Below, one piece after another: positions 1 through 64,000 of a stretch of 64,000 nt of DNA. A program made the position numbers and the translations under genes. The DNA comes from Sulfuriferula nivalis (lineage in GTDB: Bacteria > Pseudomonadota > Gammaproteobacteria > Burkholderiales > Sulfuriferulaceae): NCBI RefSeq assembly GCF_009937995.1, contig NZ_AP021881.1, positions 1,054,001 through 1,118,000 on the forward strand, written 5' to 3'. Under the pieces are notes generated by a model, which searched no databases, was not told the origin of the DNA, and was given only the letters and a program-made list of their open reading frames with translations. Position 1 is the stretch's first letter. Each line of letters begins with the position of its first letter.

Positions 1-368
1 CCACTCTTCTCCATCAGTTTCAGGAACATCAGACTGTGCCCCGATTCTTCACGGATTTCGTGTAGATAATAAGCAAGTTCTTGTGTTGACTGTGTATGTC
101 TGAGGTTTTTTGATAAACGCTCTATGAATATGGCTTCCAGCCAAATGCCAGCCTGGATAAAACCAGTAAATTCGTACTGTGATAAGCGAACTTTTAGGGC
201 GTTAGATAATTCGTCATATTCTGGTAAACCAAACAACGAAACCGCCTCATCAGGTAACCAGGGACGATTAGCATCCAGACTCTGCCAATCCAGGCGAGTC
301 AATGGATCAGAATAATGAGCACTATTGGTTGATAGTTGTTCTAGCAGCGATAATTCAGCATGCGCCAT
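1..368 (-). CDS. AurF-like diiron oxygenase, N-terminal part
   Basis: Reading leftwards from an ATG at 366-368, an open frame runs off the left window edge after about 122 codons (MAHAELSLLEQL...). The visible part contains LEAIFIERL followed by a YYLHEIREESGHS segment, the E...E-x-x-H pattern of ferritin-like diiron enzymes. Overall it resembles the AurF / p-aminobenzoate N-oxygenase family. The C-terminal metal ligands are outside the window, so substrate and completeness cannot be judged. It is transcribed away from the tRNA-Ser gene and lies outside the mobile element. The family call is moderate; a tRNA hydroxylase-like ferritin is an alternative. Confidence 0.6.
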   Translation of the reverse strand, partial: MAHAELSLLEQLSTNSAHYSDPLTRLDWQSLDANRPWLPDEAVSLFGLPEYDELSNALKVRLSQYEFTGFIQAGIWLEAIFIERLSKNLRHTQSTQELAYYLHEIREESGHSLMFLKLMEKS

Positions 369-530
369 GAGCAGTCATCGTGAATGATTATTAGGAATAG
401 CTAATCATACCAATTTTTGGCTTGATTAGACAGTCGGCTAGGGTGCGAATTGATTAAATCTTGCTCAAAATAAGTGAATACGGTATCCTTGCGCACTTTC
501 TTGACTAGTGCAATGCTGGTTAAGAATTAC

Positions 531-620
531 GGAGAGGTGGATGAGTGGTTTAAGTCGCACGCCTGGAAAGCGTGTTTGGGGTCATTCCCAACGGGGGTTC
601 GAATCCCCCTCTCTCCGCCA
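531..620 (+). tRNA. tRNA-Ser (GGA anticodon)
   Basis: A 90-nt cloverleaf with an encoded CCA end: 5' acceptor GGAGAGG pairs with TCTCTCC (one G-T wobble), the anticodon loop contains CTGGAAA giving anticodon GGA, there is a long class II variable arm, and the T arm is GGGGGTTCGAATCCCCC. This gene is the integration target of the adjacent mobile element: the anticodon-arm segment recurs at 21596-21618 together with an alternative 3' half (to 21659). The 3' half of the functional gene may therefore be element-borne or ancestral; both versions fold. Confidence 0.96.
558..580. repeat. attL core inside tRNA-Ser
   Basis: The core runs through the anticodon arm: CACGC followed by CTGGAAAGCGTGTTTGGG. 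It matches 21596-21618 at 22 of 23 positions. The two sequences diverge immediately 3' of this block, which places the crossover within the anticodon stem-loop rather than at the 3' end of the tRNA gene. Confidence 0.85.
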
Positions 621-708
621 AAAGTAATTATAAATCATCACGTTGCAAGCAATTCAGAGCATTCATAAAATCTTGTCAAGCAGCCAAAAACACCGCTTTT
701 GTCTACGC

Positions 709-734
709 AGTGTCCCCGTTTTGTCCCCGAAAAT
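709..734. repeat. Left copy of integrase arm-type repeat
   Basis: A 26-bp block AGTGTCCCCGTTTTGTCCCC + GAAAAT is identical to 21507-21532 next to the integrase start. Further TGTCCCC/TGTCCCT units follow at about 766-782. Direct repeats just inside each end of a tyrosine-recombinase element are typical of arm-type integrase binding sites; that function is inferred. The 621-997 interval otherwise shows no convincing gene. Confidence 0.6.
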
Positions 735-997
735 AATTTAATATCATTCTGCATAATCGCGCAATTGTCCCCGAAGTGTCCCTGGAATAAGTATAGAAAA
801 TAATTGAGATATTGAAGCTGCTTGAACATGTTTGTTTGCAGGGGTTGCGACACCCAATAATAAATGGTTATTACAACACATTGATTTAATTGAAAATAAT
901 TGTAAATTATGTTGATTAATTATTGATGGTGATTTATAATTATCAAATGGGACTTAATTTGATCAACAAAGGAAAGAAAGACACGCGGGGCGACATT

Positions 998-1360
998 ATG
1001 CCGATCCTCCTGCTCGTCCTGACTTTCAGCGCGGTTTTGCTGATTCATTTTTTACCTATCTTTGGTTCGATTTTTCTTGCGTATTGTTCGGCTCTTTGGT
1101 GTTTCGCGCTGAGAGAAAACAACATTCAATTAGACGATGGTGTGCCCGCCGCCAAGGTAGCTAAAATTGAGAAAAGTCACGAGTTTGAAGAAAATAGACT
1201 TGCGGCTCAGGCTAATTTCAGCAAGGCGATCAGCAAAGATAGTGCTGATTATGTTTCTCATTTCGCTTCACGCCTCGTTCCACCCCCAGCACCAACCCGC
1301 CACACTGTCCAAATCACCCTGACCCCACGCTTGGTGCAATCTCCTAATTTTTCTGCTTAA
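998..1360 (+). CDS. Hypothetical small membrane protein
   Basis: From the ATG at 998 the product is about 120 aa beginning MPILLLVLTFSAVLLIHFLP, with two closely spaced hydrophobic segments (about residues 3-20 and 22-40), then a polar, charged tail ending in a proline-rich stretch. An in-frame start at 923 would add 25 aa that look non-coding in composition. It is the first gene inside the left end of the element. I do not recognise a family. A regulatory or transfer-related membrane role is possible but unsupported. Confidence 0.45.
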   Translation: MPILLLVLTFSAVLLIHFLPIFGSIFLAYCSALWCFALRENNIQLDDGVPAAKVAKIEKSHEFEENRLAAQANFSKAISKDSADYVSHFASRLVPPPAPTRHTVQITLTPRLVQSPNFSA

Positions 1361-1421
1361 AATTCAATAACTTATACCGCTTTGCGGCTTGGATTTGTAG
1401 CAAAAAATTAGGAGTAGGTGC

Positions 1422-1745
1422 ATGTTCATCGAAAATTTTATCAAAAATAATTTTGCGGGCTTATTGACTGTCCCACTATCGAAAGCTTGCGCAGTATTTG
1501 AGTTCAATACAAAAACGGCTAGAAACCAAATATCGGCTGGCACTTTCCCTCTTCCAACTCTCGTCCAATGTGGGCGGAGAGTAGTAAAAGTTGAAGAAAT
1601 AATCAATTATTACAACAGCTTGCGGTCAGATAAAGAGCCAGCTTCCAAAGTCGAAAAAATGAAAATGATGGAGATCGCGCCCGCAAAACGAGCCCGAGGC
1701 CGTGGTCGCCCACCAAAAAATAAAAATGGGGGTGCAACAAAATGA
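1422..1745 (+). CDS. Putative DNA-binding protein with AT-hook tail
   Basis: A 107-aa product. Residues about 15-65 (VPLSKACAVFEFNTKTARNQ...GRRVVKVEEI) look like an AlpA/PrtN-type winged-helix, where a helix-turn-helix is followed by a beta wing and a residue pattern for positioning on DNA. The C-terminus has a GRGRPP AT-hook-like motif in a lysine-rich context. It overlaps the next gene by ATGA (start 1742), so the two are translationally coupled. In mobile elements this type of protein is commonly an excisionase or replication-gene activator; which one cannot be decided here. Confidence 0.55.
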   Translation: MFIENFIKNNFAGLLTVPLSKACAVFEFNTKTARNQISAGTFPLPTLVQCGRRVVKVEEIINYYNSLRSDKEPASKVEKMKMMEIAPAKRARGRGRPPKNKNGGATK

Positions 1746-2203
1746 ACACCTCCACTTCAAAAATTTTAGCTGCCCTTCCAAAAATCTGCGGCGATTTTTA
1801 CGCTAAAAACACGCCATTTATCCATCAAATTATAAGACTAAACCTATCATCAAGTGATGATATTTTGTCTGACATCTATGTGCTGTATGCAGAACATAGA
1901 TTAACCCTGCCCGAGCTTTCGAAGATTTATAACGTCCGCAAAATCAACAACGTTTGGCACGCGGTTGACCCGCTAGGTCACGCTCAAAGCCTTGCTGTGC
2001 TTGAATCGCAAGGTTTTGATGTGGTGGATGAAAGAGAAGAATATGTTGAAGAACCACGGCCAGAATTGCCTGTTTGTGTAATTACATCAACCCGCGAATT
2101 CTCGGACAAACTTCATATCACGATGCGACGGGCGCAGCAAATTTACAAGGCCCAAATCCAAGATTTGGCGGCAGGCAACGACCTGTTTGGGATGGGGGTG
2201 TGA
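1742..2203 (+). CDS. Hypothetical protein, coupled to replication-like gene
   Basis: A 153-aa soluble product with no family I recognise. Its start overlaps the stop of the upstream DNA-binding gene (ATGA) and its stop lies one base before the ATG of the replication-like gene at 2205, so the three form an operon. The C-terminal region around FSDKLHITMRRAQQIYKAQI could form a helix-turn-helix. Composition is AT-rich like its neighbours, supporting common acquisition with the element. Confidence 0.5.
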   Translation: MNTSTSKILAALPKICGDFYAKNTPFIHQIIRLNLSSSDDILSDIYVLYAEHRLTLPELSKIYNVRKINNVWHAVDPLGHAQSLAVLESQGFDVVDEREEYVEEPRPELPVCVITSTREFSDKLHITMRRAQQIYKAQIQDLAAGNDLFGMGV

Positions 2204-2204
2204 G

Positions 2205-2969
2205 ATGAATGAGTACGAGATTTTTAAAAAAATCAATGGCTTGCATGTTTCCATCCCCCTAGCTGTGATACAAAAAATAGGGGGAATTGAAGCGGCTGGA
2301 TTTCTACAGCAGTGTGTTTTTTTATCGGCGGTCTGTGAAAAAGCAGATGGCTGGTTTTTTCTTAACCAGGTTGATCCGATTTCGCCGAGTGAAGAAAATG
2401 ATGATGAAAATCAAAAAATTTTTCGGCGGCTCAAAAGCTTTGAAAATTGCCTCGGAATCACGAAGCATTCGCAAAATTGTATCAGAAAAAAATTAAGGGA
2501 CATAGGGCTGCTCGCGGAAAAGCAAATGGGCTTGCCAAAGCGAAATTATTACAAGATTGACCTCAAAAAATACATGGAATGGCTCTCAAGCCCAATAGAT
2601 TCAACAGACGGCTGTTTTCAGACTTCTAGAAGGCTGAAATTGGAGAGCAAGAGGGACGAAAACGAACATAAAGAAGTTAAAAAAATGGACGTCAAGAGAG
2701 CCGAAAACGAACGTGAGACAAATATAAATACAAATACAAATACAAACATAAATACAACTACTACCCACACCCACTCCCCACAGATTATGGATATGGAGAG
2801 TGAGAGTAGTAGTAATTTCTCAAATCAGCTTCAGCCCTACTCAAGCCAAATTATTAAGCTAACTTCTTGTTTACAGACAGATTTAGCCCAGCAGGTAGTG
2901 GATGAACTAGTGGCTGGGATGGCTGACAAAAGCATTAAAAATCCAATGAGCTGGCTGGCAGGGGTAGTT
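2205..2969 (+). pseudogene. Replication-like winged-helix protein, 5' part cut by IS91
   Basis: Starts at ATG 2205 (MNEYEIFKKINGLHVSIPLA); an upstream in-frame start at 2187 overlaps the previous stop. Residues about 80-125 (LKSFENCLGITKHSQNCIRKKLRDIGLL) form a winged-helix like those of plasmid/phage replication or primosome-loading proteins, and the C-terminal NPMSWLAGV resembles the 'NPxxYLxGL' tail of DnaT/replication-associated proteins. The frame is interrupted after GTT (2967-2969) by an IS91-family element; the remaining codons are at 5416-5649. Rejoined, the gene is 332 aa with no stop. Without the tail the element may have lost autonomous replication. The replication role is inferred. 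Confidence 0.6.
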
Positions 2970-3078
2970 GAACGAAGCCGCTATCGCGGAGAAATATTCC
3001 CGAACCATCAAATTACGCAGCATAATTTCGTCTCCCCCAGCAATGGAATTTTGATTACTGTACCACGAGGAGACGACA

Positions 3079-3992
3079 TTGACAGCCCCCACACCCATCC
3101 CCGCGCACTTCGAGCACAATCACCAGCGACTGCTGAATTGCCTCAAGCTCAGAGGCATGCAGCCTAAAACCATCGCCTTGTATTCACACGGCGTACGGCG
3201 CGCAGCGGTGTATTTTAATGACCAGATAGACGCGCTCACCAAGCCACAATTAACCGACTATTTTGTTCGCATCCTGGATACCCATTCATGGAGTACGCTC
3301 AAACATGATCTGTATGGACTGAAGTTCTATTATGCCCATGTACTCAGCCAACCCTGGCCAGGTGCGGATCTGGTTAAACCACCCAAGTCATATAGCCTGC
3401 CCGACATCATTACCGTCGCCCAGGCACAACAAATCTTCATGGCCACCCGCGTATTGAGCTACCGCGTATTCTTCTTCACCCTCTACAGCCTGGGCTTACG
3501 ATTAGGCGAAGGCTTACGCTTGCAGGTAGGGGATATCGATGCGGATCGGATGCGGGTGCAAGTACGCAACGCCAAAGGCAACCGTGATCGATTGGTGCCG
3601 TTATCAGAGAACACCTTGCAGGTATTGCGCCGTTTCTGGCTCACCCATCGCAACCCAAGCTTGCTCTTTCCTAATCGACACGGCGGTCTTGCCAAATCGC
3701 ACTTGGCACGCACCCCGCTGGATCGTGGTGGTATCCAGACCACCTTGGGTCAAGTGACCCGTGACTGTGGCTTAAAAAAAGAATTACACCACACAGCCTG
3801 CGCCACAGCTATGCCACCCACCTGATAGAAGCTGGCATCGATTTACTCGAAATTCAGCAGATACTCGGACACCAGTCCATCCTCACCACCATCCGCTACA
3901 CCCACCTCACCGAACAACGCCATCAGAGCGCACACACTCGCCTTAATCAATTAATGGAGAAATTCCACATTCATTGGGGCAAAGTCAAATGA
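3079..3992 (+). CDS. IS91-associated tyrosine recombinase (needs -1 frameshift)
   Basis: Begins at TTG 3079 behind a GAGGAG ribosome-binding site. The zero frame gives 248 aa with an N-terminal core-binding domain and box I ([10 protein letters not shown], Arg about 141) but stops at 3825 before the rest of the active site. In the -1 frame from 3780 the sequence continues [18 protein letters not shown]...LGHQS...YTHLTE and ends at TGA 3990-3992, supplying HxxR, His and the Tyr nucleophile. Slipping on TT[A-AAA-AAA]G at 3774-3780 would produce a 304-aa full-length recombinase. The -1 frame's stop overlaps the transposase ATG (ATGA at 3989-3992), which suggests that frame is translated. Probably assists processing of the element; role inferred. 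Confidence 0.8.
3774..3780 (+). other. Candidate programmed -1 frameshift site (A AAA AAA)
   Basis: Zero-frame codons are TTA AAA AAA GAA, so the A7 tract is in the X-XXY-YYZ register for tandem -1 slippage. Slippage moves the ribosome exactly into the frame encoding the missing recombinase catalytic residues. I do not see a strong downstream pseudoknot; transcriptional slippage on the A tract is an alternative. The same site occurs at 35557-35563 and 47466-47472. Confidence 0.6.
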
Positions 3993-5104
3993 TCAGACTG
4001 GCGCACATCGTAGCAACCTACGCAGCTAAACTGCTTGCACAACACGGTCATCACCTATTGCCCAGCCAGCAAGCTGCCTTAACCGCCTTTCAAACCTGCC
4101 GTAGCCAGATGAGCCCGAGGATGCAACTTGCCTGTGATGATTGTCAAACACCCAGCTACCTGCCACATTCCTGCGGTCATCGGCATTGCCCGCATTGCCA
4201 GGCGCACGAATCACAGCGCTGGATAGACCAGCAATTACACAAATCCATCCCCGCCAACTACTTCATGCTCACCTTCACCGTGCCCGCCCAGTTGCGCACA
4301 CTGGCCTGGCAACATCAGCGCGTCATGTATGACTTGATCACACGCTGCGCGTGGGAAACAGTCAACACCTTCAGCCAAAACGACAACAAGCTGCGCGGCA
4401 GCGCAGGGGCGGTGACTGTACTGCATACCCATAACCGCCGACTGGACTATCACCCCCATGTGCATCTCGTCATGCCCGCTGTCGCCTTTAACCCCAAACA
4501 GCGACGCATGCGTCATAAACACGGCAACTACCTGTTTAACCACAAAGCCCTGGCCAAAGTATTTCGTGCCAAATTACTGGCAGGCATCAGACAAGCAGGA
4601 CTCACCCTGCCAAACGATTACCCGACCGATTGGGTGGTGGATTGCAAAGCCGTCGGCACTGGACAGCACGCTCTGATCTACCTTGGGCGCTATCTGTATC
4701 GGGGGGTGATACAGGAGAAAGACATCCTCTCCGACCGGCATGGTCAGGTCACCTTCCGTTACCGGAACAGCCAAACCAAACAAATGGAAACCCGTACCTT
4801 GAGTGGTGTAGCCTTCCTGCGACTGATACTGCAACACATTCTGCCCAAAGGCTACCGCCGCGCCCGCAACTTTGGCTACCTGCATCCCAATAGCAAACTA
4901 CTCACCCAGCTACAGCTGACCCACCTATGGCGACGGAACAATCCGCCGCCAGCGCAACCCAGACCAGCGATACGTTGCCAATGTTGCGGTGGGGTGATGA
5001 AGATAGTGCGCACACGTATCAAAGCGATACCGCTAGCCACATCAGCCCCATCTATAAAACGGGAACACAGAGCAGATGACACAGGGTGGGAGACCATGCG
5101 CTAA
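3989..5104 (+). CDS. tnpA: IS91-family HUH (Y2) transposase, copy 1
   Basis: 371 aa from the ATG at 3989, chosen because it overlaps the recombinase stop (ATGA). The N-terminus has a zinc-finger cluster (CDDCQ...[11 protein letters not shown]). HPHVHLV (His157, His159) is the HUH metal site and YLGRYLYR gives the two tyrosines four residues apart (about Tyr231 and Tyr235) used for single-strand nicking and rolling-circle transposition. The C-terminus has another CQCCGG Cys cluster. Length and motif order match IS91/IS801/IS1294 transposases. It is intact and should be active. Confidence 0.95.
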
Positions 5105-5412
5105 ACCAGCCCACACCGCCCACCTGCCAGACTAGGCAGGTATGGCCGTGCTCGCCCTGAAGAAGGCTGAAATTGGGTTAACATGCCCGAAAAGCCGACT
5201 AAAAACGGTGAGTTGAATAGAATAAGTTGCTGCAATGGCAACGTGAAGGTCGTGAAATGGCGGGTGGGATGCGTAACGCGTCCAGTTATGCCAGCATAGT
5301 CAAAAAGATATTTCCATAAGCGCTCAAGCAACACCCGCCCCAGCCATGCCGGGCTTGTCCAACAAACGGTTCAGATTGTGGCTCGCTTCGCGATCACAAT
5401 CTAACCTTATTC

Positions 5413-5649
5413 GTTAAAAAAGCGAAAAATGGCGAATTTGTGCAGGCTAAATCATTGATAAAAAAGGAAAAAGAGAGACTCGAAAAAGAGCGAAAGCAAA
5501 AAAAAGAAGCAGCAGATTTGCAATTTTTAAGCAAAATAAGCGCAAGTTCTGCGGCAAGTTCTGCGGCGATAGCGATAGATTCGATAGCGCGAAAAAAATT
5601 CATTGAAAATCAGAAAGAAAGTTCTAAATATATGCCCAGATACCGTTAA
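5413..5649 (+). pseudogene. Replication-like protein, 3' part after IS91
   Basis: The codons GTT AAA AAA GCG AAA continue the frame left at 2969 and run through a lysine/glutamate-rich helix (LIKKEKERLEKERKQKKEA) to TAA at 5649. On its own a 69-aa ORF from 5440 is possible but has no sensible start context. Joined to 2205-2969 it gives a 332-aa protein whose tail looks like a coiled coil. Confidence 0.7.
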
Positions 5650-5664
5650 ATAAATGTGGAAGCG

Positions 5665-6411
5665 ATGGAAGCAGGTTGGGTAGGTGGTGAGACAGGGCAG
5701 ATATGTGCCAATTCAACCGCAGGGGTAACCACAACGTCTTGTGACGATCCAGCCCATGTCGCCATAGCAGGGGTGATGTTTGAACGCTGGAAGGGGGGTA
5801 ATATGCCTGCCAATGAGGACTTGATGTACCAGTGGGTGGATTCGCAATCGAGCTTTACTGTGTTTTTCTTTGCGCTGATTTTGGCTGTGGTTACGTTTGG
5901 TGTGGGCTTGGCAATGCTGCCGATGATGACGGCTTTATATGCAGCTATTGCGGTTGGTATAGCTTATGCCGTTATATCAGGGGGCGACCTAACCGCTGCA
6001 CAACAAGGTTTCTTCGGGCAAACGGGCAATGGATGGGTGCAGGCAACCGTAGCCAGTTCACAACAACAGCAAGGCTTAATGACTTCGGTGGTAAATAACA
6101 TGGTGAATCCTGTAACTGGAACTGGCGGGATGACTGGTGAGGACAGCCTGTATCGAGGTAATTGCGGCTTGGGATTCTCGGTAAGCCAGTGCAAGGCGAT
6201 GGGGCAAGACCCTGGCACGACATGGAGACCAGATAGTTACGCTCAATACAACAGCACCTATGCCATGCGCCAGCGCTTGAAATCATGCACTACGCCTACT
6301 GCGCAAGGCGGGATGGGGTATGCGGTGGGAAGCATACAAGCGGAGCAATGCGCCGCGCCAGTGGTTGCGCCTATGCAACCGATAAATAACGCGCCTATGG
6401 GTACTCAGTGA
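5665..6411 (+). CDS. Hypothetical membrane protein
   Basis: About 248 aa from ATG 5665, preceded by GGAAG; a GTG at 5656 is an alternative start. Two adjacent hydrophobic segments (FFFALILAVVTFGVGLAMLP and ALYAAIAVGIAYAVISGG, about residues 68-106) are flanked by Gly/Ser/Thr-rich soluble regions with scattered cysteines. No family recognised. The next ORF overlaps its stop (ATGTGC start at 6411). Located in the element between the replication-like gene and a strong terminator. Confidence 0.55.
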   Translation: MEAGWVGGETGQICANSTAGVTTTSCDDPAHVAIAGVMFERWKGGNMPANEDLMYQWVDSQSSFTVFFFALILAVVTFGVGLAMLPMMTALYAAIAVGIAYAVISGGDLTAAQQGFFGQTGNGWVQATVASSQQQQGLMTSVVNNMVNPVTGTGGMTGEDSLYRGNCGLGFSVSQCKAMGQDPGTTWRPDSYAQYNSTYAMRQRLKSCTTPTAQGGMGYAVGSIQAEQCAAPVVAPMQPINNAPMGTQ

Positions 6412-6590
6412 TGTGCAATTTTAAAGAAGCGCTAGAATTGCTTGGGTATAAAGATTCCCAAGCCGCAAACATTAAATCCAATTTGGTGAGTGCGATATTT
6501 GTGTATGCACAAGCTTCTGAGCAACCAAATTTGGAAAAGGCTTGCCAGTTAGAGTTGCTACATATTCGTGACAAGTCACTTAACAGCTAA
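6411..6590 (+). CDS. Hypothetical 59-aa protein
   Basis: The ATG at 6411 overlaps the TGA of the preceding membrane protein gene, so it is translationally coupled. The product (MCNFKEALELLGYKDSQ...) is soluble and helical, with no recognised family. It ends directly at the strong terminator hairpin at 6592-6621, which supports it being the last gene of the operon. Confidence 0.5.
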   Translation: MCNFKEALELLGYKDSQAANIKSNLVSAIFVYAQASEQPNLEKACQLELLHIRDKSLNS

Positions 6591-6591
6591 A

Positions 6592-6623
6592 AAAAGCCCT
6601 AGATTTCGGTCTAGGGCTTTTGT
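6592..6623. terminator. Bidirectional rho-independent terminator
   Basis: A perfect 12-bp stem AAAAGCCCTAGA / TCTAGGGCTTTT with loop TTTCGG. A-tract on one side and T-tract on the other let it serve both the rightward operon ending at 6590 and the leftward lipoprotein gene ending at 6639. Confidence 0.92.
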
Positions 6624-6638
6624 TTTGTACGGTACTAT

Positions 6639-7262
6639 TTAGTTTGCTGCGGTTTGTGCAGGTGCGATAGAGGTCAAGGCTAGAGTAAATGCTGGATCGT
6701 TGAATAAATCAGCCATAGCCTTTTCTAAGGCTTTTTCTAAATTTTCTTTAGTTGCACCAGTTGTAAATACTGGCGCAAGGTGGTTTGAGCCAGAAAGATT
6801 TTTTGAATAAACAAATCTTTCTTTTGAATAAACTGAAATTGATATGTTCACATCACCATCTGCGCTGGCATAAATCGGGTTGATGTGGTATTCGTTGTAG
6901 AATTTAGTAACATCAGCAGTGATTTTTAATTCGGTATTTTTGGAGATATTGAATCCACGACTTTTCAACTCTTGCTCAAGAGCTTTGTCAACGGTAACTT
7001 CAACTGGCTCACTAGCAGAAATGCCAGCCAATTCCATTCCAAACCCGTTTTTTTTATGGCTAATCGCCTTATCCACCCGACTATCCGTAGTAACCACATT
7101 AACGGTCACATTCTCAGCATGAGCGACGTGCGCCATGCCTGTTTGAGCTTGATAGTTGAGGGATTCGGTTGCAGGCGTCAAAGCACAGCCTGTTAAGCTC
7201 AAGGTGAGCAATGCGGCGGCGAGGATGGCTTTGTTGTTGGTGATGATTTGTTTTGCGTTCAT
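6639..7262 (-). CDS. YajG-like lipoprotein
   Basis: 207 aa with a lipoprotein signal peptide (AALLTLSLTGCAL; lipobox LTGC, Cys about 26). The mature part resembles the YajG/YdgH-type outer-membrane lipoprotein family: beta-rich, with a conserved 'VDKALEQELKSRGF' segment. It faces opposite to the mobilization genes and is terminated by the hairpin at 6592-6621. A lipoprotein inside an IME could alter surface exclusion or mating stability, but that is inference. The lipid anchor call is firm, the family call moderate. Confidence 0.7.
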   Translation of the reverse strand: MNAKQIITNNKAILAAALLTLSLTGCALTPATESLNYQAQTGMAHVAHAENVTVNVVTTDSRVDKAISHKKNGFGMELAGISASEPVEVTVDKALEQELKSRGFNISKNTELKITADVTKFYNEYHINPIYASADGDVNISISVYSKERFVYSKNLSGSNHLAPVFTTGATKENLEKALEKAMADLFNDPAFTLALTSIAPAQTAAN

Positions 7263-7329
7263 TTTGTTTCTCCTAAAGTGTGTTGTGGCGTTTGCCGTGT
7301 TGTCCGTTTGTTATTTTTGTTGGTGCTTA

Positions 7330-7370
7330 AAATTTCGCATGGTTGCCATATCAGGTTGAGCGTGTGCTCA
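7330..7370 (+). promoter_or_regulatory. Element-wide leader motif, copy 1
   Basis: AAATTTCGCAT then TTGCCATATCAGG, followed by hairpin TGAGC-GTGT-GCTCA (7357-7370). It starts 67 bp before the ATG at 7397. It is the most divergent of six copies in its 3' box but keeps the hairpin with a 4-nt loop. Confidence 0.65.
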
Positions 7371-7396
7371 CTCGACTTAAAAAAGGAACTTGCACC

Positions 7397-7636
7397 ATGA
7401 GCGTAAATGTACTTATCAAAAAACGTGACCAGCTAAATCAAAAAATCGCTGATTATCAAAAAATAGAAAAACGTAAAATCACTGTTGCAGATATTGCGCA
7501 TAAAGCAAAAATCCTAAACTTGCCCGACGAGTTTTTGAAAACTGCATTTGAACAGATTGCGTTATCGTATCAAAACGGAGTTAGCACAGAATCGCAAAAC
7601 GCTAATTCTCAATTTCCCCAAGGCGGTCAATCATGA
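7397..7636 (+). CDS. Small mobilization-associated protein (TraD-like small family?)
   Basis: 79 aa from ATG 7397, preceded by AAAAGGAAC. The N-terminal half (LIKKRDQLNQKIADYQKIEKRK) is a basic coiled coil and the second half a short helical domain (LPDEFLKTAFEQIA). Small proteins of this build often accompany relaxase genes (the short 'TraD'-type accessory proteins), but sequence identity with them is not evident. It overlaps the next gene by ATGA at 7633. A leader motif copy lies 67 bp upstream. Confidence 0.5.
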   Translation: MSVNVLIKKRDQLNQKIADYQKIEKRKITVADIAHKAKILNLPDEFLKTAFEQIALSYQNGVSTESQNANSQFPQGGQS

Positions 7637-8010
7637 TTAAAGTTGATCACGTAAATAACTTAAAACTGAATATTAAAATTCTAGCCTGGCTTATTTTTGT
7701 CGGATATTGCGCAGGGGTGTTTATTGGTTTTACTGTCGAAGCCTATAAGCATAATTTCAACTTTGACTTGTTCGCTGCATCGTTGTTTTTTTATTTGCCA
7801 GTGGATGGAAATTTGACATATTGGCTTGCGCAACATTTACCAGATTCAATACATGCCATGTTGCTAAATTTCAATCTTCACTTGTTGGCAGATTATCAAT
7901 TTGAGCACCAGCTCATATTCATCATTTACCCACTCGTTACTATCATCATTTTCACATTTACGTTTTTAACAGCATCAAGAAACAGATTAGCCAGCAACAT
8001 CAAAACCTAA
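7633..8010 (+). CDS. Hypothetical inner-membrane protein
   Basis: 125 aa, translationally coupled to the 79-aa protein (ATGA). Predicted segments: IKILAWLIFVGYCAGVFIGF (about 13-33), a central re-entrant region, and FIIYPLVTIIIFTFTFLTA (about 95-115). The topology is reminiscent of small membrane partners of coupling proteins, which are encoded just downstream, but no homology is recognised. Confidence 0.5.
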   Translation: MIKVDHVNNLKLNIKILAWLIFVGYCAGVFIGFTVEAYKHNFNFDLFAASLFFYLPVDGNLTYWLAQHLPDSIHAMLLNFNLHLLADYQFEHQLIFIIYPLVTIIIFTFTFLTASRNRLASNIKT

Positions 8011-8038
8011 ATCAGGTCGTTCCGTTTCACTACACTTT

Positions 8039-8215
8039 CCCGCCTCCCCAAAAATCACGGGGAAGCGGGCACACATTACGCATGTGTATGCAAACCATTC
8101 AAACCCTCGCCAGCACTGGCTTACAGCCTGTCCGCACCCATACCGTAAATCCGTCCGCGACACCTGCAAAAACAGCATCGTAAGCCAGATTTTATAACAG
8201 TCCGCTGGTGCGGAC
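8039..8215. other. Candidate oriT / structured non-coding region
   Basis: The 8011-8339 interval is non-coding and rich in inverted repeats: CCCGC..CCCC / GGGG..GCGGG (8039-8069), GCCAG-CA-CTGGC (about 8111-8122) and a perfect GTCCGC-TGGT-GCGGAC (8200-8215). It sits directly before the TrwA-like RHH gene, where MOB-F systems such as R388 place oriT. The nic sequence itself cannot be assigned by eye. Confidence 0.4.
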
Positions 8216-8339
8216 AATAAACAATTTATGCGGCGTATATTTCGCCGTTTGTGTGCCGTTTCAACCGCGCCGTACAGAGTGCAAAAACCACCGAAGCCAA
8301 CTTGCGCGTATTGCCGTTTTTGCATTGCAAGCCGTGTGC

Positions 8340-8379
8340 AAATTTCGCATCCCTGCCATATAGGGTAGCGATATTGCTA
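8340..8379 (+). promoter_or_regulatory. Element-wide leader motif, copy 2
   Basis: AAATTTCGCAT-CCC-TGCCATATAGGGT followed by hairpin TAGCG-ATAT-TGCTA (8366-8379, one G-T pair). Starts 59 bp before the ATG at 8399 of the RHH gene. Confidence 0.75.
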
Positions 8380-8398
8380 AAAAATGAGGTATTAAAAA

Positions 8399-8734
8399 AT
8401 GAGTGAAAGACTTTCCATCAGGTTGCAAAAAGACGAACTCGATCAAATTAAAAACCTGGCAAATTCGAGCGGTTTGCCATTAAGCACTTATACAAAAATG
8501 ATGCTAATTTCATCATTACAAAATCTAAAAAACGATGAAAACTTTGCTATGCAAATGCTAATAAATCGTGAGCTTTTCAGATTGGCGGCAACGAGTACCC
8601 ACGTTCTTTACCAACTACTTCCAGCAGATAAGCGAGATGAGATATTAGAAAAAGCCAAGCAACGCGCTTTCACACAAACTGCAAAATTCTTCGACGGCGA
8701 CATCGAAGAAAACGAACAACTAATGAACGAGTAA
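8399..8734 (+). CDS. TrwA/TraM-like ribbon-helix-helix protein
   Basis: 111 aa. The N-terminus MSERLSIRLQKDELDQIKNLANSSGLPLSTYTKMML is a classic ribbon-helix-helix (beta strand RLSIRLQ then two helices), as in TrwA, MobC and plant/phage CopG-like proteins. It sits between the structured region at 8011-8339 and the coupling-protein gene (24-nt gap), the trwA-trwB order of R388. Expected role: bind oriT, repress its own promoter and stimulate relaxase/coupling protein activity. The C-terminal half is helical and charged. Confidence 0.7.
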   Translation: MSERLSIRLQKDELDQIKNLANSSGLPLSTYTKMMLISSLQNLKNDENFAMQMLINRELFRLAATSTHVLYQLLPADKRDEILEKAKQRAFTQTAKFFDGDIEENEQLMNE

Positions 8735-8757
8735 TTTCAAAAAACAGGAGAAACAAA

Positions 8758-10452
8758 ATGTACGATTCTATCTATGCCATCATTTTCATAATCGCGGTTT
8801 TGTCATTAATCGCTGCGCGGATTTATATCTATTCTGGCAATGATGCTAAATTCAAATTGTTAATTATCCCGACGGTTGCAAGTGTGGTTTTGAGTATCAA
8901 CCCAGCAAACCATGATGCGTTTTTAAGTAGTTTGCTCAGTTACTTCGCAGGCGTGTTTGTCGTAATGAGCATATGGGAATTTGCAGCAAAGGAACATATT
9001 GCGAATTGGTTTAATGCCATAGACGACGATCCAAACCATGTGCGGGGTTCGTCAGTTGCCAGCCACGGCAAAGTGATCAAGCAAATGCGTAAAGCGGGTG
9101 TTACGGCTGATTTAAGCCTCGCTGGTTTGCCCGTGCCTAATAAACTTGAACCCTATCACTTTCTGTTTGCAGGTGCGACGGGCACGGGTAAATCGGTGGC
9201 GTTCATCGAAATGATGGACAAGATAATCAAGCGGGCAAACCCAGAAGAAAAGGTAATCGTAGTTGATGCGGGTGGTGGTTTCTATAGCCGATATGCGAAC
9301 AACCTACCCACCCCGCCTGTATTGTTCAATGTGTTTGATAAGCGAAGCGTGGACTGGTCACCGTTTGCAGAAATGCGTTACCCATGGGATGCGGATAGTT
9401 TAGCTACATCAATAATACCCAGCATGGAGGGCGAAGCAGGGCAATTTAACGGTTTTGCGCAAACATTTCTATCAGTCATATTGCTCAGACTATTTGAATC
9501 AGGGCGGGCAACAAACGGCGATTTGTTTCATTATGTTTGCGTTGCTTCAGTCGAGGAATTGCGAGTTATCACCGCAGGCACGGCAGCCGCGCCACTCGTT
9601 GAAGAGGGTAATGAGCGTTTGTTTGGCAGTGTTAAATTTGTTGCATCCAATGCACTCAAACCGTTTTCCTATCTTAGCAAAAGTGCGGGGCGTGAAGCCT
9701 TTAGCTTTCGCCGCTATGCCGAAGGCGAGGGCAACCAGTGGGCTTTCATTACTTTTCAGGATGATCAACTTGCAGCGTTGAAGCCTATCGTTTCAACGAT
9801 TCTGGACGTTGTGAGTAAAGTTGTCTTATCGCAGAAACCCAGCCAAACCCGCCGCACCTGGCTGATCATAGACGAGTGCGCGAGCCTCAACAAAATAACG
9901 TCACTTGCGGATTTCCTCACCAAAGCCCGCAAATCAGGGGGTTGTGCAGTGATAGGCTTGCAGAACATCGACCAATTCCGCCAAAACTACGGACACCAAG
10001 GGGCTAACGTACTTCTATCCTGTCTATCGAGTTGGCTGATTCTGCGTGTAGGCGATGGTGATACCGCTGAGTATATGTCCAAAACCTTAGGTGATCAGGA
10101 AGTATGGCGCACGTCCACAGGCAAAAACCACGCCACAGGCTTAGAGTTCGAGGACAAGACTAGCGAGAACACCAGCATCCAACGCCAGCGCACCGTTTTG
10201 GCGAGCGAGATTCAGCATTTAACCGAACGCGAGGGTTACCTAATGATTGGTGGTGCTTACGATATTGTAAAAATTTCGCTGGACATACCTGTTACATTGC
10301 CAAACCCCGCAGAGCCGATTGAGGCTATCGAGTACACGCCGCAAGCCCATAAGCAAGAGGAAGAAGCCATACCTGCGCCAGCTACGATCAGCAATGCGTA
10401 TTTGCCGTTTGACCTGCCCGAAGATGAGGAAGATCACGAGCCAGAAGTCTAA
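8758..10452 (+). CDS. Type IV coupling protein, TrwB/TraD family
   Basis: 564 aa. Two N-terminal membrane helices (about 4-22 and 32-70) are followed by a RecA-like ATPase domain: Walker A GATGTGKSVAF (about 139-149), Walker B RTWLIIDECASL (about 361-372), and a VIGLQNIDQFRQNYG segment typical of TrwB/TraD. The last 60 residues are acidic and proline-rich, as in TraD tails. It links the relaxosome to a secretion channel and pumps DNA. An AGGAG site precedes the ATG at 8758. The channel genes are absent from this element. Confidence 0.9.
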   Translation: MYDSIYAIIFIIAVLSLIAARIYIYSGNDAKFKLLIIPTVASVVLSINPANHDAFLSSLLSYFAGVFVVMSIWEFAAKEHIANWFNAIDDDPNHVRGSSVASHGKVIKQMRKAGVTADLSLAGLPVPNKLEPYHFLFAGATGTGKSVAFIEMMDKIIKRANPEEKVIVVDAGGGFYSRYANNLPTPPVLFNVFDKRSVDWSPFAEMRYPWDADSLATSIIPSMEGEAGQFNGFAQTFLSVILLRLFESGRATNGDLFHYVCVASVEELRVITAGTAAAPLVEEGNERLFGSVKFVASNALKPFSYLSKSAGREAFSFRRYAEGEGNQWAFITFQDDQLAALKPIVSTILDVVSKVVLSQKPSQTRRTWLIIDECASLNKITSLADFLTKARKSGGCAVIGLQNIDQFRQNYGHQGANVLLSCLSSWLILRVGDGDTAEYMSKTLGDQEVWRTSTGKNHATGLEFEDKTSENTSIQRQRTVLASEIQHLTEREGYLMIGGAYDIVKISLDIPVTLPNPAEPIEAIEYTPQAHKQEEEAIPAPATISNAYLPFDLPEDEEDHEPEV

Positions 10453-10495
10453 CTGCATGTGAAACACCAATACTTCGGGAGTGAAACACCAATAG
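10453..10495. repeat. CACCAATA double repeat, copy A
   Basis: CTGCATGTGAAACACCAATA followed by TTCGGGAGTGAAACACCAAT. The same pair occurs at 12801-12843 and, in swapped order, at 12525-12568. Copies A and C lie just upstream of leader motifs 3 and 4. Probable protein-binding sites; ligand unknown. Confidence 0.6.
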
Positions 10496-10527
10496 GTGAT
10501 ACCTGCCGAAAATGGTGGGTATCTTCC

Positions 10528-10569
10528 AAATTTCGCCTCATCGCCATATAGGGTAAGGCGACTTGCCTT
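10528..10569 (+). promoter_or_regulatory. Element-wide leader motif, copy 3
   Basis: AAATTTCGCCTCA then TCGCCATATAGGGT, followed by hairpin AAGGC-GACTT-GCCTT (10555-10569). It begins 64 bp before the ATG at 10592 of a 31-aa membrane protein gene. Confidence 0.75.
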
Positions 10570-10591
10570 GCTCATCTAAAGGGGTTCTGAA

Positions 10592-10687
10592 ATGGAAAAC
10601 TACGACAATGGATTATTGAAAATGCTACCAACTATCGCTTTCTTCTTCGCAGTTTTCGCCTTCATTGGCTGGCTGTTTGGTTTGTGA
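10592..10687 (+). CDS. 31-aa single-pass membrane protein (MENYDNG family)
   Basis: Product begins MENYDNGLLKMLPTIAFFF and ends IGWLFGL: a short polar head followed by one membrane helix. A homologous 31-aa gene starting MENYDNGFISMLPT and ending MGWMFGL lies at 19587-19682 on the other strand. Both have AAGGGGTTC before the ATG and the same leader motif about 64 bp upstream. Conservation of length, ends and leader argues for real translated genes. Function unknown; candidates are type I toxin-like peptides or small membrane adaptors. Confidence 0.75.
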   Translation: MENYDNGLLKMLPTIAFFFAVFAFIGWLFGL

Positions 10688-10729
10688 GCCGCAGCATCAA
10701 AACTATTAATTTTTATTGAAAGGAAAACC

Positions 10730-10909
10730 ATGTTTAAAATTGAAATGCCAGATTACATGCCTGCCAAAGGCGAATGGGGCAAGAACAAGAAAACCGCATT
10801 ATTCTTTGTTAAGTTTAGCGCGCATCTTGCCTTGCGTCTGGGGCTGTTGATTTTTCTTACCCCGTTTTATATGCTCAAGTACTTTTTAATTCTTATCTCG
10901 AAAAGGTAA
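10730..10909 (+). CDS. 59-aa membrane protein
   Basis: Starts at ATG 10730 behind AAAGGAAAACC, a good ribosome-binding site. The product MFKIEMPDYMPAKGEWG... has a basic linker and one long hydrophobic segment (LALRLGLLIFLTPFYMLKYFLILI). It follows the 31-aa gene by 42 nt and precedes another tiny gene at 10914, so the three appear to form an operon. No family recognised. Confidence 0.6.
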   Translation: MFKIEMPDYMPAKGEWGKNKKTALFFVKFSAHLALRLGLLIFLTPFYMLKYFLILISKR

Positions 10910-10913
10910 GCAA

Positions 10914-11033
10914 ATGCGCTCAAACCGTCCGTTTTGCCAAAATTGCACCGATGTCATTTACGCTGGCATTGCCATAGCATTAATCGTTGGTGCGATCATC
11001 AAGATTGCTGATTTTTTCGGTTATTTCAAGTAG
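10914..11033 (+). CDS. 39-aa membrane protein
   Basis: Starts 4 nt after the previous stop, with GGTAAG of that gene's end acting as part of the ribosome-binding site. MRSNRPFCQNCTDVIYAGIA... has a CxxC pair in the short cytosolic-type head and one membrane helix (YAGIAIALIVGAIIKIADFF). Its 3' end overlaps the convergent antitoxin-like gene at 10980. Function unknown. Confidence 0.5.
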   Translation: MRSNRPFCQNCTDVIYAGIAIALIVGAIIKIADFFGYFK

Positions 11034-11228
11034 CGTAGGTGCGTCCGTGCTGGTAACGGCACGGACATTCTCGTTTTTTATCGCAGCTTTAGGGCGACCC
11101 CGCAGGCTGGTTAGCTTTAATTGCAAATATGCTGAAAGCATCGAAAATGGCTTGGCATCATGGTAATCACCCTGCACCAATTCACGGACTTCCCCGTTTT
11201 CGTCAGTCAATGGTTTGCGCTTTTTCAT
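10980..11228 (-). CDS. Orphan BrnA-like protein lacking the RHH domain
   Basis: 82 aa. The N-terminal half (MKKRKPLTDENGEVRELVQGDY...RGRPKA) matches the BrnA/DUF4415 antitoxin N-terminal pattern, including the RGRP linker also present in the complete BrnA at 19779-20072 (PRGRPRA). After the linker the ribbon-helix-helix seen in the complete BrnA (INIRLSHEVVEYFKS...GWQTR) is missing and replaced by an unrelated 30-aa tail. No toxin gene is adjacent. It may still neutralise a BrnT-like toxin, or be a decaying remnant. Confidence 0.55.
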   Translation of the reverse strand: MKKRKPLTDENGEVRELVQGDYHDAKPFSMLSAYLQLKLTSLRGRPKAAIKNENVRAVTSTDAPTLLEITEKISNLDDRTND

Positions 11229-11267
11229 GTCTGTTAGCTTTTCGTGCGTACGCCTTGCAAAAAGTGA

Positions 11268-11372
11268 TTACGCGCCTTCTTGAAAGCGCAGCCACAAAAC
11301 GAAACCCGCAAGCCCAACACCACCAAAACCAACAATTGCGAATGTTGCTACCAATCCATATTCAAGGCTCAT
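11268..11372 (-). CDS. 34-aa membrane protein (MSLE family, a)
   Basis: MSLEYGLVATFAIVGFGGVG... one membrane helix followed by WLRFQEGA. The start overlaps the stop of the upstream gene at 11369 (ATGA). It resembles that upstream protein (MSLETGL...LALWIRS), so the two look like a tandem duplication. Too short for standard gene callers. Function unknown. Confidence 0.5.
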   Translation of the reverse strand: MSLEYGLVATFAIVGFGGVGLAGFVLWLRFQEGA

Positions 11373-11515
11373 TTTTGTTCCCCAGATTGAACGTGACTAC
11401 CTGGCAAATCTGCCCCATCGTCGTGACTGCGAATCCAAAGTGCAAGCGCAACAATTGCAATCACGCCGATAATTGAAACCACATTAGCCATTATCAATCC
11501 AGTTTCTAAGCTCAT
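11369..11515 (-). CDS. 48-aa membrane protein (MSLE family, b)
   Basis: MSLETGLIMANVVSIIGVIA... one membrane helix, then a polar tail RSHDDGADLPGSHVQSGEQK. The downstream 34-aa gene is translationally coupled (ATGA overlap) and shares the MSLE-x-GL start and the LW[LI]R helix end. Function unknown. Confidence 0.55.
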   Translation of the reverse strand: MSLETGLIMANVVSIIGVIAIVALALWIRSHDDGADLPGSHVQSGEQK

Positions 11516-11551
11516 TTTTCAATCCATAAATACGGTAAAAATTCCGAATGA

Positions 11552-11692
11552 TTACAAATCGGGATGAGTGCCGCTTGATTTGTCGTTAGCGGGATGACGC
11601 AACTTATATGCCTTCGCCTCTGCTAGCGCTTTTAGTCCAAGAAGAAAACCAGCAAGCCCAATAACAAGCAGTATGATGTGATCTACAGCCAT
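11552..11692 (-). CDS. 46-aa membrane protein
   Basis: MAVDHIILLVIGLAGFLLGLKA... one membrane helix and a basic, then acidic tail. The 140-bp gap upstream (towards 11833) contains the 9-bp tandem repeat, so its spacing from the upstream gene may vary among isolates. Function unknown. Confidence 0.5.
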   Translation of the reverse strand: MAVDHIILLVIGLAGFLLGLKALAEAKAYKLRHPANDKSSGTHPDL

Positions 11693-11727
11693 AATCAGTC
11701 CTTCAATAGAGACAAAATGAGGTGAAC

Positions 11728-11823
11728 AATAAATACAATAAATACAATAAATACAATAAATACAATAAATACAATAAATACAATAAATACAATAAATACA
11801 ATAAATACAATAAATACAATTAC
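11728..11823. repeat. 9-bp tandem repeat, ten units
   Basis: The unit AATAAATAC is repeated ten times without error from 11728 to 11817, followed by a degenerate AATTAC. It lies between the minus-strand genes at 11552-11692 and 11833-11958. The plus-strand reading frame (Asn-Lys-Tyr repeats) is a by-product of the 9-bp period. Likely a hypermutable spacer. Confidence 0.95.
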
Positions 11824-11832
11824 GCCGCGGGC

Positions 11833-11958
11833 TTATTCCTTATCTTTGCCTTGTTTGTCTTTTTTGTGATCTTCAGCTCGATGTTTGTTTGCATAGATAG
11901 AAATCACAAGCAGGACAAGGGTTGCAGCACCAAACGCAATTAAGGATTCAATCGCCAT
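11833..11958 (-). CDS. 41-aa membrane protein
   Basis: MAIESLIAFGAATLVLLVIS... one membrane helix followed by a highly charged tail (HRAEDHKKDKQGKDKE). Preceded on its strand by an AGGAG-like GGAGATCGA. Part of a leftward series of tiny genes from 12417 to 10980. Function unknown. Confidence 0.5.
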   Translation of the reverse strand: MAIESLIAFGAATLVLLVISIYANKHRAEDHKKDKQGKDKE

Positions 11959-11991
11959 TTTCGATCTCCTGTTTATCGGCGTGCCTATTGT

Positions 11992-12126
11992 TTAGTTAGC
12001 CTTCTTCACTAATATTGCGTCTATAGACCTGCCAAGAAACTTCCAAAGCATTATTGCTGGCATGAAAAAGTCGCGTGGCGCTTCTTGAGCGCCTTTAATG
12101 AAGCCGTCTAAAAAGCTTTTCATCAT
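11992..12126 (-). CDS. 44-aa protein, amphipathic/membrane
   Basis: MMKSFLDGFIKGAQEAPRDFFMPAIMLWKFLG... Its ATG overlaps the stop of the upstream 41-aa gene at 12123-12125, indicating coupling. Both proteins share an 'F-x-x-G-F' head and an 'FxxP' block, possibly an old duplication. Function unknown. Confidence 0.5.
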   Translation of the reverse strand: MMKSFLDGFIKGAQEAPRDFFMPAIMLWKFLGRSIDAILVKKAN

Positions 12127-12248
12127 GATTGTTGCCTATGTGCTTTCCACACAGCAGAAACAGCACGCGCAAAACCTACGAATGGCGACCAGAAAACAAA
12201 CCAGCCTTCGTAAAACCCAATTAGAAACTCATCTTTAAGTGTTTTCAT
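12123..12248 (-). CDS. 41-aa protein, amphipathic/membrane
   Basis: MKTLKDEFLIGFYEGWFVFWSPFVGFARAV... aromatic-rich hydrophobic centre with a basic C-terminus. Overlaps both the upstream antitoxin-like gene (ends 12235) and the downstream gene (starts 12126), so the three are translationally linked. Function unknown. Confidence 0.5.
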   Translation of the reverse strand: MKTLKDEFLIGFYEGWFVFWSPFVGFARAVSAVWKAHRQQS

Positions 12249-12417
12249 CGGTAGATTCCTTGGTTTGTTGATGATCATTTTTCACAGGTACAGCCAAACA
12301 AGACTGGTCAAAATTGCGCAATGTTGTGCTGTCTATAGCACCAACTTCAAATAGAGCATTTGCTGATGTATAGATGGCTTTGAAAACGTCACTTTTGTAT
12401 TTGGGTTCGGTGGTCAT
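12235..12417 (-). CDS. HigA-like antitoxin N-domain without HTH
   Basis: 60 aa from ATG 12417 (GGAG 8 nt upstream; ATG 12423 is an alternative). The segment KSDVFKAIYTSANALFEVGAI...FDQSCLAVPV aligns with the first half of the complete antitoxin at 19214-19537 (KSSILQSVHETALDLQDLGFI...YDALCLDAVPV), but the protein ends where that antitoxin's helix-turn-helix begins. No toxin is adjacent; instead it heads a series of tiny membrane-protein genes. It could neutralise a related toxin without repressing DNA. Confidence 0.55.
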   Translation of the reverse strand: MTTEPKYKSDVFKAIYTSANALFEVGAIDSTTLRNFDQSCLAVPVKNDHQQTKESTDENT

Positions 12418-12524
12418 GGACATCTCCGAAAGGGATTTTTTCTTCAGTCGCCATCAATATACTAGCACTTAGTCAGGCCATATTCCAGATTTTTGAAAGC
12501 CTTTCCTGGTAAGGGTTTGCGGTG

Positions 12525-12568
12525 TTTCGGGAGTGATACCCCAATAGCTGCATGTGAAACCCCAATAG
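12525..12568. repeat. CACCAATA double repeat, copy B (swapped order)
   Basis: TTTCGGGAGTGATACCCCAA-TAG followed by CTGCATGTGAAACCCCAATA. Same two half-units as at 10453-10495 and 12801-12843 but in reverse order and with CCCC in place of ACAC. Confidence 0.55.
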
Positions 12569-12589
12569 TTTTTTGTTAGCGTATGGCAT

Positions 12590-12780
12590 GTCAATGGCGA
12601 AAGCAGAAGCCGCACGCGGAGCGCAACGTAGTGAGCACCGAACGGGTGAGCATTTCGGCGTAGCGCACCATTGACAGGACAGGAGCGGAATAAGCTCTGG
12701 TGAGGGTGTGGGGTTGTTGTTTAACCCCGCACCCTTGCCTATCGGCGAGATTGGGGTTTGGGGCAAAGCCCCAAGGTGTT
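12590..12780. repeat. Long inverted repeat, left arm
   Basis: About 190 bp that recur in reverse complement at 18551-18747 with roughly 90% identity by eye, including GGGTGCGGGGTTGTTGTTTAAC-type sequence, the 'cacccgttcggtgctcac' block and a TTGGGGC..GCCCCAA hairpin. The arms bracket the relaxase gene and the lipoprotein operon. No credible gene lies in the arms. Confidence 0.85.
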
Positions 12781-12800
12781 AATGCTTTGTTTAACCGCTA

Positions 12801-12843
12801 CTGCATGTGATAACCCAATAGTTCGGGAGTGAAACACCAATAG
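12801..12843. repeat. CACCAATA double repeat, copy C
   Basis: CTGCATGTGATAACCCAATA then TTCGGGAGTGAAACACCAAT, 12 bp before leader motif 4 of the relaxase gene. Same arrangement as copy A before leader motif 3. Confidence 0.6.
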
Positions 12844-12854
12844 TTATACCCGCC

Positions 12855-12901
12855 AAATTTCGCATGGCTTCCATAGGTAATAAGCAAAATCGCTTATTAC
12901 C
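12855..12901 (+). promoter_or_regulatory. Element-wide leader motif, copy 4
   Basis: AAATTTCGCATGG then TTCCATAGG, followed by the strongest hairpin of the set: GGTAATAAGC-AAAATC-GCTTATTACC (12876-12901, 10-bp perfect stem). It begins 63 bp before the relaxase ATG at 12918 and overlaps the otherwise possible upstream start at 12864. Confidence 0.7.
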
Positions 12902-12917
12902 TTATGAGGCACACATC

Positions 12918-15900
12918 ATGATCAGTTGCACATTCTTCCAGTCCGCCAAAGGGGCTGCGGGTTACTTAACAAAAGAACAAAACGGCACACAACCAGATAA
13001 AGCGCGAGGCGAATATTACGCCGACGACCAGGTTAGAAGTGAATGGGGCGGCGAAGGCGCAGCTATAGCGGGCTATGAGATTGGTGGTAGTGTTTCCGCC
13101 ACTGATCTGCATAAAGTTTTGTCTGGTCAATTTCGTGAGCCTGCAAACAACAACGCCGAGCGACAACTTGGCAGAATCGACGCAGAAGGCAAGATAGACC
13201 ACCGCGCAGGCATGGACTTCACCTTTAGCGCACCTAAATCCATCTCAATAGCAGCGGAAATCTACGACAACGTAGGTATTCGCGCTGCGCATGAAGCCGC
13301 AGTTCAGGCAGCCTTGAATTACTTGGAATCCAACTGCGCATGGACGCGGGTAAACGGGCAGAAAGTTCAAACGCAAAATCTTGTTTATGCCAAGTTTGAG
13401 CACTCATTGACTCGCGAGCTTGACCCTAGCACACATACCCATGTTGCCATTGCCAACGTAACCTATCACGCTGGCAAGGCGTACAGTTTGTCAAATGAGG
13501 CATTATTGACACATCGCATGACGGCAGACCGAATTTATAAGAATGAATTGGCAGCTGAGCTACAAATGCGAGGTTATCAAATTGAATTTGATAAGTTCGG
13601 CATTCCAGAGCTGGCAGGCATCACAAATGAACAAAGGGCAGAATTCAGCGAACGCTCAAAACAAATAGATGCGTATCTAGTATCCAAGGGCATTAATCCT
13701 GATACAGCCACCAGTAAACAGCGAGAAATTGCTTGCTTAGAAACACGTGCTGGTAAAAATGCACCTGAATCATCAGCACAACAACGCGCACAATGGTTGG
13801 AACGCGCCGAGCGCATCAACATGAAAGAACCGTTACCGCACCACAGCCGCGAGCAGGCATACAGCGTAAACGCAGGCAAAGAAGCCCTTTCTGCGTCAAT
13901 TTCGCACCTGTCAGAACGCGAAGCCGCATTTAATCTAAAGGAAGTCTATACCTACGCCGCCAAATTCAGCGAAGGACGGGCAACCTATAGCCAGATACGT
14001 GCAGCCGTTATCAAGGCAGAACGCAGCGGCGAGCTTATTCGTCGCGCTGATGGTGAGTTCACCACGCTTGCAGCAGCAGCCTCAGAACAAGCATTAGCTG
14101 CACGCCTTGAGGCTGGCAAAGGCGCACATCAGGCTGTTATGACAGCGCAGGCCTTCGATAAAGCATTAGCCAGTTTTGAACGCAGCAAAGGCTTTAACCT
14201 CACCGAAGAACAACGTGCAGCCGCCAGCATGATCTTGACTGGCAAGGATGTACATGCAGGCGTACAAGGTTTGGCAGGCACAGGTAAGACCACTATGCTG
14301 GAATTTGTACGCGAGGCAGCAGAAAGCCAAGGTTGGACGGTGACAGGGTTTTCCAATGGCGCGAATCAGGCGCAGAAGATGGAACAGGAAAGTGGCATTA
14401 AAACCACCACGACAGCCAGCCACTTACTATCAGAAGCCAAGGTGCAGCGTGACCAGCAACGCGCCGCAGAAGCACTTGCTACCTTTGAGGCAGGCATCAA
14501 GCCTAATCTGACTAAGCTGGAAGAACAGGTGGCCCAAGGCGAGGCTGTCAAAGAGTATGACAGTGCGGGCAATGCCTACATCATCGACAAGGCGGGCAAC
14601 ACCCATGCGCTTGCCTTGCACGCAGCCAGCAACAGCACTTCCAGTCGCAACATCAACCATCTAGGTTTAACCCAAAGCAAATACCTGATAGTTAAAAGCA
14701 AAGGGCTGGCGGGCATTGTGGGAATGACTACCGTGGTCAAAACAGGCGGCAGCTTGAAGAATGAAGCCGCAGGCGCAATCAAGGACGGCATCAAGTCGCA
14801 CAATTTCGCCGCACGACTAGCAAAAAGCGTAATCAGCAGAGCCGAAGGCTGGAAACAGGCAGGCATGTTGGAGAGCACAGCCACACGTATCAAAATTGCG
14901 CTGGAAAATCGTGCGCAACATAGCCAAGCCCTTGCCGACCTCAAACAACAGGCAGAAATCAAACCTATGCGCGAATTGCGCATCATGGATGAAGCGTCTA
15001 TGAGTGGACAGAAAGAATTTGCCAACGTAGCACAGACCGCAGACAACGCAGGCGCAAAGCAAATCTATCTGGGTGACAAGTTGCAGCACCAATCCGTTGA
15101 AGCAGGCACAGCTTTTGAACAAGCGCAGAAGCACATGCCCGTATCCAACCTGGAGCAAATCAGCCGCCAAAAAACCGAACATGCCAAGGCTACGGTAAAG
15201 CACATCCTGGACAACAAACACGCAGAGGCAATCCAGAGTTTGCCCGCACATGAAATCAGAAGAACGCAAATCAGGGCAAGAATCGAGTATCAGAACAAAC
15301 ACCGCATATCGGACACGATAGCCAAAGCCGAGCGCATCAACAACGCCAGAATAGCCAAAACAAAAACAACTGAAAAGCTAACCGACCGTGAAAAATCCAC
15401 CTTGCGCAGCTATAAGGACGATCTAAAGCAAGCTGCACAAAAAGACAATGCGGCTGTTATCAAAGACCTTGCCAAGGATTACGCTGCGCTATCACCCAAT
15501 GAACGCGCTGAAACCATCGTGATAACTGCGACCAATGCAGACCGCGCCAGCATTAATAATGAAATCCGTGACAACCTGAAAGCCGCAGGTGAAATCAAGG
15601 ACAGCCGCGCCGTGCTTGTCCTTGAAAGCAAAAGCATGACCACCGCAGAAGCCAACCGCGCCGCCAATTATGCGCCAGGTGATATTGTGAAGTTCAGCAA
15701 GGATTACAAAAATCTAGGCATGAAGCGAGGCGGCACGCTCACTGTATTAAAAACCGACCACCGCGCGAACACAGTGACCGCCATGACTACCGACGGCAGG
15801 ACGATAACCTATCAGCCAGACCGACAGAAAGCGCAGGCATACACGCCTAAAACGCGCGAGTTCGGGGTGGGTGACAAAATTAAATTTATGGAAAACAACC

Positions 15901-16334
15901 GTGATTTTGATTTGAAGAACGGGCAAGGCGCAACCATCGAGCGCATAAACGGCGCAAGCCTTACCGTCAGTCTGGATAACGGCAGGACTAAAACCATTGA
16001 CATGCAAAAATATCAACATCTTGATCATGGCTACGCCTCGACCAGCCAAGCCGCGCAAGGGCAGACGGTCAACAGAACGTGGATACACCACAACACGGAG
16101 GCAGGCAAGCACGGACAGCGTGAAGCATATGTGAATGCGACCCGCGCACGGATGAGCACAAAGCTATATACCCAAGACAAAGCCAAGGCAGCAGAACAAG
16201 CGGGTGTACGCATAGATAAAACTTTCGCGATGCCAGACGTTGGCATTTCGCCAGCTAAACCCCAGCCTACGGCAGAAATGAAACAGGCAGAACCTGACAA
16301 AACGAGAAGCCGAGATAACGATTACGGCTTGTAA
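12918..16334 (+). CDS. MOB-F conjugative relaxase/helicase (TrwC/TraI-like)
   Basis: 1138 aa from ATG 12918 (MISCTFFQSAKGAAGYLTKE); the in-frame ATG at 12864 lies inside the leader motif. N-terminal TrwC relaxase domain: catalytic Tyr about 16, HTHV metal-binding histidines about 171-173, and the DFTFSAPKSISI motif. A RecD-like helicase follows with Walker A GLAGTGKTTM (about 448-457) and IMDEASM (about 690). The C-terminus has YASTSQAAQGQTVNRTWIH, the UvrD-C-like motif of TraI. It nicks oriT, stays covalently bound to the transferred strand and unwinds it. A terminator follows at 16342. Confidence 0.93.
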   Translation: MISCTFFQSAKGAAGYLTKEQNGTQPDKARGEYYADDQVRSEWGGEGAAIAGYEIGGSVSATDLHKVLSGQFREPANNNAERQLGRIDAEGKIDHRAGMDFTFSAPKSISIAAEIYDNVGIRAAHEAAVQAALNYLESNCAWTRVNGQKVQTQNLVYAKFEHSLTRELDPSTHTHVAIANVTYHAGKAYSLSNEALLTHRMTADRIYKNELAAELQMRGYQIEFDKFGIPELAGITNEQRAEFSERSKQIDAYLVSKGINPDTATSKQREIACLETRAGKNAPESSAQQRAQWLERAERINMKEPLPHHSREQAYSVNAGKEALSASISHLSEREAAFNLKEVYTYAAKFSEGRATYSQIRAAVIKAERSGELIRRADGEFTTLAAAASEQALAARLEAGKGAHQAVMTAQAFDKALASFERSKGFNLTEEQRAAASMILTGKDVHAGVQGLAGTGKTTMLEFVREAAESQGWTVTGFSNGANQAQKMEQESGIKTTTTASHLLSEAKVQRDQQRAAEALATFEAGIKPNLTKLEEQVAQGEAVKEYDSAGNAYIIDKAGNTHALALHAASNSTSSRNINHLGLTQSKYLIVKSKGLAGIVGMTTVVKTGGSLKNEAAGAIKDGIKSHNFAARLAKSVISRAEGWKQAGMLESTATRIKIALENRAQHSQALADLKQQAEIKPMRELRIMDEASMSGQKEFANVAQTADNAGAKQIYLGDKLQHQSVEAGTAFEQAQKHMPVSNLEQISRQKTEHAKATVKHILDNKHAEAIQSLPAHEIRRTQIRARIEYQNKHRISDTIAKAERINNARIAKTKTTEKLTDREKSTLRSYKDDLKQAAQKDNAAVIKDLAKDYAALSPNERAETIVITATNADRASINNEIRDNLKAAGEIKDSRAVLVLESKSMTTAEANRAANYAPGDIVKFSKDYKNLGMKRGGTLTVLKTDHRANTVTAMTTDGRTITYQPDRQKAQAYTPKTREFGVGDKIKFMENNRDFDLKNGQGATIERINGASLTVSLDNGRTKTIDMQKYQHLDHGYASTSQAAQGQTVNRTWIHHNTEAGKHGQREAYVNATRARMSTKLYTQDKAKAAEQAGVRIDKTFAMPDVGISPAKPQPTAEMKQAEPDKTRSRDNDYGL

Positions 16335-16341
16335 CCCACTT

Positions 16342-16366
16342 ACCCGCCTCATCAGCGGGTTTTTTT
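16342..16366 (+). terminator. Rho-independent terminator after relaxase
   Basis: Stem ACCCGC/GCGGGT with loop CTCATCA followed by seven Ts, 8 nt after the relaxase stop. Confidence 0.85.
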
Positions 16367-16420
16367 CGCATGGGTGATGCAGATTATCAACCCGCAAAAA
16401 ATAACCGCTCAAATCGCCGC

Positions 16421-16467
16421 AAATTTCGCACCCCTGCCATATAGGGTGTAAGGCAAATCTGCTTTGC
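16421..16467 (+). promoter_or_regulatory. Element-wide leader motif, copy 5
   Basis: AAATTTCGCACCCC-TGCCATATAGGGTG followed by hairpin GCAAA-TCTGC-TTTGC (16453-16467). It begins 78 bp before the ATG at 16499 of the four-gene lipoprotein operon. Confidence 0.75.
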
Positions 16468-16498
16468 AATTTAACTTAATCTTAAAAGGACTTTTATC

Positions 16499-16954
16499 AT
16501 GGCTTTTCCATTCTTGATGTTGTTTTTCCCATTGGCTTTGGCAGCAAAGGTTGCACAAGAACCCCCTACAGCGGCAGACCTTGGCGGCGCAGCTAACGCA
16601 CCAGTCGTATGCCAGACCACCACGCTCAAAAAAGAAGACTTCACCACCTTGCGTAACTTTGCCGAGGCGCAGGGTGTTGATGTGCCTGATGTGAAAATTC
16701 CTGCCACAGCTTGGCTAACTCTAAGCATGTATTCGCCTATGCCAGGCTTGCTCTCGCTGCCAACGGTTGCCATTGACACGCTCAACCCGTTTGCATGGGC
16801 GACCCTGTTTCAAATCAAAGGTGACGGCGCAGGCTTGAAATGGACGGTCAATGACAAAGACGTTAAGCACAAGATCAGTTTCCGCGTGCTGGGTGATACC
16901 AACGTGGACGGTCAGCAGTTTGTGAACATCAACACATGCAAACTGGCGAACTAA
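16499..16954 (+). CDS. Hypothetical exported protein
   Basis: 151 aa with an N-terminal signal-like hydrophobic segment (AFPFLMLFFPLALAAKVAQE). The mature part has two cysteines (about 37 and 147) that could form a disulfide, and DxxxF-type beta-rich sequence. First gene of a four-gene operon (16499-18151); overlaps the next gene by 19 nt. No family recognised. Confidence 0.55.
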   Translation: MAFPFLMLFFPLALAAKVAQEPPTAADLGGAANAPVVCQTTTLKKEDFTTLRNFAEAQGVDVPDVKIPATAWLTLSMYSPMPGLLSLPTVAIDTLNPFAWATLFQIKGDGAGLKWTVNDKDVKHKISFRVLGDTNVDGQQFVNINTCKLAN

Positions 16955-17190
16955 CCCAACTACGCGCCTACACAGTCCGCCCGAAAGGGCGGGTTGTGTA
17001 TCAGTCAGACATCGAGGCTGAGAATCATGCAAGCGTTTATCTGATACATGCCAACGGCGAAGAAGAGCTGGTATTTGCAGGCTTCCAGCGCAAGGCTGAA
17101 TTAGTGGAACACGAAGCACGATTGGCACAGAAAGCAGCGGGTAACACCAAATCCCCTATTGTGTTTTTAATCTCAGGAGCAGAAAAATGA
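16936..17190 (+). CDS. Hypothetical 84-aa protein
   Basis: Starts inside the preceding gene (19-nt overlap) and overlaps the next gene's ATG by 4 nt (ATGA at 17187). Soluble product with a small beta-rich region (GRVVYQSDIEAENHASVYLIHANGEEEL) and a helical C-terminal half. No family recognised; the tight overlaps support it being real. Confidence 0.5.
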   Translation: MQTGELTQLRAYTVRPKGRVVYQSDIEAENHASVYLIHANGEEELVFAGFQRKAELVEHEARLAQKAAGNTKSPIVFLISGAEK

Positions 17191-17636
17191 GTAAAGAATT
17201 TGAAGCAATGACAGACACGCTAACCAATGCGGAGTTTATAACCGACCCATTGCCACCAACTCCCACAGCCAGCAGAAAACGCGCTTGGCTATGGGCTTTA
17301 ATGATATGCGGTAGTGCAGTAGCGGTATCCGCCTATTTCCATCATCTACATAATGCACCAGTAGCACCAGTACCAGCAGCAGCCCCCGCACAGCAAAAAT
17401 TCACCCTGTTGGCTGGCGATACAGTGGCAATTGTGCCTTTTGCTACTGAGGATGAAGGCTGGCGCGTTTTGCTAGTGCCAACACGCGGACAGATAGAAAC
17501 GATTTATTACGGTGACAGCGAACAAGCAACGCGCATTTATGCGCTTGCCGATGCAATGCAGCGTAAAGCCAATGATACGGGCAAAGCGCAAGTATTCACC
17601 GTTCCAAACGACATTAACCAACCATCAAAAAATTAA
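17187..17636 (+). CDS. Hypothetical single-pass membrane protein
   Basis: 149 aa: a 28-residue cytosolic head, one membrane helix (AWLWALMICGSAVAVSAYFHH, about 30-50), an Ala/Pro linker and a periplasmic domain (FTLLAGDTVAIVPF...YYGDSEQATRIYALADAM). Overall build resembles small bitopic envelope proteins. Coupled to the upstream gene by ATGA and followed 11 nt later by the lipoprotein gene. Confidence 0.5.
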   Translation: MSKEFEAMTDTLTNAEFITDPLPPTPTASRKRAWLWALMICGSAVAVSAYFHHLHNAPVAPVPAAAPAQQKFTLLAGDTVAIVPFATEDEGWRVLLVPTRGQIETIYYGDSEQATRIYALADAMQRKANDTGKAQVFTVPNDINQPSKN

Positions 17637-17647
17637 GGATAGATAAC

Positions 17648-18151
17648 ATGAAAACATACCCACTAAAAAAATCAATCGCGGTTTTTGCATTGTTGACCGC
17701 AACCGCACTAACCGCAGGCTGTGCAAGTACATATGGCACAAACGGCGTAGGCAGCGGTGATTACAACAGCCAGCAGGCACGGCAAAGTCAGGATGTGCAG
17801 CTTGGCACTGTGTTAAGCACTCGTGCCGTAAACATCAACACCACGACCAATACCAGCCAGACCGCAGGGGCAGGCATAGGTGCGCTCTTAGGCGGCTTGG
17901 CAGGTAATCAGGTAGGCAATGGCACAGGCAAGACGATAGCAACTGTCCTGGGTGCGTTAGGTGGTGGTGTGGCTGGTAATGCAGTAGAACACCAGATCAG
18001 TAATCAACGCGGCATTGAAATTACTGTGAAGCTGGACAACGGGCAGCTAAGAGCTATTAGCCAGGCTGTTGACGGTGAAACATTCCGTGTTGGCGATCAT
18101 GTGCAGGTGATCGGCGGAATGTGGGGTGGTGTGATGCGAGTAACTCACTAG
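17648..18151 (+). CDS. SlyB/PcP-type glycine-zipper outer-membrane lipoprotein
   Basis: 167 aa. Lipoprotein signal (LLTATALTAGCAST; Cys about 26), a tandem glycine-zipper membrane hairpin (GAGIGALLGGLAGNQVGNGTG...LGALGGGVAGNAVEHQ) and a short beta domain (IEITVKLDNGQLRAISQ...FRVGDHVQVIGG). This is the SlyB/PcP (17 kDa antigen-like) family that stabilises the outer membrane. It is the last gene of an IME operon and is followed by a hairpin at 18164-18182. Carriage by an IME, alongside a YajG-like lipoprotein, is unusual. Confidence 0.85.
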   Translation: MKTYPLKKSIAVFALLTATALTAGCASTYGTNGVGSGDYNSQQARQSQDVQLGTVLSTRAVNINTTTNTSQTAGAGIGALLGGLAGNQVGNGTGKTIATVLGALGGGVAGNAVEHQISNQRGIEITVKLDNGQLRAISQAVDGETFRVGDHVQVIGGMWGGVMRVTH

Positions 18152-18163
18152 CCATAGTCTATA

Positions 18164-18182
18164 GGGCAGCCTATGGCTGCCC
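18164..18182 (+). terminator. Hairpin after the lipoprotein operon
   Basis: Perfect 8-bp stem GGGCAGCC-TAT-GGCTGCCC, 12 nt after the stop. No T-tract follows, so it may stabilise the 3' end or need Rho rather than being an intrinsic terminator. Confidence 0.5.
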
Positions 18183-18224
18183 GTCATTACAAAAATGAAA
18201 ATGTAAAGAAGTTGCTGGCAACTG

Positions 18225-18436
18225 ATATATGATAAGTATCATATATTATATGAATAATATATTATTTGCTCTCGTTCACGCTGTTGCTAAACAGCACCAC
18301 CAACCAGCCAAACCCCATACAGGATAAGGATTTTAAGCAATCAGCCTGCCAAATATGGCGGGCTGTGCTGCTTATCATATATGAATAATATAATATATGA
18401 TAAGTTTCATATATTATATTATTCATATACTATTTG
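18225..18436. repeat. AT-rich palindromic direct repeats
   Basis: Two 44-bp AT-rich blocks (18225-18268 and 18393-18436) share ATATATGATAAG-T-TCATATATTATAT and end in TATTTG, 168 bp apart. The right block is preceded by a 12-bp inverted repeat CTTATCATATAT/ATATATGATAAG (18371-18382 and 18393-18404). The interval has no gene. Possible vegetative origin, iteron-like sites or a small non-autonomous element. Confidence 0.7.
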
Positions 18437-18550
18437 AGCCTGAATAAGTCATCATGGCGACGTACTGCATGAAGCCGCAGAACGTCACCACCAAGCATAA
18501 AGGCATGGTCAGCATATCGCATGAAGCCGCGAAATGCAGACCACCAACAC

Positions 18551-18747
18551 AACACCTTGGGGCGTTGCCCCAAACCCCAATATTCGCCATATAGGCAAGG
18601 GTGCGGGGTTAAACAACAACCCCACACCCTCACCAGAGCTTATGCCGTTACTGTCGCATCAATGGTGCGCGCTACGCGCCGAAATGCTCACCCGTTCGGT
18701 GCTCACTTCGTTGCGCTCCGCATGCGGCTTCTGCTTTCGCCATTGAC
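18551..18747. repeat. Long inverted repeat, right arm
   Basis: Reverse-complement counterpart of 12590-12780, from AACACCTTGGGGC to CGCCATTGAC. Reading frames through it (proline-rich PTPSPEL) occur in both arms but have no start signals. Recombination between arms would invert about 5.8 kb carrying the relaxase and its downstream operon. Confidence 0.85.
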
Positions 18748-18812
18748 CCGCCATTCACTCACAAACCAAACACCCAGCCTATCAGTGCGAAGCCTGGTAC
18801 GAGGTTTTATGC

Positions 18813-18840
18813 TTGACGCTATACCCCTTAGTGATACAAT
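18813..18840 (+). promoter_or_regulatory. Toxin promoter giving a near-leaderless mRNA
   Basis: TTGACG (18813-18818), a 16-bp spacer and TACAAT (18835-18840). The toxin ATG is at 18847, only 6 nt after the -10 box, so transcription should begin at or within a base or two of the start codon. No ribosome-binding site is present. Confidence 0.6.
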
Positions 18841-18846
18841 ACTGAT

Positions 18847-19224
18847 ATGAAACGTGTACTAAAAACTCAACACTTTAATCGCTGGATGCGCAAAACGGAA
18901 CTAACCGATGCGCTGTTGTGCGCTGCTGTCAACGAAATGAAACGCGGTTTGGTAGATGCGCATCTTGGTGGATGCGTAGTAAAGAAAAGAGTTGCTATGT
19001 CAGGTCGCGGCAAAAGCAGTGGTGCTAGAACGCTATTGGCAACCAATTTGAAAAACCGTTGGTTCTTTGTATATGGTTTTGAGAAGAATGTTCGCGCCAA
19101 TATTAGTGAAAATGAATTGGAAGCTTTGCAGGCTATAGCATCTGATTTACTGGCGTTGGACTTGATTCAGATTGATGCCGCAGTTAACCGAGGAACATTA
19201 TTGGAGATTTGTCATGAGCGCTAA
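18847..19224 (+). CDS. RelE/HigB-like toxin (PF06296-type)
   Basis: 125 aa: MKRVLKTQHFNRWMRKTELTD... with RGKSSGARTLLATNL and RWFFVYGFEKNVRANI, the pattern of the RelE-like HigB/YddM-type toxin family that cleaves or blocks mRNA at the ribosome. It precedes and overlaps its antitoxin by 11 nt (toxin-first order, typical of higBA). The promoter at 18813-18840 suggests a leaderless transcript. It probably stabilises the mobile element by post-segregational killing. Confidence 0.8.
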   Translation: MKRVLKTQHFNRWMRKTELTDALLCAAVNEMKRGLVDAHLGGCVVKKRVAMSGRGKSSGARTLLATNLKNRWFFVYGFEKNVRANISENELEALQAIASDLLALDLIQIDAAVNRGTLLEICHER

Positions 19225-19537
19225 ACAAAATGCAAAAAGCAGTATCCTGCAATCCGTGCATGAAACGGCTTTGGATTTGCAGGATTTAGGATTTATCGAC
19301 AAACACAAAATGCAGAAATATGATGCGCTGTGTTTGGATGCCGTCCCTGTTTACGATAGCCAGAAAATTAAGGGTTTACGTGAACGCTACCGTATTAGCC
19401 AGGCGGTATTAGCTGCCATGCTCAACACCAGCCTTTCTACTGTTCGCCAATGGGAAATTGGCGATAAACATCCTAGTGGCCCATCACTAAAACTGCTTAA
19501 TCTTCTAGATCGTAAGGGTATGGAAGTGCTAATCTGA
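19214..19537 (+). CDS. HigA-like XRE-family antitoxin
   Basis: 107 aa from ATG 19214 (MSAKQNAKSSILQSV); longer in-frame starts would lie inside the toxin gene. Residues about 1-50 form the toxin-binding part, and residues about 53-105 an XRE-type helix-turn-helix (LRERYRISQAVLAAMLNTSLSTVRQWEIG). It should neutralise the upstream toxin and repress the operon. A second, HTH-less relative of its N-terminal half is encoded at 12235-12417. Confidence 0.8.
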   Translation: MSAKQNAKSSILQSVHETALDLQDLGFIDKHKMQKYDALCLDAVPVYDSQKIKGLRERYRISQAVLAAMLNTSLSTVRQWEIGDKHPSGPSLKLLNLLDRKGMEVLI

Positions 19538-19586
19538 TTATTCGGATATTGTATGCCAATCAGATTAGCAACCAAATCCTATTCAC

Positions 19587-19682
19587 TCACAAACCAAACA
19601 TCCAGCCCATGAGCACAAACCCGCCGATGAATACAGCCAAGGTAGGCAGCATTGAGATAAAGCCGTTATCGTAGTTTTCCAT
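19587..19682 (-). CDS. 31-aa single-pass membrane protein (MENYDNG family)
   Basis: MENYDNGFISMLPTLAVFI...WMFGL, same length as the protein at 10592-10687 and identical in its first seven residues and in the ML-PT and FGL positions. AAGGGGTTC precedes the ATG and leader motif 6 lies 64 bp upstream, as for the paralogue. It is monocistronic here, lying between the HigBA-like and BrnTA-like pairs. Confidence 0.75.
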   Translation of the reverse strand: MENYDNGFISMLPTLAVFIGGFVLMGWMFGL

Positions 19683-19704
19683 TTTGAACCCCTTGTTTAG
19701 TGAA

Positions 19705-19746
19705 TAAGCAAAGTTGCTTACCCTATATGGCAGGGATGCGAAATTG
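19705..19746 (-). promoter_or_regulatory. Element-wide leader motif, copy 6
   Basis: On the minus strand CAATTTCGCATCCC-TGCCATATAGGGT, followed by hairpin TAAGCA-ACTT-TGCTTA. It begins 64 bp before the ATG of the 31-aa gene at 19682. Closest to copies 2, 3 and 5. Confidence 0.75.
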
Positions 19747-19778
19747 GCGTGTCATGGCTTCAAAATGGAACTAAGTGA

Positions 19779-20072
19779 TTACCGTCCTTGATGCTCAGTG
19801 ATGAATTGGCGAAGGGCAGAGTCTATTCGAGTTTGCCAGCCGTCACCCTCTGATTTGAAATATTCGACAACCTCGTGTGACAGTCGAATGTTGATGCGCT
19901 CTTTTGGATGCTCGGCACGAGGACGACCGCGAGGCTTGAGCATTTCATGAGCAACTTTTGCGCCGAAAATTTGCGGCAGCACCTCATTGGCAGGGCGTGC
20001 TTCGGTGAAGTCTGCTGCTGTCCATTCGGGGTTCTCGTCGTCAATCAGTTCAGGGTTTGGTTTTTTGCTCAT
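19779..20072 (-). CDS. brnA: BrnA antitoxin
   Basis: 97 aa. N-terminal toxin-binding arm (MSKKPNPELIDDENPEWTAADF), RGRPR linker, then a C-terminal ribbon-helix-helix (INIRLSHEVVEYFKSEGDGWQTRIDSALRQFI), the standard BrnA/DUF4415 arrangement. It overlaps the 3' end of brnT by 23 nt on the same strand and should bind BrnT and autoregulate the pair. Confidence 0.88.
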   Translation of the reverse strand: MSKKPNPELIDDENPEWTAADFTEARPANEVLPQIFGAKVAHEMLKPRGRPRAEHPKERINIRLSHEVVEYFKSEGDGWQTRIDSALRQFITEHQGR

Positions 20073-20325
20073 AATATTTCACCTCTCGTTGATTCGCCTT
20101 ACGCAAACTGATGACATGCACCTTGTCTGCGCGAGGCGTGAACACCACGGCATACAGCCGATCACCGATAATCCCAAGCGCAAGATAGCGGCGTTCACCA
20201 TAGTTTTTACGGACATCCTCTTTGATCACTGCGTCTGACCATTCCATTTGTTCAACAAGCGTGAATGGCAGACCGCGTTCAGATACGTTGTGCTCACTCT
20301 TGCCAGGGTCAAAGCTGATTTCCAT
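20050..20325 (-). CDS. brnT: BrnT ribonuclease toxin
   Basis: 91 aa from ATG 20325 (MEISFDPGKSEHN); a GTG at 20343 would add six residues. It shows the BrnT signature: FDPxKxxxN near the start, RGLPF, RYLALGIIGDRLYAVVFTPR and the C-terminal VHVISLRKANQREVKYYE, a RelE-like fold that cleaves RNA. Toxin precedes antitoxin as in Brucella brnTA. With the HigBA-like pair it gives the element two addiction modules side by side next to the integrase. Confidence 0.88.
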   Translation of the reverse strand: MEISFDPGKSEHNVSERGLPFTLVEQMEWSDAVIKEDVRKNYGERRYLALGIIGDRLYAVVFTPRADKVHVISLRKANQREVKYYEQKTKP

Positions 20326-20485
20326 ATTAATTATTGTACTCACAAAAATAGGGTTGTCAAATTATTTGTGGCGACAGAAAAGCTGTCATGAAGCTAGTAA
20401 ATTATGCTATCCCACAAATTCAAAAGCCGCTATATCTGAACTTTTTAATGCATACAGTGCATAATTAAGCTCGGATATGTGGAAA

Positions 20486-21496
20486 TTACCCAAGTTTTTT
20501 TGCGAGTTTTTCAGCGTCCAAATGGGTATACCTCTTCAGCATCTGCAAGGTCTTGTGTCCGCTAATGCTTGCCAGTTCAATAATCGACATATCTCCACGC
20601 TCGCCTAGTCGTGACATCGCTTCGTGTCGCAAATCATGCCACGTGTAATCGTCAATGCCTGCTCGTTCGCAAGCCGCATGAAAAGCGTGATACAGGGTCA
20701 TCCGCTCCACTGGAATCAATAGTCCGCCTAGGCTGCGTGGTAGGCTCTCAATCACAGCCAAAGCGGTGCTAGACAGCGGCACGGCTCTTGGTTCTTCCGT
20801 TTTAATTTTGTCAGGGTCAAGCAACAAGGCTAAATGCCGTTTTTTGTCTATCATTGACCAGGTTAATTGCAGAAGTTCACCTTGACGCATAGCTGTTTCA
20901 ACTGAAATTACAAGCGCAGGCAAAAGCCATTTGTTACGTGAAGCCTTACATTGCTCAATCAGCTTATTCAACTCCGATTCGCTCAATCGTCTATCCCTGC
21001 TATTGTTTTCCTTGGGCTTCCTGATATTTTTGACTGGGTTGCCCATTGGCAATGTGATTCCAAATTCTTGGTTTGCAACGGTCAGTATCTTGGAAAGCAT
21101 ATAAATTTCTTTCCTCACCGTTGAGCCAGAGACTAGCTCGCTCCGTGCATCTCGGTAGCTGGTCACGACTTGCGGTGTGATTGCAGCTAAAGAATATTCA
21201 CCAAGCGCATTTTCTAGGTGATTGCACTGAAAACGCCAAGCCTCCTTCTTGTCATCGCGGATACGATAATGAAAAGGAGCAAATTCTTTCATGAATCTAC
21301 TGACAACATCGGCAAACGTTGTTTTTTCTGCGAGCGAAGCGGATATATAAGAGCCCTTATCAAGCGCGGTTTCAACTGATCTAGCCCACGCCTCGGCTTC
21401 CGTTTTGGTTCTGAAGGTCTTGCTTTCTTGCGGATAGCCTTTGCGCCGTATCTTAGCCTGCCACCATCCTGATTCACGTTGTTCGAAAGTCGCCAT
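20486..21496 (-). CDS. int: Phage-type tyrosine integrase of the IME
   Basis: 336 aa. An N-terminal arm-binding domain (WWQAKIRRKGYPQESKTFRTKTEAEAWAR), a SAM-like core-binding domain, then the catalytic domain with Arg in ETAMRQGEL, HDLRHEA (HxxR), GHKTLQM and the RYTHLD tyrosine. All catalytic residues are present. It reads away from the right core site, 100 bp distant, with the TGTCCCC arm-type repeat just upstream of its start. It should catalyse integration and excision at tRNA-Ser. Confidence 0.93.
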   Translation of the reverse strand: MATFEQRESGWWQAKIRRKGYPQESKTFRTKTEAEAWARSVETALDKGSYISASLAEKTTFADVVSRFMKEFAPFHYRIRDDKKEAWRFQCNHLENALGEYSLAAITPQVVTSYRDARSELVSGSTVRKEIYMLSKILTVANQEFGITLPMGNPVKNIRKPKENNSRDRRLSESELNKLIEQCKASRNKWLLPALVISVETAMRQGELLQLTWSMIDKKRHLALLLDPDKIKTEEPRAVPLSSTALAVIESLPRSLGGLLIPVERMTLYHAFHAACERAGIDDYTWHDLRHEAMSRLGERGDMSIIELASISGHKTLQMLKRYTHLDAEKLAKKLG

Positions 21497-21506
21497 TTTT
21501 AATCTT

Positions 21507-21532
21507 AGTGTCCCCGTTTTGTCCCCGAAAAT
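21507..21532. repeat. Right copy of integrase arm-type repeat
   Basis: Identical 26-bp block to 709-734 and in the same orientation, located between the integrase start and the right core. Overlaps the likely integrase promoter, so it could also autoregulate it. Confidence 0.6.
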
Positions 21533-21595
21533 CCATATTAAAGATTACGCTGGCTTGAAAGCCTTGTCAATAAAGGGTTTGACTAATTAAAATAA

Positions 21596-21659
21596 CACGT
21601 CTGGAAAGCGTGTTTGGGATAATATCCCAACGCGGGTTCGAATCCCGCCTTCTCCGCCA
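21596..21659 (+). repeat. attR core plus tRNA-Ser 3' remnant
   Basis: The core 21596-21618 is followed by a complete alternative 3' half: a variable arm GGGATAATATCCC, T arm GCGGGTTCGAATCCCGC and acceptor CTTCTCC with CCA. Joined to the 5' half at 531-580, it would fold as a normal tRNA-Ser, so excision leaves a working gene. By itself it lacks a 5' half and is not a tRNA gene. Confidence 0.88.
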
Positions 21660-22060
21660 AATCAATGGCTTACGGTTACTGTGCGCAACTGCAAGGTACC
21701 ATAAATAATCGTAAATGATAGCTTTGACACAATTCAGTGTGGCAAAAATCCCCTTTATTTAAACAAGTGTAACCAGACGTAATTGGTGCATTTGTTGCAT
21801 CTTGTTTCCATCAAACTGTTGTAATGTTGGGTATGTGCTAGTTTTCAGATGTTTTAATACCCCACTAGTTGCTTCAACTCGGAGGCACAAAACGTCTAAC
21901 AGTGCGATTTTCTGGGGTGGATTCAGAATATTCTATCTTGATCGTGCCATATGCATATTCATGTGAACTCAATTTTTGAAGGCGCGGTGCGTATTGACAA
22001 CGGCTACACGTCCGGCTATGCTTCGTATATCTAATGTGTATACATTAAAAGGAGAAGGTC
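21660..22060. other. Non-coding interval right of the IME
   Basis: No gene is supported. The last 70 bases hold the likely promoter of the TacA/TacT-like pair: TTGACA at about 21993 and, nearer the gene, TATATCTAATGTGTATACATT containing a short GTATAC-centred near-palindrome just before AAGGAGAAGG. That near-palindrome is a reasonable operator for the RHH antitoxin. Confidence 0.4.
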
Positions 22061-22333
22061 ATGCGCGACGCCGCTATTAATTTACGGGCATTGCCCGAGC
22101 AGCGAGACTTGATTGATCATGCTGCAACGCTGTTAGGTAAGAATCGCTCGGATTTCATGCTCGAGGCTGCCTGCGACAAAGCACAGGCGGTAGTGCTTGA
22201 TCAGGTTTTTTTTCGCCTGAATGCCGACAAGTTCCAGCAGTTCACGGCAATGCTTGATGCCCCGCCTAGTCATAATCCAGGGCTTGAACGCCTCATGGCG
22301 GTAGCTGCTCCCTGGAACAAAGCCAAGGAGTGA
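22061..22333 (+). CDS. TacA-like (DUF1778) antitoxin
   Basis: 90 aa with an N-terminal ribbon-helix-helix (AAINLRALPEQRDLIDHAATLLGKNRSDFMLEAA) and a C-terminal toxin-binding helix (FQQFTAMLDAPPSHNPGLERLM), the DUF1778/TacA/AtaR arrangement. AAGGAGAAGG lies before the ATG. Its stop overlaps the GTG start of the acetyltransferase (GTGA at 22330). It should neutralise the toxin and repress the operon. Confidence 0.85.
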   Translation: MRDAAINLRALPEQRDLIDHAATLLGKNRSDFMLEAACDKAQAVVLDQVFFRLNADKFQQFTAMLDAPPSHNPGLERLMAVAAPWNKAKE

Positions 22334-22824
22334 GCTTGCAACTCAATGCTCCTCAACCGCTAGCGGCTACCCACATTTTGGATGGGTTTGAGTGCGGTGA
22401 GGCCGTTCTTGATGAATGGCTCAAGCGCCGCGCAATGACCAACCAATTGAGCGGAGCCAGTCGCACGTTTGTAGTGGCGGATCAGAACGGCCGTGTTTTT
22501 GGCTACTACGCCATGGCTGCGGGCGCAGTCGCGCACCAGATGGCAACGAGCTCGGTGCGTAGAAACATGCCCGATCCAGTTCCGGTGATGGTGCTGGCCC
22601 GATTGGCAGTTGATCATCAAGCGCAGGGCATCAAGCTTGGCGCATCCCTACTCCAAGACGCCGTCAACCGGGCTGTTGTGGTTGCGCAGAACGCGGGTGT
22701 TCGAGCGTTGCTGGTGCATGCGCTTCATGACCGCGCCAAGGAATTCTACGAAAAATATGGTTTTCAGTGGTCGCCATTGCATCCATTGACGCTGATGCTG
22801 AGATTGAGTACCAGCAAGCCATGA
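22330..22824 (+). CDS. TacT/AtaT-like GNAT acetyltransferase toxin
   Basis: 164 aa from GTG 22330 overlapping the antitoxin stop. GNAT features: FVVADQNGRVFGYYAMAAGAV (beta4), VMVLARLAVDHQAQGIKLGASLLQDAV (acetyl-CoA loop with Q-x-x-G-x-x-L pattern) and ALHDRAKEFYEKYGF (catalytic Tyr region). Family members acetylate the amino group of charged tRNAs and stop translation. The pair lies just outside the right end of the IME, so it is chromosomal or from an earlier insertion. Confidence 0.87.
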   Translation: MSLQLNAPQPLAATHILDGFECGEAVLDEWLKRRAMTNQLSGASRTFVVADQNGRVFGYYAMAAGAVAHQMATSSVRRNMPDPVPVMVLARLAVDHQAQGIKLGASLLQDAVNRAVVVAQNAGVRALLVHALHDRAKEFYEKYGFQWSPLHPLTLMLRLSTSKP

Positions 22825-22961
22825 GTAATACGCGTGTTAAATAACTCGCACATTTGCGATAGGTGAAAACAAACACAGCTCTGTATGTCTTAAGGCAACA
22901 AAATTCATCTTTAAGAAAATTCTATTCTTAAATGTACTTTTCGCACTAAGTTATGGCTGCC

Positions 22962-22976
22962 GCACTGCTGCAGTGC
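22962..22976. promoter_or_regulatory. NtrC-type enhancer site
   Basis: The 15-bp palindrome GCACTGCTGCAGTGC matches the NtrC half-site spacing GCAC-N7-GTGC. It is centred about 70 bp upstream of the sigma54 promoter at 23032, a usual enhancer distance. Binding by NtrC is inferred. Confidence 0.6.
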
Positions 22977-23031
22977 ATAAATGTCAATCTTCATATTGGA
23001 ACAAACTCAATAAAAACAACAAGATGATGTT

Positions 23032-23047
23032 TGGTACGTATTTTGCT
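23032..23047 (+). promoter_or_regulatory. Sigma54 promoter of the ABC-glnT operon
   Basis: TGGTACG-TATT-TTGCT, one mismatch to TGGCACG-N4-TTGCW with correct -24/-12 spacing. The first gene starts at 23109, leaving about a 50-nt leader with a GGAGAG ribosome-binding site. Confidence 0.75.
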
Positions 23048-23108
23048 TTTTAAAATACTGTATTACCTTTTTTAAACTTAGTATTACTGGACATGAACGG
23101 AGAGTACG

Positions 23109-24104
23109 ATGATTGCAAAAAAAGTGAGTGGCAAATTGAAGCGTTTGGTTGCGGCGTCAGTTATTCCGCTGGCGATGATGTGTGCGCAGACTAGCCATGC
23201 GGCGCCTTTGAAAATTGGTTATAGCGATTGGCCTGGTTTTGTGGCTTGGCAAGTAGCGATAGAAAAGGGCTGGTTCAAGGAAGCGGGTGTTGCGGTTGAT
23301 TTTGAGTGGTTTGATTATTCAGCTTCGATGGATGCATATGCAGCAGGCAAGTTGGATGCTGTTGGTATGACCAACGGTGATGCATTAGTCACAGGTGCTG
23401 GTGGTGCCAAGAGCGAGATGATCATGCTGACAGATTACTCCAATGGTAACGACATGATTATTGGTAAGCCGGGTATCAAGAGCCTGAAAGATCTCAAGGG
23501 TAAAAAAGTAGCGGTGGAAGTCGGTTTGGTTGAGCATTTGTTGTTGCTTGATGGCCTGAAAAAATTGGGTATGAAAGAATCTGATGTGACATTGGTTAAT
23601 GCGAAAACCAATGAAATGCCACAAGTACTGTCTTCTGGCGATGTTTCTGCTGTGGGTGCATGGCAACCTGTTGCTGGTCAGGCGATGAAAGGTTTACCTG
23701 GTTCACGTCCATTGTTTACCTCTGCTAACGAGCCAGGTTTGATCTACGATGGTTTTGCTGTAAATCCAGCCAGTCTTGCCGCGCATCGTGCTGAATGGCA
23801 AAAGTTTGTGAAGGTATGGGATCGTGTAGTCAGTTATATCAATGATCCTAAAACTCAGCCTGATGCGGTGAAAATCATGTCAGCTCGTGTGGGTCTTACA
23901 CCACAAGCATACTTGCCTTTCTTGAAGGGTACAAAATTGCTGAGTCTGGCTGAAAGTAAAAAGGCTTATGTGAAAGCTGATGGATTTAGTTCTTTGTATG
24001 GTTCTTCCAAAATTGCTGATGACTTTAACGTAAGTAATGCTGTTTATAAAGATCATCAGAATGTTGATAACTACATCGATCCATCTTTTGTAAATGGCAA
24101 GTAA
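23109..24104 (+). CDS. NitT/TauT-type ABC substrate-binding protein
   Basis: 331 aa with a Sec signal peptide ([20 protein letters not shown]) and the SsuA/TauA/NrtA fold pattern: [55 protein letters not shown]. First gene of an operon with permease, ATPase, type III glutamine synthetase and a NikR-like regulator, under a sigma54/NtrC-type promoter. The ligand is unknown; a nitrogenous compound such as an amine, amide or cyanate-like molecule fits the context. Confidence 0.85.
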
Positions 24105-24138
24105 TTTTAGGTAGGTAATAAATGAGTCGGGAGCAGGT

Positions 24139-25104
24139 ATGAGTAAGGCACGATGGTTTTCAGTCAGAGCAGGGTTATCGCAGCGCAGGCGGATGATTCT
24201 GGGTGTGTTCTCATTCTTGCTGCCGCTCCTGATATGGTCGGTAGTGAGTTATGTACCCTTTGTATGGCATCCCAAGGTACTGATTACCAACCCTGGGGAT
24301 GTGGATTATCTGCAAGTCGATATGTATGTCGACAAGGCTGTGTTTGCAGATGAGTTAAAGAATATGCGTACGGAAGGCAAGGCGGTACCGGAAGGTATTC
24401 CTGTCAATCCGGTTTATTTGCCAGCGCCAGACCAGGTTGCCAAGGCATTTTATACCGCATTCACGACAGCACCCGAGCAGAAGGATATGCCGTGGTTGCA
24501 TGAAAGTTTGTGGCACAGCATCAAGATTATTTTCTGGAGTTTTTTGTTGTCTTCGCTTATCGGTGTGCCGCTGGGAATAGTCTGTGGTGCTTACGTACCG
24601 ATATCGAGGTTAATTGAACCATTTGTCGAATTTTTTCGTTACCTGCCAGCACCTGCTTTCGGTGCGCTGGCAGTAGCCATACTTGGTATTTACGACGGGC
24701 CGAAGATTGCCATTATCGTGATCGGTACGCTGTTCCAGCAAATCCTGATTATTGCCAATACCACGCGCAAGATTGATTTTACTTTGCTGGAAGCAGCGAT
24801 GACCTTGGGAACGACACCGTTCAAACTGATTACCAAAGTAGTAATACCCGGCGTGTTACCTGACTTATACCGAGATCAGCGCATTTTGCTGGGCTGGGCC
24901 TGGACTTACCTGATTGTGGCTGAATTGATCGGTACCAGTTCCGGTATTACCTGGTTCATCACACAACAGGCGCGCTATCAGCATTTCGATAACGTATATG
25001 CCGCCATCATGATGATAGGCATACTCGGCTTGGGTATGGACTTGCTGCTGGCTCGGTTGGGGCGCAAGTTGTTCCCATGGGATCAGTCGCAGAACAAAAA
25101 CTGA
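24139..25104 (+). CDS. NitT/TauT-type ABC permease
   Basis: 321 aa. One N-terminal membrane helix ([19 protein letters not shown]) is followed by an unusually long extracytoplasmic insert (about residues 45-115, including [18 protein letters not shown]) before the standard five-helix BPD core with the EAA loop ([29 protein letters not shown]). The insert is longer than in SsuC/TauC. Its stop overlaps the ATPase ATG (TGATG at 25102-25106). Confidence 0.87.
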
Positions 25105-26039
25105 TGGCTAAGGATGAAATGGAAGGAATGGATGTGAGTACAGAACAATTGCCCAGTTATTTGCAGCAGTCAGATGCCGTGCGCGAACGCTTTGCCAAGA
25201 TACAGCAACGTGAGGTCATACTTGAAGTTAAGCAGCTGGGTAAAACCTATGAGTCGGCACAGGGCAAGGTGGTTGCGCTACGTGATGTGAATTTCAGTAT
25301 ACATCGGCGCGAACTGGTCTGTGTGATCGGCCCTTCGGGTTGTGGTAAGTCGACTCTGATACGTATGCTGGCAGGGCTGGAGCCGCATACATCAGGCGAG
25401 GTATTGCTGGACGGTAAACCTGTTGATGGCCCGGGCAGCGATCGTGGCATGGTGTTTCAGGGTTACACGTTGTTCCCCTGGCTGACGGTAAAAAAGAACG
25501 TCATGTTCGGCCCGGAAATGAATAACCACGGCAAGCTCGAAGCCGAGCGAAATGCACTGATGTGGCTGGATCTGGTGGGCTTGAGTAAGTTTGCTGATGC
25601 ATATCCGCATCAGTTATCTGGTGGTATGAAACAGCGTGTGGCTATTGCCCGGGCGCTGGTTAATCAGCCACGGATATTGTTGATGGATGAACCGTTTGGC
25701 GCGCTGGACGCACAGACCCGGATCAAAATGCAGACGCATCTGCTGGATATCTGGAAGAACATCGATGTCACCATCCTGTTCATTACCCATGATCTGGATG
25801 AGGCAATATTTCTGGCGGATCGCATTCTGGTGTTAAAAGCGCATCCGGGCGAAGTGCAGGAGTTTATCGAAGTACCGGTACCGCGCCCACGCCATCCAGG
25901 GCAAATTAGTTCGGCTGAGTATCTGGCTACCAAAGCCAGACTGGAAGAACTGATACATCCCCCGGTAGAAGTGAGTGAAGATGATGAGGTCAAGCCACAT
26001 ATGATACGTTTTACCAACATTGTCGATAATGTTGAATAA
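25104..26039 (+). CDS. NitT/TauT-type ABC ATPase
   Basis: 311 aa from ATG 25104 (TGATG overlap with the permease); the in-frame start at 25077 is inside the permease. Walker [12 protein letters not shown]-loop [10 protein letters not shown], signature [15 protein letters not shown], Walker [14 protein letters not shown] and switch His in [10 protein letters not shown] 45-aa N-terminal extension precedes the ABC domain, and the C-terminus extends 50 aa beyond it. It energises uptake through the neighbouring permease. Confidence 0.92.
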
Positions 26040-26119
26040 GTAGGTGTGGTTAAGCAGTAACTGTGTAGTCGGGTAATGAAAACTCATTTAATCAATTCAG
26101 GGTGTACAAGGGAAATAGT

Positions 26120-27481
26120 ATGAAATCCAAGGCAGAAGTAGCAGCAATACAACAGGAGTTGAAGGATAAAGGTGTCAAGTATTGCATAGGTGCTTATGTT
26201 GATATTCATGGCGTGCAGAAAGCCAAGGTCGTACCACTGGATCATTTGCCACAAATGGCAGCCGGTTCCGAACGTTATACGGGCTATGCGCTGGATGGTC
26301 TTGGGCAGGAGCCGAATGATGACGAACTGACTTCCGTACCCGATCTGGATCATATTATTCAGTTGCCTTGGGAACCTAAAATCGCGTGGATGCCGGCTGA
26401 TAACCATTTTCAGGGCAAGCCATATGCGCTGAATACACGCGTGGCACTGAAGAACCAGTTGGCCAAGGCTGCGGAAATGGGCTACGGTATGAATCTGGGT
26501 ATCGAATGTGAAATCTACCTGCTGAAAGAAGAAGCCGACGGCAGCCTGTCTGTGCCGAATCCGGAAGATAATCTGGCCAAACCATGCTACGACGTGCGTG
26601 GTTTTGTGGATAGTTTCAGCTGGCTGGATAAAGTTGCAACTTGCATCAACGATCTGGGCTGGGATTTGTATTCATTTGATCATGAAGATGGTCACAGCCA
26701 GTTTGAGTTCGACTTCAATTACGCCGATGCGCTGACCATGTGTGATCGCCTGACGTTCTTCCGCTTCATGGCCAAGCATTACGCCAAGGAGGAAGGCCTG
26801 ATTGCTACCATGATGCCCAAGCCATTCGCCGACAAGACTGGTACCGGCGCGCACTTCAATATGTCGCTGTATGATCTGGAAACCGGCAAGAACTTGTTTG
26901 CCTGCGATCCTGAAGACGACCCGCGCGGCATTGGCCTGACGCCGCTGGGTTATCACTTCATCGCCGGTATCCTCAAGCATGGCCGCGCGCTGTGCGCGGT
27001 GTTTGCACCGACGGTGAACAGCTACAAGCGTCTGGTGCGTCGCGGCGCGATGAACTACTTCTCCTGGGCGCCGGTATTTAACTCCTATGGATCGAATAAC
27101 CGTACCAACTCGGTACGCGTGCCAGCAGGTGGTGGTCGTTGTGAGTCACGCAATGCCGACGGTTCGGTGAATCCGTATCTGGCGGCAACGCTGGTATTGG
27201 CAGCAGGTCTGGAAGGCGTACGCGAAGCGATGAATCCGGGCGAACCGAACGAAGATAATCTGTATGCCATTTCCGATGAAGAGCGTAGCGCCCGTGGCAT
27301 AGAGTTCCTGCCGCAGACGCTACAGGAAGCCGTCGCTGCATTTGCCGAAGATCCATTAGTTGAGCAGGTGCTGGGCAAGGAATTGCGTGATGAATTTATC
27401 AAGTATAAGACTGCGGAATGGGAAGCCTACCACCTCACTGTAAGTCAGTGGGAAATCAAACGTTACAGCCAAATGTTCTAG
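26120..27481 (+). CDS. glnT: Type III glutamine synthetase-like ligase (GlnT)
   Basis: 453 aa from ATG 26120 behind AAGGGAAATAG. GS family motifs: [14 protein letters not shown] in the beta-grasp domain, [10 protein letters not shown] (metal-binding Glu), [32 protein letters not shown] (ATP/metal loop), NSYKRLVR and [21 protein letters not shown]. Length fits GlnT and the related gamma-glutamylmethylamide synthetases rather than GlnA. It would ligate ammonia or a small amine to glutamate. Operon placement after an ABC importer suggests its amine substrate, or ammonia from it, is what the importer delivers. Confidence 0.85.
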
Positions 27482-27490
27482 GAGTAGATC

Positions 27491-27946
27491 ATGAGTCAGC
27501 CTGCGTATAAGCCTAATCATCTGGTCAGCCGTATTAGTGTTTCCTTGTCACAGGAGTTACTGGCTGATTTGGATGACATGGTCGAATGTCGAGGGTTTGA
27601 CAGCCGTTCGCAAGCCATCAGTGACATGATCAACCAGCAGCTGGTCGAGCATAAGCGTCAGCTGGGTGATGAAGTGATGGCGGGTACGATTACGGTGTTT
27701 TATGATCATTCTGTGCCTGGGCTGCAAAAGAAACTGTCGGATCTGCAGTTCAAGCATATCGACGAAGTGATTAGTTCTCTGCATGTGCATCTGGCTGAAC
27801 ATAAAATGATGGAAGTCATCCTGGTGCAGGGGCCAGCACGGCGCCTGCAAGCCATCGCCAATGAAATCATCACGTTGCGAGGTGTGATTACTGGCAGGTT
27901 GCAACTCATGGCAGCGGTTATGCCGCCACTTTATTCGTTGACATAA
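27491..27946 (+). CDS. NikR-family regulator lacking the Cys metal ligand
   Basis: 151 aa. N-terminal ribbon-helix-helix (RISVSLSQELLADLDDMVECRGFDSRSQAISDMI) and C-terminal ACT-like metal-binding domain. In NikR the nickel ligands are His, His-x-His and Cys. Here LHVHLAEHKMMEVILVQG keeps the His-x-His pair, but the position corresponding to the Cys is Met. An upstream KHIDEV may supply the other His. It lies 9 nt after glnT, so it probably regulates this operon in response to a metal or other ligand different from nickel. Confidence 0.8.
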   Translation: MSQPAYKPNHLVSRISVSLSQELLADLDDMVECRGFDSRSQAISDMINQQLVEHKRQLGDEVMAGTITVFYDHSVPGLQKKLSDLQFKHIDEVISSLHVHLAEHKMMEVILVQGPARRLQAIANEIITLRGVITGRLQLMAAVMPPLYSLT

Positions 27947-28044
27947 TTTTACTTAGGTCACGCGTTCATTAGTTTGGTACAACCCATTGAACGATTTTTC
28001 CAGCGATTAATCTAATCTGTTTGGAGAAAGTAAAGGTTCTCAAT

Positions 28045-28845
28045 ATGCTTCATCGCATGCCTGTCGTTTTTGTATCCCACGGTGCCCCAGATGCATTATT
28101 GAATGCGCCGGATGCGGTATCTTGCTGGCGTGAACTTGGTCAGCAGATTCCTCAGCCTGAGGCGATACTTGTGATTTCTGCACATTGGGAAGCACAGCGG
28201 CCAACAGCCAGTCTGGCGAATCCGCCCGTTACCATACATGATTTCTCTGGCTTTCCACCTGCACTATATCGTATGCAATATTCAGCACCTGGTGCGCCAG
28301 CACTGGCCGAACGTGCCGTGTCGCTGTTGTCTGCTGCGGGTCTGGTATCTGAACTTCATCCCAGTCGGGGACTGGACCATGGTGCCTGGGCACCCTTGTC
28401 CGCGATGTATCCGCAGGCCAATATCCCCATTACCCAGTTGTCGCTGGTACACAATGCCAGTGCGGCAGCGCATGTTGCGTTGGGGCGAGCGTTAGTGCCC
28501 TTGCGTGATGAGGGCGTGCTCATCCTCGCATCTGGTGCAATTACGCATAATTTTGGCTGGCTGGATATTCATGCGCAAGCCGATGCCGCTCCTTTGCCGG
28601 AGGCTCAGCAATTTACCGACTGGGTTGCGAAGCGGGTGGCAGCACAGGATGTTGATGGCTTATTAGCCTATCGTTCCGCACCTCATGGTGCGGATGCGCA
28701 TCCATCCGAAGAACATTTTCTGCCGTTTTTTGTTGCCTTGGGTGCAGCGAACGGTGATATTCCTCTGCGTTTCCGCCCGCGTTTTACCTACGGTGCACTG
28801 GCTATGGATGCTTATCTATGGCAAGGTGTGGAGCAGGGTTTCTGA
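28045..28845 (+). CDS. LigB/DODA-family extradiol dioxygenase (YgiD-like)
   Basis: 266 aa from ATG 28045, behind AAAGG; an upstream in-frame TTG at 28021 is less likely. VVFVSHGAPDALLNAPDA, LVISAHWEAQRPTAS and LDHGAWAPLSAMYP contain the conserved His residues of the class III extradiol dioxygenases of the 4,5-DOPA type, with a further His in HPSEEHFLPFFVALGA. It opens catecholic rings using iron or zinc. Natural substrate in bacteria is unclear. It precedes an FMN reductase by 44 nt, a common pairing. Confidence 0.85.
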   Translation: MLHRMPVVFVSHGAPDALLNAPDAVSCWRELGQQIPQPEAILVISAHWEAQRPTASLANPPVTIHDFSGFPPALYRMQYSAPGAPALAERAVSLLSAAGLVSELHPSRGLDHGAWAPLSAMYPQANIPITQLSLVHNASAAAHVALGRALVPLRDEGVLILASGAITHNFGWLDIHAQADAAPLPEAQQFTDWVAKRVAAQDVDGLLAYRSAPHGADAHPSEEHFLPFFVALGAANGDIPLRFRPRFTYGALAMDAYLWQGVEQGF

Positions 28846-28889
28846 TTTTTCTGGTTTTAATGTAGCAATCTTTCTGCAAGGAGATCGTC

Positions 28890-29441
28890 ATGATTCAATA
28901 CCAAATCGCTGTCGTCGTTGGTAGCCTGCGCCAGGATTCATTTAATCGCAAACTGGCCAGCGCCATAGTGAAACTGGCGCCGTCCGCATTTGCATTCCAG
29001 CAGGTACAAATCGGCGATTTGCCACTTTATAATCAGGATGATGACGCCAGTCCCGCTGAGACCGTGCAGCGTTTTAAAGCTGAAATCGCGGCTGCGGATG
29101 GAGTATTGTTCGTCACGCCTGAATACAACCGCTCTATACCTGGCGTGCTGAAAAATGCGCTTGATCATGGCTCGCGTCCATATGGACAGAGTGTTTGGGC
29201 GGGCAAACCTGCGGGGGTGCTGGGGGTTTCGAGTGGCGCCATCGGTACGGCTATGGCACAACAGCATTTACGCAATATCATTTCCTATCTGGATATGCCG
29301 ACTATGACGCAACCCGAAGCCTATATCCATGCCAGAGAAGGCTTGTTTGATGAGGTGGGTAATATCGGTGAAGGAAGCAAGAAATTATTGCAGAACTGGA
29401 TGGATCATTATGTGGCGTGGGTGCAGAAGCACGTGGTCTGA
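28890..29441 (+). CDS. NADPH-dependent FMN reductase (ChrR/SsuE-like)
   Basis: 183 aa flavodoxin-like protein: VVVGSLRQDSFNRKLASAI (phosphate-binding loop of FMN) and the signature LFVTPEYNRSIPGVLKNALDHGSRPYG. This family reduces quinones, azo compounds or chromate with NAD(P)H. An AAGGAGAT ribosome-binding site precedes the ATG. Probably co-transcribed with the dioxygenase upstream; convergent with katG, which suggests an oxidative stress or aromatic-handling locus. Confidence 0.88.
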   Translation: MIQYQIAVVVGSLRQDSFNRKLASAIVKLAPSAFAFQQVQIGDLPLYNQDDDASPAETVQRFKAEIAAADGVLFVTPEYNRSIPGVLKNALDHGSRPYGQSVWAGKPAGVLGVSSGAIGTAMAQQHLRNIISYLDMPTMTQPEAYIHAREGLFDEVGNIGEGSKKLLQNWMDHYVAWVQKHVV

Positions 29442-29458
29442 AGCGTGTTTTCAGTTAT

Positions 29459-29508
29459 GCCCAACTTCAGCTTGATTTGGCTGCATTCAAACTGAAGCTG
29501 GGCGATAG
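29459..29508. terminator. Inverted repeat between convergent genes
   Basis: GCCCAACTTCAGCTTG and CAAACTGAAGCTGGGC form an imperfect stem of about 14 pairs in the gap between the FMN reductase and katG. Good candidate for a shared bidirectional terminator. Confidence 0.6.
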
Positions 29509-29524
29509 GGTTTATCCTCGCCGA

Positions 29525-32028
<2,504 letters not shown>

Positions 32029-33087
32029 ATGTTTATGTTTAAAATAATTGTCATACTGAGCTGTGCATTTTCTTTTGCCTTACCTGCTGTTGCGCAAGAC
32101 AAACTCAGGATAGCTGCCACGCCCAATCCAAACATTTTCCCGCTATTGGTTGCCATGGCAGATGATCCAACCTTGCCTGTTGAAATTGTGCCAGTCGCAG
32201 ACAGCAAGGAAATTGATACTGTATTTCAGCAGGGTAAGGCGGATGGCTTGCTGGCAATGACTTACACGATAGCCAAGAAGGTTACGTCAGATAAGATTCC
32301 TGATCTGCGTTTGGTGTATGTCGGATTGTGGAAAGGCTTTAGTGAGGTCACGTACAAAAAAGACGAGATCAAAAATTTCAGCGATTTACGTGGTAAAGGC
32401 CTGATTGTCTCAGGACCAACCGGAGGCGGAAAAAATGGTGGGCCAGACTTTATTTTTCAGGCAGCACTAAAGCGTAGCGGTATGACGACAGCTGATGTGC
32501 ATGTTTGTTATTTGCCAGTGATGGAGGCTGTGAAATTGCTGAAGGAACAAGCGCCACTTAATTCCAATTCGCACTGTGATCCCTCGTTTTCTATGCCAGC
32601 GTCAGGGATATCTCTAGTTGAGCCTGCGGCAACAGGCTTGATTATGGATAGCATAATGTCGAGTTTTAGTGTCTCAGGTATGGAGCGGGGTATTTCATAT
32701 CAACCGCTCTTCACTGGTTATACAGCTTGGCCAAATGATCAGTTACCGCATGGCGGCCTGGCAATATTAGGTTCGGTTCTTGACAACCCAGAGCAGGCGA
32801 AATTAGTCAGCAAAGTGTTGGCTGCTTATAAAAAAGCGGCAGAGAAGATCAACACAGCGCGACGATTCCGTGCAATGGGCGTGGCAAAAGTAATCAGCGC
32901 TGGCATCGAGCAAAATTTCCATGCCTATAAGCTCGAGCTTCCCGCTATGGTGGTAATGGCTGCTATGGTACGAGGAAATATGGAGTTTCGATCTGATGCC
33001 CCAGTCACTATTCAAGATGATTTGAATCGATTCCTTACCGAAGTGGTTGGCACTGCACCACCAAAGAGTTTTTATGCTTTGCAATAA
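32029..33087 (+). CDS. Orphan periplasmic ABC substrate-binding protein
   Basis: 352 aa with a Sec signal peptide (FKIIVILSCAFSFALPAVAQ, cleavage after AVA). Type 2 periplasmic fold typical of NMT1/SsuA-like proteins: RIAATPNPNIFPLLVAMAD, DSKEIDTVFQQGKADGLLAMTY, FSDLRGKGLIVSGPTGGG. No permease or ATPase is adjacent, so it either feeds a transporter elsewhere or acts as a sensor. The start pair ATG-TTT-ATG leaves two possible initiation codons; 32029 follows GATGGAGTACG. Confidence 0.75.
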   Translation: MFMFKIIVILSCAFSFALPAVAQDKLRIAATPNPNIFPLLVAMADDPTLPVEIVPVADSKEIDTVFQQGKADGLLAMTYTIAKKVTSDKIPDLRLVYVGLWKGFSEVTYKKDEIKNFSDLRGKGLIVSGPTGGGKNGGPDFIFQAALKRSGMTTADVHVCYLPVMEAVKLLKEQAPLNSNSHCDPSFSMPASGISLVEPAATGLIMDSIMSSFSVSGMERGISYQPLFTGYTAWPNDQLPHGGLAILGSVLDNPEQAKLVSKVLAAYKKAAEKINTARRFRAMGVAKVISAGIEQNFHAYKLELPAMVVMAAMVRGNMEFRSDAPVTIQDDLNRFLTEVVGTAPPKSFYALQ

Positions 33088-33129
33088 GCGACAAACTGCA
33101 AACTGTTGCGCAATGACAAGCAGTATTTT

Positions 33130-33275
33130 GGAGTTTTAATAAATACACGTCTGTGTCGAAAACATGAAGAACTTCTGTGTCAGAGTAATGATCATGAAGG
33201 TCTGTTGTTCGGCCAAACCGGACGGTCACAATTTCTTCATCGAGGTTAGGAATACGAGCAACAGCGGCCACTTGG
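33130..33275 (-). repeat. Unrecognised degenerate repeat, copy 1
   Basis: On the minus strand ATTCCAAGTGGCCGCTG...GTGACCGTCCGGTTTGGCCG translates as ARIPNLDEEIVTVRFGRTTDLHDHYSD. A related, further decayed copy is at 39669-39765 on the plus strand. The two lie either side of the c-di-GMP gene in opposite orientation. Probably remnants of one gene or mobile element; family not recognised. Confidence 0.5.
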
Positions 33276-33374
33276 AATGATGATCTTCCCCGACAATCCC
33301 TCCATTAATAACAGAGACTAAAAGTAGAGGTTAAACGGCCATAGCGAGTTTGTTTAGGCGAGATACCGCCGACT

Positions 33375-34752
33375 TTATTTGTTATGAACTAATTTTATTG
33401 CTTTTTGTAACCGCGCAAGCTGCGCAAGAATATCATCCTTGGCGATCAGTAATGTTGCGCACAACATCTTCGCCATTTCCTTATCCCCGTTTTTACATGT
33501 CTGTACAATAGCTACTCCAATCTCATGCACTTTATTATGTAACGGTTCAATTGCAATAAACTCGCTCACTTGACCATAACGTTCCATGCCATAGTCATAA
33601 TACCAATGACCAAATCGACATTGATGGGTATCAATTATTTCTGCTTGGTTTAGCCGAACATTCGGACGCTCAACTGATAGTATCAAGCGTTTAATCCATT
33701 TTAGATGGTCATGTTGCGCCACTAATAATGGAAAATCATCAAGTTCCCACTGCGTATCAGCCCACATAGACCAAGCTGGGTCTGCCACATATGTATTTGC
33801 CCAGGCCACTACTTGCATCTCAGGCATGGGCTTGGCAATGCCATAACCTTGCGCAAAGTCACAACCTAGTCGCATTAGCAGAACCCCATGCTCCGCTGTT
33901 TCTACCCCTTCAGCGATTATTCTACGATTAAATACCTTGCCCATGTTGATGATCGCTTCGATCATGATTAAATCATCATTATCATCCAGAATGTCACGTA
34001 CAAAAGATTGATCTATTTTAAGTGTTTCAGCAGGCAGCCGTTTTAAGTAATTTAGCGAAGAGTATCCTGTCCCAAAATCATCTAAAGCGAAGCTCACACC
34101 CAGCGCTTGGCAATCACGTATCAGCTGACTAACCTCGTTAATATCACCTAGAGCAACAGATTCCAGCAGTTCGATTTCCAGCAAATTAGGTGGTACATTA
34201 GGGTGGCGCACCAGTGCATCTTTCAGATGTTGCAAAAAATCAATTCTCTGGAAGTGTAATGCCGCAATATTGATACTGATTACCCATGACTTGCCTGCCT
34301 TTACCCAAATCGATATTTGCTGCATAGCTTGATTCATTACCCACACACCGATATCAACAATCAACTCAGTTTTTTCTATGTGAGGCAAAAAATCTAACGG
34401 CCGTATCATACCTTTCGTAGGATGCTGCCAACGCAACAGTGCTTCCATGCCCACAATTACACCCGTACGCATGTTAACCTTGGGTTGATAATGCAAAACG
34501 AACTCATTCGCCTGCAATGCTTTCTTAATACGATTTATCGTTTGGTGATTAGATGTAATTTGTTGATCCAGAGAAGGGTCAAACAATTGATATTGATTGC
34601 GACCATGCTGTTTCGCTTGGTACATCGCCTGATCTGCGTGGCGTAACAAGGTATCGGCATCAGCCTCATCAAGTGGATATACTGTGGTGCCAATGCTGGC
34701 AGAAAGTAAGATGTGTTTACCGTTGATGACATAACGCGCTGATAGTGATGTT
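33375..34752 (-). pseudogene. PAS-GGDEF-EAL-CZB protein, 3' part cut by IS91
   Basis: This fragment holds the end of the GGDEF domain (RYVINGKHILLSASIGTTVYP...LLRHADQAMYQAK), a complete EAL phosphodiesterase domain (MEALLRWQHP, LDDFGTGYSSLNYLKRLPAETLKIDQSFV) and a C-terminal CZB zinc-binding domain (HDHLKWIK...CRFGHWYYDYG...HNKVHEIG). The IS91 copy 2 separates it from the N-terminal part at 37196-39057. Joined across the GTT the frame is open for about 1078 aa. An internal ATG at 34649 could allow a free EAL-CZB protein. Confidence 0.85.
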
Positions 34753-34861
34753 GAACGAAGCCGCTATCGCGGAGAAATATTCCCGAACCATCAAATTACG
34801 CAGCATAATTTCGTCTCCCCCAGCAATGGAATTTTGATTACTGTACCACGAGGAGACGACA

Positions 34862-35775
34862 TTGACAGCCCCCACACCCATCCCCGCGCACTTCGAGCAC
34901 AATCACCAGCGACTGCTGAATTGCCTCAAGCTCAGAGGCATGCAGCCTAAAACCATCGCCTTGTATTCACACGGCGTACGGCGCGCAGCGGTGTATTTTA
35001 ATGACCAGATAGACGCGCTCACCAAGCCACAATTAACCGACTATTTTGTTCGCATCCTGGATACCCATTCATGGAGTACGCTCAAACATGATCTGTATGG
35101 ACTGAAGTTCTATTATGCCCATGTACTCAGCCAACCCTGGCCAGGTGCGGATCTGGTTAAACCACCCAAGTCATATAGCCTGCCCGACATCATTACCGTC
35201 GCCCAGGCACAACAAATCTTCATGGCCACCCGCGTATTGAGCTACCGCGTATTCTTCTTCACCCTCTACAGCCTGGGCTTACGATTAGGCGAAGGCTTAC
35301 GCTTGCAGGTAGGGGATATCGATGCGGATCGGATGCGGGTGCAAGTACGCAACGCCAAAGGCAACCGTGATCGATTGGTGCCGTTATCAGAGAACACCTT
35401 GCAGGTATTGCGCCGTTTCTGGCTCACCCATCGCAACCCAAGCTTGCTCTTTCCTAATCGACACGGCGGTCTTGCCAAATCGCACTTGGCACGCACCCCG
35501 CTGGATCGTGGTGGTATCCAGACCACCTTGGGTCAAGTGACCCGTGACTGTGGCTTAAAAAAAGAATTACACCACACAGCCTGCGCCACAGCTATGCCAC
35601 CCACCTGATAGAAGCTGGCATCGATTTACTCGAAATTCAGCAGATACTCGGACACCAGTCCATCCTCACCACCATCCGCTACACCCACCTCACCGAACAA
35701 CGCCATCAGAGCGCACACACTCGCCTTAATCAATTAATGGAGAAATTCCACATTCATTGGGGCAAAGTCAAATGA
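34862..35775 (+). CDS. IS91-associated tyrosine recombinase, copy 2 (-1 frameshift)
   Basis: Same arrangement as at 3079-3992: TTG start, zero frame ending at 35608, and the HxxR/His/Tyr-containing C-terminus in the -1 frame after the A7 tract (35557-35563), ending in the ATGA overlap with the transposase at 35772. Preservation of the -1 frame without stops here again supports it as coding. Confidence 0.8.
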
Positions 35776-36887
35776 TCAGACTGGCGCACATCGTAGCAAC
35801 CTACGCAGCTAAACTGCTTGCACAACACGGTCATCACCTATTGCCCAGCCAGCAAGCTGCCTTAACCGCCTTTCAAACCTGCCGTAGCCAGATGAGCCCG
35901 AGGATGCAACTTGCCTGTGATGATTGTCAAACACCCAGCTACCTGCCACATTCCTGCGGTCATCGGCATTGCCCGCATTGCCAGGCGCACGAATCACAGC
36001 GCTGGATAGACCAGCAATTACACAAATCCATCCCCGCCAACTACTTCATGCTCACCTTCACCGTGCCCGCCCAGTTGCGCACACTGGCCTGGCAACATCA
36101 GCGCGTCATGTATGACTTGATCACACGCTGCGCGTGGGAAACAGTCAACACCTTCAGCCAAAACGACAACAAGCTGCGCGGCAGCGCAGGGGCGGTGACT
36201 GTACTGCATACCCATAACCGCCGACTGGACTATCACCCCCATGTGCATCTCGTCATGCCCGCTGTCGCCTTTAACCCCAAACAGCGACGCATGCGTCATA
36301 AACACGGCAACTACCTGTTTAACCACAAAGCCCTGGCCAAAGTATTTCGTGCCAAATTACTGGCAGGCATCAGACAAGCAGGACTCACCCTGCCAAACGA
36401 TTACCCGACCGATTGGGTGGTGGATTGCAAAGCCGTCGGCACTGGACAGCACGCTCTGATCTACCTTGGGCGCTATCTGTATCGGGGGGTGATACAGGAG
36501 AAAGACATCCTCTCCGACCGGCATGGTCAGGTCACCTTCCGTTACCGGAACAGCCAAACCAAACAAATGGAAACCCGTACCTTGAGTGGTGTAGCCTTCC
36601 TGCGACTGATACTGCAACACATTCTGCCCAAAGGCTACCGCCGCGCCCGCAACTTTGGCTACCTGCATCCCAATAGCAAACTACTCACCCAGCTACAGCT
36701 GACCCACCTATGGCGACGGAACAATCCGCCGCCAGCGCAACCCAGACCAGCGATACGTTGCCAATGTTGCGGTGGGGTGATGAAGATAGTGCGCACACGT
36801 ATCAAAGCGATACCGCTAGCCACATCAGCCCCATCTATAAAACGGGAACACAGAGCAGATGACACAGGGTGGGAGACCATGCGCTAA
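35772..36887 (+). CDS. tnpA: IS91-family HUH (Y2) transposase, copy 2
   Basis: 371 aa, identical in translation to copy 1, with the zinc cluster, HPHVH metal site and YLGRY tyrosines intact. Capable of supplying activity to the other copies in trans. Confidence 0.95.
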
Positions 36888-37195
36888 ACCAGCCCACACC
36901 GCCCACCTGCCAGACTAGGCAGGTATGGCCGTGCTCGCCCTGAAGAAGGCTGAAATTGGGTTAACATGCCCGAAAAGCCGACTAAAAACGGTGAGTTGAA
37001 TAGAATAAGTTGCTGCAATGGCAACGTGAAGGTCGTGAAATGGCGGGTGGGATGCGTAACGCGTCCAGTTATGCCAGCATAGTCAAAAAGATATTTCCAT
37101 AAGCGCTCAAGCAACACCCGCCCCAGCCATGCCGGGCTTGTCCAACAAACGGTTCAGATTGTGGCTCGCTTCGCGATCACAATCTAACCTTATTC

Positions 37196-39057
37196 GTTAG
37201 AACTCGAGTCATAACCAACTCAAGTTCATCCATATCGGCAATATCGTTTAATAGTAATACAAATTCATCACCACCTAAACGTGCCGCAGTATCATCACCT
37301 CGGATAATGGCATTTAACCGACTAGCCACTTCCATCAACAGGCTGTCGCCTACATCATGTCCATAATGATCATTGACAGGTTTGAATTCATCTAAATCTA
37401 TCATACAAACGGCAAGCAGTGCATTTTGTCGTTTTGCGCGAGCAATTGCGCTGTTAAAACGGTCACTGAGCAATATACGATTAGGCAAATTAGTAAGCGC
37501 ATCATGTGTTGCCTGCCAACGTACCGAGTGAAGTAAACGATGTTTTTCTGTTACATCATGGAACACCAACACACACCCCAGCAAGGTGCCATCGGGCTTA
37601 AATATAGGCGATGCTGAGTCTTCAATATTATATTCTGCGCCATCTCTAGAGATCAAAAGAGTGCGACTGTTTAGCGTTACCATTTTGCCATCACGCAAAA
37701 CCAAATCCACTGGGCTTTCTACTTTGTGGCGAGAACTCTCATCGATGATATTGAAGACGCTTGACAAGGGTTTGTCACGCGCTTCATCCAATGTACAACC
37801 AACCAAACCCTCCGCGACCAAGTTCATGAATATCACCAGACCTTTCATATCGGTCGTGATAACCGCATCACCAATTGAGGCTAGCGTTACTTCAGCGAGT
37901 TCTTTGGCTAAATACAAGCTTTGTTCGAGTGTTTTTTGACTAGTGACATTTTTGACGTTTATAAGTATATGTTGCTCGTCTGGCAATAGCGCTAATGACA
38001 TATTAACAATCACGCGTTGTCCAGTTTTATCTATGCAAGTTTTTTCGTAAGTATCTACATAACCTGTAGCTAAAACTTGCTGCAATACGGCCATTGAGCG
38101 CAATACGTCTTCTGGGGCACTCATTGCAATACATGACGTTTTAAGCAATTCTTCTTTGCTTAGCCCAGTCATGCGCTCATAGGCAGGATTAACCGCTAAA
38201 AAATTAGATTCCAAGTCCAATACCGCAATACCATCTCTGGCGATGTTATAGAGGGTTTCAAATTTCTCTTTTTGTTGCTGAAGAGCGACTTCAAGTAGTT
38301 TTCTATCCGTAATGTCACGTACTGCCATGTGGAGTAGTAACTCTCCGTTTACGGTAATAGCAGTAAGTGATATGTCAGCATTAAATTGGCTACCATCCTT
38401 ACGTAAGAATAACCACTCATAATGGTAATTGCCGTTTCGTAAAGCCAATGAATTTATCTCAGAGAACTGTTCCTGAGAGCATTTAGCATCTGCTTGATAG
38501 GGTGGCGACAATTGATACACACTCTTACCAACCATATTAGTCTTGTCATTACAGCGAAACTGACGAAGTGCAGCCGAATTGCAGTGCACAATACGTCCGC
38601 GTTTGAGTATCATCGCAGGATCAGTCGTTTCCTCAAAAAATGCCTCAAATTGTTTGTTTTGTGTAAGTAGTGTCTGTGCCTGTAACTTTTCTTTAGTAAT
38701 GTCGGTACGAATAGATATATATTGTATCGGTAAGCCCGTATCATCAAGAATCGGTTTAATCGAAGCTCGTACCCAATAAATATCACCATTCTTACGTTTA
38801 TTGCACAACTCTCCTAACCATGTTTGACCGCTTAATAACGTATCCCACATTCCTTGATAAAAAGAATCTGGATGTACACCAGATTTCAGTATTCGATGAT
38901 TGCGACCCAGCAATTCTGATCTGGTGTAGCCCGAAATATCGAGAAAATGTTGGTTAACATAGGTGATGTTTCCTGCAGCATCCGCCATGCTCACAATTGC
39001 ATGATCGTTTAGCGCAGACTCAAGAAGTTCTAAGTGAATTGATGCGTTCATTAGCAT
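37196..39057 (-). pseudogene. PAS-GGDEF-EAL-CZB protein, 5' part cut by IS91
   Basis: Begins MLMNASIHLELLESALNDHAIVSM (start 39057 or ATG 39051). Contains four successive PAS/PAC sensor modules (about residues 10-125, 135-260, 265-375, 385-500: YVNQHFLDISGYTRSELLGR, MILKRGRIVHCNSAAL, FLAVNPAYERMTGL, GLVIFMNLVAEGL) and most of a GGDEF domain (DALTNLPNRILL, AARLGGDEFVLLL). The frame is cut after MTRVLT by IS91 copy 2. Before insertion the protein would have both made and degraded c-di-GMP under PAS and zinc control. The truncated GGDEF lacks its C-terminal strand and is probably inactive. Confidence 0.87.
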
Positions 39058-39555
39058 AACTCCTCTACTTTATGGATGAAGATTTGCTATATTTTATATG
39101 GCGTTAGATTGCGCAGATTGCAGCATGTATAAACATCCATACAACCCATAATAGCTTATTTTACTGGTTGTGAATGTTGTGTATTATCTTATGATAAGTT
39201 TTGTGTTCTTTTGTCGACAATTCACTACACTATGTACAAAAAATCAGGCAAGTGTTTCATCTTTATGCGTACTTTTAACGTCAAATAGTAAGATGCAAAA
39301 AATTTCACACTCAGCTCACAGACATAATTCCCCGTATCCTTACTCAAATTCAAACAACCCATCATCAAGCAGGATAATACTGCTTGATATACCGTCAAAC
39401 TCAGATACCAAAGAATCTCAGCCATATATAACTCCAATGTGGATACCCAACGCCACGCCTCACTTAAAACTTCATTTTTCCATTTAACTCAACTTAATCC
39501 AAGGCACACATGCGTTTAAAGCATGTATGTCACCACTTTCATAAGGAGTAATACC
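39058..39555. other. AT-rich intergenic region without clear genes
   Basis: About 500 bp upstream of the c-di-GMP gene (leftward). Short ORFs on either strand (for example 39170-39487) lack ribosome-binding sites and have random composition. A ribosome-binding site ATAAGGAG at its right edge belongs to the small zinc-ribbon ORF at 39556. Confidence 0.4.
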
Positions 39556-39699
39556 ATGGCAATCTCATGCCCACAGTGTCAATCAACCTGTATCGAAACT
39601 AAAAACTACGGTCGTAAAACTGGTCATGCAATCGGTTCTGTTTTGGTGGGGGGATTACCATTCCGAGTGACCACTATTGTACGTATCACGGATCTTTGA
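39556..39699 (+). pseudogene. Truncated small zinc-ribbon protein
   Basis: Behind AAGGAG the ATG at 39556 opens a 47-codon frame MAISCPQCQSTCIETKNYGRK with a CxxC-x3-C start typical of small zinc-ribbon proteins. After about residue 33 (GSVLVGG) it runs into the degenerate repeat beginning ATTCCGAGTG (39660) and stops soon after, so the 3' end has probably been replaced. Function unknown. Confidence 0.5.
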
Positions 39700-39765
39700 T
39701 GATGAGATTATGACCATCCGGCTTGGCCGAAAAACAGTCGTTCGATATAACTTGTGCACGTCGTC
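39660..39765 (+). repeat. Unrecognised degenerate repeat, copy 2
   Basis: ATTCCGAGTGACCACTATTG...GATGATGAGATTATGACCATCCGGCTTGGCCG parallels copy 1 at 33130-33275 (minus) at about three of four positions. It interrupts the small zinc-ribbon ORF on its left and abuts the VIT gene on its right. Confidence 0.5.
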
Positions 39766-39786
39766 ACCCCGATGTTCAGTGGTATT

Positions 39787-40470
39787 TCATACTGATGTAT
39801 TAAACAGCATACCTATGCCCGCAGTAATCGCCATAGCCAACACTCCCCACAAGGTAACTCGCCATATTCCCTTGAGTATGCTGGCACCACCTGTGTGGGC
39901 AGCCAGCCCGCCTAATAGTATAAGAAAAAGTAACGAAGTCACGCCAACTATCCAGGTAAGGTATAGCCCAGGTGCAAGCCATGCACATATCAGCGGCAAT
40001 CCTGCACCGACAGTGAATGATAGTGCCGAGGTAATGGCTGCCTGTAGCGGATTCGCGCTCATGATTGCGGAAATACCTAATTCGTCTCGGGTATGCGCAC
40101 CCAGAGCATCTTTAGCCATCAACTGAACCGCAACCTGTTTGGCTAACGGCATATCCAGCCCTCGTTGTACGTAAATCGCAGTGAGTTCAGCGACTTCGTG
40201 TTCGGGGTCGGTTGCCAGCTCTATCCGTTCGCGCGCAATGTCGGCTTGCTCGGTGTCGAATTGGGAGCTGACGGAAACATATTCACCCGCAGCCATCGAC
40301 ATCGCACCAGCAACCAAGCCCGCCACGCCGGCTATTAATATGCTGTTGTGACTGGCGTTCGATGCTGCTACCCCCATAATCAAACTGGCGGTAGATACGA
40401 TGCCGTCATTTGCGCCCAGTACGGCAGCGCGTAGCCAGCCTATGTGTTGAGTTTTATGATTTTCTGACAT
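39787..40470 (-). CDS. VIT1/CCC1-family metal transporter
   Basis: 227 aa. Signature N-terminus RAAVLGANDGIVSTASLIMGVAAS, then MSMAAGEYVSVSSQ with the conserved Met/Glu metal site, and an acidic cytosolic loop (ARERIELATDPEHEVAELTAIY) that in VIT proteins binds the metal. Five predicted membrane helices. The family moves Fe2+ or Mn2+ out of the cytosol by proton antiport. Single gene with its own start at 40470. Confidence 0.9.
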   Translation of the reverse strand: MSENHKTQHIGWLRAAVLGANDGIVSTASLIMGVAASNASHNSILIAGVAGLVAGAMSMAAGEYVSVSSQFDTEQADIARERIELATDPEHEVAELTAIYVQRGLDMPLAKQVAVQLMAKDALGAHTRDELGISAIMSANPLQAAITSALSFTVGAGLPLICAWLAPGLYLTWIVGVTSLLFLILLGGLAAHTGGASILKGIWRVTLWGVLAMAITAGIGMLFNTSV

Positions 40471-40676
40471 GGGTAGTCTTTCAAAAAAATTGGCGCTGTT
40501 ATGGGTATTGTCGTGGTTAGTGCATGAGTTTCAGGTTAACATCATTTAACCATTATTTAATTGTAAGCGTATGAAATATGCAGCACGGAGTGGCCTGTAA
40601 ATGCATATTTGTTACAGTACCTCAGCTCAAATTATTTGAAACGAGTTCGGCTGTGATACCCGCAAACCTGGACAGG

Positions 40677-42107
40677 CTATTTCTGGCTTGCGATGGGAGA
40701 GCCGCCGAGTGCAACAAGCAGTCGTGCGCTATCTGCATAGCGCTGATGCTGGGCGCGTATCATGTCCAGTTGGGCTTTTGCCAGGATACGTTGTGCGTCC
40801 TGTAATGGTAATAGCCCGATAGCACCTGCCTGATAACGGCTGTGCGCCATATCCAGTGAGCTATAGGCGTTGTTTAGTGCCTGGTTTGTGATGGTTAATG
40901 TTTCGTCATCATGTGCCAGTGCGGTCAGTCCATCTGCGACTTGTCTGAAAGCAACCAGTATGGTTTGCTGATATTGTGCCAGCGCGGCTTGATAAGCCTG
41001 CTCGGCTTCGCGTTTTTGGGCGTTTAGCGTACCACCGTTGAATAGCGGCGCTGTTAGCCCAGCGGCAATAGACCAGGCATTGTTCGCTGTGTTGAATAGT
41101 CCGGCAGGTGTTAGTGCTTCCTGCATCATGTTTGCGCTCAATGTCAGTTGCGGATACAGATTTCCTGTGGCGACGCCGATGGCTGCGCTGGCGGCATGCA
41201 GATTGGCTTCTGCTGCCAGTATGTCTGGTCGTCTTTTAATCAGTTCGGATGGCAGGCTGACTGGCAATGTCTGTGGCAATGTTAGCCGATTAAAATCCAC
41301 CTCTGGAGGTGTCCAGTTGGCGGGCGTTTTGCCGACGAAAATGGCAAGAGCGTGGCGGCTGATGCTGATGCGTTGTGCTATTGGTGGCAGCAGGGCTTGA
41401 TCGGTGTTGAGCTGATCTTTGGCATTGAGTATATCCAGCTTGGTCATTGCGCCGGCGGCGTATGCTTCCTCAACCAGCGTCAGGGTTTTGTGGTCTTCGG
41501 CAAGCATACGTTCGATGGCGGCACTTTCTGCATGGCCAGCAGCCATTTCCAGTGTGGTGGCGACGGCGTCGCCAGTCAGGGTCATATAGGTGGCGTTGAC
41601 TTCATGTGCCTGATAATTCGTCAGTGCCTGCTGCCGCTCAAGGGCGCGGTGTTTGCTGCCTGATAAATCCAGTGTCCAGCTGATAGTTGGTCCTACTTCG
41701 TAGTAGCTGAATGGCGGGATGACAAAATTGCTGGGGCCGAACAGCGCTACACCATATTTTTGTCGTCCAGCTGTGGCGCCCAGAGTCGCCTGGGGTAAAA
41801 GGCTGCCGCTGGTTGCACGCACGGTTTCCTCTGCCTGTGCCAGTGTGGCTTTGGCCGCCGCCAGGTCGTAATTATTGGCGATAGTCTGGTGGATGATGTC
41901 ATTCAATGGCGCCGACGCAAATAGTGACCACCATTCCGTTTCCAGCTGTTTTCCCATCGCGATGCGCTGACTCAGTGGTGCGGATTCATTGCTGGCGATA
42001 TAGGTATCTGCTTGCGGCGAGGTCGGGCTTTTGAAATCAGGGCCGACGCTGCATGCGGACAGCAACAACAGGGCGGTTAGGTATAGGCCGTATTTTTGTA
42101 TGTTCAT
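40677..42107 (-). CDS. NodT-family outer-membrane efflux lipoprotein (LysR-linked operon)
   Basis: 476 aa. Lipoprotein signal LLLLSACSVGPDF (lipobox LSAC), then the two TolC-like repeats (WWSLFASAPLNDIIHQTIANNYDLAAAKATLAQAEE; ...RRPDILAAEANLHAASAAIGVATGNLYPQ). Forms the trimeric outer-membrane channel of a tripartite pump. Start overlaps the stop of the EmrB-like gene (ATGGAATGAAC region, 4-nt overlap), so it is the last gene of the operon emrA-emrB-nodT. Confidence 0.93.
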   Translation of the reverse strand: MNIQKYGLYLTALLLLSACSVGPDFKSPTSPQADTYIASNESAPLSQRIAMGKQLETEWWSLFASAPLNDIIHQTIANNYDLAAAKATLAQAEETVRATSGSLLPQATLGATAGRQKYGVALFGPSNFVIPPFSYYEVGPTISWTLDLSGSKHRALERQQALTNYQAHEVNATYMTLTGDAVATTLEMAAGHAESAAIERMLAEDHKTLTLVEEAYAAGAMTKLDILNAKDQLNTDQALLPPIAQRISISRHALAIFVGKTPANWTPPEVDFNRLTLPQTLPVSLPSELIKRRPDILAAEANLHAASAAIGVATGNLYPQLTLSANMMQEALTPAGLFNTANNAWSIAAGLTAPLFNGGTLNAQKREAEQAYQAALAQYQQTILVAFRQVADGLTALAHDDETLTITNQALNNAYSSLDMAHSRYQAGAIGLLPLQDAQRILAKAQLDMIRAQHQRYADSARLLVALGGSPIASQK

Positions 42108-43705
42108 TCCATTACCGCCGTTTCTTCAGGACTTTGCGAACGTGCCGCCGGGCGTAAAAATACCAGCAGTGGAATCACCGCCAGCGTCAGCACCATCATT
42201 AATTTGTAGTCGTTGAGGTAGGCGATCATTGCCGCCTGATTGGTGATCATGTGGTTCAGTGCCGCAAGCCCTGCGGGTGTGTGGGGGGCGATATGGCTGG
42301 AGAGGAAAGCTGGGTTGTCCAGATTGTATGGCGTGATATGTTCCACCAGCCTTGCGTGCATGATCTGGGTGTTTTGTGTCAGCAGCGCGACCACGGCGGA
42401 GATGCCGATGGCGCTTCCGAGATTACGCTGCAAGTTGAAGAAAGCCGTGCCTTCATTGCGCAGTGCCGCCGGCAGTGTGCCGAATGCAATGGTGGATAGC
42501 GGTACATAAACCAGACCGACGCCAAAGCCTTGAATAATGCCGGAGATAACGATGAGGCGCTCGTCCATCAGCAGGTCGAAATTCGTCATCTGCCATAGCG
42601 AAAATGCAGTTAATCCCAATCCTGTTGCCATGATCATCCGCGCATCAAACCTGCCTATCAGCCTGCCGACCACCATCATCCCCAGCATCGTCCCCGCACC
42701 ACGTGGGGCGGTGACCAATCCACTGACGATAACGGGATAATTCATTTCGTTTTGCAGCATGGGCGGAATTAACGCTAATGTGGCGAACAACACTACGCCG
42801 ATGAGAAAGATAAAAATGTTGGCCATGACGAAATTGCGGTCAGTAAACAGGGCGAGACTGAGAAAAGGGTGCGGGTGGGTAAAACTGTGCACCACAAAAT
42901 AATATAGCGCGATGCCTGCTACCATGGCTTCCAGGATGATTTCTCTGGAATTAAACCAGTCGTTGATACCGCCACGGTCGAGCATTAATTGCAGAGCGCC
43001 TATGCACAGGCTCAAGGTCACGAAGCCGAAGAAATCGAATTGCTTTAACAGCTTTTTTGTTTCTGGCATGGAAGCTGACAAGCCGAGGAAGGCGATGATG
43101 CCAACGGGCACGTTGATGAAAAATACCCAGCGCCAGCTGTAGTCGGCGGTCAGCCATCCACCCAGTATCGGGCCAAGTACGGGACCCAGCGTCACCCCTA
43201 TACCCCACATGGCCATGGCTTTGCCGTGGTTTTCTGGCGGGTTGATGTCAAACAGAACTGCCTGCGACAGTGGCACTAGTGCCGCGCCAGACATGCCTTG
43301 TAGCAGTCGGAACAATACGATTTCCGGCAGGCTGGTGGCGATGCCGCATAACGCTGAGGTCACGGTGAAACCGACGATGGAAATCAGAAAGACTTTTTTA
43401 CGGCCAAAGCGTCCGGCCAGCCAGCCTGTCAGTGGGATCATGATGGCGGTGGCGATGATGTAGGAGGTCAGCACCCAGCCCATTTGATCCTGCGTGGCAG
43501 ATAGCTCGCCCTGCATTTGCGGCAGGGCGACGTTGGCGATGGTCGAGTCCAGTGCCTGCATGATGGTCGCCGCCATGATGGAAAAGGTGATGAGCGGGCG
43601 ATTTAATTTGGCAGTGGCAATATCCGCATGGGGCGGATGGGGGACTGCTGAGCCTTCGCCAGCTTCTGCGCTGATTTCCTCCAGCGGAGTTGATTGCGTT
43701 TCCAT
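42104..43705 (-). CDS. EmrB/QacA-family (DHA2) MFS efflux pump
   Basis: 533 aa with 14 predicted membrane helices and DHA2 motifs: LDSTIANVALPQMQGEL (motif D1), GWLAGRFGRKKVFL (motif A) and GPVLGPILGGWLTADYSWRW (motif C of drug antiporters). A 35-aa acidic N-terminal cytosolic tail precedes helix 1. Two nt separate it from the membrane-fusion gene. Exports hydrophobic drugs or acids by proton antiport together with its partners. Confidence 0.93.
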   Translation of the reverse strand: METQSTPLEEISAEAGEGSAVPHPPHADIATAKLNRPLITFSIMAATIMQALDSTIANVALPQMQGELSATQDQMGWVLTSYIIATAIMIPLTGWLAGRFGRKKVFLISIVGFTVTSALCGIATSLPEIVLFRLLQGMSGAALVPLSQAVLFDINPPENHGKAMAMWGIGVTLGPVLGPILGGWLTADYSWRWVFFINVPVGIIAFLGLSASMPETKKLLKQFDFFGFVTLSLCIGALQLMLDRGGINDWFNSREIILEAMVAGIALYYFVVHSFTHPHPFLSLALFTDRNFVMANIFIFLIGVVLFATLALIPPMLQNEMNYPVIVSGLVTAPRGAGTMLGMMVVGRLIGRFDARMIMATGLGLTAFSLWQMTNFDLLMDERLIVISGIIQGFGVGLVYVPLSTIAFGTLPAALRNEGTAFFNLQRNLGSAIGISAVVALLTQNTQIMHARLVEHITPYNLDNPAFLSSHIAPHTPAGLAALNHMITNQAAMIAYLNDYKLMMVLTLAVIPLLVFLRPAARSQSPEETAVME

Positions 43706-43707
43706 GA

Positions 43708-44739
43708 CTATAGCGCTTGCAAGCGACTGTGCTGGGTGTCTACATCGACTATAGCACTGAGCCCGGAACGTAATGGACGTTTGGGATCAAGGTCGTCTAT
43801 GCTGATGCGTACTGGCAGTCGTTGTACGACTTTGACCCAGTTGCCAGTGGCATTTTCGGGTGGTAGCAGTGCAAAACTCGCACCAGTGCCTGAACTCAGG
43901 CTGGTGACGCTGCCGTGGAAACTGTGGTCTGGATAGGCATCAACGTCTATGGTGACTTTTTGTCCTGGGTGCATGTTAGTAAGCTGGGTTTCCTTGAAAT
44001 TCGCCTCTATCCAGATGATTTTGCTGGAGATCAGTGAAAATACGGGTGTGGCTGCATTGATGTACTTGCCGGGCTGGAGTTGATCTACTTTGGATACGAT
44101 GCCGTCCATCGGGGCTTTGATGATGGTGTATGACAGGTTTAATTGCGCGCGTTCCAATACAGCTTGTGCTTGCTGCACGTCTGGATGCGCGTTGATATCG
44201 GTTGTAACTGCGTTGCCCAGCAGCGCATGAATATTATTCTGTTCTTGCCTTGTTGCGTTCAGTTTCTGCGTAGCATCATCTACTGCGTGTTGTGCCATTT
44301 CCAGCTGTTCCTGGGACGAAATGCCTTTGCCCGCCAGTATTTTTTGACGATCTAGTTCGCGTGTCTGGTAGCGTAGCGTAGCCACTGCGGCCTGTGTATC
44401 TGCCTGACGCTGGGTGTAGGTGGCTTGCAGCGCTGCGGTTTGCAGGCGGGCATTAGCCAGTTTAGCGTTTGCGTCCTGGATGGCGATGAGATAGTCGCGG
44501 TTATCCAGTGCAAATAGCGGGTCGCCCTGATGTACCTGCTGGTTTTCTTTCACGAAAACCTGGGTGACGCGGCCGGCAATATTGGCGCTAATGTCGACAT
44601 GGGCAGCTTGCACATAAGCATTGTCAGTAGAAACGATGCGTCCACCGGTGAAATAAAATATCACGGCAAGTGTCAGGAACAGTATTCCGCCAGCGATAAA
44701 CAGGGGGCGACGCAGTTTGTTGGGTGCTGGATTGTTCAT
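43708..44739 (-). CDS. EmrA/HlyD-family membrane fusion protein
   Basis: 343 aa from ATG 44739 (MNNPAPNKLRRPLF); eight further in-frame codons upstream to 44763 are possible. One N-terminal membrane helix (LFIAGGILFLTLAVIFYF), split biotinyl-lipoyl domain (AYVQAAHVDISANIAGRVTQVFVKENQQV ... APMDGIVSKVDQLQPGKYI), a long coiled coil between, and the EmrA-type end GTGASFALLPPENATGNWVKVVQRLPVRI. First gene of the operon, divergent from the LysR regulator. Confidence 0.92.
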   Translation of the reverse strand: MNNPAPNKLRRPLFIAGGILFLTLAVIFYFTGGRIVSTDNAYVQAAHVDISANIAGRVTQVFVKENQQVHQGDPLFALDNRDYLIAIQDANAKLANARLQTAALQATYTQRQADTQAAVATLRYQTRELDRQKILAGKGISSQEQLEMAQHAVDDATQKLNATRQEQNNIHALLGNAVTTDINAHPDVQQAQAVLERAQLNLSYTIIKAPMDGIVSKVDQLQPGKYINAATPVFSLISSKIIWIEANFKETQLTNMHPGQKVTIDVDAYPDHSFHGSVTSLSSGTGASFALLPPENATGNWVKVVQRLPVRISIDDLDPKRPLRSGLSAIVDVDTQHSRLQAL

Positions 44740-44796
44740 GTGTGTGCCTGTGCTATAGACCATTTCGATAATGGCATTGTAGTTGAGTCTGATTGT

Positions 44797-44828
44797 GATG
44801 ATAATGCCTGATAATGCATATACATTAT
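44797..44828. promoter_or_regulatory. Putative LysR operator in divergent region
   Basis: Two direct TGATAATGC units (TGATGATAATGCCTGATAATGC) followed by CATATACATTATG form repeated and inverted ATAATG/CATTAT half-sites midway between the divergent efflux operon and the LysR gene. Suitable for a LysR tetramer; unproven. Confidence 0.5.
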
Positions 44829-44891
44829 GTGGTTTAAGCGAACAATCAACTGCTTGCCGGACGGGTGGCTGTTATAGACAGGAAATGAAAA

Positions 44892-45791
44892 ATGCGTGGA
44901 TCTGAATTTGCTGAATTGCGTGCTTTTATTGAGGTGGTGGAGCATGGCAATTTTTCTCGTGCGGCGAGTGCATTGGGGTTGGCACCGTCAACACTGAGTC
45001 AGACTATACGGGTACTGGAACAGCGGTTGGGTGTGCGATTATTGCAACGGACTACGCGTAGCGTATCGCTGACGGAGGCGGGAGAGCATTTGCTGGCACG
45101 GATACAACCTGCTTTTGAAACACTGGATGCAGCAGTGGAATCTATCAATGATTTTCGGGATATGCCCATGGGTACATTGCGGCTGAGTGTGTCGCATATA
45201 CCCGCGCAAATGATATTGGCGCCGATGTTGAAAGGTTTTCTGGCAGCTTATCCCGCTATCAATCTGGATATCAGCGTCGATAATGCCAATGTCGATATCG
45301 TTAAGGGGCGATATGATGCGGGCATCCGTCACGGCAGTATGATTGCTCAGGATATGGTCATGGTAAAGGCCAGCGCACCCTCGCGCATGATAGCTGTGGC
45401 CTCACCAGAATATCTGGCCAAACACGCCATGCCCGAATCGCCGCAAGATTTACAGCATCACGCTTGTGTCTGTTTCCGGCGTGGTAATCAGCAAATGTTG
45501 TTATGGGAATTCGAGAAAGCGCACAAAAAAATCGAGGTCGGCGTTAATGGTCCATTAATCGTCAACGAAGTGGATTTGATGGTAAAGGCGGCATGTGACG
45601 GCATCGGCATAGGCTACATGGCAGAAACGTATATGAGTCAATACATAGCGCAAGGCCGACTCATACCCATACTGACCGATTGGTCGCCGACTTATGACAG
45701 CTGGTACTTGTATTACAGTAGTCGTCATCATCTATCGGCGCCACTTAAGGCATTCATACAGTTTTTACGCGACTCCTTGAGTAAAAATTAA
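44892..45791 (+). CDS. LysR-family transcriptional regulator
   Basis: 299 aa. N-terminal winged HTH (FIEVVEHGNFSRAASALGLAPSTLSQTIRVLEQRLGVRLLQRTTRSVSLTEAG) and a substrate-binding domain of the CrgA-like group (GTLRLSVSHIPAQMILAPMLKGFLAAYPAINLDISVDN). Divergent from the EmrAB/NodT operon with about 150 bp between, so it is the likely local regulator, responding to an exported compound. Confidence 0.93.
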   Translation: MRGSEFAELRAFIEVVEHGNFSRAASALGLAPSTLSQTIRVLEQRLGVRLLQRTTRSVSLTEAGEHLLARIQPAFETLDAAVESINDFRDMPMGTLRLSVSHIPAQMILAPMLKGFLAAYPAINLDISVDNANVDIVKGRYDAGIRHGSMIAQDMVMVKASAPSRMIAVASPEYLAKHAMPESPQDLQHHACVCFRRGNQQMLLWEFEKAHKKIEVGVNGPLIVNEVDLMVKAACDGIGIGYMAETYMSQYIAQGRLIPILTDWSPTYDSWYLYYSSRHHLSAPLKAFIQFLRDSLSKN

Positions 45792-45839
45792 GCGTATAAG
45801 TTGGCGCTTCATGTTACTTAAAATTGCGAGTCTCATACA

Positions 45840-46661
45840 TTAAAATGCAGTCAGAAATGAAACTGCATTAATGCCGGTGGCTAGCCCCTGGCTGGCGTCC
45901 TTCATATACTCTGCGCCATTGCCTTCCTGTTCATATGTCATCACCCGCGCCACGCGGAATCGTGAGTAACATTTGAGTTGGGCGGCAAAGGGGATTACGT
46001 CATCAGGGTTTTCACCAAATAGTTCGCGGTGTAAGGCTGGCAACTGGAACCAGGGGGTGGTGGGTCTGGCGTGGTGTGCATTGTGAAAACCAAAATTCAG
46101 CACTATCAAATTAGGCCATTTGTACTTCAGCGATATTGGGTTGCTGAAAGTGTGGGCTTGTTCGTATACGCGGTCACTTTTGTGAGGTAAGGGTGTTTTG
46201 TCGAACAAAGTATGTGTGCCAGCATAGTCATGCTGTAAATTATCCATGAAGCGCAGCACTATCAGCATGAGCATGTAGGCGACTGCATACAGTACGGCGA
46301 CACGTGGATAGAACCAGAGCAGTGTGCCGTATAAGCTACCTCGAATCACGATAGCCGTGAGATTGTAGAGGCGTTGGGATTTGCGCTGCGGGATGATAAA
46401 TGAGCCAAATACCAGCATGCCATGCATGATAACTTCATGCGCAGGTATGTACAGCCACTCCAGCGCAAGTACTAGCTTCAATATCAAAGGGTGACGTTTG
46501 AACCATGCTTGGTAGTCGAACCAGCACAGGTCACCATTATCGACGTGATGACGAAAGTGCTTGAAACGCACATCCTCGTATGTGCCATAGCAGCTGCCGT
46601 TCACCCACATCAGCATGCGGCCTAATCTGGCATTGTGTTCGTTGCTCTTGAATATCGTGTT
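45840..46661 (-). pseudogene. Fatty-acid desaturase, 3' part cut by IS91
   Basis: Continues the desaturase from TIFKSNEHNARLGRMLMWVNGSCYGTYEDVRFKHFRHHVDNGD (second His box HFRHH) to the third box HNAHH near the C-terminus, with two membrane-helix pairs between. The first box is on the other fragment (49105-49299). Joined over the GTT the frame is open for 337 aa. A spurious in-frame extension into the element exists but has no role. The enzyme is inactivated, since the boxes are separated. Confidence 0.9.
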
Positions 46662-46770
46662 GAACGAAGCCGCTATCGCGGAGAAATATTCCCGAACCAT
46701 CAAATTACGCAGCATAATTTCGTCTCCCCCAGCAATGGAATTTTGATTACTGTACCACGAGGAGACGACA

Positions 46771-47684
46771 TTGACAGCCCCCACACCCATCCCCGCGCAC
46801 TTCGAGCACAATCACCAGCGACTGCTGAATTGCCTCAAGCTCAGAGGCATGCAGCCTAAAACCATCGCCTTGTATTCACACGGCGTACGGCGCGCAGCGG
46901 TGTATTTTAATGACCAGATAGACGCGCTCACCAAGCCACAATTAACCGACTATTTTGTTCGCATCCTGGATACCCATTCATGGAGTACGCTCAAACATGA
47001 TCTGTATGGACTGAAGTTCTATTATGCCCATGTACTCAGCCAACCCTGGCCAGGTGCGGATCTGGTTAAACCACCCAAGTCATATAGCCTGCCCGACATC
47101 ATTACCGTCGCCCAGGCACAACAAATCTTCATGGCCACCCGCGTATTGAGCTACCGCGTATTCTTCTTCACCCTCTACAGCCTGGGCTTACGATTAGGCG
47201 AAGGCTTACGCTTGCAGGTAGGGGATATCGATGCGGATCGGATGCGGGTGCAAGTACGCAACGCCAAAGGCAACCGTGATCGATTGGTGCCGTTATCAGA
47301 GAACACCTTGCAGGTATTGCGCCGTTTCTGGCTCACCCATCGCAACCCAAGCTTGCTCTTTCCTAATCGACACGGCGGTCTTGCCAAATCGCACTTGGCA
47401 CGCACCCCGCTGGATCGTGGTGGTATCCAGACCACCTTGGGTCAAGTGACCCGTGACTGTGGCTTAAAAAAAGAATTACACCACACAGCCTGCGCCACAG
47501 CTATGCCACCCACCTGATAGAAGCTGGCATCGATTTACTCGAAATTCAGCAGATACTCGGACACCAGTCCATCCTCACCACCATCCGCTACACCCACCTC
47601 ACCGAACAACGCCATCAGAGCGCACACACTCGCCTTAATCAATTAATGGAGAAATTCCACATTCATTGGGGCAAAGTCAAATGA
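46771..47684 (+). CDS. IS91-associated tyrosine recombinase, copy 3 (-1 frameshift)
   Basis: TTG start, zero-frame stop at 47517, A7 slippage tract at 47466-47472, and the remaining catalytic residues in the -1 frame ending at the ATGA overlap (47681-47684). No additional lesion is seen in either frame. Confidence 0.8.
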
Positions 47685-48796
47685 TCAGACTGGCGCACAT
47701 CGTAGCAACCTACGCAGCTAAACTGCTTGCACAACACGGTCATCACCTATTGCCCAGCCAGCAAGCTGCCTTAACCGCCTTTCAAACCTGCCGTAGCCAG
47801 ATGAGCCCGAGGATGCAACTTGCCTGTGATGATTGTCAAACACCCAGCTACCTGCCACATTCCTGCGGTCATCGGCATTGCCCGCATTGCCAGGCGCACG
47901 AATCACAGCGCTGGATAGACCAGCAATTACACAAATCCATCCCCGCCAACTACTTCATGCTCACCTTCACCGTGCCCGCCCAGTTGCGCACACTGGCCTG
48001 GCAACATCAGCGCGTCATGTATGACTTGATCACACGCTGCGCGTGGGAAACAGTCAACACCTTCAGCCAAAACGACAACAAGCTGCGCGGCAGCGCAGGG
48101 GCGGTGACTGTACTGCATACCCATAACCGCCGACTGGACTATCACCCCCATGTGCATCTCGTCATGCCCGCTGTCGCCTTTAACCCCAAACAGCGACGCA
48201 TGCGTCATAAACACGGCAACTACCTGTTTAACCACAAAGCCCTGGCCAAAGTATTTCGTGCCAAATTACTGGCAGGCATCAGACAAGCAGGACTCACCCT
48301 GCCAAACGATTACCCGACCGATTGGGTGGTGGATTGCAAAGCCGTCGGCACTGGACAGCACGCTCTGATCTACCTTGGGCGCTATCTGTATCGGGGGGTG
48401 ATACAGGAGAAAGACATCCTCTCCGACCGGCATGGTCAGGTCACCTTCCGTTACCGGAACAGCCAAACCAAACAAATGGAAACCCGTACCTTGAGTGGTG
48501 TAGCCTTCCTGCGACTGATACTGCAACACATTCTGCCCAAAGGCTACCGCCGCGCCCGCAACTTTGGCTACCTGCATCCCAATAGCAAACTACTCACCCA
48601 GCTACAGCTGACCCACCTATGGCGACGGAACAATCCGCCGCCAGCGCAACCCAGACCAGCGATACGTTGCCAATGTTGCGGTGGGGTGATGAAGATAGTG
48701 CGCACACGTATCAAAGCGATACCGCTAGCCACATCAGCCCCATCTATAAAACGGGAACACAGAGCAGATGACACAGGGTGGGAGACCATGCGCTAA
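47681..48796 (+). CDS. tnpA: IS91-family HUH (Y2) transposase, copy 3
   Basis: 371 aa, identical in translation to the other two copies, all catalytic motifs intact. The lack of divergence between three copies implies very recent spread. Confidence 0.95.
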
Positions 48797-49104
48797 ACCA
48801 GCCCACACCGCCCACCTGCCAGACTAGGCAGGTATGGCCGTGCTCGCCCTGAAGAAGGCTGAAATTGGGTTAACATGCCCGAAAAGCCGACTAAAAACGG
48901 TGAGTTGAATAGAATAAGTTGCTGCAATGGCAACGTGAAGGTCGTGAAATGGCGGGTGGGATGCGTAACGCGTCCAGTTATGCCAGCATAGTCAAAAAGA
49001 TATTTCCATAAGCGCTCAAGCAACACCCGCCCCAGCCATGCCGGGCTTGTCCAACAAACGGTTCAGATTGTGGCTCGCTTCGCGATCACAATCTAACCTT
49101 ATTC

Positions 49105-49299
49105 GTTATGCGCGCATTCATGCAGCATGTAGCCAGAAATGATCATGCCATGTGCCAGCAGTAACGTGCCCAATATATTGATGAGCCAATGATTGCTGAA
49201 CAGTCCGGTAAGTCCCAGGCCATAGGCTAGTATGACGTAGGTTAGCGCCAGACTGTGATAGATGAGCCCGGATTTATCCTTGAAAAACGGTATCGTCAT
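49105..49299 (-). pseudogene. Fatty-acid desaturase, 5' part cut by IS91
   Basis: From ATG 49299 (MTIPFFKDKSGLIYH, with AGGA upstream) through two membrane helices to the first histidine box HECAH, where IS91 copy 3 interrupts it (HECAHN|TIF). Together with 45840-46658 it makes a 337-aa membrane di-iron desaturase. Its loss should change membrane lipid unsaturation or a related oxidation in this strain. Confidence 0.88.
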
Positions 49300-49403
49300 C
49301 GTGCATCCTTTCCTGATAATCAAGCTGGGTCGTCCCAGCTGTTCATGAAATTTACAAGGGTCGTCCCAAGCTGTTTTATACGTCTAACCTGAATTAACGC
49401 TAA

Positions 49404-50246
49404 TTATTCAGCAATCAGTTTCTGAAAGCGTAGTCTTTCTTCGTGGGCAATCCAGCGATTCAAAGCAGCAAAATCGTCGATAGGTTCACTGGTAAATGGC
49501 ATGCGCATGGTGTAACCATCCGGGCCACATTCGGGCGTGAAGGTCGACACGTCCAGCCCTTGCAGTTTCTGGTGTTGCCATACAGCTTCCCAGCAGCGTC
49601 GGTGTACTTCTACAAAGTAGGCATAAGCTGGATCGGCTGGATGTGGTACTTGCGCACCCTGGTCATAGCCGAAGCGCCCCTGGACATGCTGAACATGTGG
49701 CACCAGCTCTTCGATGATGTCCCATTCCGTGTCTATCGCCCGTTCCAACACCACTGTCCAGTGGCTGATATCGAAAGTGAGTCGCAATGCCGGAAATCTG
49801 CGCACCATATCTAGCGTAATCCACGGGTTGTAGAAAGAACGCCCACGGTGAGTTTCGAAGCTGCAGATCACTTCGTGACGGTCTGCGATTTCCAGTGCGC
49901 GTGCAAAAAAGTCGATTTGTGTTTCCACTGGCCAGGCATCGCAGCCACCCATGACGTTATGAAAGAGGGGAGATAGCGGTTTTGCGTGGATGATCTTGGC
50001 TTCCAGTTCGTCAAGATGCTGCTGCGGTGTTGCCTTGCGATCGGGGATGGCGTAGCCGGTAGTGGAGATTTCGCTAATGTAATCCAGTCCTTCTTCACGC
50101 AAGCGCTCAGCCAGCAGTGCGCGTTCATTCAAGTCGCGTGGGGCGGGTGCTTCGAGGCCGTTGAAGCCAAATGCGAGCAGGTCATCTACTATCGCGGAGT
50201 AATCTGACTTCCAACCCCAGTAGGTTTTAAAAACTTTGAGTTCCAT
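49404..50246 (-). CDS. Xylose-isomerase-like TIM-barrel protein under a ykkC riboswitch
   Basis: 280 aa, sugar phosphate isomerase/epimerase (AP endonuclease 2) superfamily. Likely metal ligands: Glu in CSFETHRGRS, Asp and His in LTFDISHW, His in HVQHVQGR and Glu in FTPECGPDGY. Full length for the superfamily. It starts about 50 nt downstream of a guanidine-I-type riboswitch (50295-50412, minus strand), so its expression should be turned on by guanidine. No function for this family in guanidine metabolism is known to me; substrate unknown. Monocistronic, followed by the broken desaturase. Confidence 0.8.
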   Translation of the reverse strand: MELKVFKTYWGWKSDYSAIVDDLLAFGFNGLEAPAPRDLNERALLAERLREEGLDYISEISTTGYAIPDRKATPQQHLDELEAKIIHAKPLSPLFHNVMGGCDAWPVETQIDFFARALEIADRHEVICSFETHRGRSFYNPWITLDMVRRFPALRLTFDISHWTVVLERAIDTEWDIIEELVPHVQHVQGRFGYDQGAQVPHPADPAYAYFVEVHRRCWEAVWQHQKLQGLDVSTFTPECGPDGYTMRMPFTSEPIDDFAALNRWIAHEERLRFQKLIAE

Positions 50247-50294
50247 GCTGTATTCCTTAAAGGTAAATAGGCGCAGGTCGAGACGAAATACGTC

Positions 50295-50412
50295 TTCTCC
50301 CGGGCTTTTATCCCTCCGTGGAACGCCGATGTTGTCAACATCGAGGTCGGTGCACTCTTGGACCAGTCATTGGTAAAGTTAAATTTATCAATCGGAACCC
50401 TAGTGCCCCTCA
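50295..50412 (-). promoter_or_regulatory. ykkC-family (guanidine-I type) riboswitch
   Basis: On the minus strand: GGCACTAGGGTTCCG, then CTGGTCCAAGAG, a variable stem CCGA...TCGG (CGATGTTGACAACATCG), then CCACGGAGGGATAAAAGCCCGGGAGA (50297-50320). These are the conserved blocks of the ykkC-yxkD aptamer in the right order. A short hairpin AGACG-TATTT-CGTCT follows at once and the start codon of the TIM-barrel gene is about 50 nt on. Guanidine is the usual ligand; subtypes binding ppGpp or PRPP share most of these blocks. Confidence 0.88.
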
Positions 50413-50632
50413 GTAGAAACGAATGAGTTGCTCTACCTGCATAATAATTAAAGCAAGCAATATGCCAAACGTGCGTATGGCCTGAGTGCTGGGCAGTCGG
50501 GAATTTGCAATGAGTGTGAGTAAGCGTAGTGCATGATGTGAGTGCATGGCTATGAAATATTGCATCAAATTGTGGCGCGGTTTTTTTTGTGCGATTCAAG
50601 AGATTGTCAGGAAGTTGGATTAATATCATGCC

Positions 50633-50661
50633 TTGACAGTAATTGCCTAGGCATGTAATTT
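50633..50661 (+). promoter_or_regulatory. marR promoter with palindromic operator
   Basis: TTGACA (50633-50638), a 17-bp spacer and TAATTT (50656-50661). The spacer contains the palindrome TGCCTAGGCA (50644-50653), placed so that a MarR dimer would block RNA polymerase. The gene starts at 50693. Confidence 0.6.
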
Positions 50662-50692
50662 TATAGTAAGTCATAAATTTAAAGTGAAAACG

Positions 50693-51169
50693 ATGAACGC
50701 CAGTCAAAAAGATTTTTATACCGAAGGAAATTACACACCCGGCGAGTCAGTCGGTTATCTGATGCGCGGTGCGTGGCAATCGTTTCTTAAAAATATTGAT
50801 ACCGAAATGCAGACGCTGGATCTTACCGGGATGCAGTGGGGGCCTTTGTTGCTGATAGCCAAAGGGTGCTGTGACACGGTGGCGACTTGCGCGCGTGCAA
50901 GTTATAGCGATAGTGGTGCTATGACCCGTATGCTGGACAGGCTGGAGGCTAAGGGTTTGGTGTGTCGAGTACGGAATGAGACGGATCGGCGGGTGGTTAA
51001 TCTGGCTTTGACTGAAAATGGGCAAGCCGTTACGCAACAGATTCCAGCGCATCTGGTCAAAGTGCTGAATCAGCATTTGCAGGGGTTTAGTGATGCTGAA
51101 TTTGAGGTATTCAAAAACTTGCTGCGCCGGTTTACTGATAACGGCAATAGTTCTATGGAGGCGTTGTGA
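50693..51169 (+). CDS. MarR-family transcriptional regulator
   Basis: 158 aa from ATG 50693; an in-frame GTG at 50684 is possible. Winged HTH: MQWGPLLLIAKGCCDTVATCARASYSDSGAMTRMLDRLEAKGLVCRVRNETDRRVVNLALTENG, with the wing DRRVVNLxLT typical of MarR. Overlaps the following OMF gene by 4 nt (GTGA). Expected to repress this efflux operon and release it on binding an aromatic or drug-like ligand. A palindrome lies in its promoter. Confidence 0.92.
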   Translation: MNASQKDFYTEGNYTPGESVGYLMRGAWQSFLKNIDTEMQTLDLTGMQWGPLLLIAKGCCDTVATCARASYSDSGAMTRMLDRLEAKGLVCRVRNETDRRVVNLALTENGQAVTQQIPAHLVKVLNQHLQGFSDAEFEVFKNLLRRFTDNGNSSMEAL

Positions 51170-52629
51170 ACCTGGATCAACACTTAATCAAGTTACCGCT
51201 GGTTACGGCATTGTTGTTGACACTGGCAGGCTGCGCGGATTTCTCTGGCATTGCGCCGCAATCGAAATTGCTGACACCACATGCACTGAGCGCAAGTAAT
51301 CAGGCTGATGCGACAGTGTTCCCGCAACAGCACTGGTGGCAGGCATATGGCGATACCCAGCTGGACGATCTGATTGCGCAGGCGATTGCGCATAATCCAA
51401 GTTTGAAAATTGCGCAAAGTCGTATGTTACAGGCGCAAGCTGCTGCATCAGTGGCGGACAGTGCGCTTTATCCACAAGTGAATGCTGCAGCTCAATCAAC
51501 ACGCGAGCGCTTGAGTGCGAACAGCATTTATCCACCACCACTGGGTGGCAGTACGGTGTGGATGAATTCAGCTACAGTCTCGGCATCATGGCAATTTGAC
51601 TGGTTTGGTAAACAGCATGCGGCGCTGGAGGCAGCGCTCGGGCAAGTGCGGGCAGCGCAGGCGGATACACAAGCTGCGCAGGTGGTATTGGCGGCAAATG
51701 TTGCACAGCAATATTTCAGTCTGGCTCGCTTGCAAGCACAGCAGCAGATCACCAAACGTATGCTGCAGCATGGCGAACAGCATGAACAGTTGATTAGTCA
51801 GCGTGCAGCTGCAGGTCTGGATAATGCATTGGTACAGCATCAGTCACAGGCGCAAGTAACACAAATTCAACGTGATCTGGCTGCACTGGATGAGCAGGTT
51901 GCTATTGCCAGGCATGCGCTCGCGGTGCTGACGGGTGCAGAGCCTGATGCGACAGCGCAATTGACAGCACGATTGCCGCTTAATATTCAAGCTGATGTTC
52001 CTCATGCAATTCCAGCTGAACTGTTGGGGCATCGTGCAGATGTGGTTGCAGCGCGTTGGCGAGTTGAGAGTGAATTGCAAAGCGTACACGAAGCTAAGGC
52101 AGCTTTTTATCCCAATATTAATCTTACGGCGTTCGTTGGCTTAGAGGCAATCGGACTTTCGCAATGGTTGGCGGCTGATAGCCGTACGCTAGGTGCTGGC
52201 CCGGCCATCAGTTTGCCGATTTTTGATGCAGGTCGCTTGCGCGCCCAGCTGCAGGGACGAACCGCACAGACTGATGTCGCCATAGAAAGTTATAACACAA
52301 CAGTATTGAATGCATTGCGTGAGGTGGCCGACAAGCTGGCATCAGGTCAGGCGTTACAAACTCAGTTACAGGCTCAAACGAACACTATGACGCAACTAAA
52401 TGCGGCATATGATCTGGCTTTGGCGCGGTATCGTGGCGGTCTGAGCAATTATCTGGTCGTGCTGGATGCAGATAATGCCGTGTTGCAACAACACAGCGCG
52501 CTGATCGACCTGCTGGCACGCGCCTGTGATGTGCATGCAGGGCTGATGCTGGCGCTGGGTGGTGGTTATATTGAACCTCAACAATCGAATAAATCTGCAG
52601 ATGACAAGATAGCGAAGGTATTGAAATGA
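51166..52629 (+). CDS. NodT-family outer-membrane efflux lipoprotein (MarR-linked operon)
   Basis: 487 aa from GTG 51166, overlapping marR. Lipoprotein signal ALLLTLAGCADFSG (lipobox LAGC), then TolC-like repeats (WWQAYGDTQLDDLIAQAIAHNPSLKIAQSRMLQAQA; GHRADVVAARWRVESELQSVHEAKAAFYPNINLTAF). Only distantly similar to the LysR-linked NodT protein, so the two operons are not a recent duplication. Overlaps the next gene by 4 nt (ATGA). Confidence 0.93.
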   Translation: MNLDQHLIKLPLVTALLLTLAGCADFSGIAPQSKLLTPHALSASNQADATVFPQQHWWQAYGDTQLDDLIAQAIAHNPSLKIAQSRMLQAQAAASVADSALYPQVNAAAQSTRERLSANSIYPPPLGGSTVWMNSATVSASWQFDWFGKQHAALEAALGQVRAAQADTQAAQVVLAANVAQQYFSLARLQAQQQITKRMLQHGEQHEQLISQRAAAGLDNALVQHQSQAQVTQIQRDLAALDEQVAIARHALAVLTGAEPDATAQLTARLPLNIQADVPHAIPAELLGHRADVVAARWRVESELQSVHEAKAAFYPNINLTAFVGLEAIGLSQWLAADSRTLGAGPAISLPIFDAGRLRAQLQGRTAQTDVAIESYNTTVLNALREVADKLASGQALQTQLQAQTNTMTQLNAAYDLALARYRGGLSNYLVVLDADNAVLQQHSALIDLLARACDVHAGLMLALGGGYIEPQQSNKSADDKIAKVLK

Positions 52630-53864
52630 GCGAACAAAATAAATCAGATATATCGCCAGTAACGGCTAATGCTGCTGCGCGCAAAAAATGGATGCTGGTG
52701 CTGGTAGTTGTATTCGTCCTGGTCGCACTTGCCTACCTTGTGCACTGGTATGTGCATGGCCGCAATTATGAATACAGTGATGACGCCTATGTGGCAGCAA
52801 ATATCGTGCAGATTACGCCGCAAGTGGCGGGCACTGCCGTCGGCATTGCGGTGAATGAAACCGATTTTGTCCGTGCTGGTGAAGTGCTGGTGACTTTGGA
52901 TAGCACCAATGCCCAGGTTGCATTGCGGGATGCAGAGGCGCAACTGGCGCAAACGGTGCGTGAAGTGCGTACGCTATATGCCGCTAATAACAGCCTGACT
53001 TCAACGTTGGCGCAACATCGTGCCGAGCTGGATCAGGCGCGTACGGATATGAGTAATGCGCAGGAGGATCTGGTTCGACGCCAGCCTTTGGTAGCTACTG
53101 GTGCAGTGTCACGGGAAGAGTTGCAACATGCGCAAACAGCGGTTGATGCTATGCGTAGCCATGTGGCGGCGTTGACTGCGGCGTTAAACACAGCGCAGCA
53201 ACAGTTGCTGGCTAATCAGGCGCTGACCGGTGGTGTTGCAGTGCGTAATCATCCTCGTGTGCTGGCGGCGGCGGTTAAAGTGCAGCAGGCCTATCTGGAT
53301 CTGCATCGCGTTGCGATACTGGCGCCTGTGGATGGCTATGTCGGTAAACGTAATGTGCAGCTGGGACAGCGTGTGGCGATTGGTGTGCCGTTGTTGACTA
53401 TTATTCCGCTCAAGCAAATCTGGGTAGATGCAAATTACAAGGAATCGCAACTGCGCCGTATTCGCATTGGCCAGCCTGTTGCACTGACGGCTGACGTGTA
53501 TGGTGACAAAGTCGATTATCACGGTCGTGTCGCTGGTATAGGGTCAGGTACGGGTGCAGCATTTGCCTTGTTACCTGCGCAGAATGCAACGGGTAACTGG
53601 ATCAAAGTGGTGCAGCGTGTGCCTGTGCGGATAGCGCTGGATGCCAAAGAGGTGGCTGTGCATCCGTTACGGGTAGGCATGTCTATGGAGGCCACGGTGG
53701 ATTTGTCCGTACAGGATGGCGCCGTGCTGGCGGATGCTGCTACGCCACGTGATGCTGCACAAACGCAAGTTTATAGTGGTGCAGATAATTCGGCAGATAC
53801 GCTTATCAACAAGATTATCGACAGCAATCTTGGTGAGCAGTCATTGCCGGTAGTTAAGCCTTAA
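52626..53864 (+). CDS. EmrA-family membrane fusion protein
   Basis: 412 aa. One membrane helix (WMLVLVVVFVLVALAYLVHWYV), lipoyl half-domains (AYVAANIVQITPQVAGTAVGIAVNETDFV ... APVDGYVGKRNVQLGQRV) separated by a coiled coil, and the EmrA signature GTGAAFALLPAQNATGNWIKVVQRVPVRI. It bridges the inner-membrane pump encoded next and the NodT channel encoded before it. Confidence 0.93.
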   Translation: MSEQNKSDISPVTANAAARKKWMLVLVVVFVLVALAYLVHWYVHGRNYEYSDDAYVAANIVQITPQVAGTAVGIAVNETDFVRAGEVLVTLDSTNAQVALRDAEAQLAQTVREVRTLYAANNSLTSTLAQHRAELDQARTDMSNAQEDLVRRQPLVATGAVSREELQHAQTAVDAMRSHVAALTAALNTAQQQLLANQALTGGVAVRNHPRVLAAAVKVQQAYLDLHRVAILAPVDGYVGKRNVQLGQRVAIGVPLLTIIPLKQIWVDANYKESQLRRIRIGQPVALTADVYGDKVDYHGRVAGIGSGTGAAFALLPAQNATGNWIKVVQRVPVRIALDAKEVAVHPLRVGMSMEATVDLSVQDGAVLADAATPRDAAQTQVYSGADNSADTLINKIIDSNLGEQSLPVVKP

Positions 53865-53866
53865 CC

Positions 53867-55429
53867 ATGGCTACACCCAATTCAGTACAGGCTGTGCCGC
53901 CACCACTGCACGGCGCCATGCTGGTGTTGGCTAGTATGGCTTTGGCGCTGGCGACATTCATGAATGTGCTGGATGTTTCTATTGCCAACGTGTCGATACA
54001 GGCTATGTCAGGTGATCTCGGCGTGAGTGTCAGTCAGGGAACCTGGGTGATTACCTCGTTTGCGGTGGCGAATGCGATAGCAGTGCCGCTGACCGGATTT
54101 CTGACTCAGCGTTTCGGCGCGGTGCGGTTGTTTGTATCCAGTATCGTGCTGTTTGTGATTGCATCCTGGCTGTGCGGCATGTCGACCAGTCTGGGTATGC
54201 TGATCGTGTTTCGGGTGATACAGGGTGCAGTAGCGGGGCCGATGATACCGCTATCACAGTCGTTGCTGCTGTCTAGCTACCCTAAAGAAAAGACCGGGCT
54301 GGCATTGACCATCTGGTCAATGACAACACTGGTCGCGCCGGTGGCGGGGCCACTACTGGGTGGGTGGATTACCGATAATATTTCCTGGCCATGGATTTTC
54401 TATATCAATATTCCCATAGGCTTGCTTGCTGCTGGCGTGACCTGGGCGCTGTACCGTCATCGTGAAACGCCTACCCGTAAAGTGCCTATTGATTATGTCG
54501 GGCTGGGCTTGCTCATCGTCTGGGTAGGGGCGTTGCAGATATTGCTGGATAAGGGTAATGAGCTGGATTGGTTTCATTCCACTCAGATTGTGTCGCTGGC
54601 TGTGGTTTCATTGGTCGCATTCTGTTTTTTCCTGGTGTGGGAGTTGACGGATAAGCATCCGGTAGTCGATTTGAGTTTGTTCCGCAGGCGTAATTTCTGG
54701 TCAGGCACCTTGGCACTATCCGTTGGTTATGGCGTGTTTTTTGGTAATGTGGTGCTGATGCCATTGTGGTTGCAACAGGACATGGGCTATACCGCAACCA
54801 TAGCAGGTGCAGTGCTGGCACCTGTTGGCCTGTTGGCAATTTTGTTCTCGCCGTTTGTGGGGAAAAATATTAACAAGTATGACCCCCGCTGGTTCGCAAC
54901 GATAGCATTCAGTGTGTTTGCGCTGATTTTATGGATGCGTTCACAGTTTACGGTGCAGACTGATTTTGTCACGATCATGATACCGTCGCTGATACAGGGG
55001 ATTGCGATGGCAACTTTCTTTGTGCCGCTGGTAACACTGATATTTTCTGGGCTGTCACCCGACAAAATTCCCGCCGCTTCAGGCTTGTCTAATTTTGCCC
55101 GTATCATGGCAGGTGGCTTCGGCGCATCGATTTACACCAGCGTATGGGTCAATCGTACAGCTGCCCATCATGCTGTACTTGCAGAACATATTAATTTTGC
55201 CAATCCAGTGAGTCAGTCAACTATGAATATGCTGATCAATATGGGCATGAGTGAGCAGCAAGCGTTGGCGTTTGTGAATAATCTGATGAATCAACAGGCC
55301 GCGACACTGGCAGTGAATGATTTGAGCTGGCTTTCTGCAATATTGTTTGTCGCTTTGATAGGCATCATTTGGCTGGCGCGGCCTATTAAAACGGTTGCTA
55401 AACCTGCGGAGTCTGCTGGTGCACATTGA
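53867..55429 (+). CDS. EmrB/QacA-family (DHA2) MFS efflux pump
   Basis: 520 aa, 14 helices. LDVSIANVSIQAMSGDLGVS (D1), GFLTQRFGAVRLFV (motif A, degenerate) and APVAGPLLGGWITDNISWPW (motif C). Two nt after emrA-like. Last gene of the marR-nodT-emrA-emrB operon; convergent with the NtrC-type regulator gene. Confidence 0.93.
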   Translation: MATPNSVQAVPPPLHGAMLVLASMALALATFMNVLDVSIANVSIQAMSGDLGVSVSQGTWVITSFAVANAIAVPLTGFLTQRFGAVRLFVSSIVLFVIASWLCGMSTSLGMLIVFRVIQGAVAGPMIPLSQSLLLSSYPKEKTGLALTIWSMTTLVAPVAGPLLGGWITDNISWPWIFYINIPIGLLAAGVTWALYRHRETPTRKVPIDYVGLGLLIVWVGALQILLDKGNELDWFHSTQIVSLAVVSLVAFCFFLVWELTDKHPVVDLSLFRRRNFWSGTLALSVGYGVFFGNVVLMPLWLQQDMGYTATIAGAVLAPVGLLAILFSPFVGKNINKYDPRWFATIAFSVFALILWMRSQFTVQTDFVTIMIPSLIQGIAMATFFVPLVTLIFSGLSPDKIPAASGLSNFARIMAGGFGASIYTSVWVNRTAAHHAVLAEHINFANPVSQSTMNMLINMGMSEQQALAFVNNLMNQQAATLAVNDLSWLSAILFVALIGIIWLARPIKTVAKPAESAGAH

Positions 55430-55515
55430 TTTGTAGGTTAGTACAGATAGTGTTCGTAATGCGCATTCAAGTATTATCAACACCTTTTTTTGAAGCTCAT
55501 TAGGTTATTGCCGCA

Positions 55516-56862
55516 TCATTCAAGTTTTTTAATCTTGTACCACAATGCCCGTTCGCTGATATCAAGTAATCTGGCTGCTTTGCTTTTGTTGTTACCTGTT
55601 TGCTCAAGTGCTGCTCGTATCATAGTTGCTTCAAGTCGTTCTATTGCAGGATTTAATTCCAAGGTGGGTGAATCAGCGTATTGCTCAGAAATATCTAATG
55701 TTGTTTTGAGATTATTCAACTCTTGCGGGAAATCCTGTATCTCAATTATGCCGCCGTGAGCCAGTACAGCAGCGCGCTCTATAATATTCTGCAATTCACG
55801 TACGTTGCCTGGCCAAGGATAGTTTTGTAAACTGTCCATGGCTGCTTTTGATATGCTGTAGGATTTGTTCTGATTTGCGAGATGGCTGGCTGCAAGTGCT
55901 GGAATGTCCTCCTTTCGTTCACGCAAAGCAGGTAAGTCAATGTTGAATACATTCACGCGGTAATATAAATCTTCTCGTAACTTCCCATCGCTGATTGCTT
56001 GTCGTGGATTGCGATTCGTGGCTGCAATGATGCGAACATCAATTGGAATGCTGCGATTACTACCTAATCGTTCGATAATATTTTCCTGAAGTACACGTAG
56101 CAGTTTTGCCTGTAGCGGCATTGGCATTTCGGTTAGCTCGTCAAGGAATAGTGTGCCACCGTCAGCTAACTCAAATTTGCCAACACGATCTTTAATCGCA
56201 CCAGTAAAGGCGCCCCTGACATAACCGAATAATTCACTTTCTAAAATGTCGGCTGGGATAGCTGCGCAATTAATGGGTACAAATAATGCCGAATGGCGTG
56301 GGGATGTTCGATGAATAGCACGTGCTACCAGTTCTTTTCCAGTTCCAGTTTCTCCAGTAATGAGTACGGTTGTCTTGCTTGGCGCTACTTGACGAATGTG
56401 GTTGTAAACTTGTTGCATAGGCTCGCTGCTACCAACAAACTCTCCCCATCCTTTTTCCACTTCCTGGCGTAAGAAAGTGTTCTGTTGACGGATGCGACCT
56501 TCAGTTAGTATGCGGGCTATGACAAGTTCCAGTGCCTCAACATCGAAGGGTCGTACAATATATTCGCAGGCCCCAAGTTTCATGGCTTCAACTGCAGTTT
56601 CTATGGTGCCATAAGCGGTCATGATGATCACTGGTACTTCGTTATCTTCATCACGTAAGGTTTTTAACAGTTCAGTTCCGCTCATGCCCGGCATGCGTAG
56701 ATCGCTAATAATTAGGTCAGCAGGAGCTGATTTCATAATTTGCAAAGCTGCTTTGCCATCGCTGGCGCAGGAAACTTCATAGCCCATACGTTGTAGCATG
56801 ATTTCAAGTACGCGCTGCATTTTAGGCTCATCATCAACTACCAGAACTCGCTGACTGATCAT
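55516..56862 (-). CDS. NtrC-family sigma54-activating response regulator
   Basis: 448 aa. Receiver domain ([25 protein letters not shown], phospho-Asp in [14 protein letters not shown]), AAA+ domain with Walker [16 protein letters not shown], intact GAFTGA loop ([13 protein letters not shown]) for sigma54 contact and Walker [14 protein letters not shown], and a C-terminal Fis HTH ([24 protein letters not shown]). It overlaps the kinase gene by 4 nt. The only strong sigma54 promoter nearby is that at 60376, so it probably drives the hemolysin-family operon. Confidence 0.95.
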
Positions 56863-58661
56863 GTGTTTTCTTCCATAGGTAAAGTAATGGTAAATATTGC
56901 ACCGCCTGTAGTACGGTTTCCAGCATGAATTTCGCCACCATGCGCAATGATGATTTGCTGTACCACAGCTAATCCTAGTCCCACACCACCTTCGCGTTTA
57001 GTAAAAAATGGGTCAAAAACCCTGGTAAGTGCATCTTGTGGAATTCCCGGCCCATTATCAGAAATTTCAATTACTAACTTTTTTGATGTTTCATGGGATG
57101 TAATGGTCACCTGCCCATGATCAGGTAATATTTGTAGCGCGTTCAGTATCAAATTAAGCAACACTTGTGTTATTTGTTCGGCGTCAGCCATGACGACTGT
57201 ACTTTTAGTCTCAAGATGCAAACTGATATCAATGCTTTTTTTGAGCGCCTGCGACGCAAGCAAATCGACACTGTGATGGATGACGGGTTGTAAATCAACG
57301 GGTTGCAATTTTGGTGGGCGAGTACGAGCGCTATCGAGTAACGTTGAAACCAATCGATTAAGCCGCTCAGTTTCACTTTCAATAAATCCAGTTAACTCCT
57401 GAGCTTCACTACTCAAACCAGGCTCACGCGACAGCATCTGCGCTGATGATCGCAAAATGCCAATTGGTGTGCGAATTTCATGCGCCATCACAGCGGCAAG
57501 CTCACCTAGCACTGCAAGTTTTGAAGCGCGAACCAAGTTTGCCTGAGATTGTTCCAGCTCAGTCACCGTTTGGACAAAAGCTTTAGTAAGCTCACCAACT
57601 TCACCTTCTGCCAGATGAGGCGCTTCAGGCAATTTCTTATCGCGCATAAAATGGCGGGTAAATGCCGTGAGTGCGGTAATGGGGCGGGCGATACGACCAG
57701 CAACCAGCATTGAAAATCCAATTGCGAAAGCACTGGTGAGTACCAGCAGCAGGATGAATACTATGGCTATTTGGCGTACAGGGATAAATGCATGCTGACT
57801 ATTTTCTATGACCAGTGTAGTCCAATTAAAGCCAGGGAATTGTTGAAATCCAGGAGAGTGGTCATACCCGACCATCACTTCCTTATAGTGTAATAATGAG
57901 CCATCGTGAGTGCCAATGCCGCTCTGTCCACCTGACGACCACGAAGCTGGGGTTTTCTTCAATAATGCGCCGTTGTTACGCAGTTCAGCGGATGCGGCAA
58001 TGATACGTCCATCCTTATCCAGTAATATCAGTGCATGCCCACTTTGGGCGGCTTGATCCAGAATATGATAAATCTGGGTCCAGTTGAACATCAAATACAT
58101 CTCACCAAGCTGCCCTTGATCAAATGTTGAAGGTACTGTGGCAGCAATGGGTAAAATAGTAGTCCCATTGCTTCTGCTAATTTGCAAGGGTTCTAACTGG
58201 ATTGGAGATGCGCCACTCCCATTTCGATTTAAAAAAGCGCTTTTAGTCTGGTATTTTTTTGTACCTATGCTGGCTGGATTGCTGCTGGCAACAACAGTTC
58301 CAAAACTGTCGGTACAAAGCAATTCTTGATACATATCATGATAGCCAGTTTTTAGTCCTGACAAGAAATTGGACAGCCGTTTGTCAATATCGTTGACTCT
58401 TATGTCTTGTGTGACCTCAAGTTGACGCCAGGTTTGCGCATTCTGCAAACGTTCAAATAACATTTTGTCGATGTCTTGAGATACGGTCGCTGCCTGAATT
58501 TGCAAACTCTGTTTAATTTCATTGCGCATGGCTTCTCCTGCAACCTGAAACGCCAGGAACGTGAGCAGTATTGAAGGCAATAAGCTGACTAGCAGGAATG
58601 CGACCAAGAGTGTTTTGCGTATAGTCACGGTAGTAAGTATTAGATGTGAATGCTCAGGCAT
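56859..58661 (-). CDS. Sensor histidine kinase (dCache-HAMP-HisKA)
   Basis: 600 aa from ATG 58661; an in-frame TTG at 58673 is less likely. Two membrane helices (LLVAFLLVSLLPSILLTFLAF and IAIVFILLLVLTSAFAIGFSMLV) enclose a periplasmic double-Cache sensor domain of about 260 aa, then HAMP, HisKA (GELAAVMAHEIRTPIGILRSSAQML, phospho-His) and HATPase (NLILNALQILP, SDNGPGIP, GGVGLGLAVVQQI). Partner of the downstream NtrC-type regulator. Starts about 40 bp from the divergent porin-like gene. Confidence 0.93.
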   Translation of the reverse strand: MPEHSHLILTTVTIRKTLLVAFLLVSLLPSILLTFLAFQVAGEAMRNEIKQSLQIQAATVSQDIDKMLFERLQNAQTWRQLEVTQDIRVNDIDKRLSNFLSGLKTGYHDMYQELLCTDSFGTVVASSNPASIGTKKYQTKSAFLNRNGSGASPIQLEPLQISRSNGTTILPIAATVPSTFDQGQLGEMYLMFNWTQIYHILDQAAQSGHALILLDKDGRIIAASAELRNNGALLKKTPASWSSGGQSGIGTHDGSLLHYKEVMVGYDHSPGFQQFPGFNWTTLVIENSQHAFIPVRQIAIVFILLLVLTSAFAIGFSMLVAGRIARPITALTAFTRHFMRDKKLPEAPHLAEGEVGELTKAFVQTVTELEQSQANLVRASKLAVLGELAAVMAHEIRTPIGILRSSAQMLSREPGLSSEAQELTGFIESETERLNRLVSTLLDSARTRPPKLQPVDLQPVIHHSVDLLASQALKKSIDISLHLETKSTVVMADAEQITQVLLNLILNALQILPDHGQVTITSHETSKKLVIEISDNGPGIPQDALTRVFDPFFTKREGGVGLGLAVVQQIIIAHGGEIHAGNRTTGGAIFTITLPMEENT

Positions 58662-58702
58662 TATATGGCACAATCGGTTTTTTTCTATTCCGGTATCAAA
58701 TT

Positions 58703-59743
58703 ATGATTCCGCTGAAGTATTTTTTATTGCTGCATGCGTTATTGTTGCTATTTGGAAATATGCCTGTGTGGGCAAGCGATTCTGAAATTAATTTTGATTA
58801 TCAACCAGGTAAGGGTTTGCAAATCCCAGGTACAGGATTAAATTTTGGAGGTTATGCTGATTTTGGTATTCAAAATGATAGACAGCATCCAACGTCAATT
58901 AGTATTAATAATCTGAGTATTTTTTTGCATTGGGATAATGACGGTAAAGTTCGAGTTTTCTCAGAATTAGATTTGGAAAATGCATTAGCATGGGAAAGTG
59001 CTAATGGCGTCACTACAAATCATGCATATCTTGGTTTGGAGCGGCTTTATGCTGATTATTTGTATTCAGAAAAGCTCAATTTACGTGCGGGTAAGTTCCT
59101 TACACCTATTGGTCGCTGGAATGTTATCCATGCGGCACCTTTAGTTTGGACCACCTCTCGGCCCTTAGTCACAGAACGCTCTTTCCCAACTAATGCGACC
59201 GGGGGGATGGCTTATGGCACCATTCCGATTTGGAATTCAGCAATTGATTATTCAATTTATGCAGCGATGACTCAGGATTGGCGCTCTGATCCCAAGCTTG
59301 ATCCATTTGAAGAAGCTTATGGTTTTCATTTGACACTACCTACATCTCATTTAGGCGAAATTGGCGTATCGTACGCAAATTTTGAGCAGAAAAGCTCAAT
59401 TGGTGACCGTAAAAATCTGGTTGGAATAGATTATTTTTGGTCTAAAAATCGCTATGAAATTAGCTCTGAAGGAGTGTACCGACGTTCTGAAAATGCTGCT
59501 TACCGAGATACAAAAGGGATTTTTATTCAAGGCGTGGCGCCTATTTCTCAAAGTTGGTATGGTATTGGACGCTATGAATTTTATGATAATGGTGACCCTG
59601 GTGCAGCAATGAATTTATGGCTAGGTGGTGTAGCGAAACGGGTTTCACCTGCAATGATATTTAAAGCTGAATTCAGTCACGCCGACAATAATCGCATTAA
59701 GGCGCCTGAAGGATTTTTTACTTCTCTTGCCATATTGTTCTGA
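58703..59743 (+). CDS. Porin-like outer-membrane beta-barrel protein
   Basis: 346 aa from ATG 58703 (MIPLKYFLLLHALLLLFGNMPVWA), giving a clear signal peptide cleaved after VWA; the longer in-frame start at 58646 has no signal-like N-terminus. Alternating aromatic/hydrophobic beta strands (LNFGGYADFGIQND, KVRVFSELDLENALAW, LNLRAGKFLTPIGRWNVIHAAPLVW) and a C-terminal Phe-ending strand (GFFTSLAILF) indicate an outer-membrane barrel. The RAGKFLTPIGRWN pattern resembles phosphate-selective/OprP-like barrels. Overlaps the next gene (TGATG). Confidence 0.75.
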   Translation: MIPLKYFLLLHALLLLFGNMPVWASDSEINFDYQPGKGLQIPGTGLNFGGYADFGIQNDRQHPTSISINNLSIFLHWDNDGKVRVFSELDLENALAWESANGVTTNHAYLGLERLYADYLYSEKLNLRAGKFLTPIGRWNVIHAAPLVWTTSRPLVTERSFPTNATGGMAYGTIPIWNSAIDYSIYAAMTQDWRSDPKLDPFEEAYGFHLTLPTSHLGEIGVSYANFEQKSSIGDRKNLVGIDYFWSKNRYEISSEGVYRRSENAAYRDTKGIFIQGVAPISQSWYGIGRYEFYDNGDPGAAMNLWLGGVAKRVSPAMIFKAEFSHADNNRIKAPEGFFTSLAILF

Positions 59744-60228
59744 TGCGGTTATCTCTTATTGTGCGTCTACTTACCGCATTTTTGCTGTTAATGAACTTGT
59801 CAATGTGGTCCATGGCTGCTGAAGAGCCGCTCGCAGTCATTATGGCGGCAGGGCACGTTAAAAGTTTAAATAAGGAAGATCTTGTATTAATCTTTAAACG
59901 TAAAAAAATGTTTTGGGATGATGGAAGTAAGATTCAACCAGTCAATTTACCCGCTTCGAATCAATCTCGCCGTGCGTTTTCACAAACGGTATTGGGTGCT
60001 AATCCAGAAGAGTTAGAGAAATTCTGGAATGATATGTATTTCAATGGGATTTCTCCGCCTTTTGTGCTTTTATCTGATCAGGCTGTTTTGCAGTTTGTAG
60101 CAGAAACGCCCAATGCAATTGGTTACGTGCCTTACTGCAAGCTCAATAATCATGTAGAAGCAGTCCTGTTTATTACCGCAGCGGGTCACATCAGCAATGA
60201 TGCCAATTCAGTAACCTGTTCAAAATAA
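59743..60228 (+). CDS. PstS-like small periplasmic binding protein
   Basis: 161 aa with a signal peptide (LLTAFLLLMNLSMWSMAAEE) and a half-length PBP-like domain: LNKEDLVLIFKRKKMFWDDGSKIQPVNLPAS, PEELEKFWNDMYFNGISPPFVLLSDQAVLQFVAETPNAIGYV. Such single-lobe PstS-like proteins often accompany sensor kinases and porins rather than ABC permeases. With the divergent dCache kinase it may form a periplasmic sensing set. Overlaps the porin-like stop by 1 nt. Confidence 0.8.
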   Translation: MRLSLIVRLLTAFLLLMNLSMWSMAAEEPLAVIMAAGHVKSLNKEDLVLIFKRKKMFWDDGSKIQPVNLPASNQSRRAFSQTVLGANPEELEKFWNDMYFNGISPPFVLLSDQAVLQFVAETPNAIGYVPYCKLNNHVEAVLFITAAGHISNDANSVTCSK

Positions 60229-60280
60229 CCCTGCAAAAATTGTTGTGAAAATTTGCGTGATTTGCAATTAATGCAGGGTT
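60227..60280. promoter_or_regulatory. Inverted repeat upstream of sigma54 promoter
   Basis: AACCCTGCA (60227-60235) and TGCAGGGTT (60272-60280) are perfect inverted arms 36 bp apart, about 100-150 bp upstream of the sigma54 promoter. Suitable as the enhancer of the NtrC-type regulator; a weak terminator for the PBP gene is the alternative (no T-tract follows). Confidence 0.5.
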
Positions 60281-60375
60281 AAATAAACCTTAAGCCACAT
60301 TTACCATTCCTTAATAATGTTTTTTTATCAATTAAAATCAATTAGTTAATAAATAAAATACTATCTGTCGGTGCT

Positions 60376-60390
60376 TGGCACGGCATTTGC
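60376..60390 (+). promoter_or_regulatory. Perfect sigma54 promoter
   Basis: TGGCACG-GCAT-TTGC fits the -24/-12 consensus at every conserved position. Start site expected near 60402, leaving about a 26-nt leader with AAAGGGAA before the ATG at 60428. It excludes the longer in-frame start at 60371. Confidence 0.9.
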
Positions 60391-60427
60391 GATATACCTT
60401 TTGAAGACTTACCTAAAAGGGAATCGC

Positions 60428-61132
60428 ATGAACACCATACCAGCACAAGCGAATGATAGTTCTGAAACTGCTTTTGCTTGCGATCAGGAAACATTAGCTT
60501 TTAACCATCGTCTGACATCCATATTCGATTTGCTGGAACAGTCTGTCCATGGTCGTGAAGAGATTGAGTGTTTTATCAAACAATGTTTTGCTAAAGCATA
60601 TGGTACAGAGGTCAATCATTTCATGCCGCGCTTACTTAGTCTACGTAGCAAGCGAGGTGACTTAATTGCTGCGTTTGGGTTGCGCCCTGCTTTAAATTCA
60701 CGACTGTTTCTGGAATCTTATTTTGAACAATCAATTGAAGACATTCTGCGATTAAAACTTGGTGTAGCCGTACAACGCAAGGACATTATTGAGGTAGGTA
60801 ATCTGTCCGTGCTTTATCCTGGCGCAGCACGCTGGTTAATCGTAGCACTAACAGCAAGGTTGTTTAATGAAGGTTACAAGTGGGTTGTTTTTACTGGCAC
60901 TTCAGCATTACGTAACGGTTTCAAGCGGTTAGGTTTAAGCCCAGTTGAACTTGGCGCAGCTAGGTTAACTCATTTGCCATTATTGGACAGAGCGAGTTGG
61001 GGTAGTTATTACGACCATGCTCCAATGGTAATGGCAGGCAATATCGCTGATGGATTCAATTCTTTATTAAAGCAGCGTGATCTTGCTGCGCTCTTGCGTG
61101 CAGGCATGGGAGGGGTTGACTCGCATGAGTAA
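60428..61132 (+). CDS. Thermostable-hemolysin-family protein
   Basis: 234 aa from ATG 60428. Resembles the Vibrio thermostable hemolysin delta-VPH family (PF12261): CFAKAYGTEVNHFMPRLLSLRSKRGDLIAAFGLRPA, LFLESYFEQSIEDIL, IEVGNLSVLYPGAARWLIVALTARLFNEGYKWVVFTGT. The pattern is GNAT-like, suggesting an acyltransferase rather than a true pore-former. No signal peptide. First gene of a sigma54-driven operon with ligase, diiron enzyme and SDR; overlaps the ligase gene by 8 nt. Confidence 0.8.
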   Translation: MNTIPAQANDSSETAFACDQETLAFNHRLTSIFDLLEQSVHGREEIECFIKQCFAKAYGTEVNHFMPRLLSLRSKRGDLIAAFGLRPALNSRLFLESYFEQSIEDILRLKLGVAVQRKDIIEVGNLSVLYPGAARWLIVALTARLFNEGYKWVVFTGTSALRNGFKRLGLSPVELGAARLTHLPLLDRASWGSYYDHAPMVMAGNIADGFNSLLKQRDLAALLRAGMGGVDSHE

Positions 61133-62621
61133 AATGCTGACACGGTTACGTCAGGCCGCCTCCGATTATCCTGAGCGCATTGCATTTGAGGGCAGTGACG
61201 CATCTTTGTCTTATGGTGCTCTGTATCAGGTTATCACCGAACTTACTTATGATCTGAGCGCTCAGCGAATTCGCGCTCTGGGACTGTTGGCTAATAATGG
61301 TTTGCCTTGGGCGTTAGTCGATGTATCCGCCATGATAGCGGGCATTCCAATAGTGCCATTGCCATTATTCTTCTCATCACAACAAATCTTGCATGCGATC
61401 AATGATGCTGGTTTGAATGCCATCTTAACAGATCAACCTATGCAGCTTGAATCACTGTTGCAAGATGCAAATATTCAATTTCATAAAGCGGGTGACTTAG
61501 GTGGACTACATCTGATCAGACTGCAAGGTGTGATTCCTCAGAATCTCCCGCACGGAACGGCAAAAATTTCTTACACCTCTGGTACAACAGGCGAACCTAA
61601 GGGGGTTTGTCTAAGCCTTGCGCAAATCGAAACAGTAGCTACTTCACTGATGGAAGCCAGTCAGGCGCAATTCTCGGATCGGCATCTTTGTTTAACGCCA
61701 CTATCTACCTTACTAGAAAATATAGGTGGTATTTATACCCCCTTATTAGCTGGGGCTTGTTCTTGTTTGCTTCCGTTGCAACAGGTTGGATTGATCGGGG
61801 CGGTTGGTCTCGATGTGGCGCGCATGTTAAAAGCGTTGCATACATATAGGGCTAGCAGCACCATTTTTGCGCCGCAAATGTTACAAGCTCTTGTTGTGGC
61901 TGGAGAAGATGGCGCATCTATGCCTGCCAACTTGCGATTTATTGCAGTTGGCGGCGCGCCTGTGTCTCTAGAACTTTTGCAACGTGCGCGTCAAATAAAT
62001 CTTCCTGTGTTTGAGGGTTATGGACTATCCGAATGCGGTTCGGTCGTATCGCTTAATACGCCTGATGCATATTGTGTTGGCAGTGTTGGACGCCCTCTGC
62101 CACACGTTGCCATCAGCTTCTCGGATATTGGCGAAGTTTTGGTAAGTGGTTCGAATTTTCTCGGCTATCTGGGACGTGAATCCCCATCTCAACATTGGCC
62201 AACTGGTGATATCGGATATTTAGATACTGAAGGTTTTTTGCATATTACCGGACGTCGTAAAAGCCTGTTTATTACCTCGTTTGGTCGTAATGTTGCGCCG
62301 GAATGGATAGAACGTGAATTGACTATGCACCCCGCTATCGCGCAAGTCGCTGTTTATGGGGAAGCTAAACCATTTTCTGTGGCTGTCATTGTGGCTCGAC
62401 TGGGATACTCAAAGGAGCAAGTTGACATGGCTGTTCAAGCAACTAACAAAGTGTTACCGGACTATGCTCGTATCAAATCATGGGTGCTTGCAGCCATACC
62501 CTTTATGCCAGTTAACCAACAGTTAACTACCAATGGTCGATTAAAACGAGATGCCATATTGATGGTTTATAGCGACGCACTCGAACGTCTTTATCAGGAG
62601 GAAGTAAATGTCATTTTTTGA
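61125..62621 (+). CDS. AMP-forming acyl ligase (ANL superfamily)
   Basis: 498 aa from ATG 61125, overlapping the previous stop. ANL motifs: ISYTSGTTGEPKGVCLS (A3), FEGYGLSECG (A5), WPTGDIGYLDTEGFLHITGRRKS (A7/A8) and the catalytic lysine region TTNGRLKRDAI (A10). It activates a carboxylic acid as adenylate and may load CoA or a partner. No carrier protein is encoded in the visible part. Overlaps the diiron gene by 14 nt. Confidence 0.92.
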   Translation: MSKMLTRLRQAASDYPERIAFEGSDASLSYGALYQVITELTYDLSAQRIRALGLLANNGLPWALVDVSAMIAGIPIVPLPLFFSSQQILHAINDAGLNAILTDQPMQLESLLQDANIQFHKAGDLGGLHLIRLQGVIPQNLPHGTAKISYTSGTTGEPKGVCLSLAQIETVATSLMEASQAQFSDRHLCLTPLSTLLENIGGIYTPLLAGACSCLLPLQQVGLIGAVGLDVARMLKALHTYRASSTIFAPQMLQALVVAGEDGASMPANLRFIAVGGAPVSLELLQRARQINLPVFEGYGLSECGSVVSLNTPDAYCVGSVGRPLPHVAISFSDIGEVLVSGSNFLGYLGRESPSQHWPTGDIGYLDTEGFLHITGRRKSLFITSFGRNVAPEWIERELTMHPAIAQVAVYGEAKPFSVAVIVARLGYSKEQVDMAVQATNKVLPDYARIKSWVLAAIPFMPVNQQLTTNGRLKRDAILMVYSDALERLYQEEVNVIF

Positions 62622-63258
62622 ACAATTGCAACAACTAACACATGCTGAACAGCTTGAACTGCAATCTATTCCTGTTATTCAGAACGCAATGACAGGGCAG
62701 GTTACGTTGAACCAATATGTTGCTTTTCTTACCCAGGCTTATCATCACGTCAAACATACGGTGCCGCTATTAATGGCTTGTGGTTCGCGCCTGTCTGATG
62801 AAAAGGAATGGTTACGTGAAGCTATTGCTCATTACATAGAGGAGGAAATTGGGCATCAGGAATGGATACTAAACGACATCACGGCTTGTGGTGCGGATGC
62901 TGACGCAGTGCGTTATGGTCAACCAGGTTTTGCTGCCGAGTTAATGGTTGCCTATGCCTACGACACCATCGCGCGGGTTAATCCAGTGGGCTTTTTGGGG
63001 ATGGTGTATGTCTTGGAGAGCACCAGCGTCCAGTTAGCAACGCATGCTGCCAGTTCATTACATGGATCGCTTAATTTGCCCAAGAATGCGTTTAGCTATC
63101 TTGATAGCCATGGAACGCTCGATCTGGCACATGTGGACTTTTTCAGAGACTTGGTTAATCGATTGGATTTGTTTGAGGACAAAGCGTGTTTGGTACATTG
63201 CGCCAAATCTGTGTTCAGTCTGTATGGCGACATTTTTCGTACGCTGGAGTCAGTGTAA
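62608..63258 (+). CDS. Heme-oxygenase-like diiron (TenA-fold) enzyme
   Basis: 216 aa. Helical TenA/heme-oxygenase-like fold with candidate iron ligands: His/His in YHHVKHTVPL, the HYIEEEIGHQEW motif (Glu, Glu, His), Glu in VLESTS and LAHVDFF near the C-terminus. This matches the 'iron-containing redox enzyme' family that includes UndA-, SznF- and BesC-type oxidases acting on fatty or amino acids. AGGAGG lies before the ATG. Together with the adjacent ligase it could modify an activated acyl group. Confidence 0.8.
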   Translation: MSFFEQLQQLTHAEQLELQSIPVIQNAMTGQVTLNQYVAFLTQAYHHVKHTVPLLMACGSRLSDEKEWLREAIAHYIEEEIGHQEWILNDITACGADADAVRYGQPGFAAELMVAYAYDTIARVNPVGFLGMVYVLESTSVQLATHAASSLHGSLNLPKNAFSYLDSHGTLDLAHVDFFRDLVNRLDLFEDKACLVHCAKSVFSLYGDIFRTLESV

Positions 63259-64000
63259 TGAATATTGTTGATCAACGTATTTTGATTACGGGTGCGACAG
63301 GCGGTATTGGTAGTGAACTGGCTATGAATCTGGGCGTTAAAGGTGCCAAACTGATCTTGGTTGGTACGGATGTGAATAAACTCAATGATTTAAAGAAAGC
63401 CGTATTGGTACAAGGAGGTAAAGCACAAATATATGCTTGTGATTTCTCTATTCCTAATGCGCCCGAGAAGCTGGCCGACCAGGTGATTAATCAGGCAGGT
63501 GGTATTGATATATTGATCAATTGTGCCGGGGTGACGCATTTTGGACTATTTGATAAACAAACAGCAGAAAGTCTGGAAATGCTGTGGCGTATCAACGTGG
63601 TTTCTCCTATGCAGCTTACGCGTTTGCTGTTGCCTACTATGGTTTCAGCTCGTCATGGCCAGATTGTTAATATTGGCTCGATCTTCGGCAGTATAGGATT
63701 CGCCTATTTTGCTACTTACTCTGCAAGCAAGTTTGCTATACGGGGCTTTTCAGAAGCGCTCAGACGGGAACTAGAAGGGTCTGGTGTCGGTGTTACTTAT
63801 GTTGCTCCTCGCTATACAAAGACACCTCTTAATAACAGCGTGATTAGCAAAATGGCAGTCGCAGTCGGTATGAATACCGATGAGCCATTTGTCGTGGCTC
63901 AACATGTGGTGCGTGCCATCGAAAAAGATAGTGATGATTATTATATTGGTTGGCCAGAAAGTCTATTCGTGCGCATCAACGCCATCTTTCCTCGGTTAAT
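63258..64000 (+). CDS. Short-chain dehydrogenase/reductase, C-terminus beyond window
   Basis: 248 codons visible from ATG 63258 (TAATG overlap with the diiron gene). NAD(P)-binding ITGATGGIGSELA, NCAGVTHFG, catalytic Ser in VNIGSIFG and YSASK (Tyr, Lys); classical SDR. The frame is open at the window end. Probably reduces a carbonyl intermediate made by the operon. Confidence 0.93.
   Translation, partial: MNIVDQRILITGATGGIGSELAMNLGVKGAKLILVGTDVNKLNDLKKAVLVQGGKAQIYACDFSIPNAPEKLADQVINQAGGIDILINCAGVTHFGLFDKQTAESLEMLWRINVVSPMQLTRLLLPTMVSARHGQIVNIGSIFGSIGFAYFATYSASKFAIRGFSEALRRELEGSGVGVTYVAPRYTKTPLNNSVISKMAVAVGMNTDEPFVVAQHVVRAIEKDSDDYYIGWPESLFVRINAIFPRL

What the first reader, a model, noticed from the sequence alone, without database searches (positions are those of the whole stretch)
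7330..19746. A repeated leader with a covarying hairpin controls six units of the mobile element
Six sites (7330, 8340, 10528, 12855, 16421 and, inverted, 19746) carry AAATTTCGCA-N4-TGCCATATAGGGT, each beginning 59-78 bp (mostly 63-67) before an ATG. After the box comes a hairpin whose stem differs each time yet stays paired: TGAGC/GCTCA, TAGCG/TGCTA, AAGGC/GCCTT, GGTAATAAGC/GCTTATTACC, GCAAA/TTTGC, TAAGCA/TGCTTA. Conserved promoter-like box plus structure conserved by compensatory change points to a common regulator or a structured 5' leader. It precedes the relaxase, RHH/coupling protein, lipoprotein operon and both 31-aa peptides. I know of no described counterpart.
Basis: seen in the sequence. 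Interest (0 to 1): 0.85.

Follow-up and report, generated by a model that had tools for sequence, protein, structure and literature searches.

The report
Repeated start-site hairpins in mobile elements
A bacterial mobile element puts the same short DNA signal, followed by a small hairpin whose letters differ from place to place but still pair, in front of its transfer genes, and a distant element does the same with an unrelated signal, which suggests a shared but undescribed way of switching on such genes.

Summary
Six boxes lie 58-77 nt before start codons in a tRNA-Ser-integrated MOBF-type mobilizable element (about 563-21618); the core has no other exact copy in the 3.44-Mb genome. Two same-genus genomes carry the element with six boxes each. 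Over ten distinct leaders the mean hairpin exceeds all shuffles (0 of 2000) and all swaps of 3' halves (0 of 20000). A distant MOBF element (G229) has an unrelated 26-bp box with the same layout: ten of 12 leaders have a hairpin starting 0-4 nt after a TATA-like tail, with nine different stems. So pairing and place, not letters, are kept. A third element (G073) shares the box core AAATTTC-N10-(C/A)ATA but has irregular hairpins. Best reading: the box is the recognition site of an element-private regulon, and the hairpin forms at or near the mRNA 5' end. The regulator, the RNA start and the hairpin's effect are inferred, not shown. Multi-copy boxes on mobile elements are a known kind; a covarying hairpin coupled to them at the start site is the new part.

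The parts
7331..7356 (+). box A (AATTTCGCATGGTTGCCATATCAGGT)
7357..7370 (+). hairpin TGAGC-gtgt-GCTCA
7397..7636 (+). 79-aa protein, first 18 residues identical in three elements; next gene 7633-8010 is a 125-aa putative membrane protein (by eye)
8341..8366 (+). box B
8366..8379 (+). hairpin TAGCG-atat-TGCTA (one G-T pair)
8399..8734 (+). NikA-like ribbon-helix-helix protein, slightly below the Pfam cut-off
8758..10452 (+). TrwB-type coupling protein
10529..10554 (+). box C
10551..10573 (+). hairpin GGGTAAGGC-gactt-GCCTTGCTC (core AAGGC/GCCTT)
10592..10687 (+). 31-aa peptide MENYDNG...; followed by 59-aa (10730-10909) and 39-aa (10914-11033) ORFs conserved in both relatives
12856..12881 (+). 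box D, right half altered (CATAGGTAAT)
12876..12901 (+). hairpin GGTAATAAGC-aaaatc-GCTTATTACC
12918..16334 (+). MOBF (TrwC) relaxase; likely start ATG at 12918 (by eye), because the tool's start at 12864 lies inside the box
16422..16447 (+). box E
16447..16468 (+). hairpin TGTAAGGCA-aatc-TGCTTTGCA with two internal G-T pairs
16499..18151 (+). unit of four ORFs (151, 84, 149 aa and a 167-aa glycine-zipper protein, putative lipoprotein)
19720..19745 (-). box C2, inverted
19705..19720 (-). hairpin TAAGCA-actt-TGCTTA
19587..19682 (-). second 31-aa peptide, 61% identical to the first

Best explanation
An element-private regulon. Each transfer unit has its own copy of a two-part recognition box (AAATTTCGCA-N7-CATATAGGGT) that a regulator or initiating complex supplied by the element or its helper binds to start transcription there. 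The RNA then begins at or just after the TATA-like tail, so that a stem-loop forms at or near the mRNA 5' end. What is selected in the stem is pairing and distance from the box, not sequence; the likeliest role is that of a 5' stem-loop that protects the message and keeps the ribosome-binding site free. Shown: the box, its restriction to the element, the covarying hairpin, and the same layout with an unrelated box elsewhere. Inferred: that the box is the promoter or activator site, that the hairpin acts as RNA, and what it does.
For: Exact copies of the box core occur only in the element in all three genomes (single-mismatch copies occur elsewhere at background rate). The 18 boxes lie 58-78 nt before a start codon. 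Between the three elements, leader groups A and B keep the box but have wholly different stems that pair (in one B leader, L030:17822, with a mismatch inside), group C differs at two pairs, group E by G-T pairs and an extended stem; group F varies only next to the loop; group D compares leaders at different genes. Mean stem score: 7.1 vs 3.62 in shuffles for 10 distinct window-family leaders and 6.25 vs 3.35 for 12 G229 leaders; 0 of 2000 shuffles and 0 of 20000 swaps each. In G229 the 5' start of the stem varies least (sd 1.41; centre 2.54; 3' end 4.05), as expected if the stem is placed from the RNA start. Internal stem mismatches found without favouring G-T: three G-T, no A-C, two others. 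A terminator-like site at 16342-16360 lies between the relaxase and box E, so a start would be needed between it and 16499; but the scan found as many such sites in shuffles (21 vs 20.1). The exact reverse complement of the left half occurs nowhere in the element except, shortened, in the inverted site, so no antisense RNA to it is evident.
Against: No transcript data. If TATAnn is read as a sigma-70 -10 (G229 even has CTGACA 16 bp upstream), the start would fall inside the hairpin and the full stem would not be transcribed; in the window family the invariant T26 fits a TAnnnT -10 with the same consequence. In the window family the stem start is no better anchored than the centre (sd 2.33 vs 2.29). 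One of the ten window-family leaders (L030:17822, score 3.0) and two of the 12 G229 leaders (L068:9285 and L100:975, score 3.0 and 3) have no good uninterrupted stem in the tested place; a thirteenth G229 box (L101:12071) was dropped as weak. In G073 the shared box core has only irregular hairpins. No regulator was identified; the ribbon-helix-helix protein is an unlikely box-binder because its N-terminal strand differs between elements with the same box.
Confidence: 0.5

Rival explanations
1. The inverted repeat works as DNA at the promoter: TATAnn or TAnnnT is an ordinary -10, the start lies in the loop, and the palindrome helps opening, escape or an extruded cruciform; no complete RNA hairpin is made.
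For: G229 has CTGACA-N16-TATAnn; T26 is invariant in 18 of 18 window-family leaders and fits TAnnnT. The hairpin then spans the expected start.
Against: In 11 G229 boxes the -10 lacks key bases: A at the second position in 7 of 11, T at the sixth in 0 of 11 (the two weakest of 13 boxes left out). The few internal mismatches are G-T rather than A-C (three to none). The G229 stem start is better anchored than its centre, though this is not so in the window family.
Confidence: 0.25
2. The box is part of the transcribed leader: RNA starts upstream, and box plus hairpin form one RNA target for an RNA-binding protein or for sequestering the ribosome-binding site.
For: Some leaders pair box bases with downstream bases in the folds (L031:11786 TATAGGGT/ACCCTATA) and the box with the RBS region (L030:14889, L031:5056).
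Against: Box-RBS pairing is only modestly better than when partners are permuted (36 of 5000 as good; N7 alone 223 of 5000; a control upstream segment 556 of 5000). No conserved promoter-like sequence lies upstream of the boxes, and one box starts 6 nt after the stop codon of the gene before it (L030:9426).
Confidence: 0.12
3. No function in the stem: leaders spread by duplication, and imperfect palindromes are perfected by template-switch mutation.
For: Eleven of 18 leaders share an AAGGC or AAGCA arm, and two of the G229 leaders have the same stem.
Against: Would not explain the same spacing from an unrelated box in G229, with nine different stems in ten leaders.
Confidence: 0.07
4. Single-strand promoters of the Frpo/ssi type: the hairpin folds in transferred ssDNA and gives early expression in the recipient.
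For: Conjugation-related element, hairpins beside promoter-like sequence upstream of genes.
Against: In Frpo the -35 and -10 lie within the folded structure (PMC11541004, passages); here most of the box lies outside the hairpin. Leaders occur on both strands (19745 is inverted), so not all can be on the transferred strand.
Confidence: 0.03

Closest known systems
AcaCD-responsive promoters of SGI1-like integrative mobilizable elements
   Same: One recognition sequence in front of several transfer and excision genes of a mobilizable island that needs a helper (PMC8409611, passages)
   Different: Box sequence differs from the AcaCD site quoted in those passages; no hairpin is mentioned there; AcaC/AcaD homologues were not sought here
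Start-associated (SAS) and extended start-associated (ESAS) sequences of Cluster K mycobacteriophages
   Same: Repeated sequences before the starts of a subset of genes, about half with imperfect inverted repeats and a variable spacer; function still to be verified (PMC3203893 and PMC12699233, passages)
   Different: The ESAS arms have a consensus; here the arms vary and pairing is kept. SAS lies at the translation start; this box is 58-78 nt upstream
5'-terminal stem-loops that stabilise E. coli mRNAs (ompA, papA)
   Same: Stem-loop at the mRNA 5' end (Emory 1992, Bricker 1999: titles seen in the reference list of PMC3997798; content recalled)
   Different: Not known to me as a repeated module tied to one box across a mobile element
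Frpo/ssi single-stranded promoters
   Same: Folded DNA at promoters on conjugative elements (PMC11541004, passages)
   Different: There the -35 and -10 lie within the folded structure and the genes on the T-strand

Membership tests
AcaCD-type regulon of an integrative mobilizable element | One motif upstream of several transfer-related units | tested here: met
AcaCD-type regulon of an integrative mobilizable element | AcaCD binding sequence | tested here: not met
   the box lacks the CCSCAAWW-like core quoted (compared by eye only)
AcaCD-type regulon of an integrative mobilizable element | Activation by a helper's activator | not testable with these tools
   no expression data
Integrative mobilizable element | Integrase and att repeats | tested here: met
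   Tyr integrase 20486-21496; 18-bp repeat 563-580 / 21601-21618
Integrative mobilizable element | Own relaxase, no own mating-pair apparatus | tested here: inconclusive
   TrwC relaxase met; CagE_TrbE_VirB (VirB4 type) not found in G000, G012, G013, one family only
SAS/ESAS | 13-bp GGGATAGGAGCCC at the translation start | tested here: not met
   the repeated sequence is another and lies 58-78 nt upstream
5'-terminal mRNA stem-loop | Paired 5' end of the RNA | not testable with these tools
   RNA 5' ends unknown
Frpo/ssi | -35/-10 inside the folded structure | tested here: not met
   left half of the box outside the hairpin in the 18 leaders; stems reach into GGGT in some and to the end of CATA in 12856. 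Only short hairpins after the box were tested
sigma-70 promoter | -35/-10 consensus | tested here: inconclusive
   boxes not reported by the scan, which finds no more sites than shuffles (22 vs 22.4); TAnnnT fits the window family; G229 has CTGACA-N16-TATAnn but poor -10 bases
Known Rfam leader | Match to an Rfam family | tested here: not met
   only a guanidine-I riboswitch and a tRNA in the window at gathering score

The most novel reading that the evidence does not exclude
A general, undescribed promoter architecture of MOBF mobilizable elements: an element-specific 22-26-bp box ending in a TATA-like tail, coupled at nearly fixed distance to a hairpin of free sequence at the transcription start, used by a dedicated initiation or regulatory system and evolved at least twice with unrelated boxes.
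Probability: 0.3. Interest if true: 0.85.

Novelty: new variant of a known kind. Interest (0 to 1): 0.62.

Why it matters
If true, these elements switch on their transfer genes together through a private signal whose hairpin is read by shape rather than by letters. That would give a recognisable signature of element-wide regulation, a way to look for the missing regulator or helper of such islands, and a natural set of many stems with one function for testing how a 5' hairpin controls bacterial messages.

Tried and rejected
Box-RBS pairing (riboswitch-like sequestration): strong in single folds but only modestly better than permuted partners. Phage-type single-subunit RNA polymerase (suggested by TATAGGG): PF00940 not found in G000, G012, G013 and G229, but the control genomes did not ring either, so this is weak; T7-type promoters were also judged unlikely because the conserved block lies further upstream (from recall). 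Ribbon-helix-helix protein as box-binder: its N-terminus differs between elements with the same box. The 79-aa protein and the 153-aa protein 1742-2203 as regulators: AlphaFold pLDDT 60 and 56, no fold search run; PDB sequence searches gave E-values of 0.04 or worse; a Pfam scan of the 79-aa protein was asked for, which failed. Exact box in other collections: one single hit in genome contigs (a Chamaesiphon MAG) and five single hits in viral contigs; none has a second site scoring above 13 with the box profile, so none was taken as a relative; those collections may leave out genomes very near the window's. P0002 in viral contigs: no relative. P0005: no plasmid match and only the own genome among the 369 class genomes searched, a sample in which the two relatives are not reported. 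G229 box: no hit in viral contigs with the exact pattern; four of the 149 other genomes had one 3-mismatch hit each, with no cluster around it. Three further weak matches to the G229 box (17 of 25: L100:6583, L101:9140, L101:12913) were not taken into any count. No covariance model was built and no tool-made pair count was run: loop lengths differ between stems, so the gapless alignment A5 splits the register; swap tests were used instead.
Full report
What was checked. The pattern AAATTTCGCA-N4-TGCCATATAGGGT gives five sites within three mismatches against a mean of 0.01 in shuffles. With the core AATTTCGC-N7-CCATA there are six zero-mismatch sites in the 3.44-Mb genome, all in the element. 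The sites begin 58-77 nt before a start codon. The relaxase start proposed by the ORF tool lies inside the box; ATG 12918 is the likely start (by eye).

The element. It lies between an 18-bp repeat in tRNA-Ser (563-580; tRNA) and its copy at 21601-21618, with a tyrosine integrase, a TrwC relaxase, a TrwB-type coupling protein and a NikA-like protein, and a replication-initiation O-like protein at 2205-3167 (PHROG match). VirB4-type PF03135 was not found in this genome or in the two relatives with the same element, so transfer probably needs a helper; one family is a limited test.

Relatives. In a search of 100 genomes including the own one, four had a match: the own genome, two same-genus genomes with clusters of the box, and G097 with one 2-mismatch hit and no cluster around it. 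The two elements (L030, L031) share relaxase (80-81%) and coupling protein (76-77%) with the window, and each has six boxes. In G012 and G013 exact copies of the core are likewise confined to the element, five in each, and the sixth box of each has one mismatch; other one-mismatch copies elsewhere in those genomes are background, above a reversed-pattern control of 5 in G012 (19 in all) and 9 in G013 (28 in all). The consensus of 18 leaders is CCA-AATTTCGCA-TC-N3-T-(C/A)-CATATAGGGT; positions 2-8, 17-20 and 26 are invariant.

The hairpin. Taken singly the window hairpins are of mixed strength. As a set, 18 leaders average 7.1 against 3.2-4.3 in eight control segments of the same leaders, although single control segments reach 8.5; exchanging 3' arms never reached the observed energy in 5000 permutations. 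Because leaders are related, the test was repeated with ten leaders of distinct stem: 7.1 against 3.62 in shuffles (0 of 2000) and 0 of 20000 swaps; for six of the ten no foreign 3' half pairs better than the own one. Between elements, groups A and B have wholly different stems that pair (with one internal mismatch in L030:17822, which scores only 3.0 in the anchored test), C differs at two pairs, E by G-T pairs and an extended stem, F only next to the loop (A-T to G-T), and D compares leaders at different genes.

A second, unrelated box with the same layout. G229, found by its coupling protein (32% identical), carries boxes CTGACAG-N6-GCGCGAA-N2-T(A/G)T(A/G). Thirteen sites were taken; three weaker matches were not. 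One weak site was dropped before the test; of the remaining 12, ten have a stem of score 5 or more, starting 0-4 nt after the TATA-like tail, with nine different stems (two leaders share GGGCGC/GCGCCC). Scores: 6.25 against 3.35, 0 of 2000 shuffles, 0 of 20000 swaps; for 10 of 12 no foreign 3' half is better than the own one. The start of the stem varies less than its centre or end (all).

A third element with a related box. G073 has 17 sites with at least 12 of the 15 bases of AAATTTC-N8-GCAATAAG. In 934 kb of loci held at that point the core AAATTTC-N10-(C/A)ATA occurs only in the window, L030, L031 and L109, five times each. A longer pattern counted over 399 genomes of the order hits 112 of them; G073 stands out by number (11, controls 0), and G013 (5), G012 (4) and G000 (3) by clustering in the element (one G013 hit lies elsewhere). 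Other genomes reach similar numbers, for example G056 (6, controls 5), G258 (5, controls 3), G343 (4, control 1), G032 and G079 (3 each, controls 0), at scattered places; the list of places was cut. Hairpins in G073 are irregular: the set scores 4.12 against 2.87 near the box (1 of 1000 shuffles, 52 of 5000 swaps) and 4.5 against 3.91 over a wider stretch (41 of 1000, 4 of 5000). So the box can occur without a clear hairpin.

How common. In the order, 27 of 399 genomes have a TrwC-type relaxase (28 loci). Stretches of up to 20 kb around all 28 were scanned for repeated leaders, with a program that needs at least three similar copies; box plus hairpin was found in G000, G012, G013 and G229, and the related box in G073. 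Other repeats reported by the scan were judged by eye to be coding, tandem or palindromic operator repeats.

Where RNA starts is the crux. A sigma-70 reading of the TATA-like tail puts the start inside the hairpin. Against it, the G229 tail lacks bases that sigma-70 needs (A in 7 of 11, T in 0 of 11), and a consensus scan reports none of the boxes, though it finds no more than shuffles anyway. For an RNA hairpin speak the G-T rather than A-C mismatches (three to none, two others) and, in G229 only, the anchoring of the stem start. These are mild. I hold the RNA reading at about 0.5 and the DNA reading at 0.25.

What is known. AcaCD-responsive promoters (PMC8409611, passages), SAS/ESAS (PMC3203893 and PMC12699233, passages), Frpo (PMC11541004, passages) and 5'-terminal stem-loops (titles in the reference list of PMC3997798) are the nearest. 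Searches for a described repeated leader with a hairpin on conjugative or mobilizable elements listed none that I recognised; only open-licence papers were searched, and the listings show titles and abstract starts for the top rows only. A self-encoded small RNA of SGI1 (PMC9299015, abstract) shows that RNA control exists on such islands, by another route.

Noticed in passing
window 12572-12780 and 18551-18765: A 215-bp inverted repeat (89.8% identical) flanks the relaxase-lipoprotein segment.
   Followed up: partly
window 11726-11820: Perfect 9-bp tandem array ACAATAAAT, 10.6 copies.
   Followed up: no
window 10453-10500, 12530-12570, 12803-12845: Repeats of the type GTGAAACACCAATAG before boxes C and D; possible oriT or iteron sequence (by eye).
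   Followed up: no
window 3079-5104: A tyrosine-recombinase-like ORF interrupted near 3825 and an IS91-like transposase ORF, an insertion in the element (by eye, no family search).
   Followed up: no
window 18847-19537: RelE-type toxin with HTH antitoxin.
   Followed up: no
window 50295-50414 (-): Guanidine-I riboswitch outside the element.
   Followed up: no
window 5656-6411 and L109:2698-4281: The 251-aa protein of the window is about 30% identical over 231 residues to a 527-aa protein in the G073 element; no Pfam match for either.
   Followed up: partly
L061 4297, 8013, 14123, 15421, 16090: Repeated palindrome GACTTTCGCGCGCGAAAGT on a small Alcaligenes MOBF plasmid, likely an operator.
   Followed up: no
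L067 and L085 (G012:C2, 39138 bases): A second contig in G012 with its own coupling protein (39% identical); a possible helper plasmid, but it has no box core within one mismatch.
   Followed up: partly
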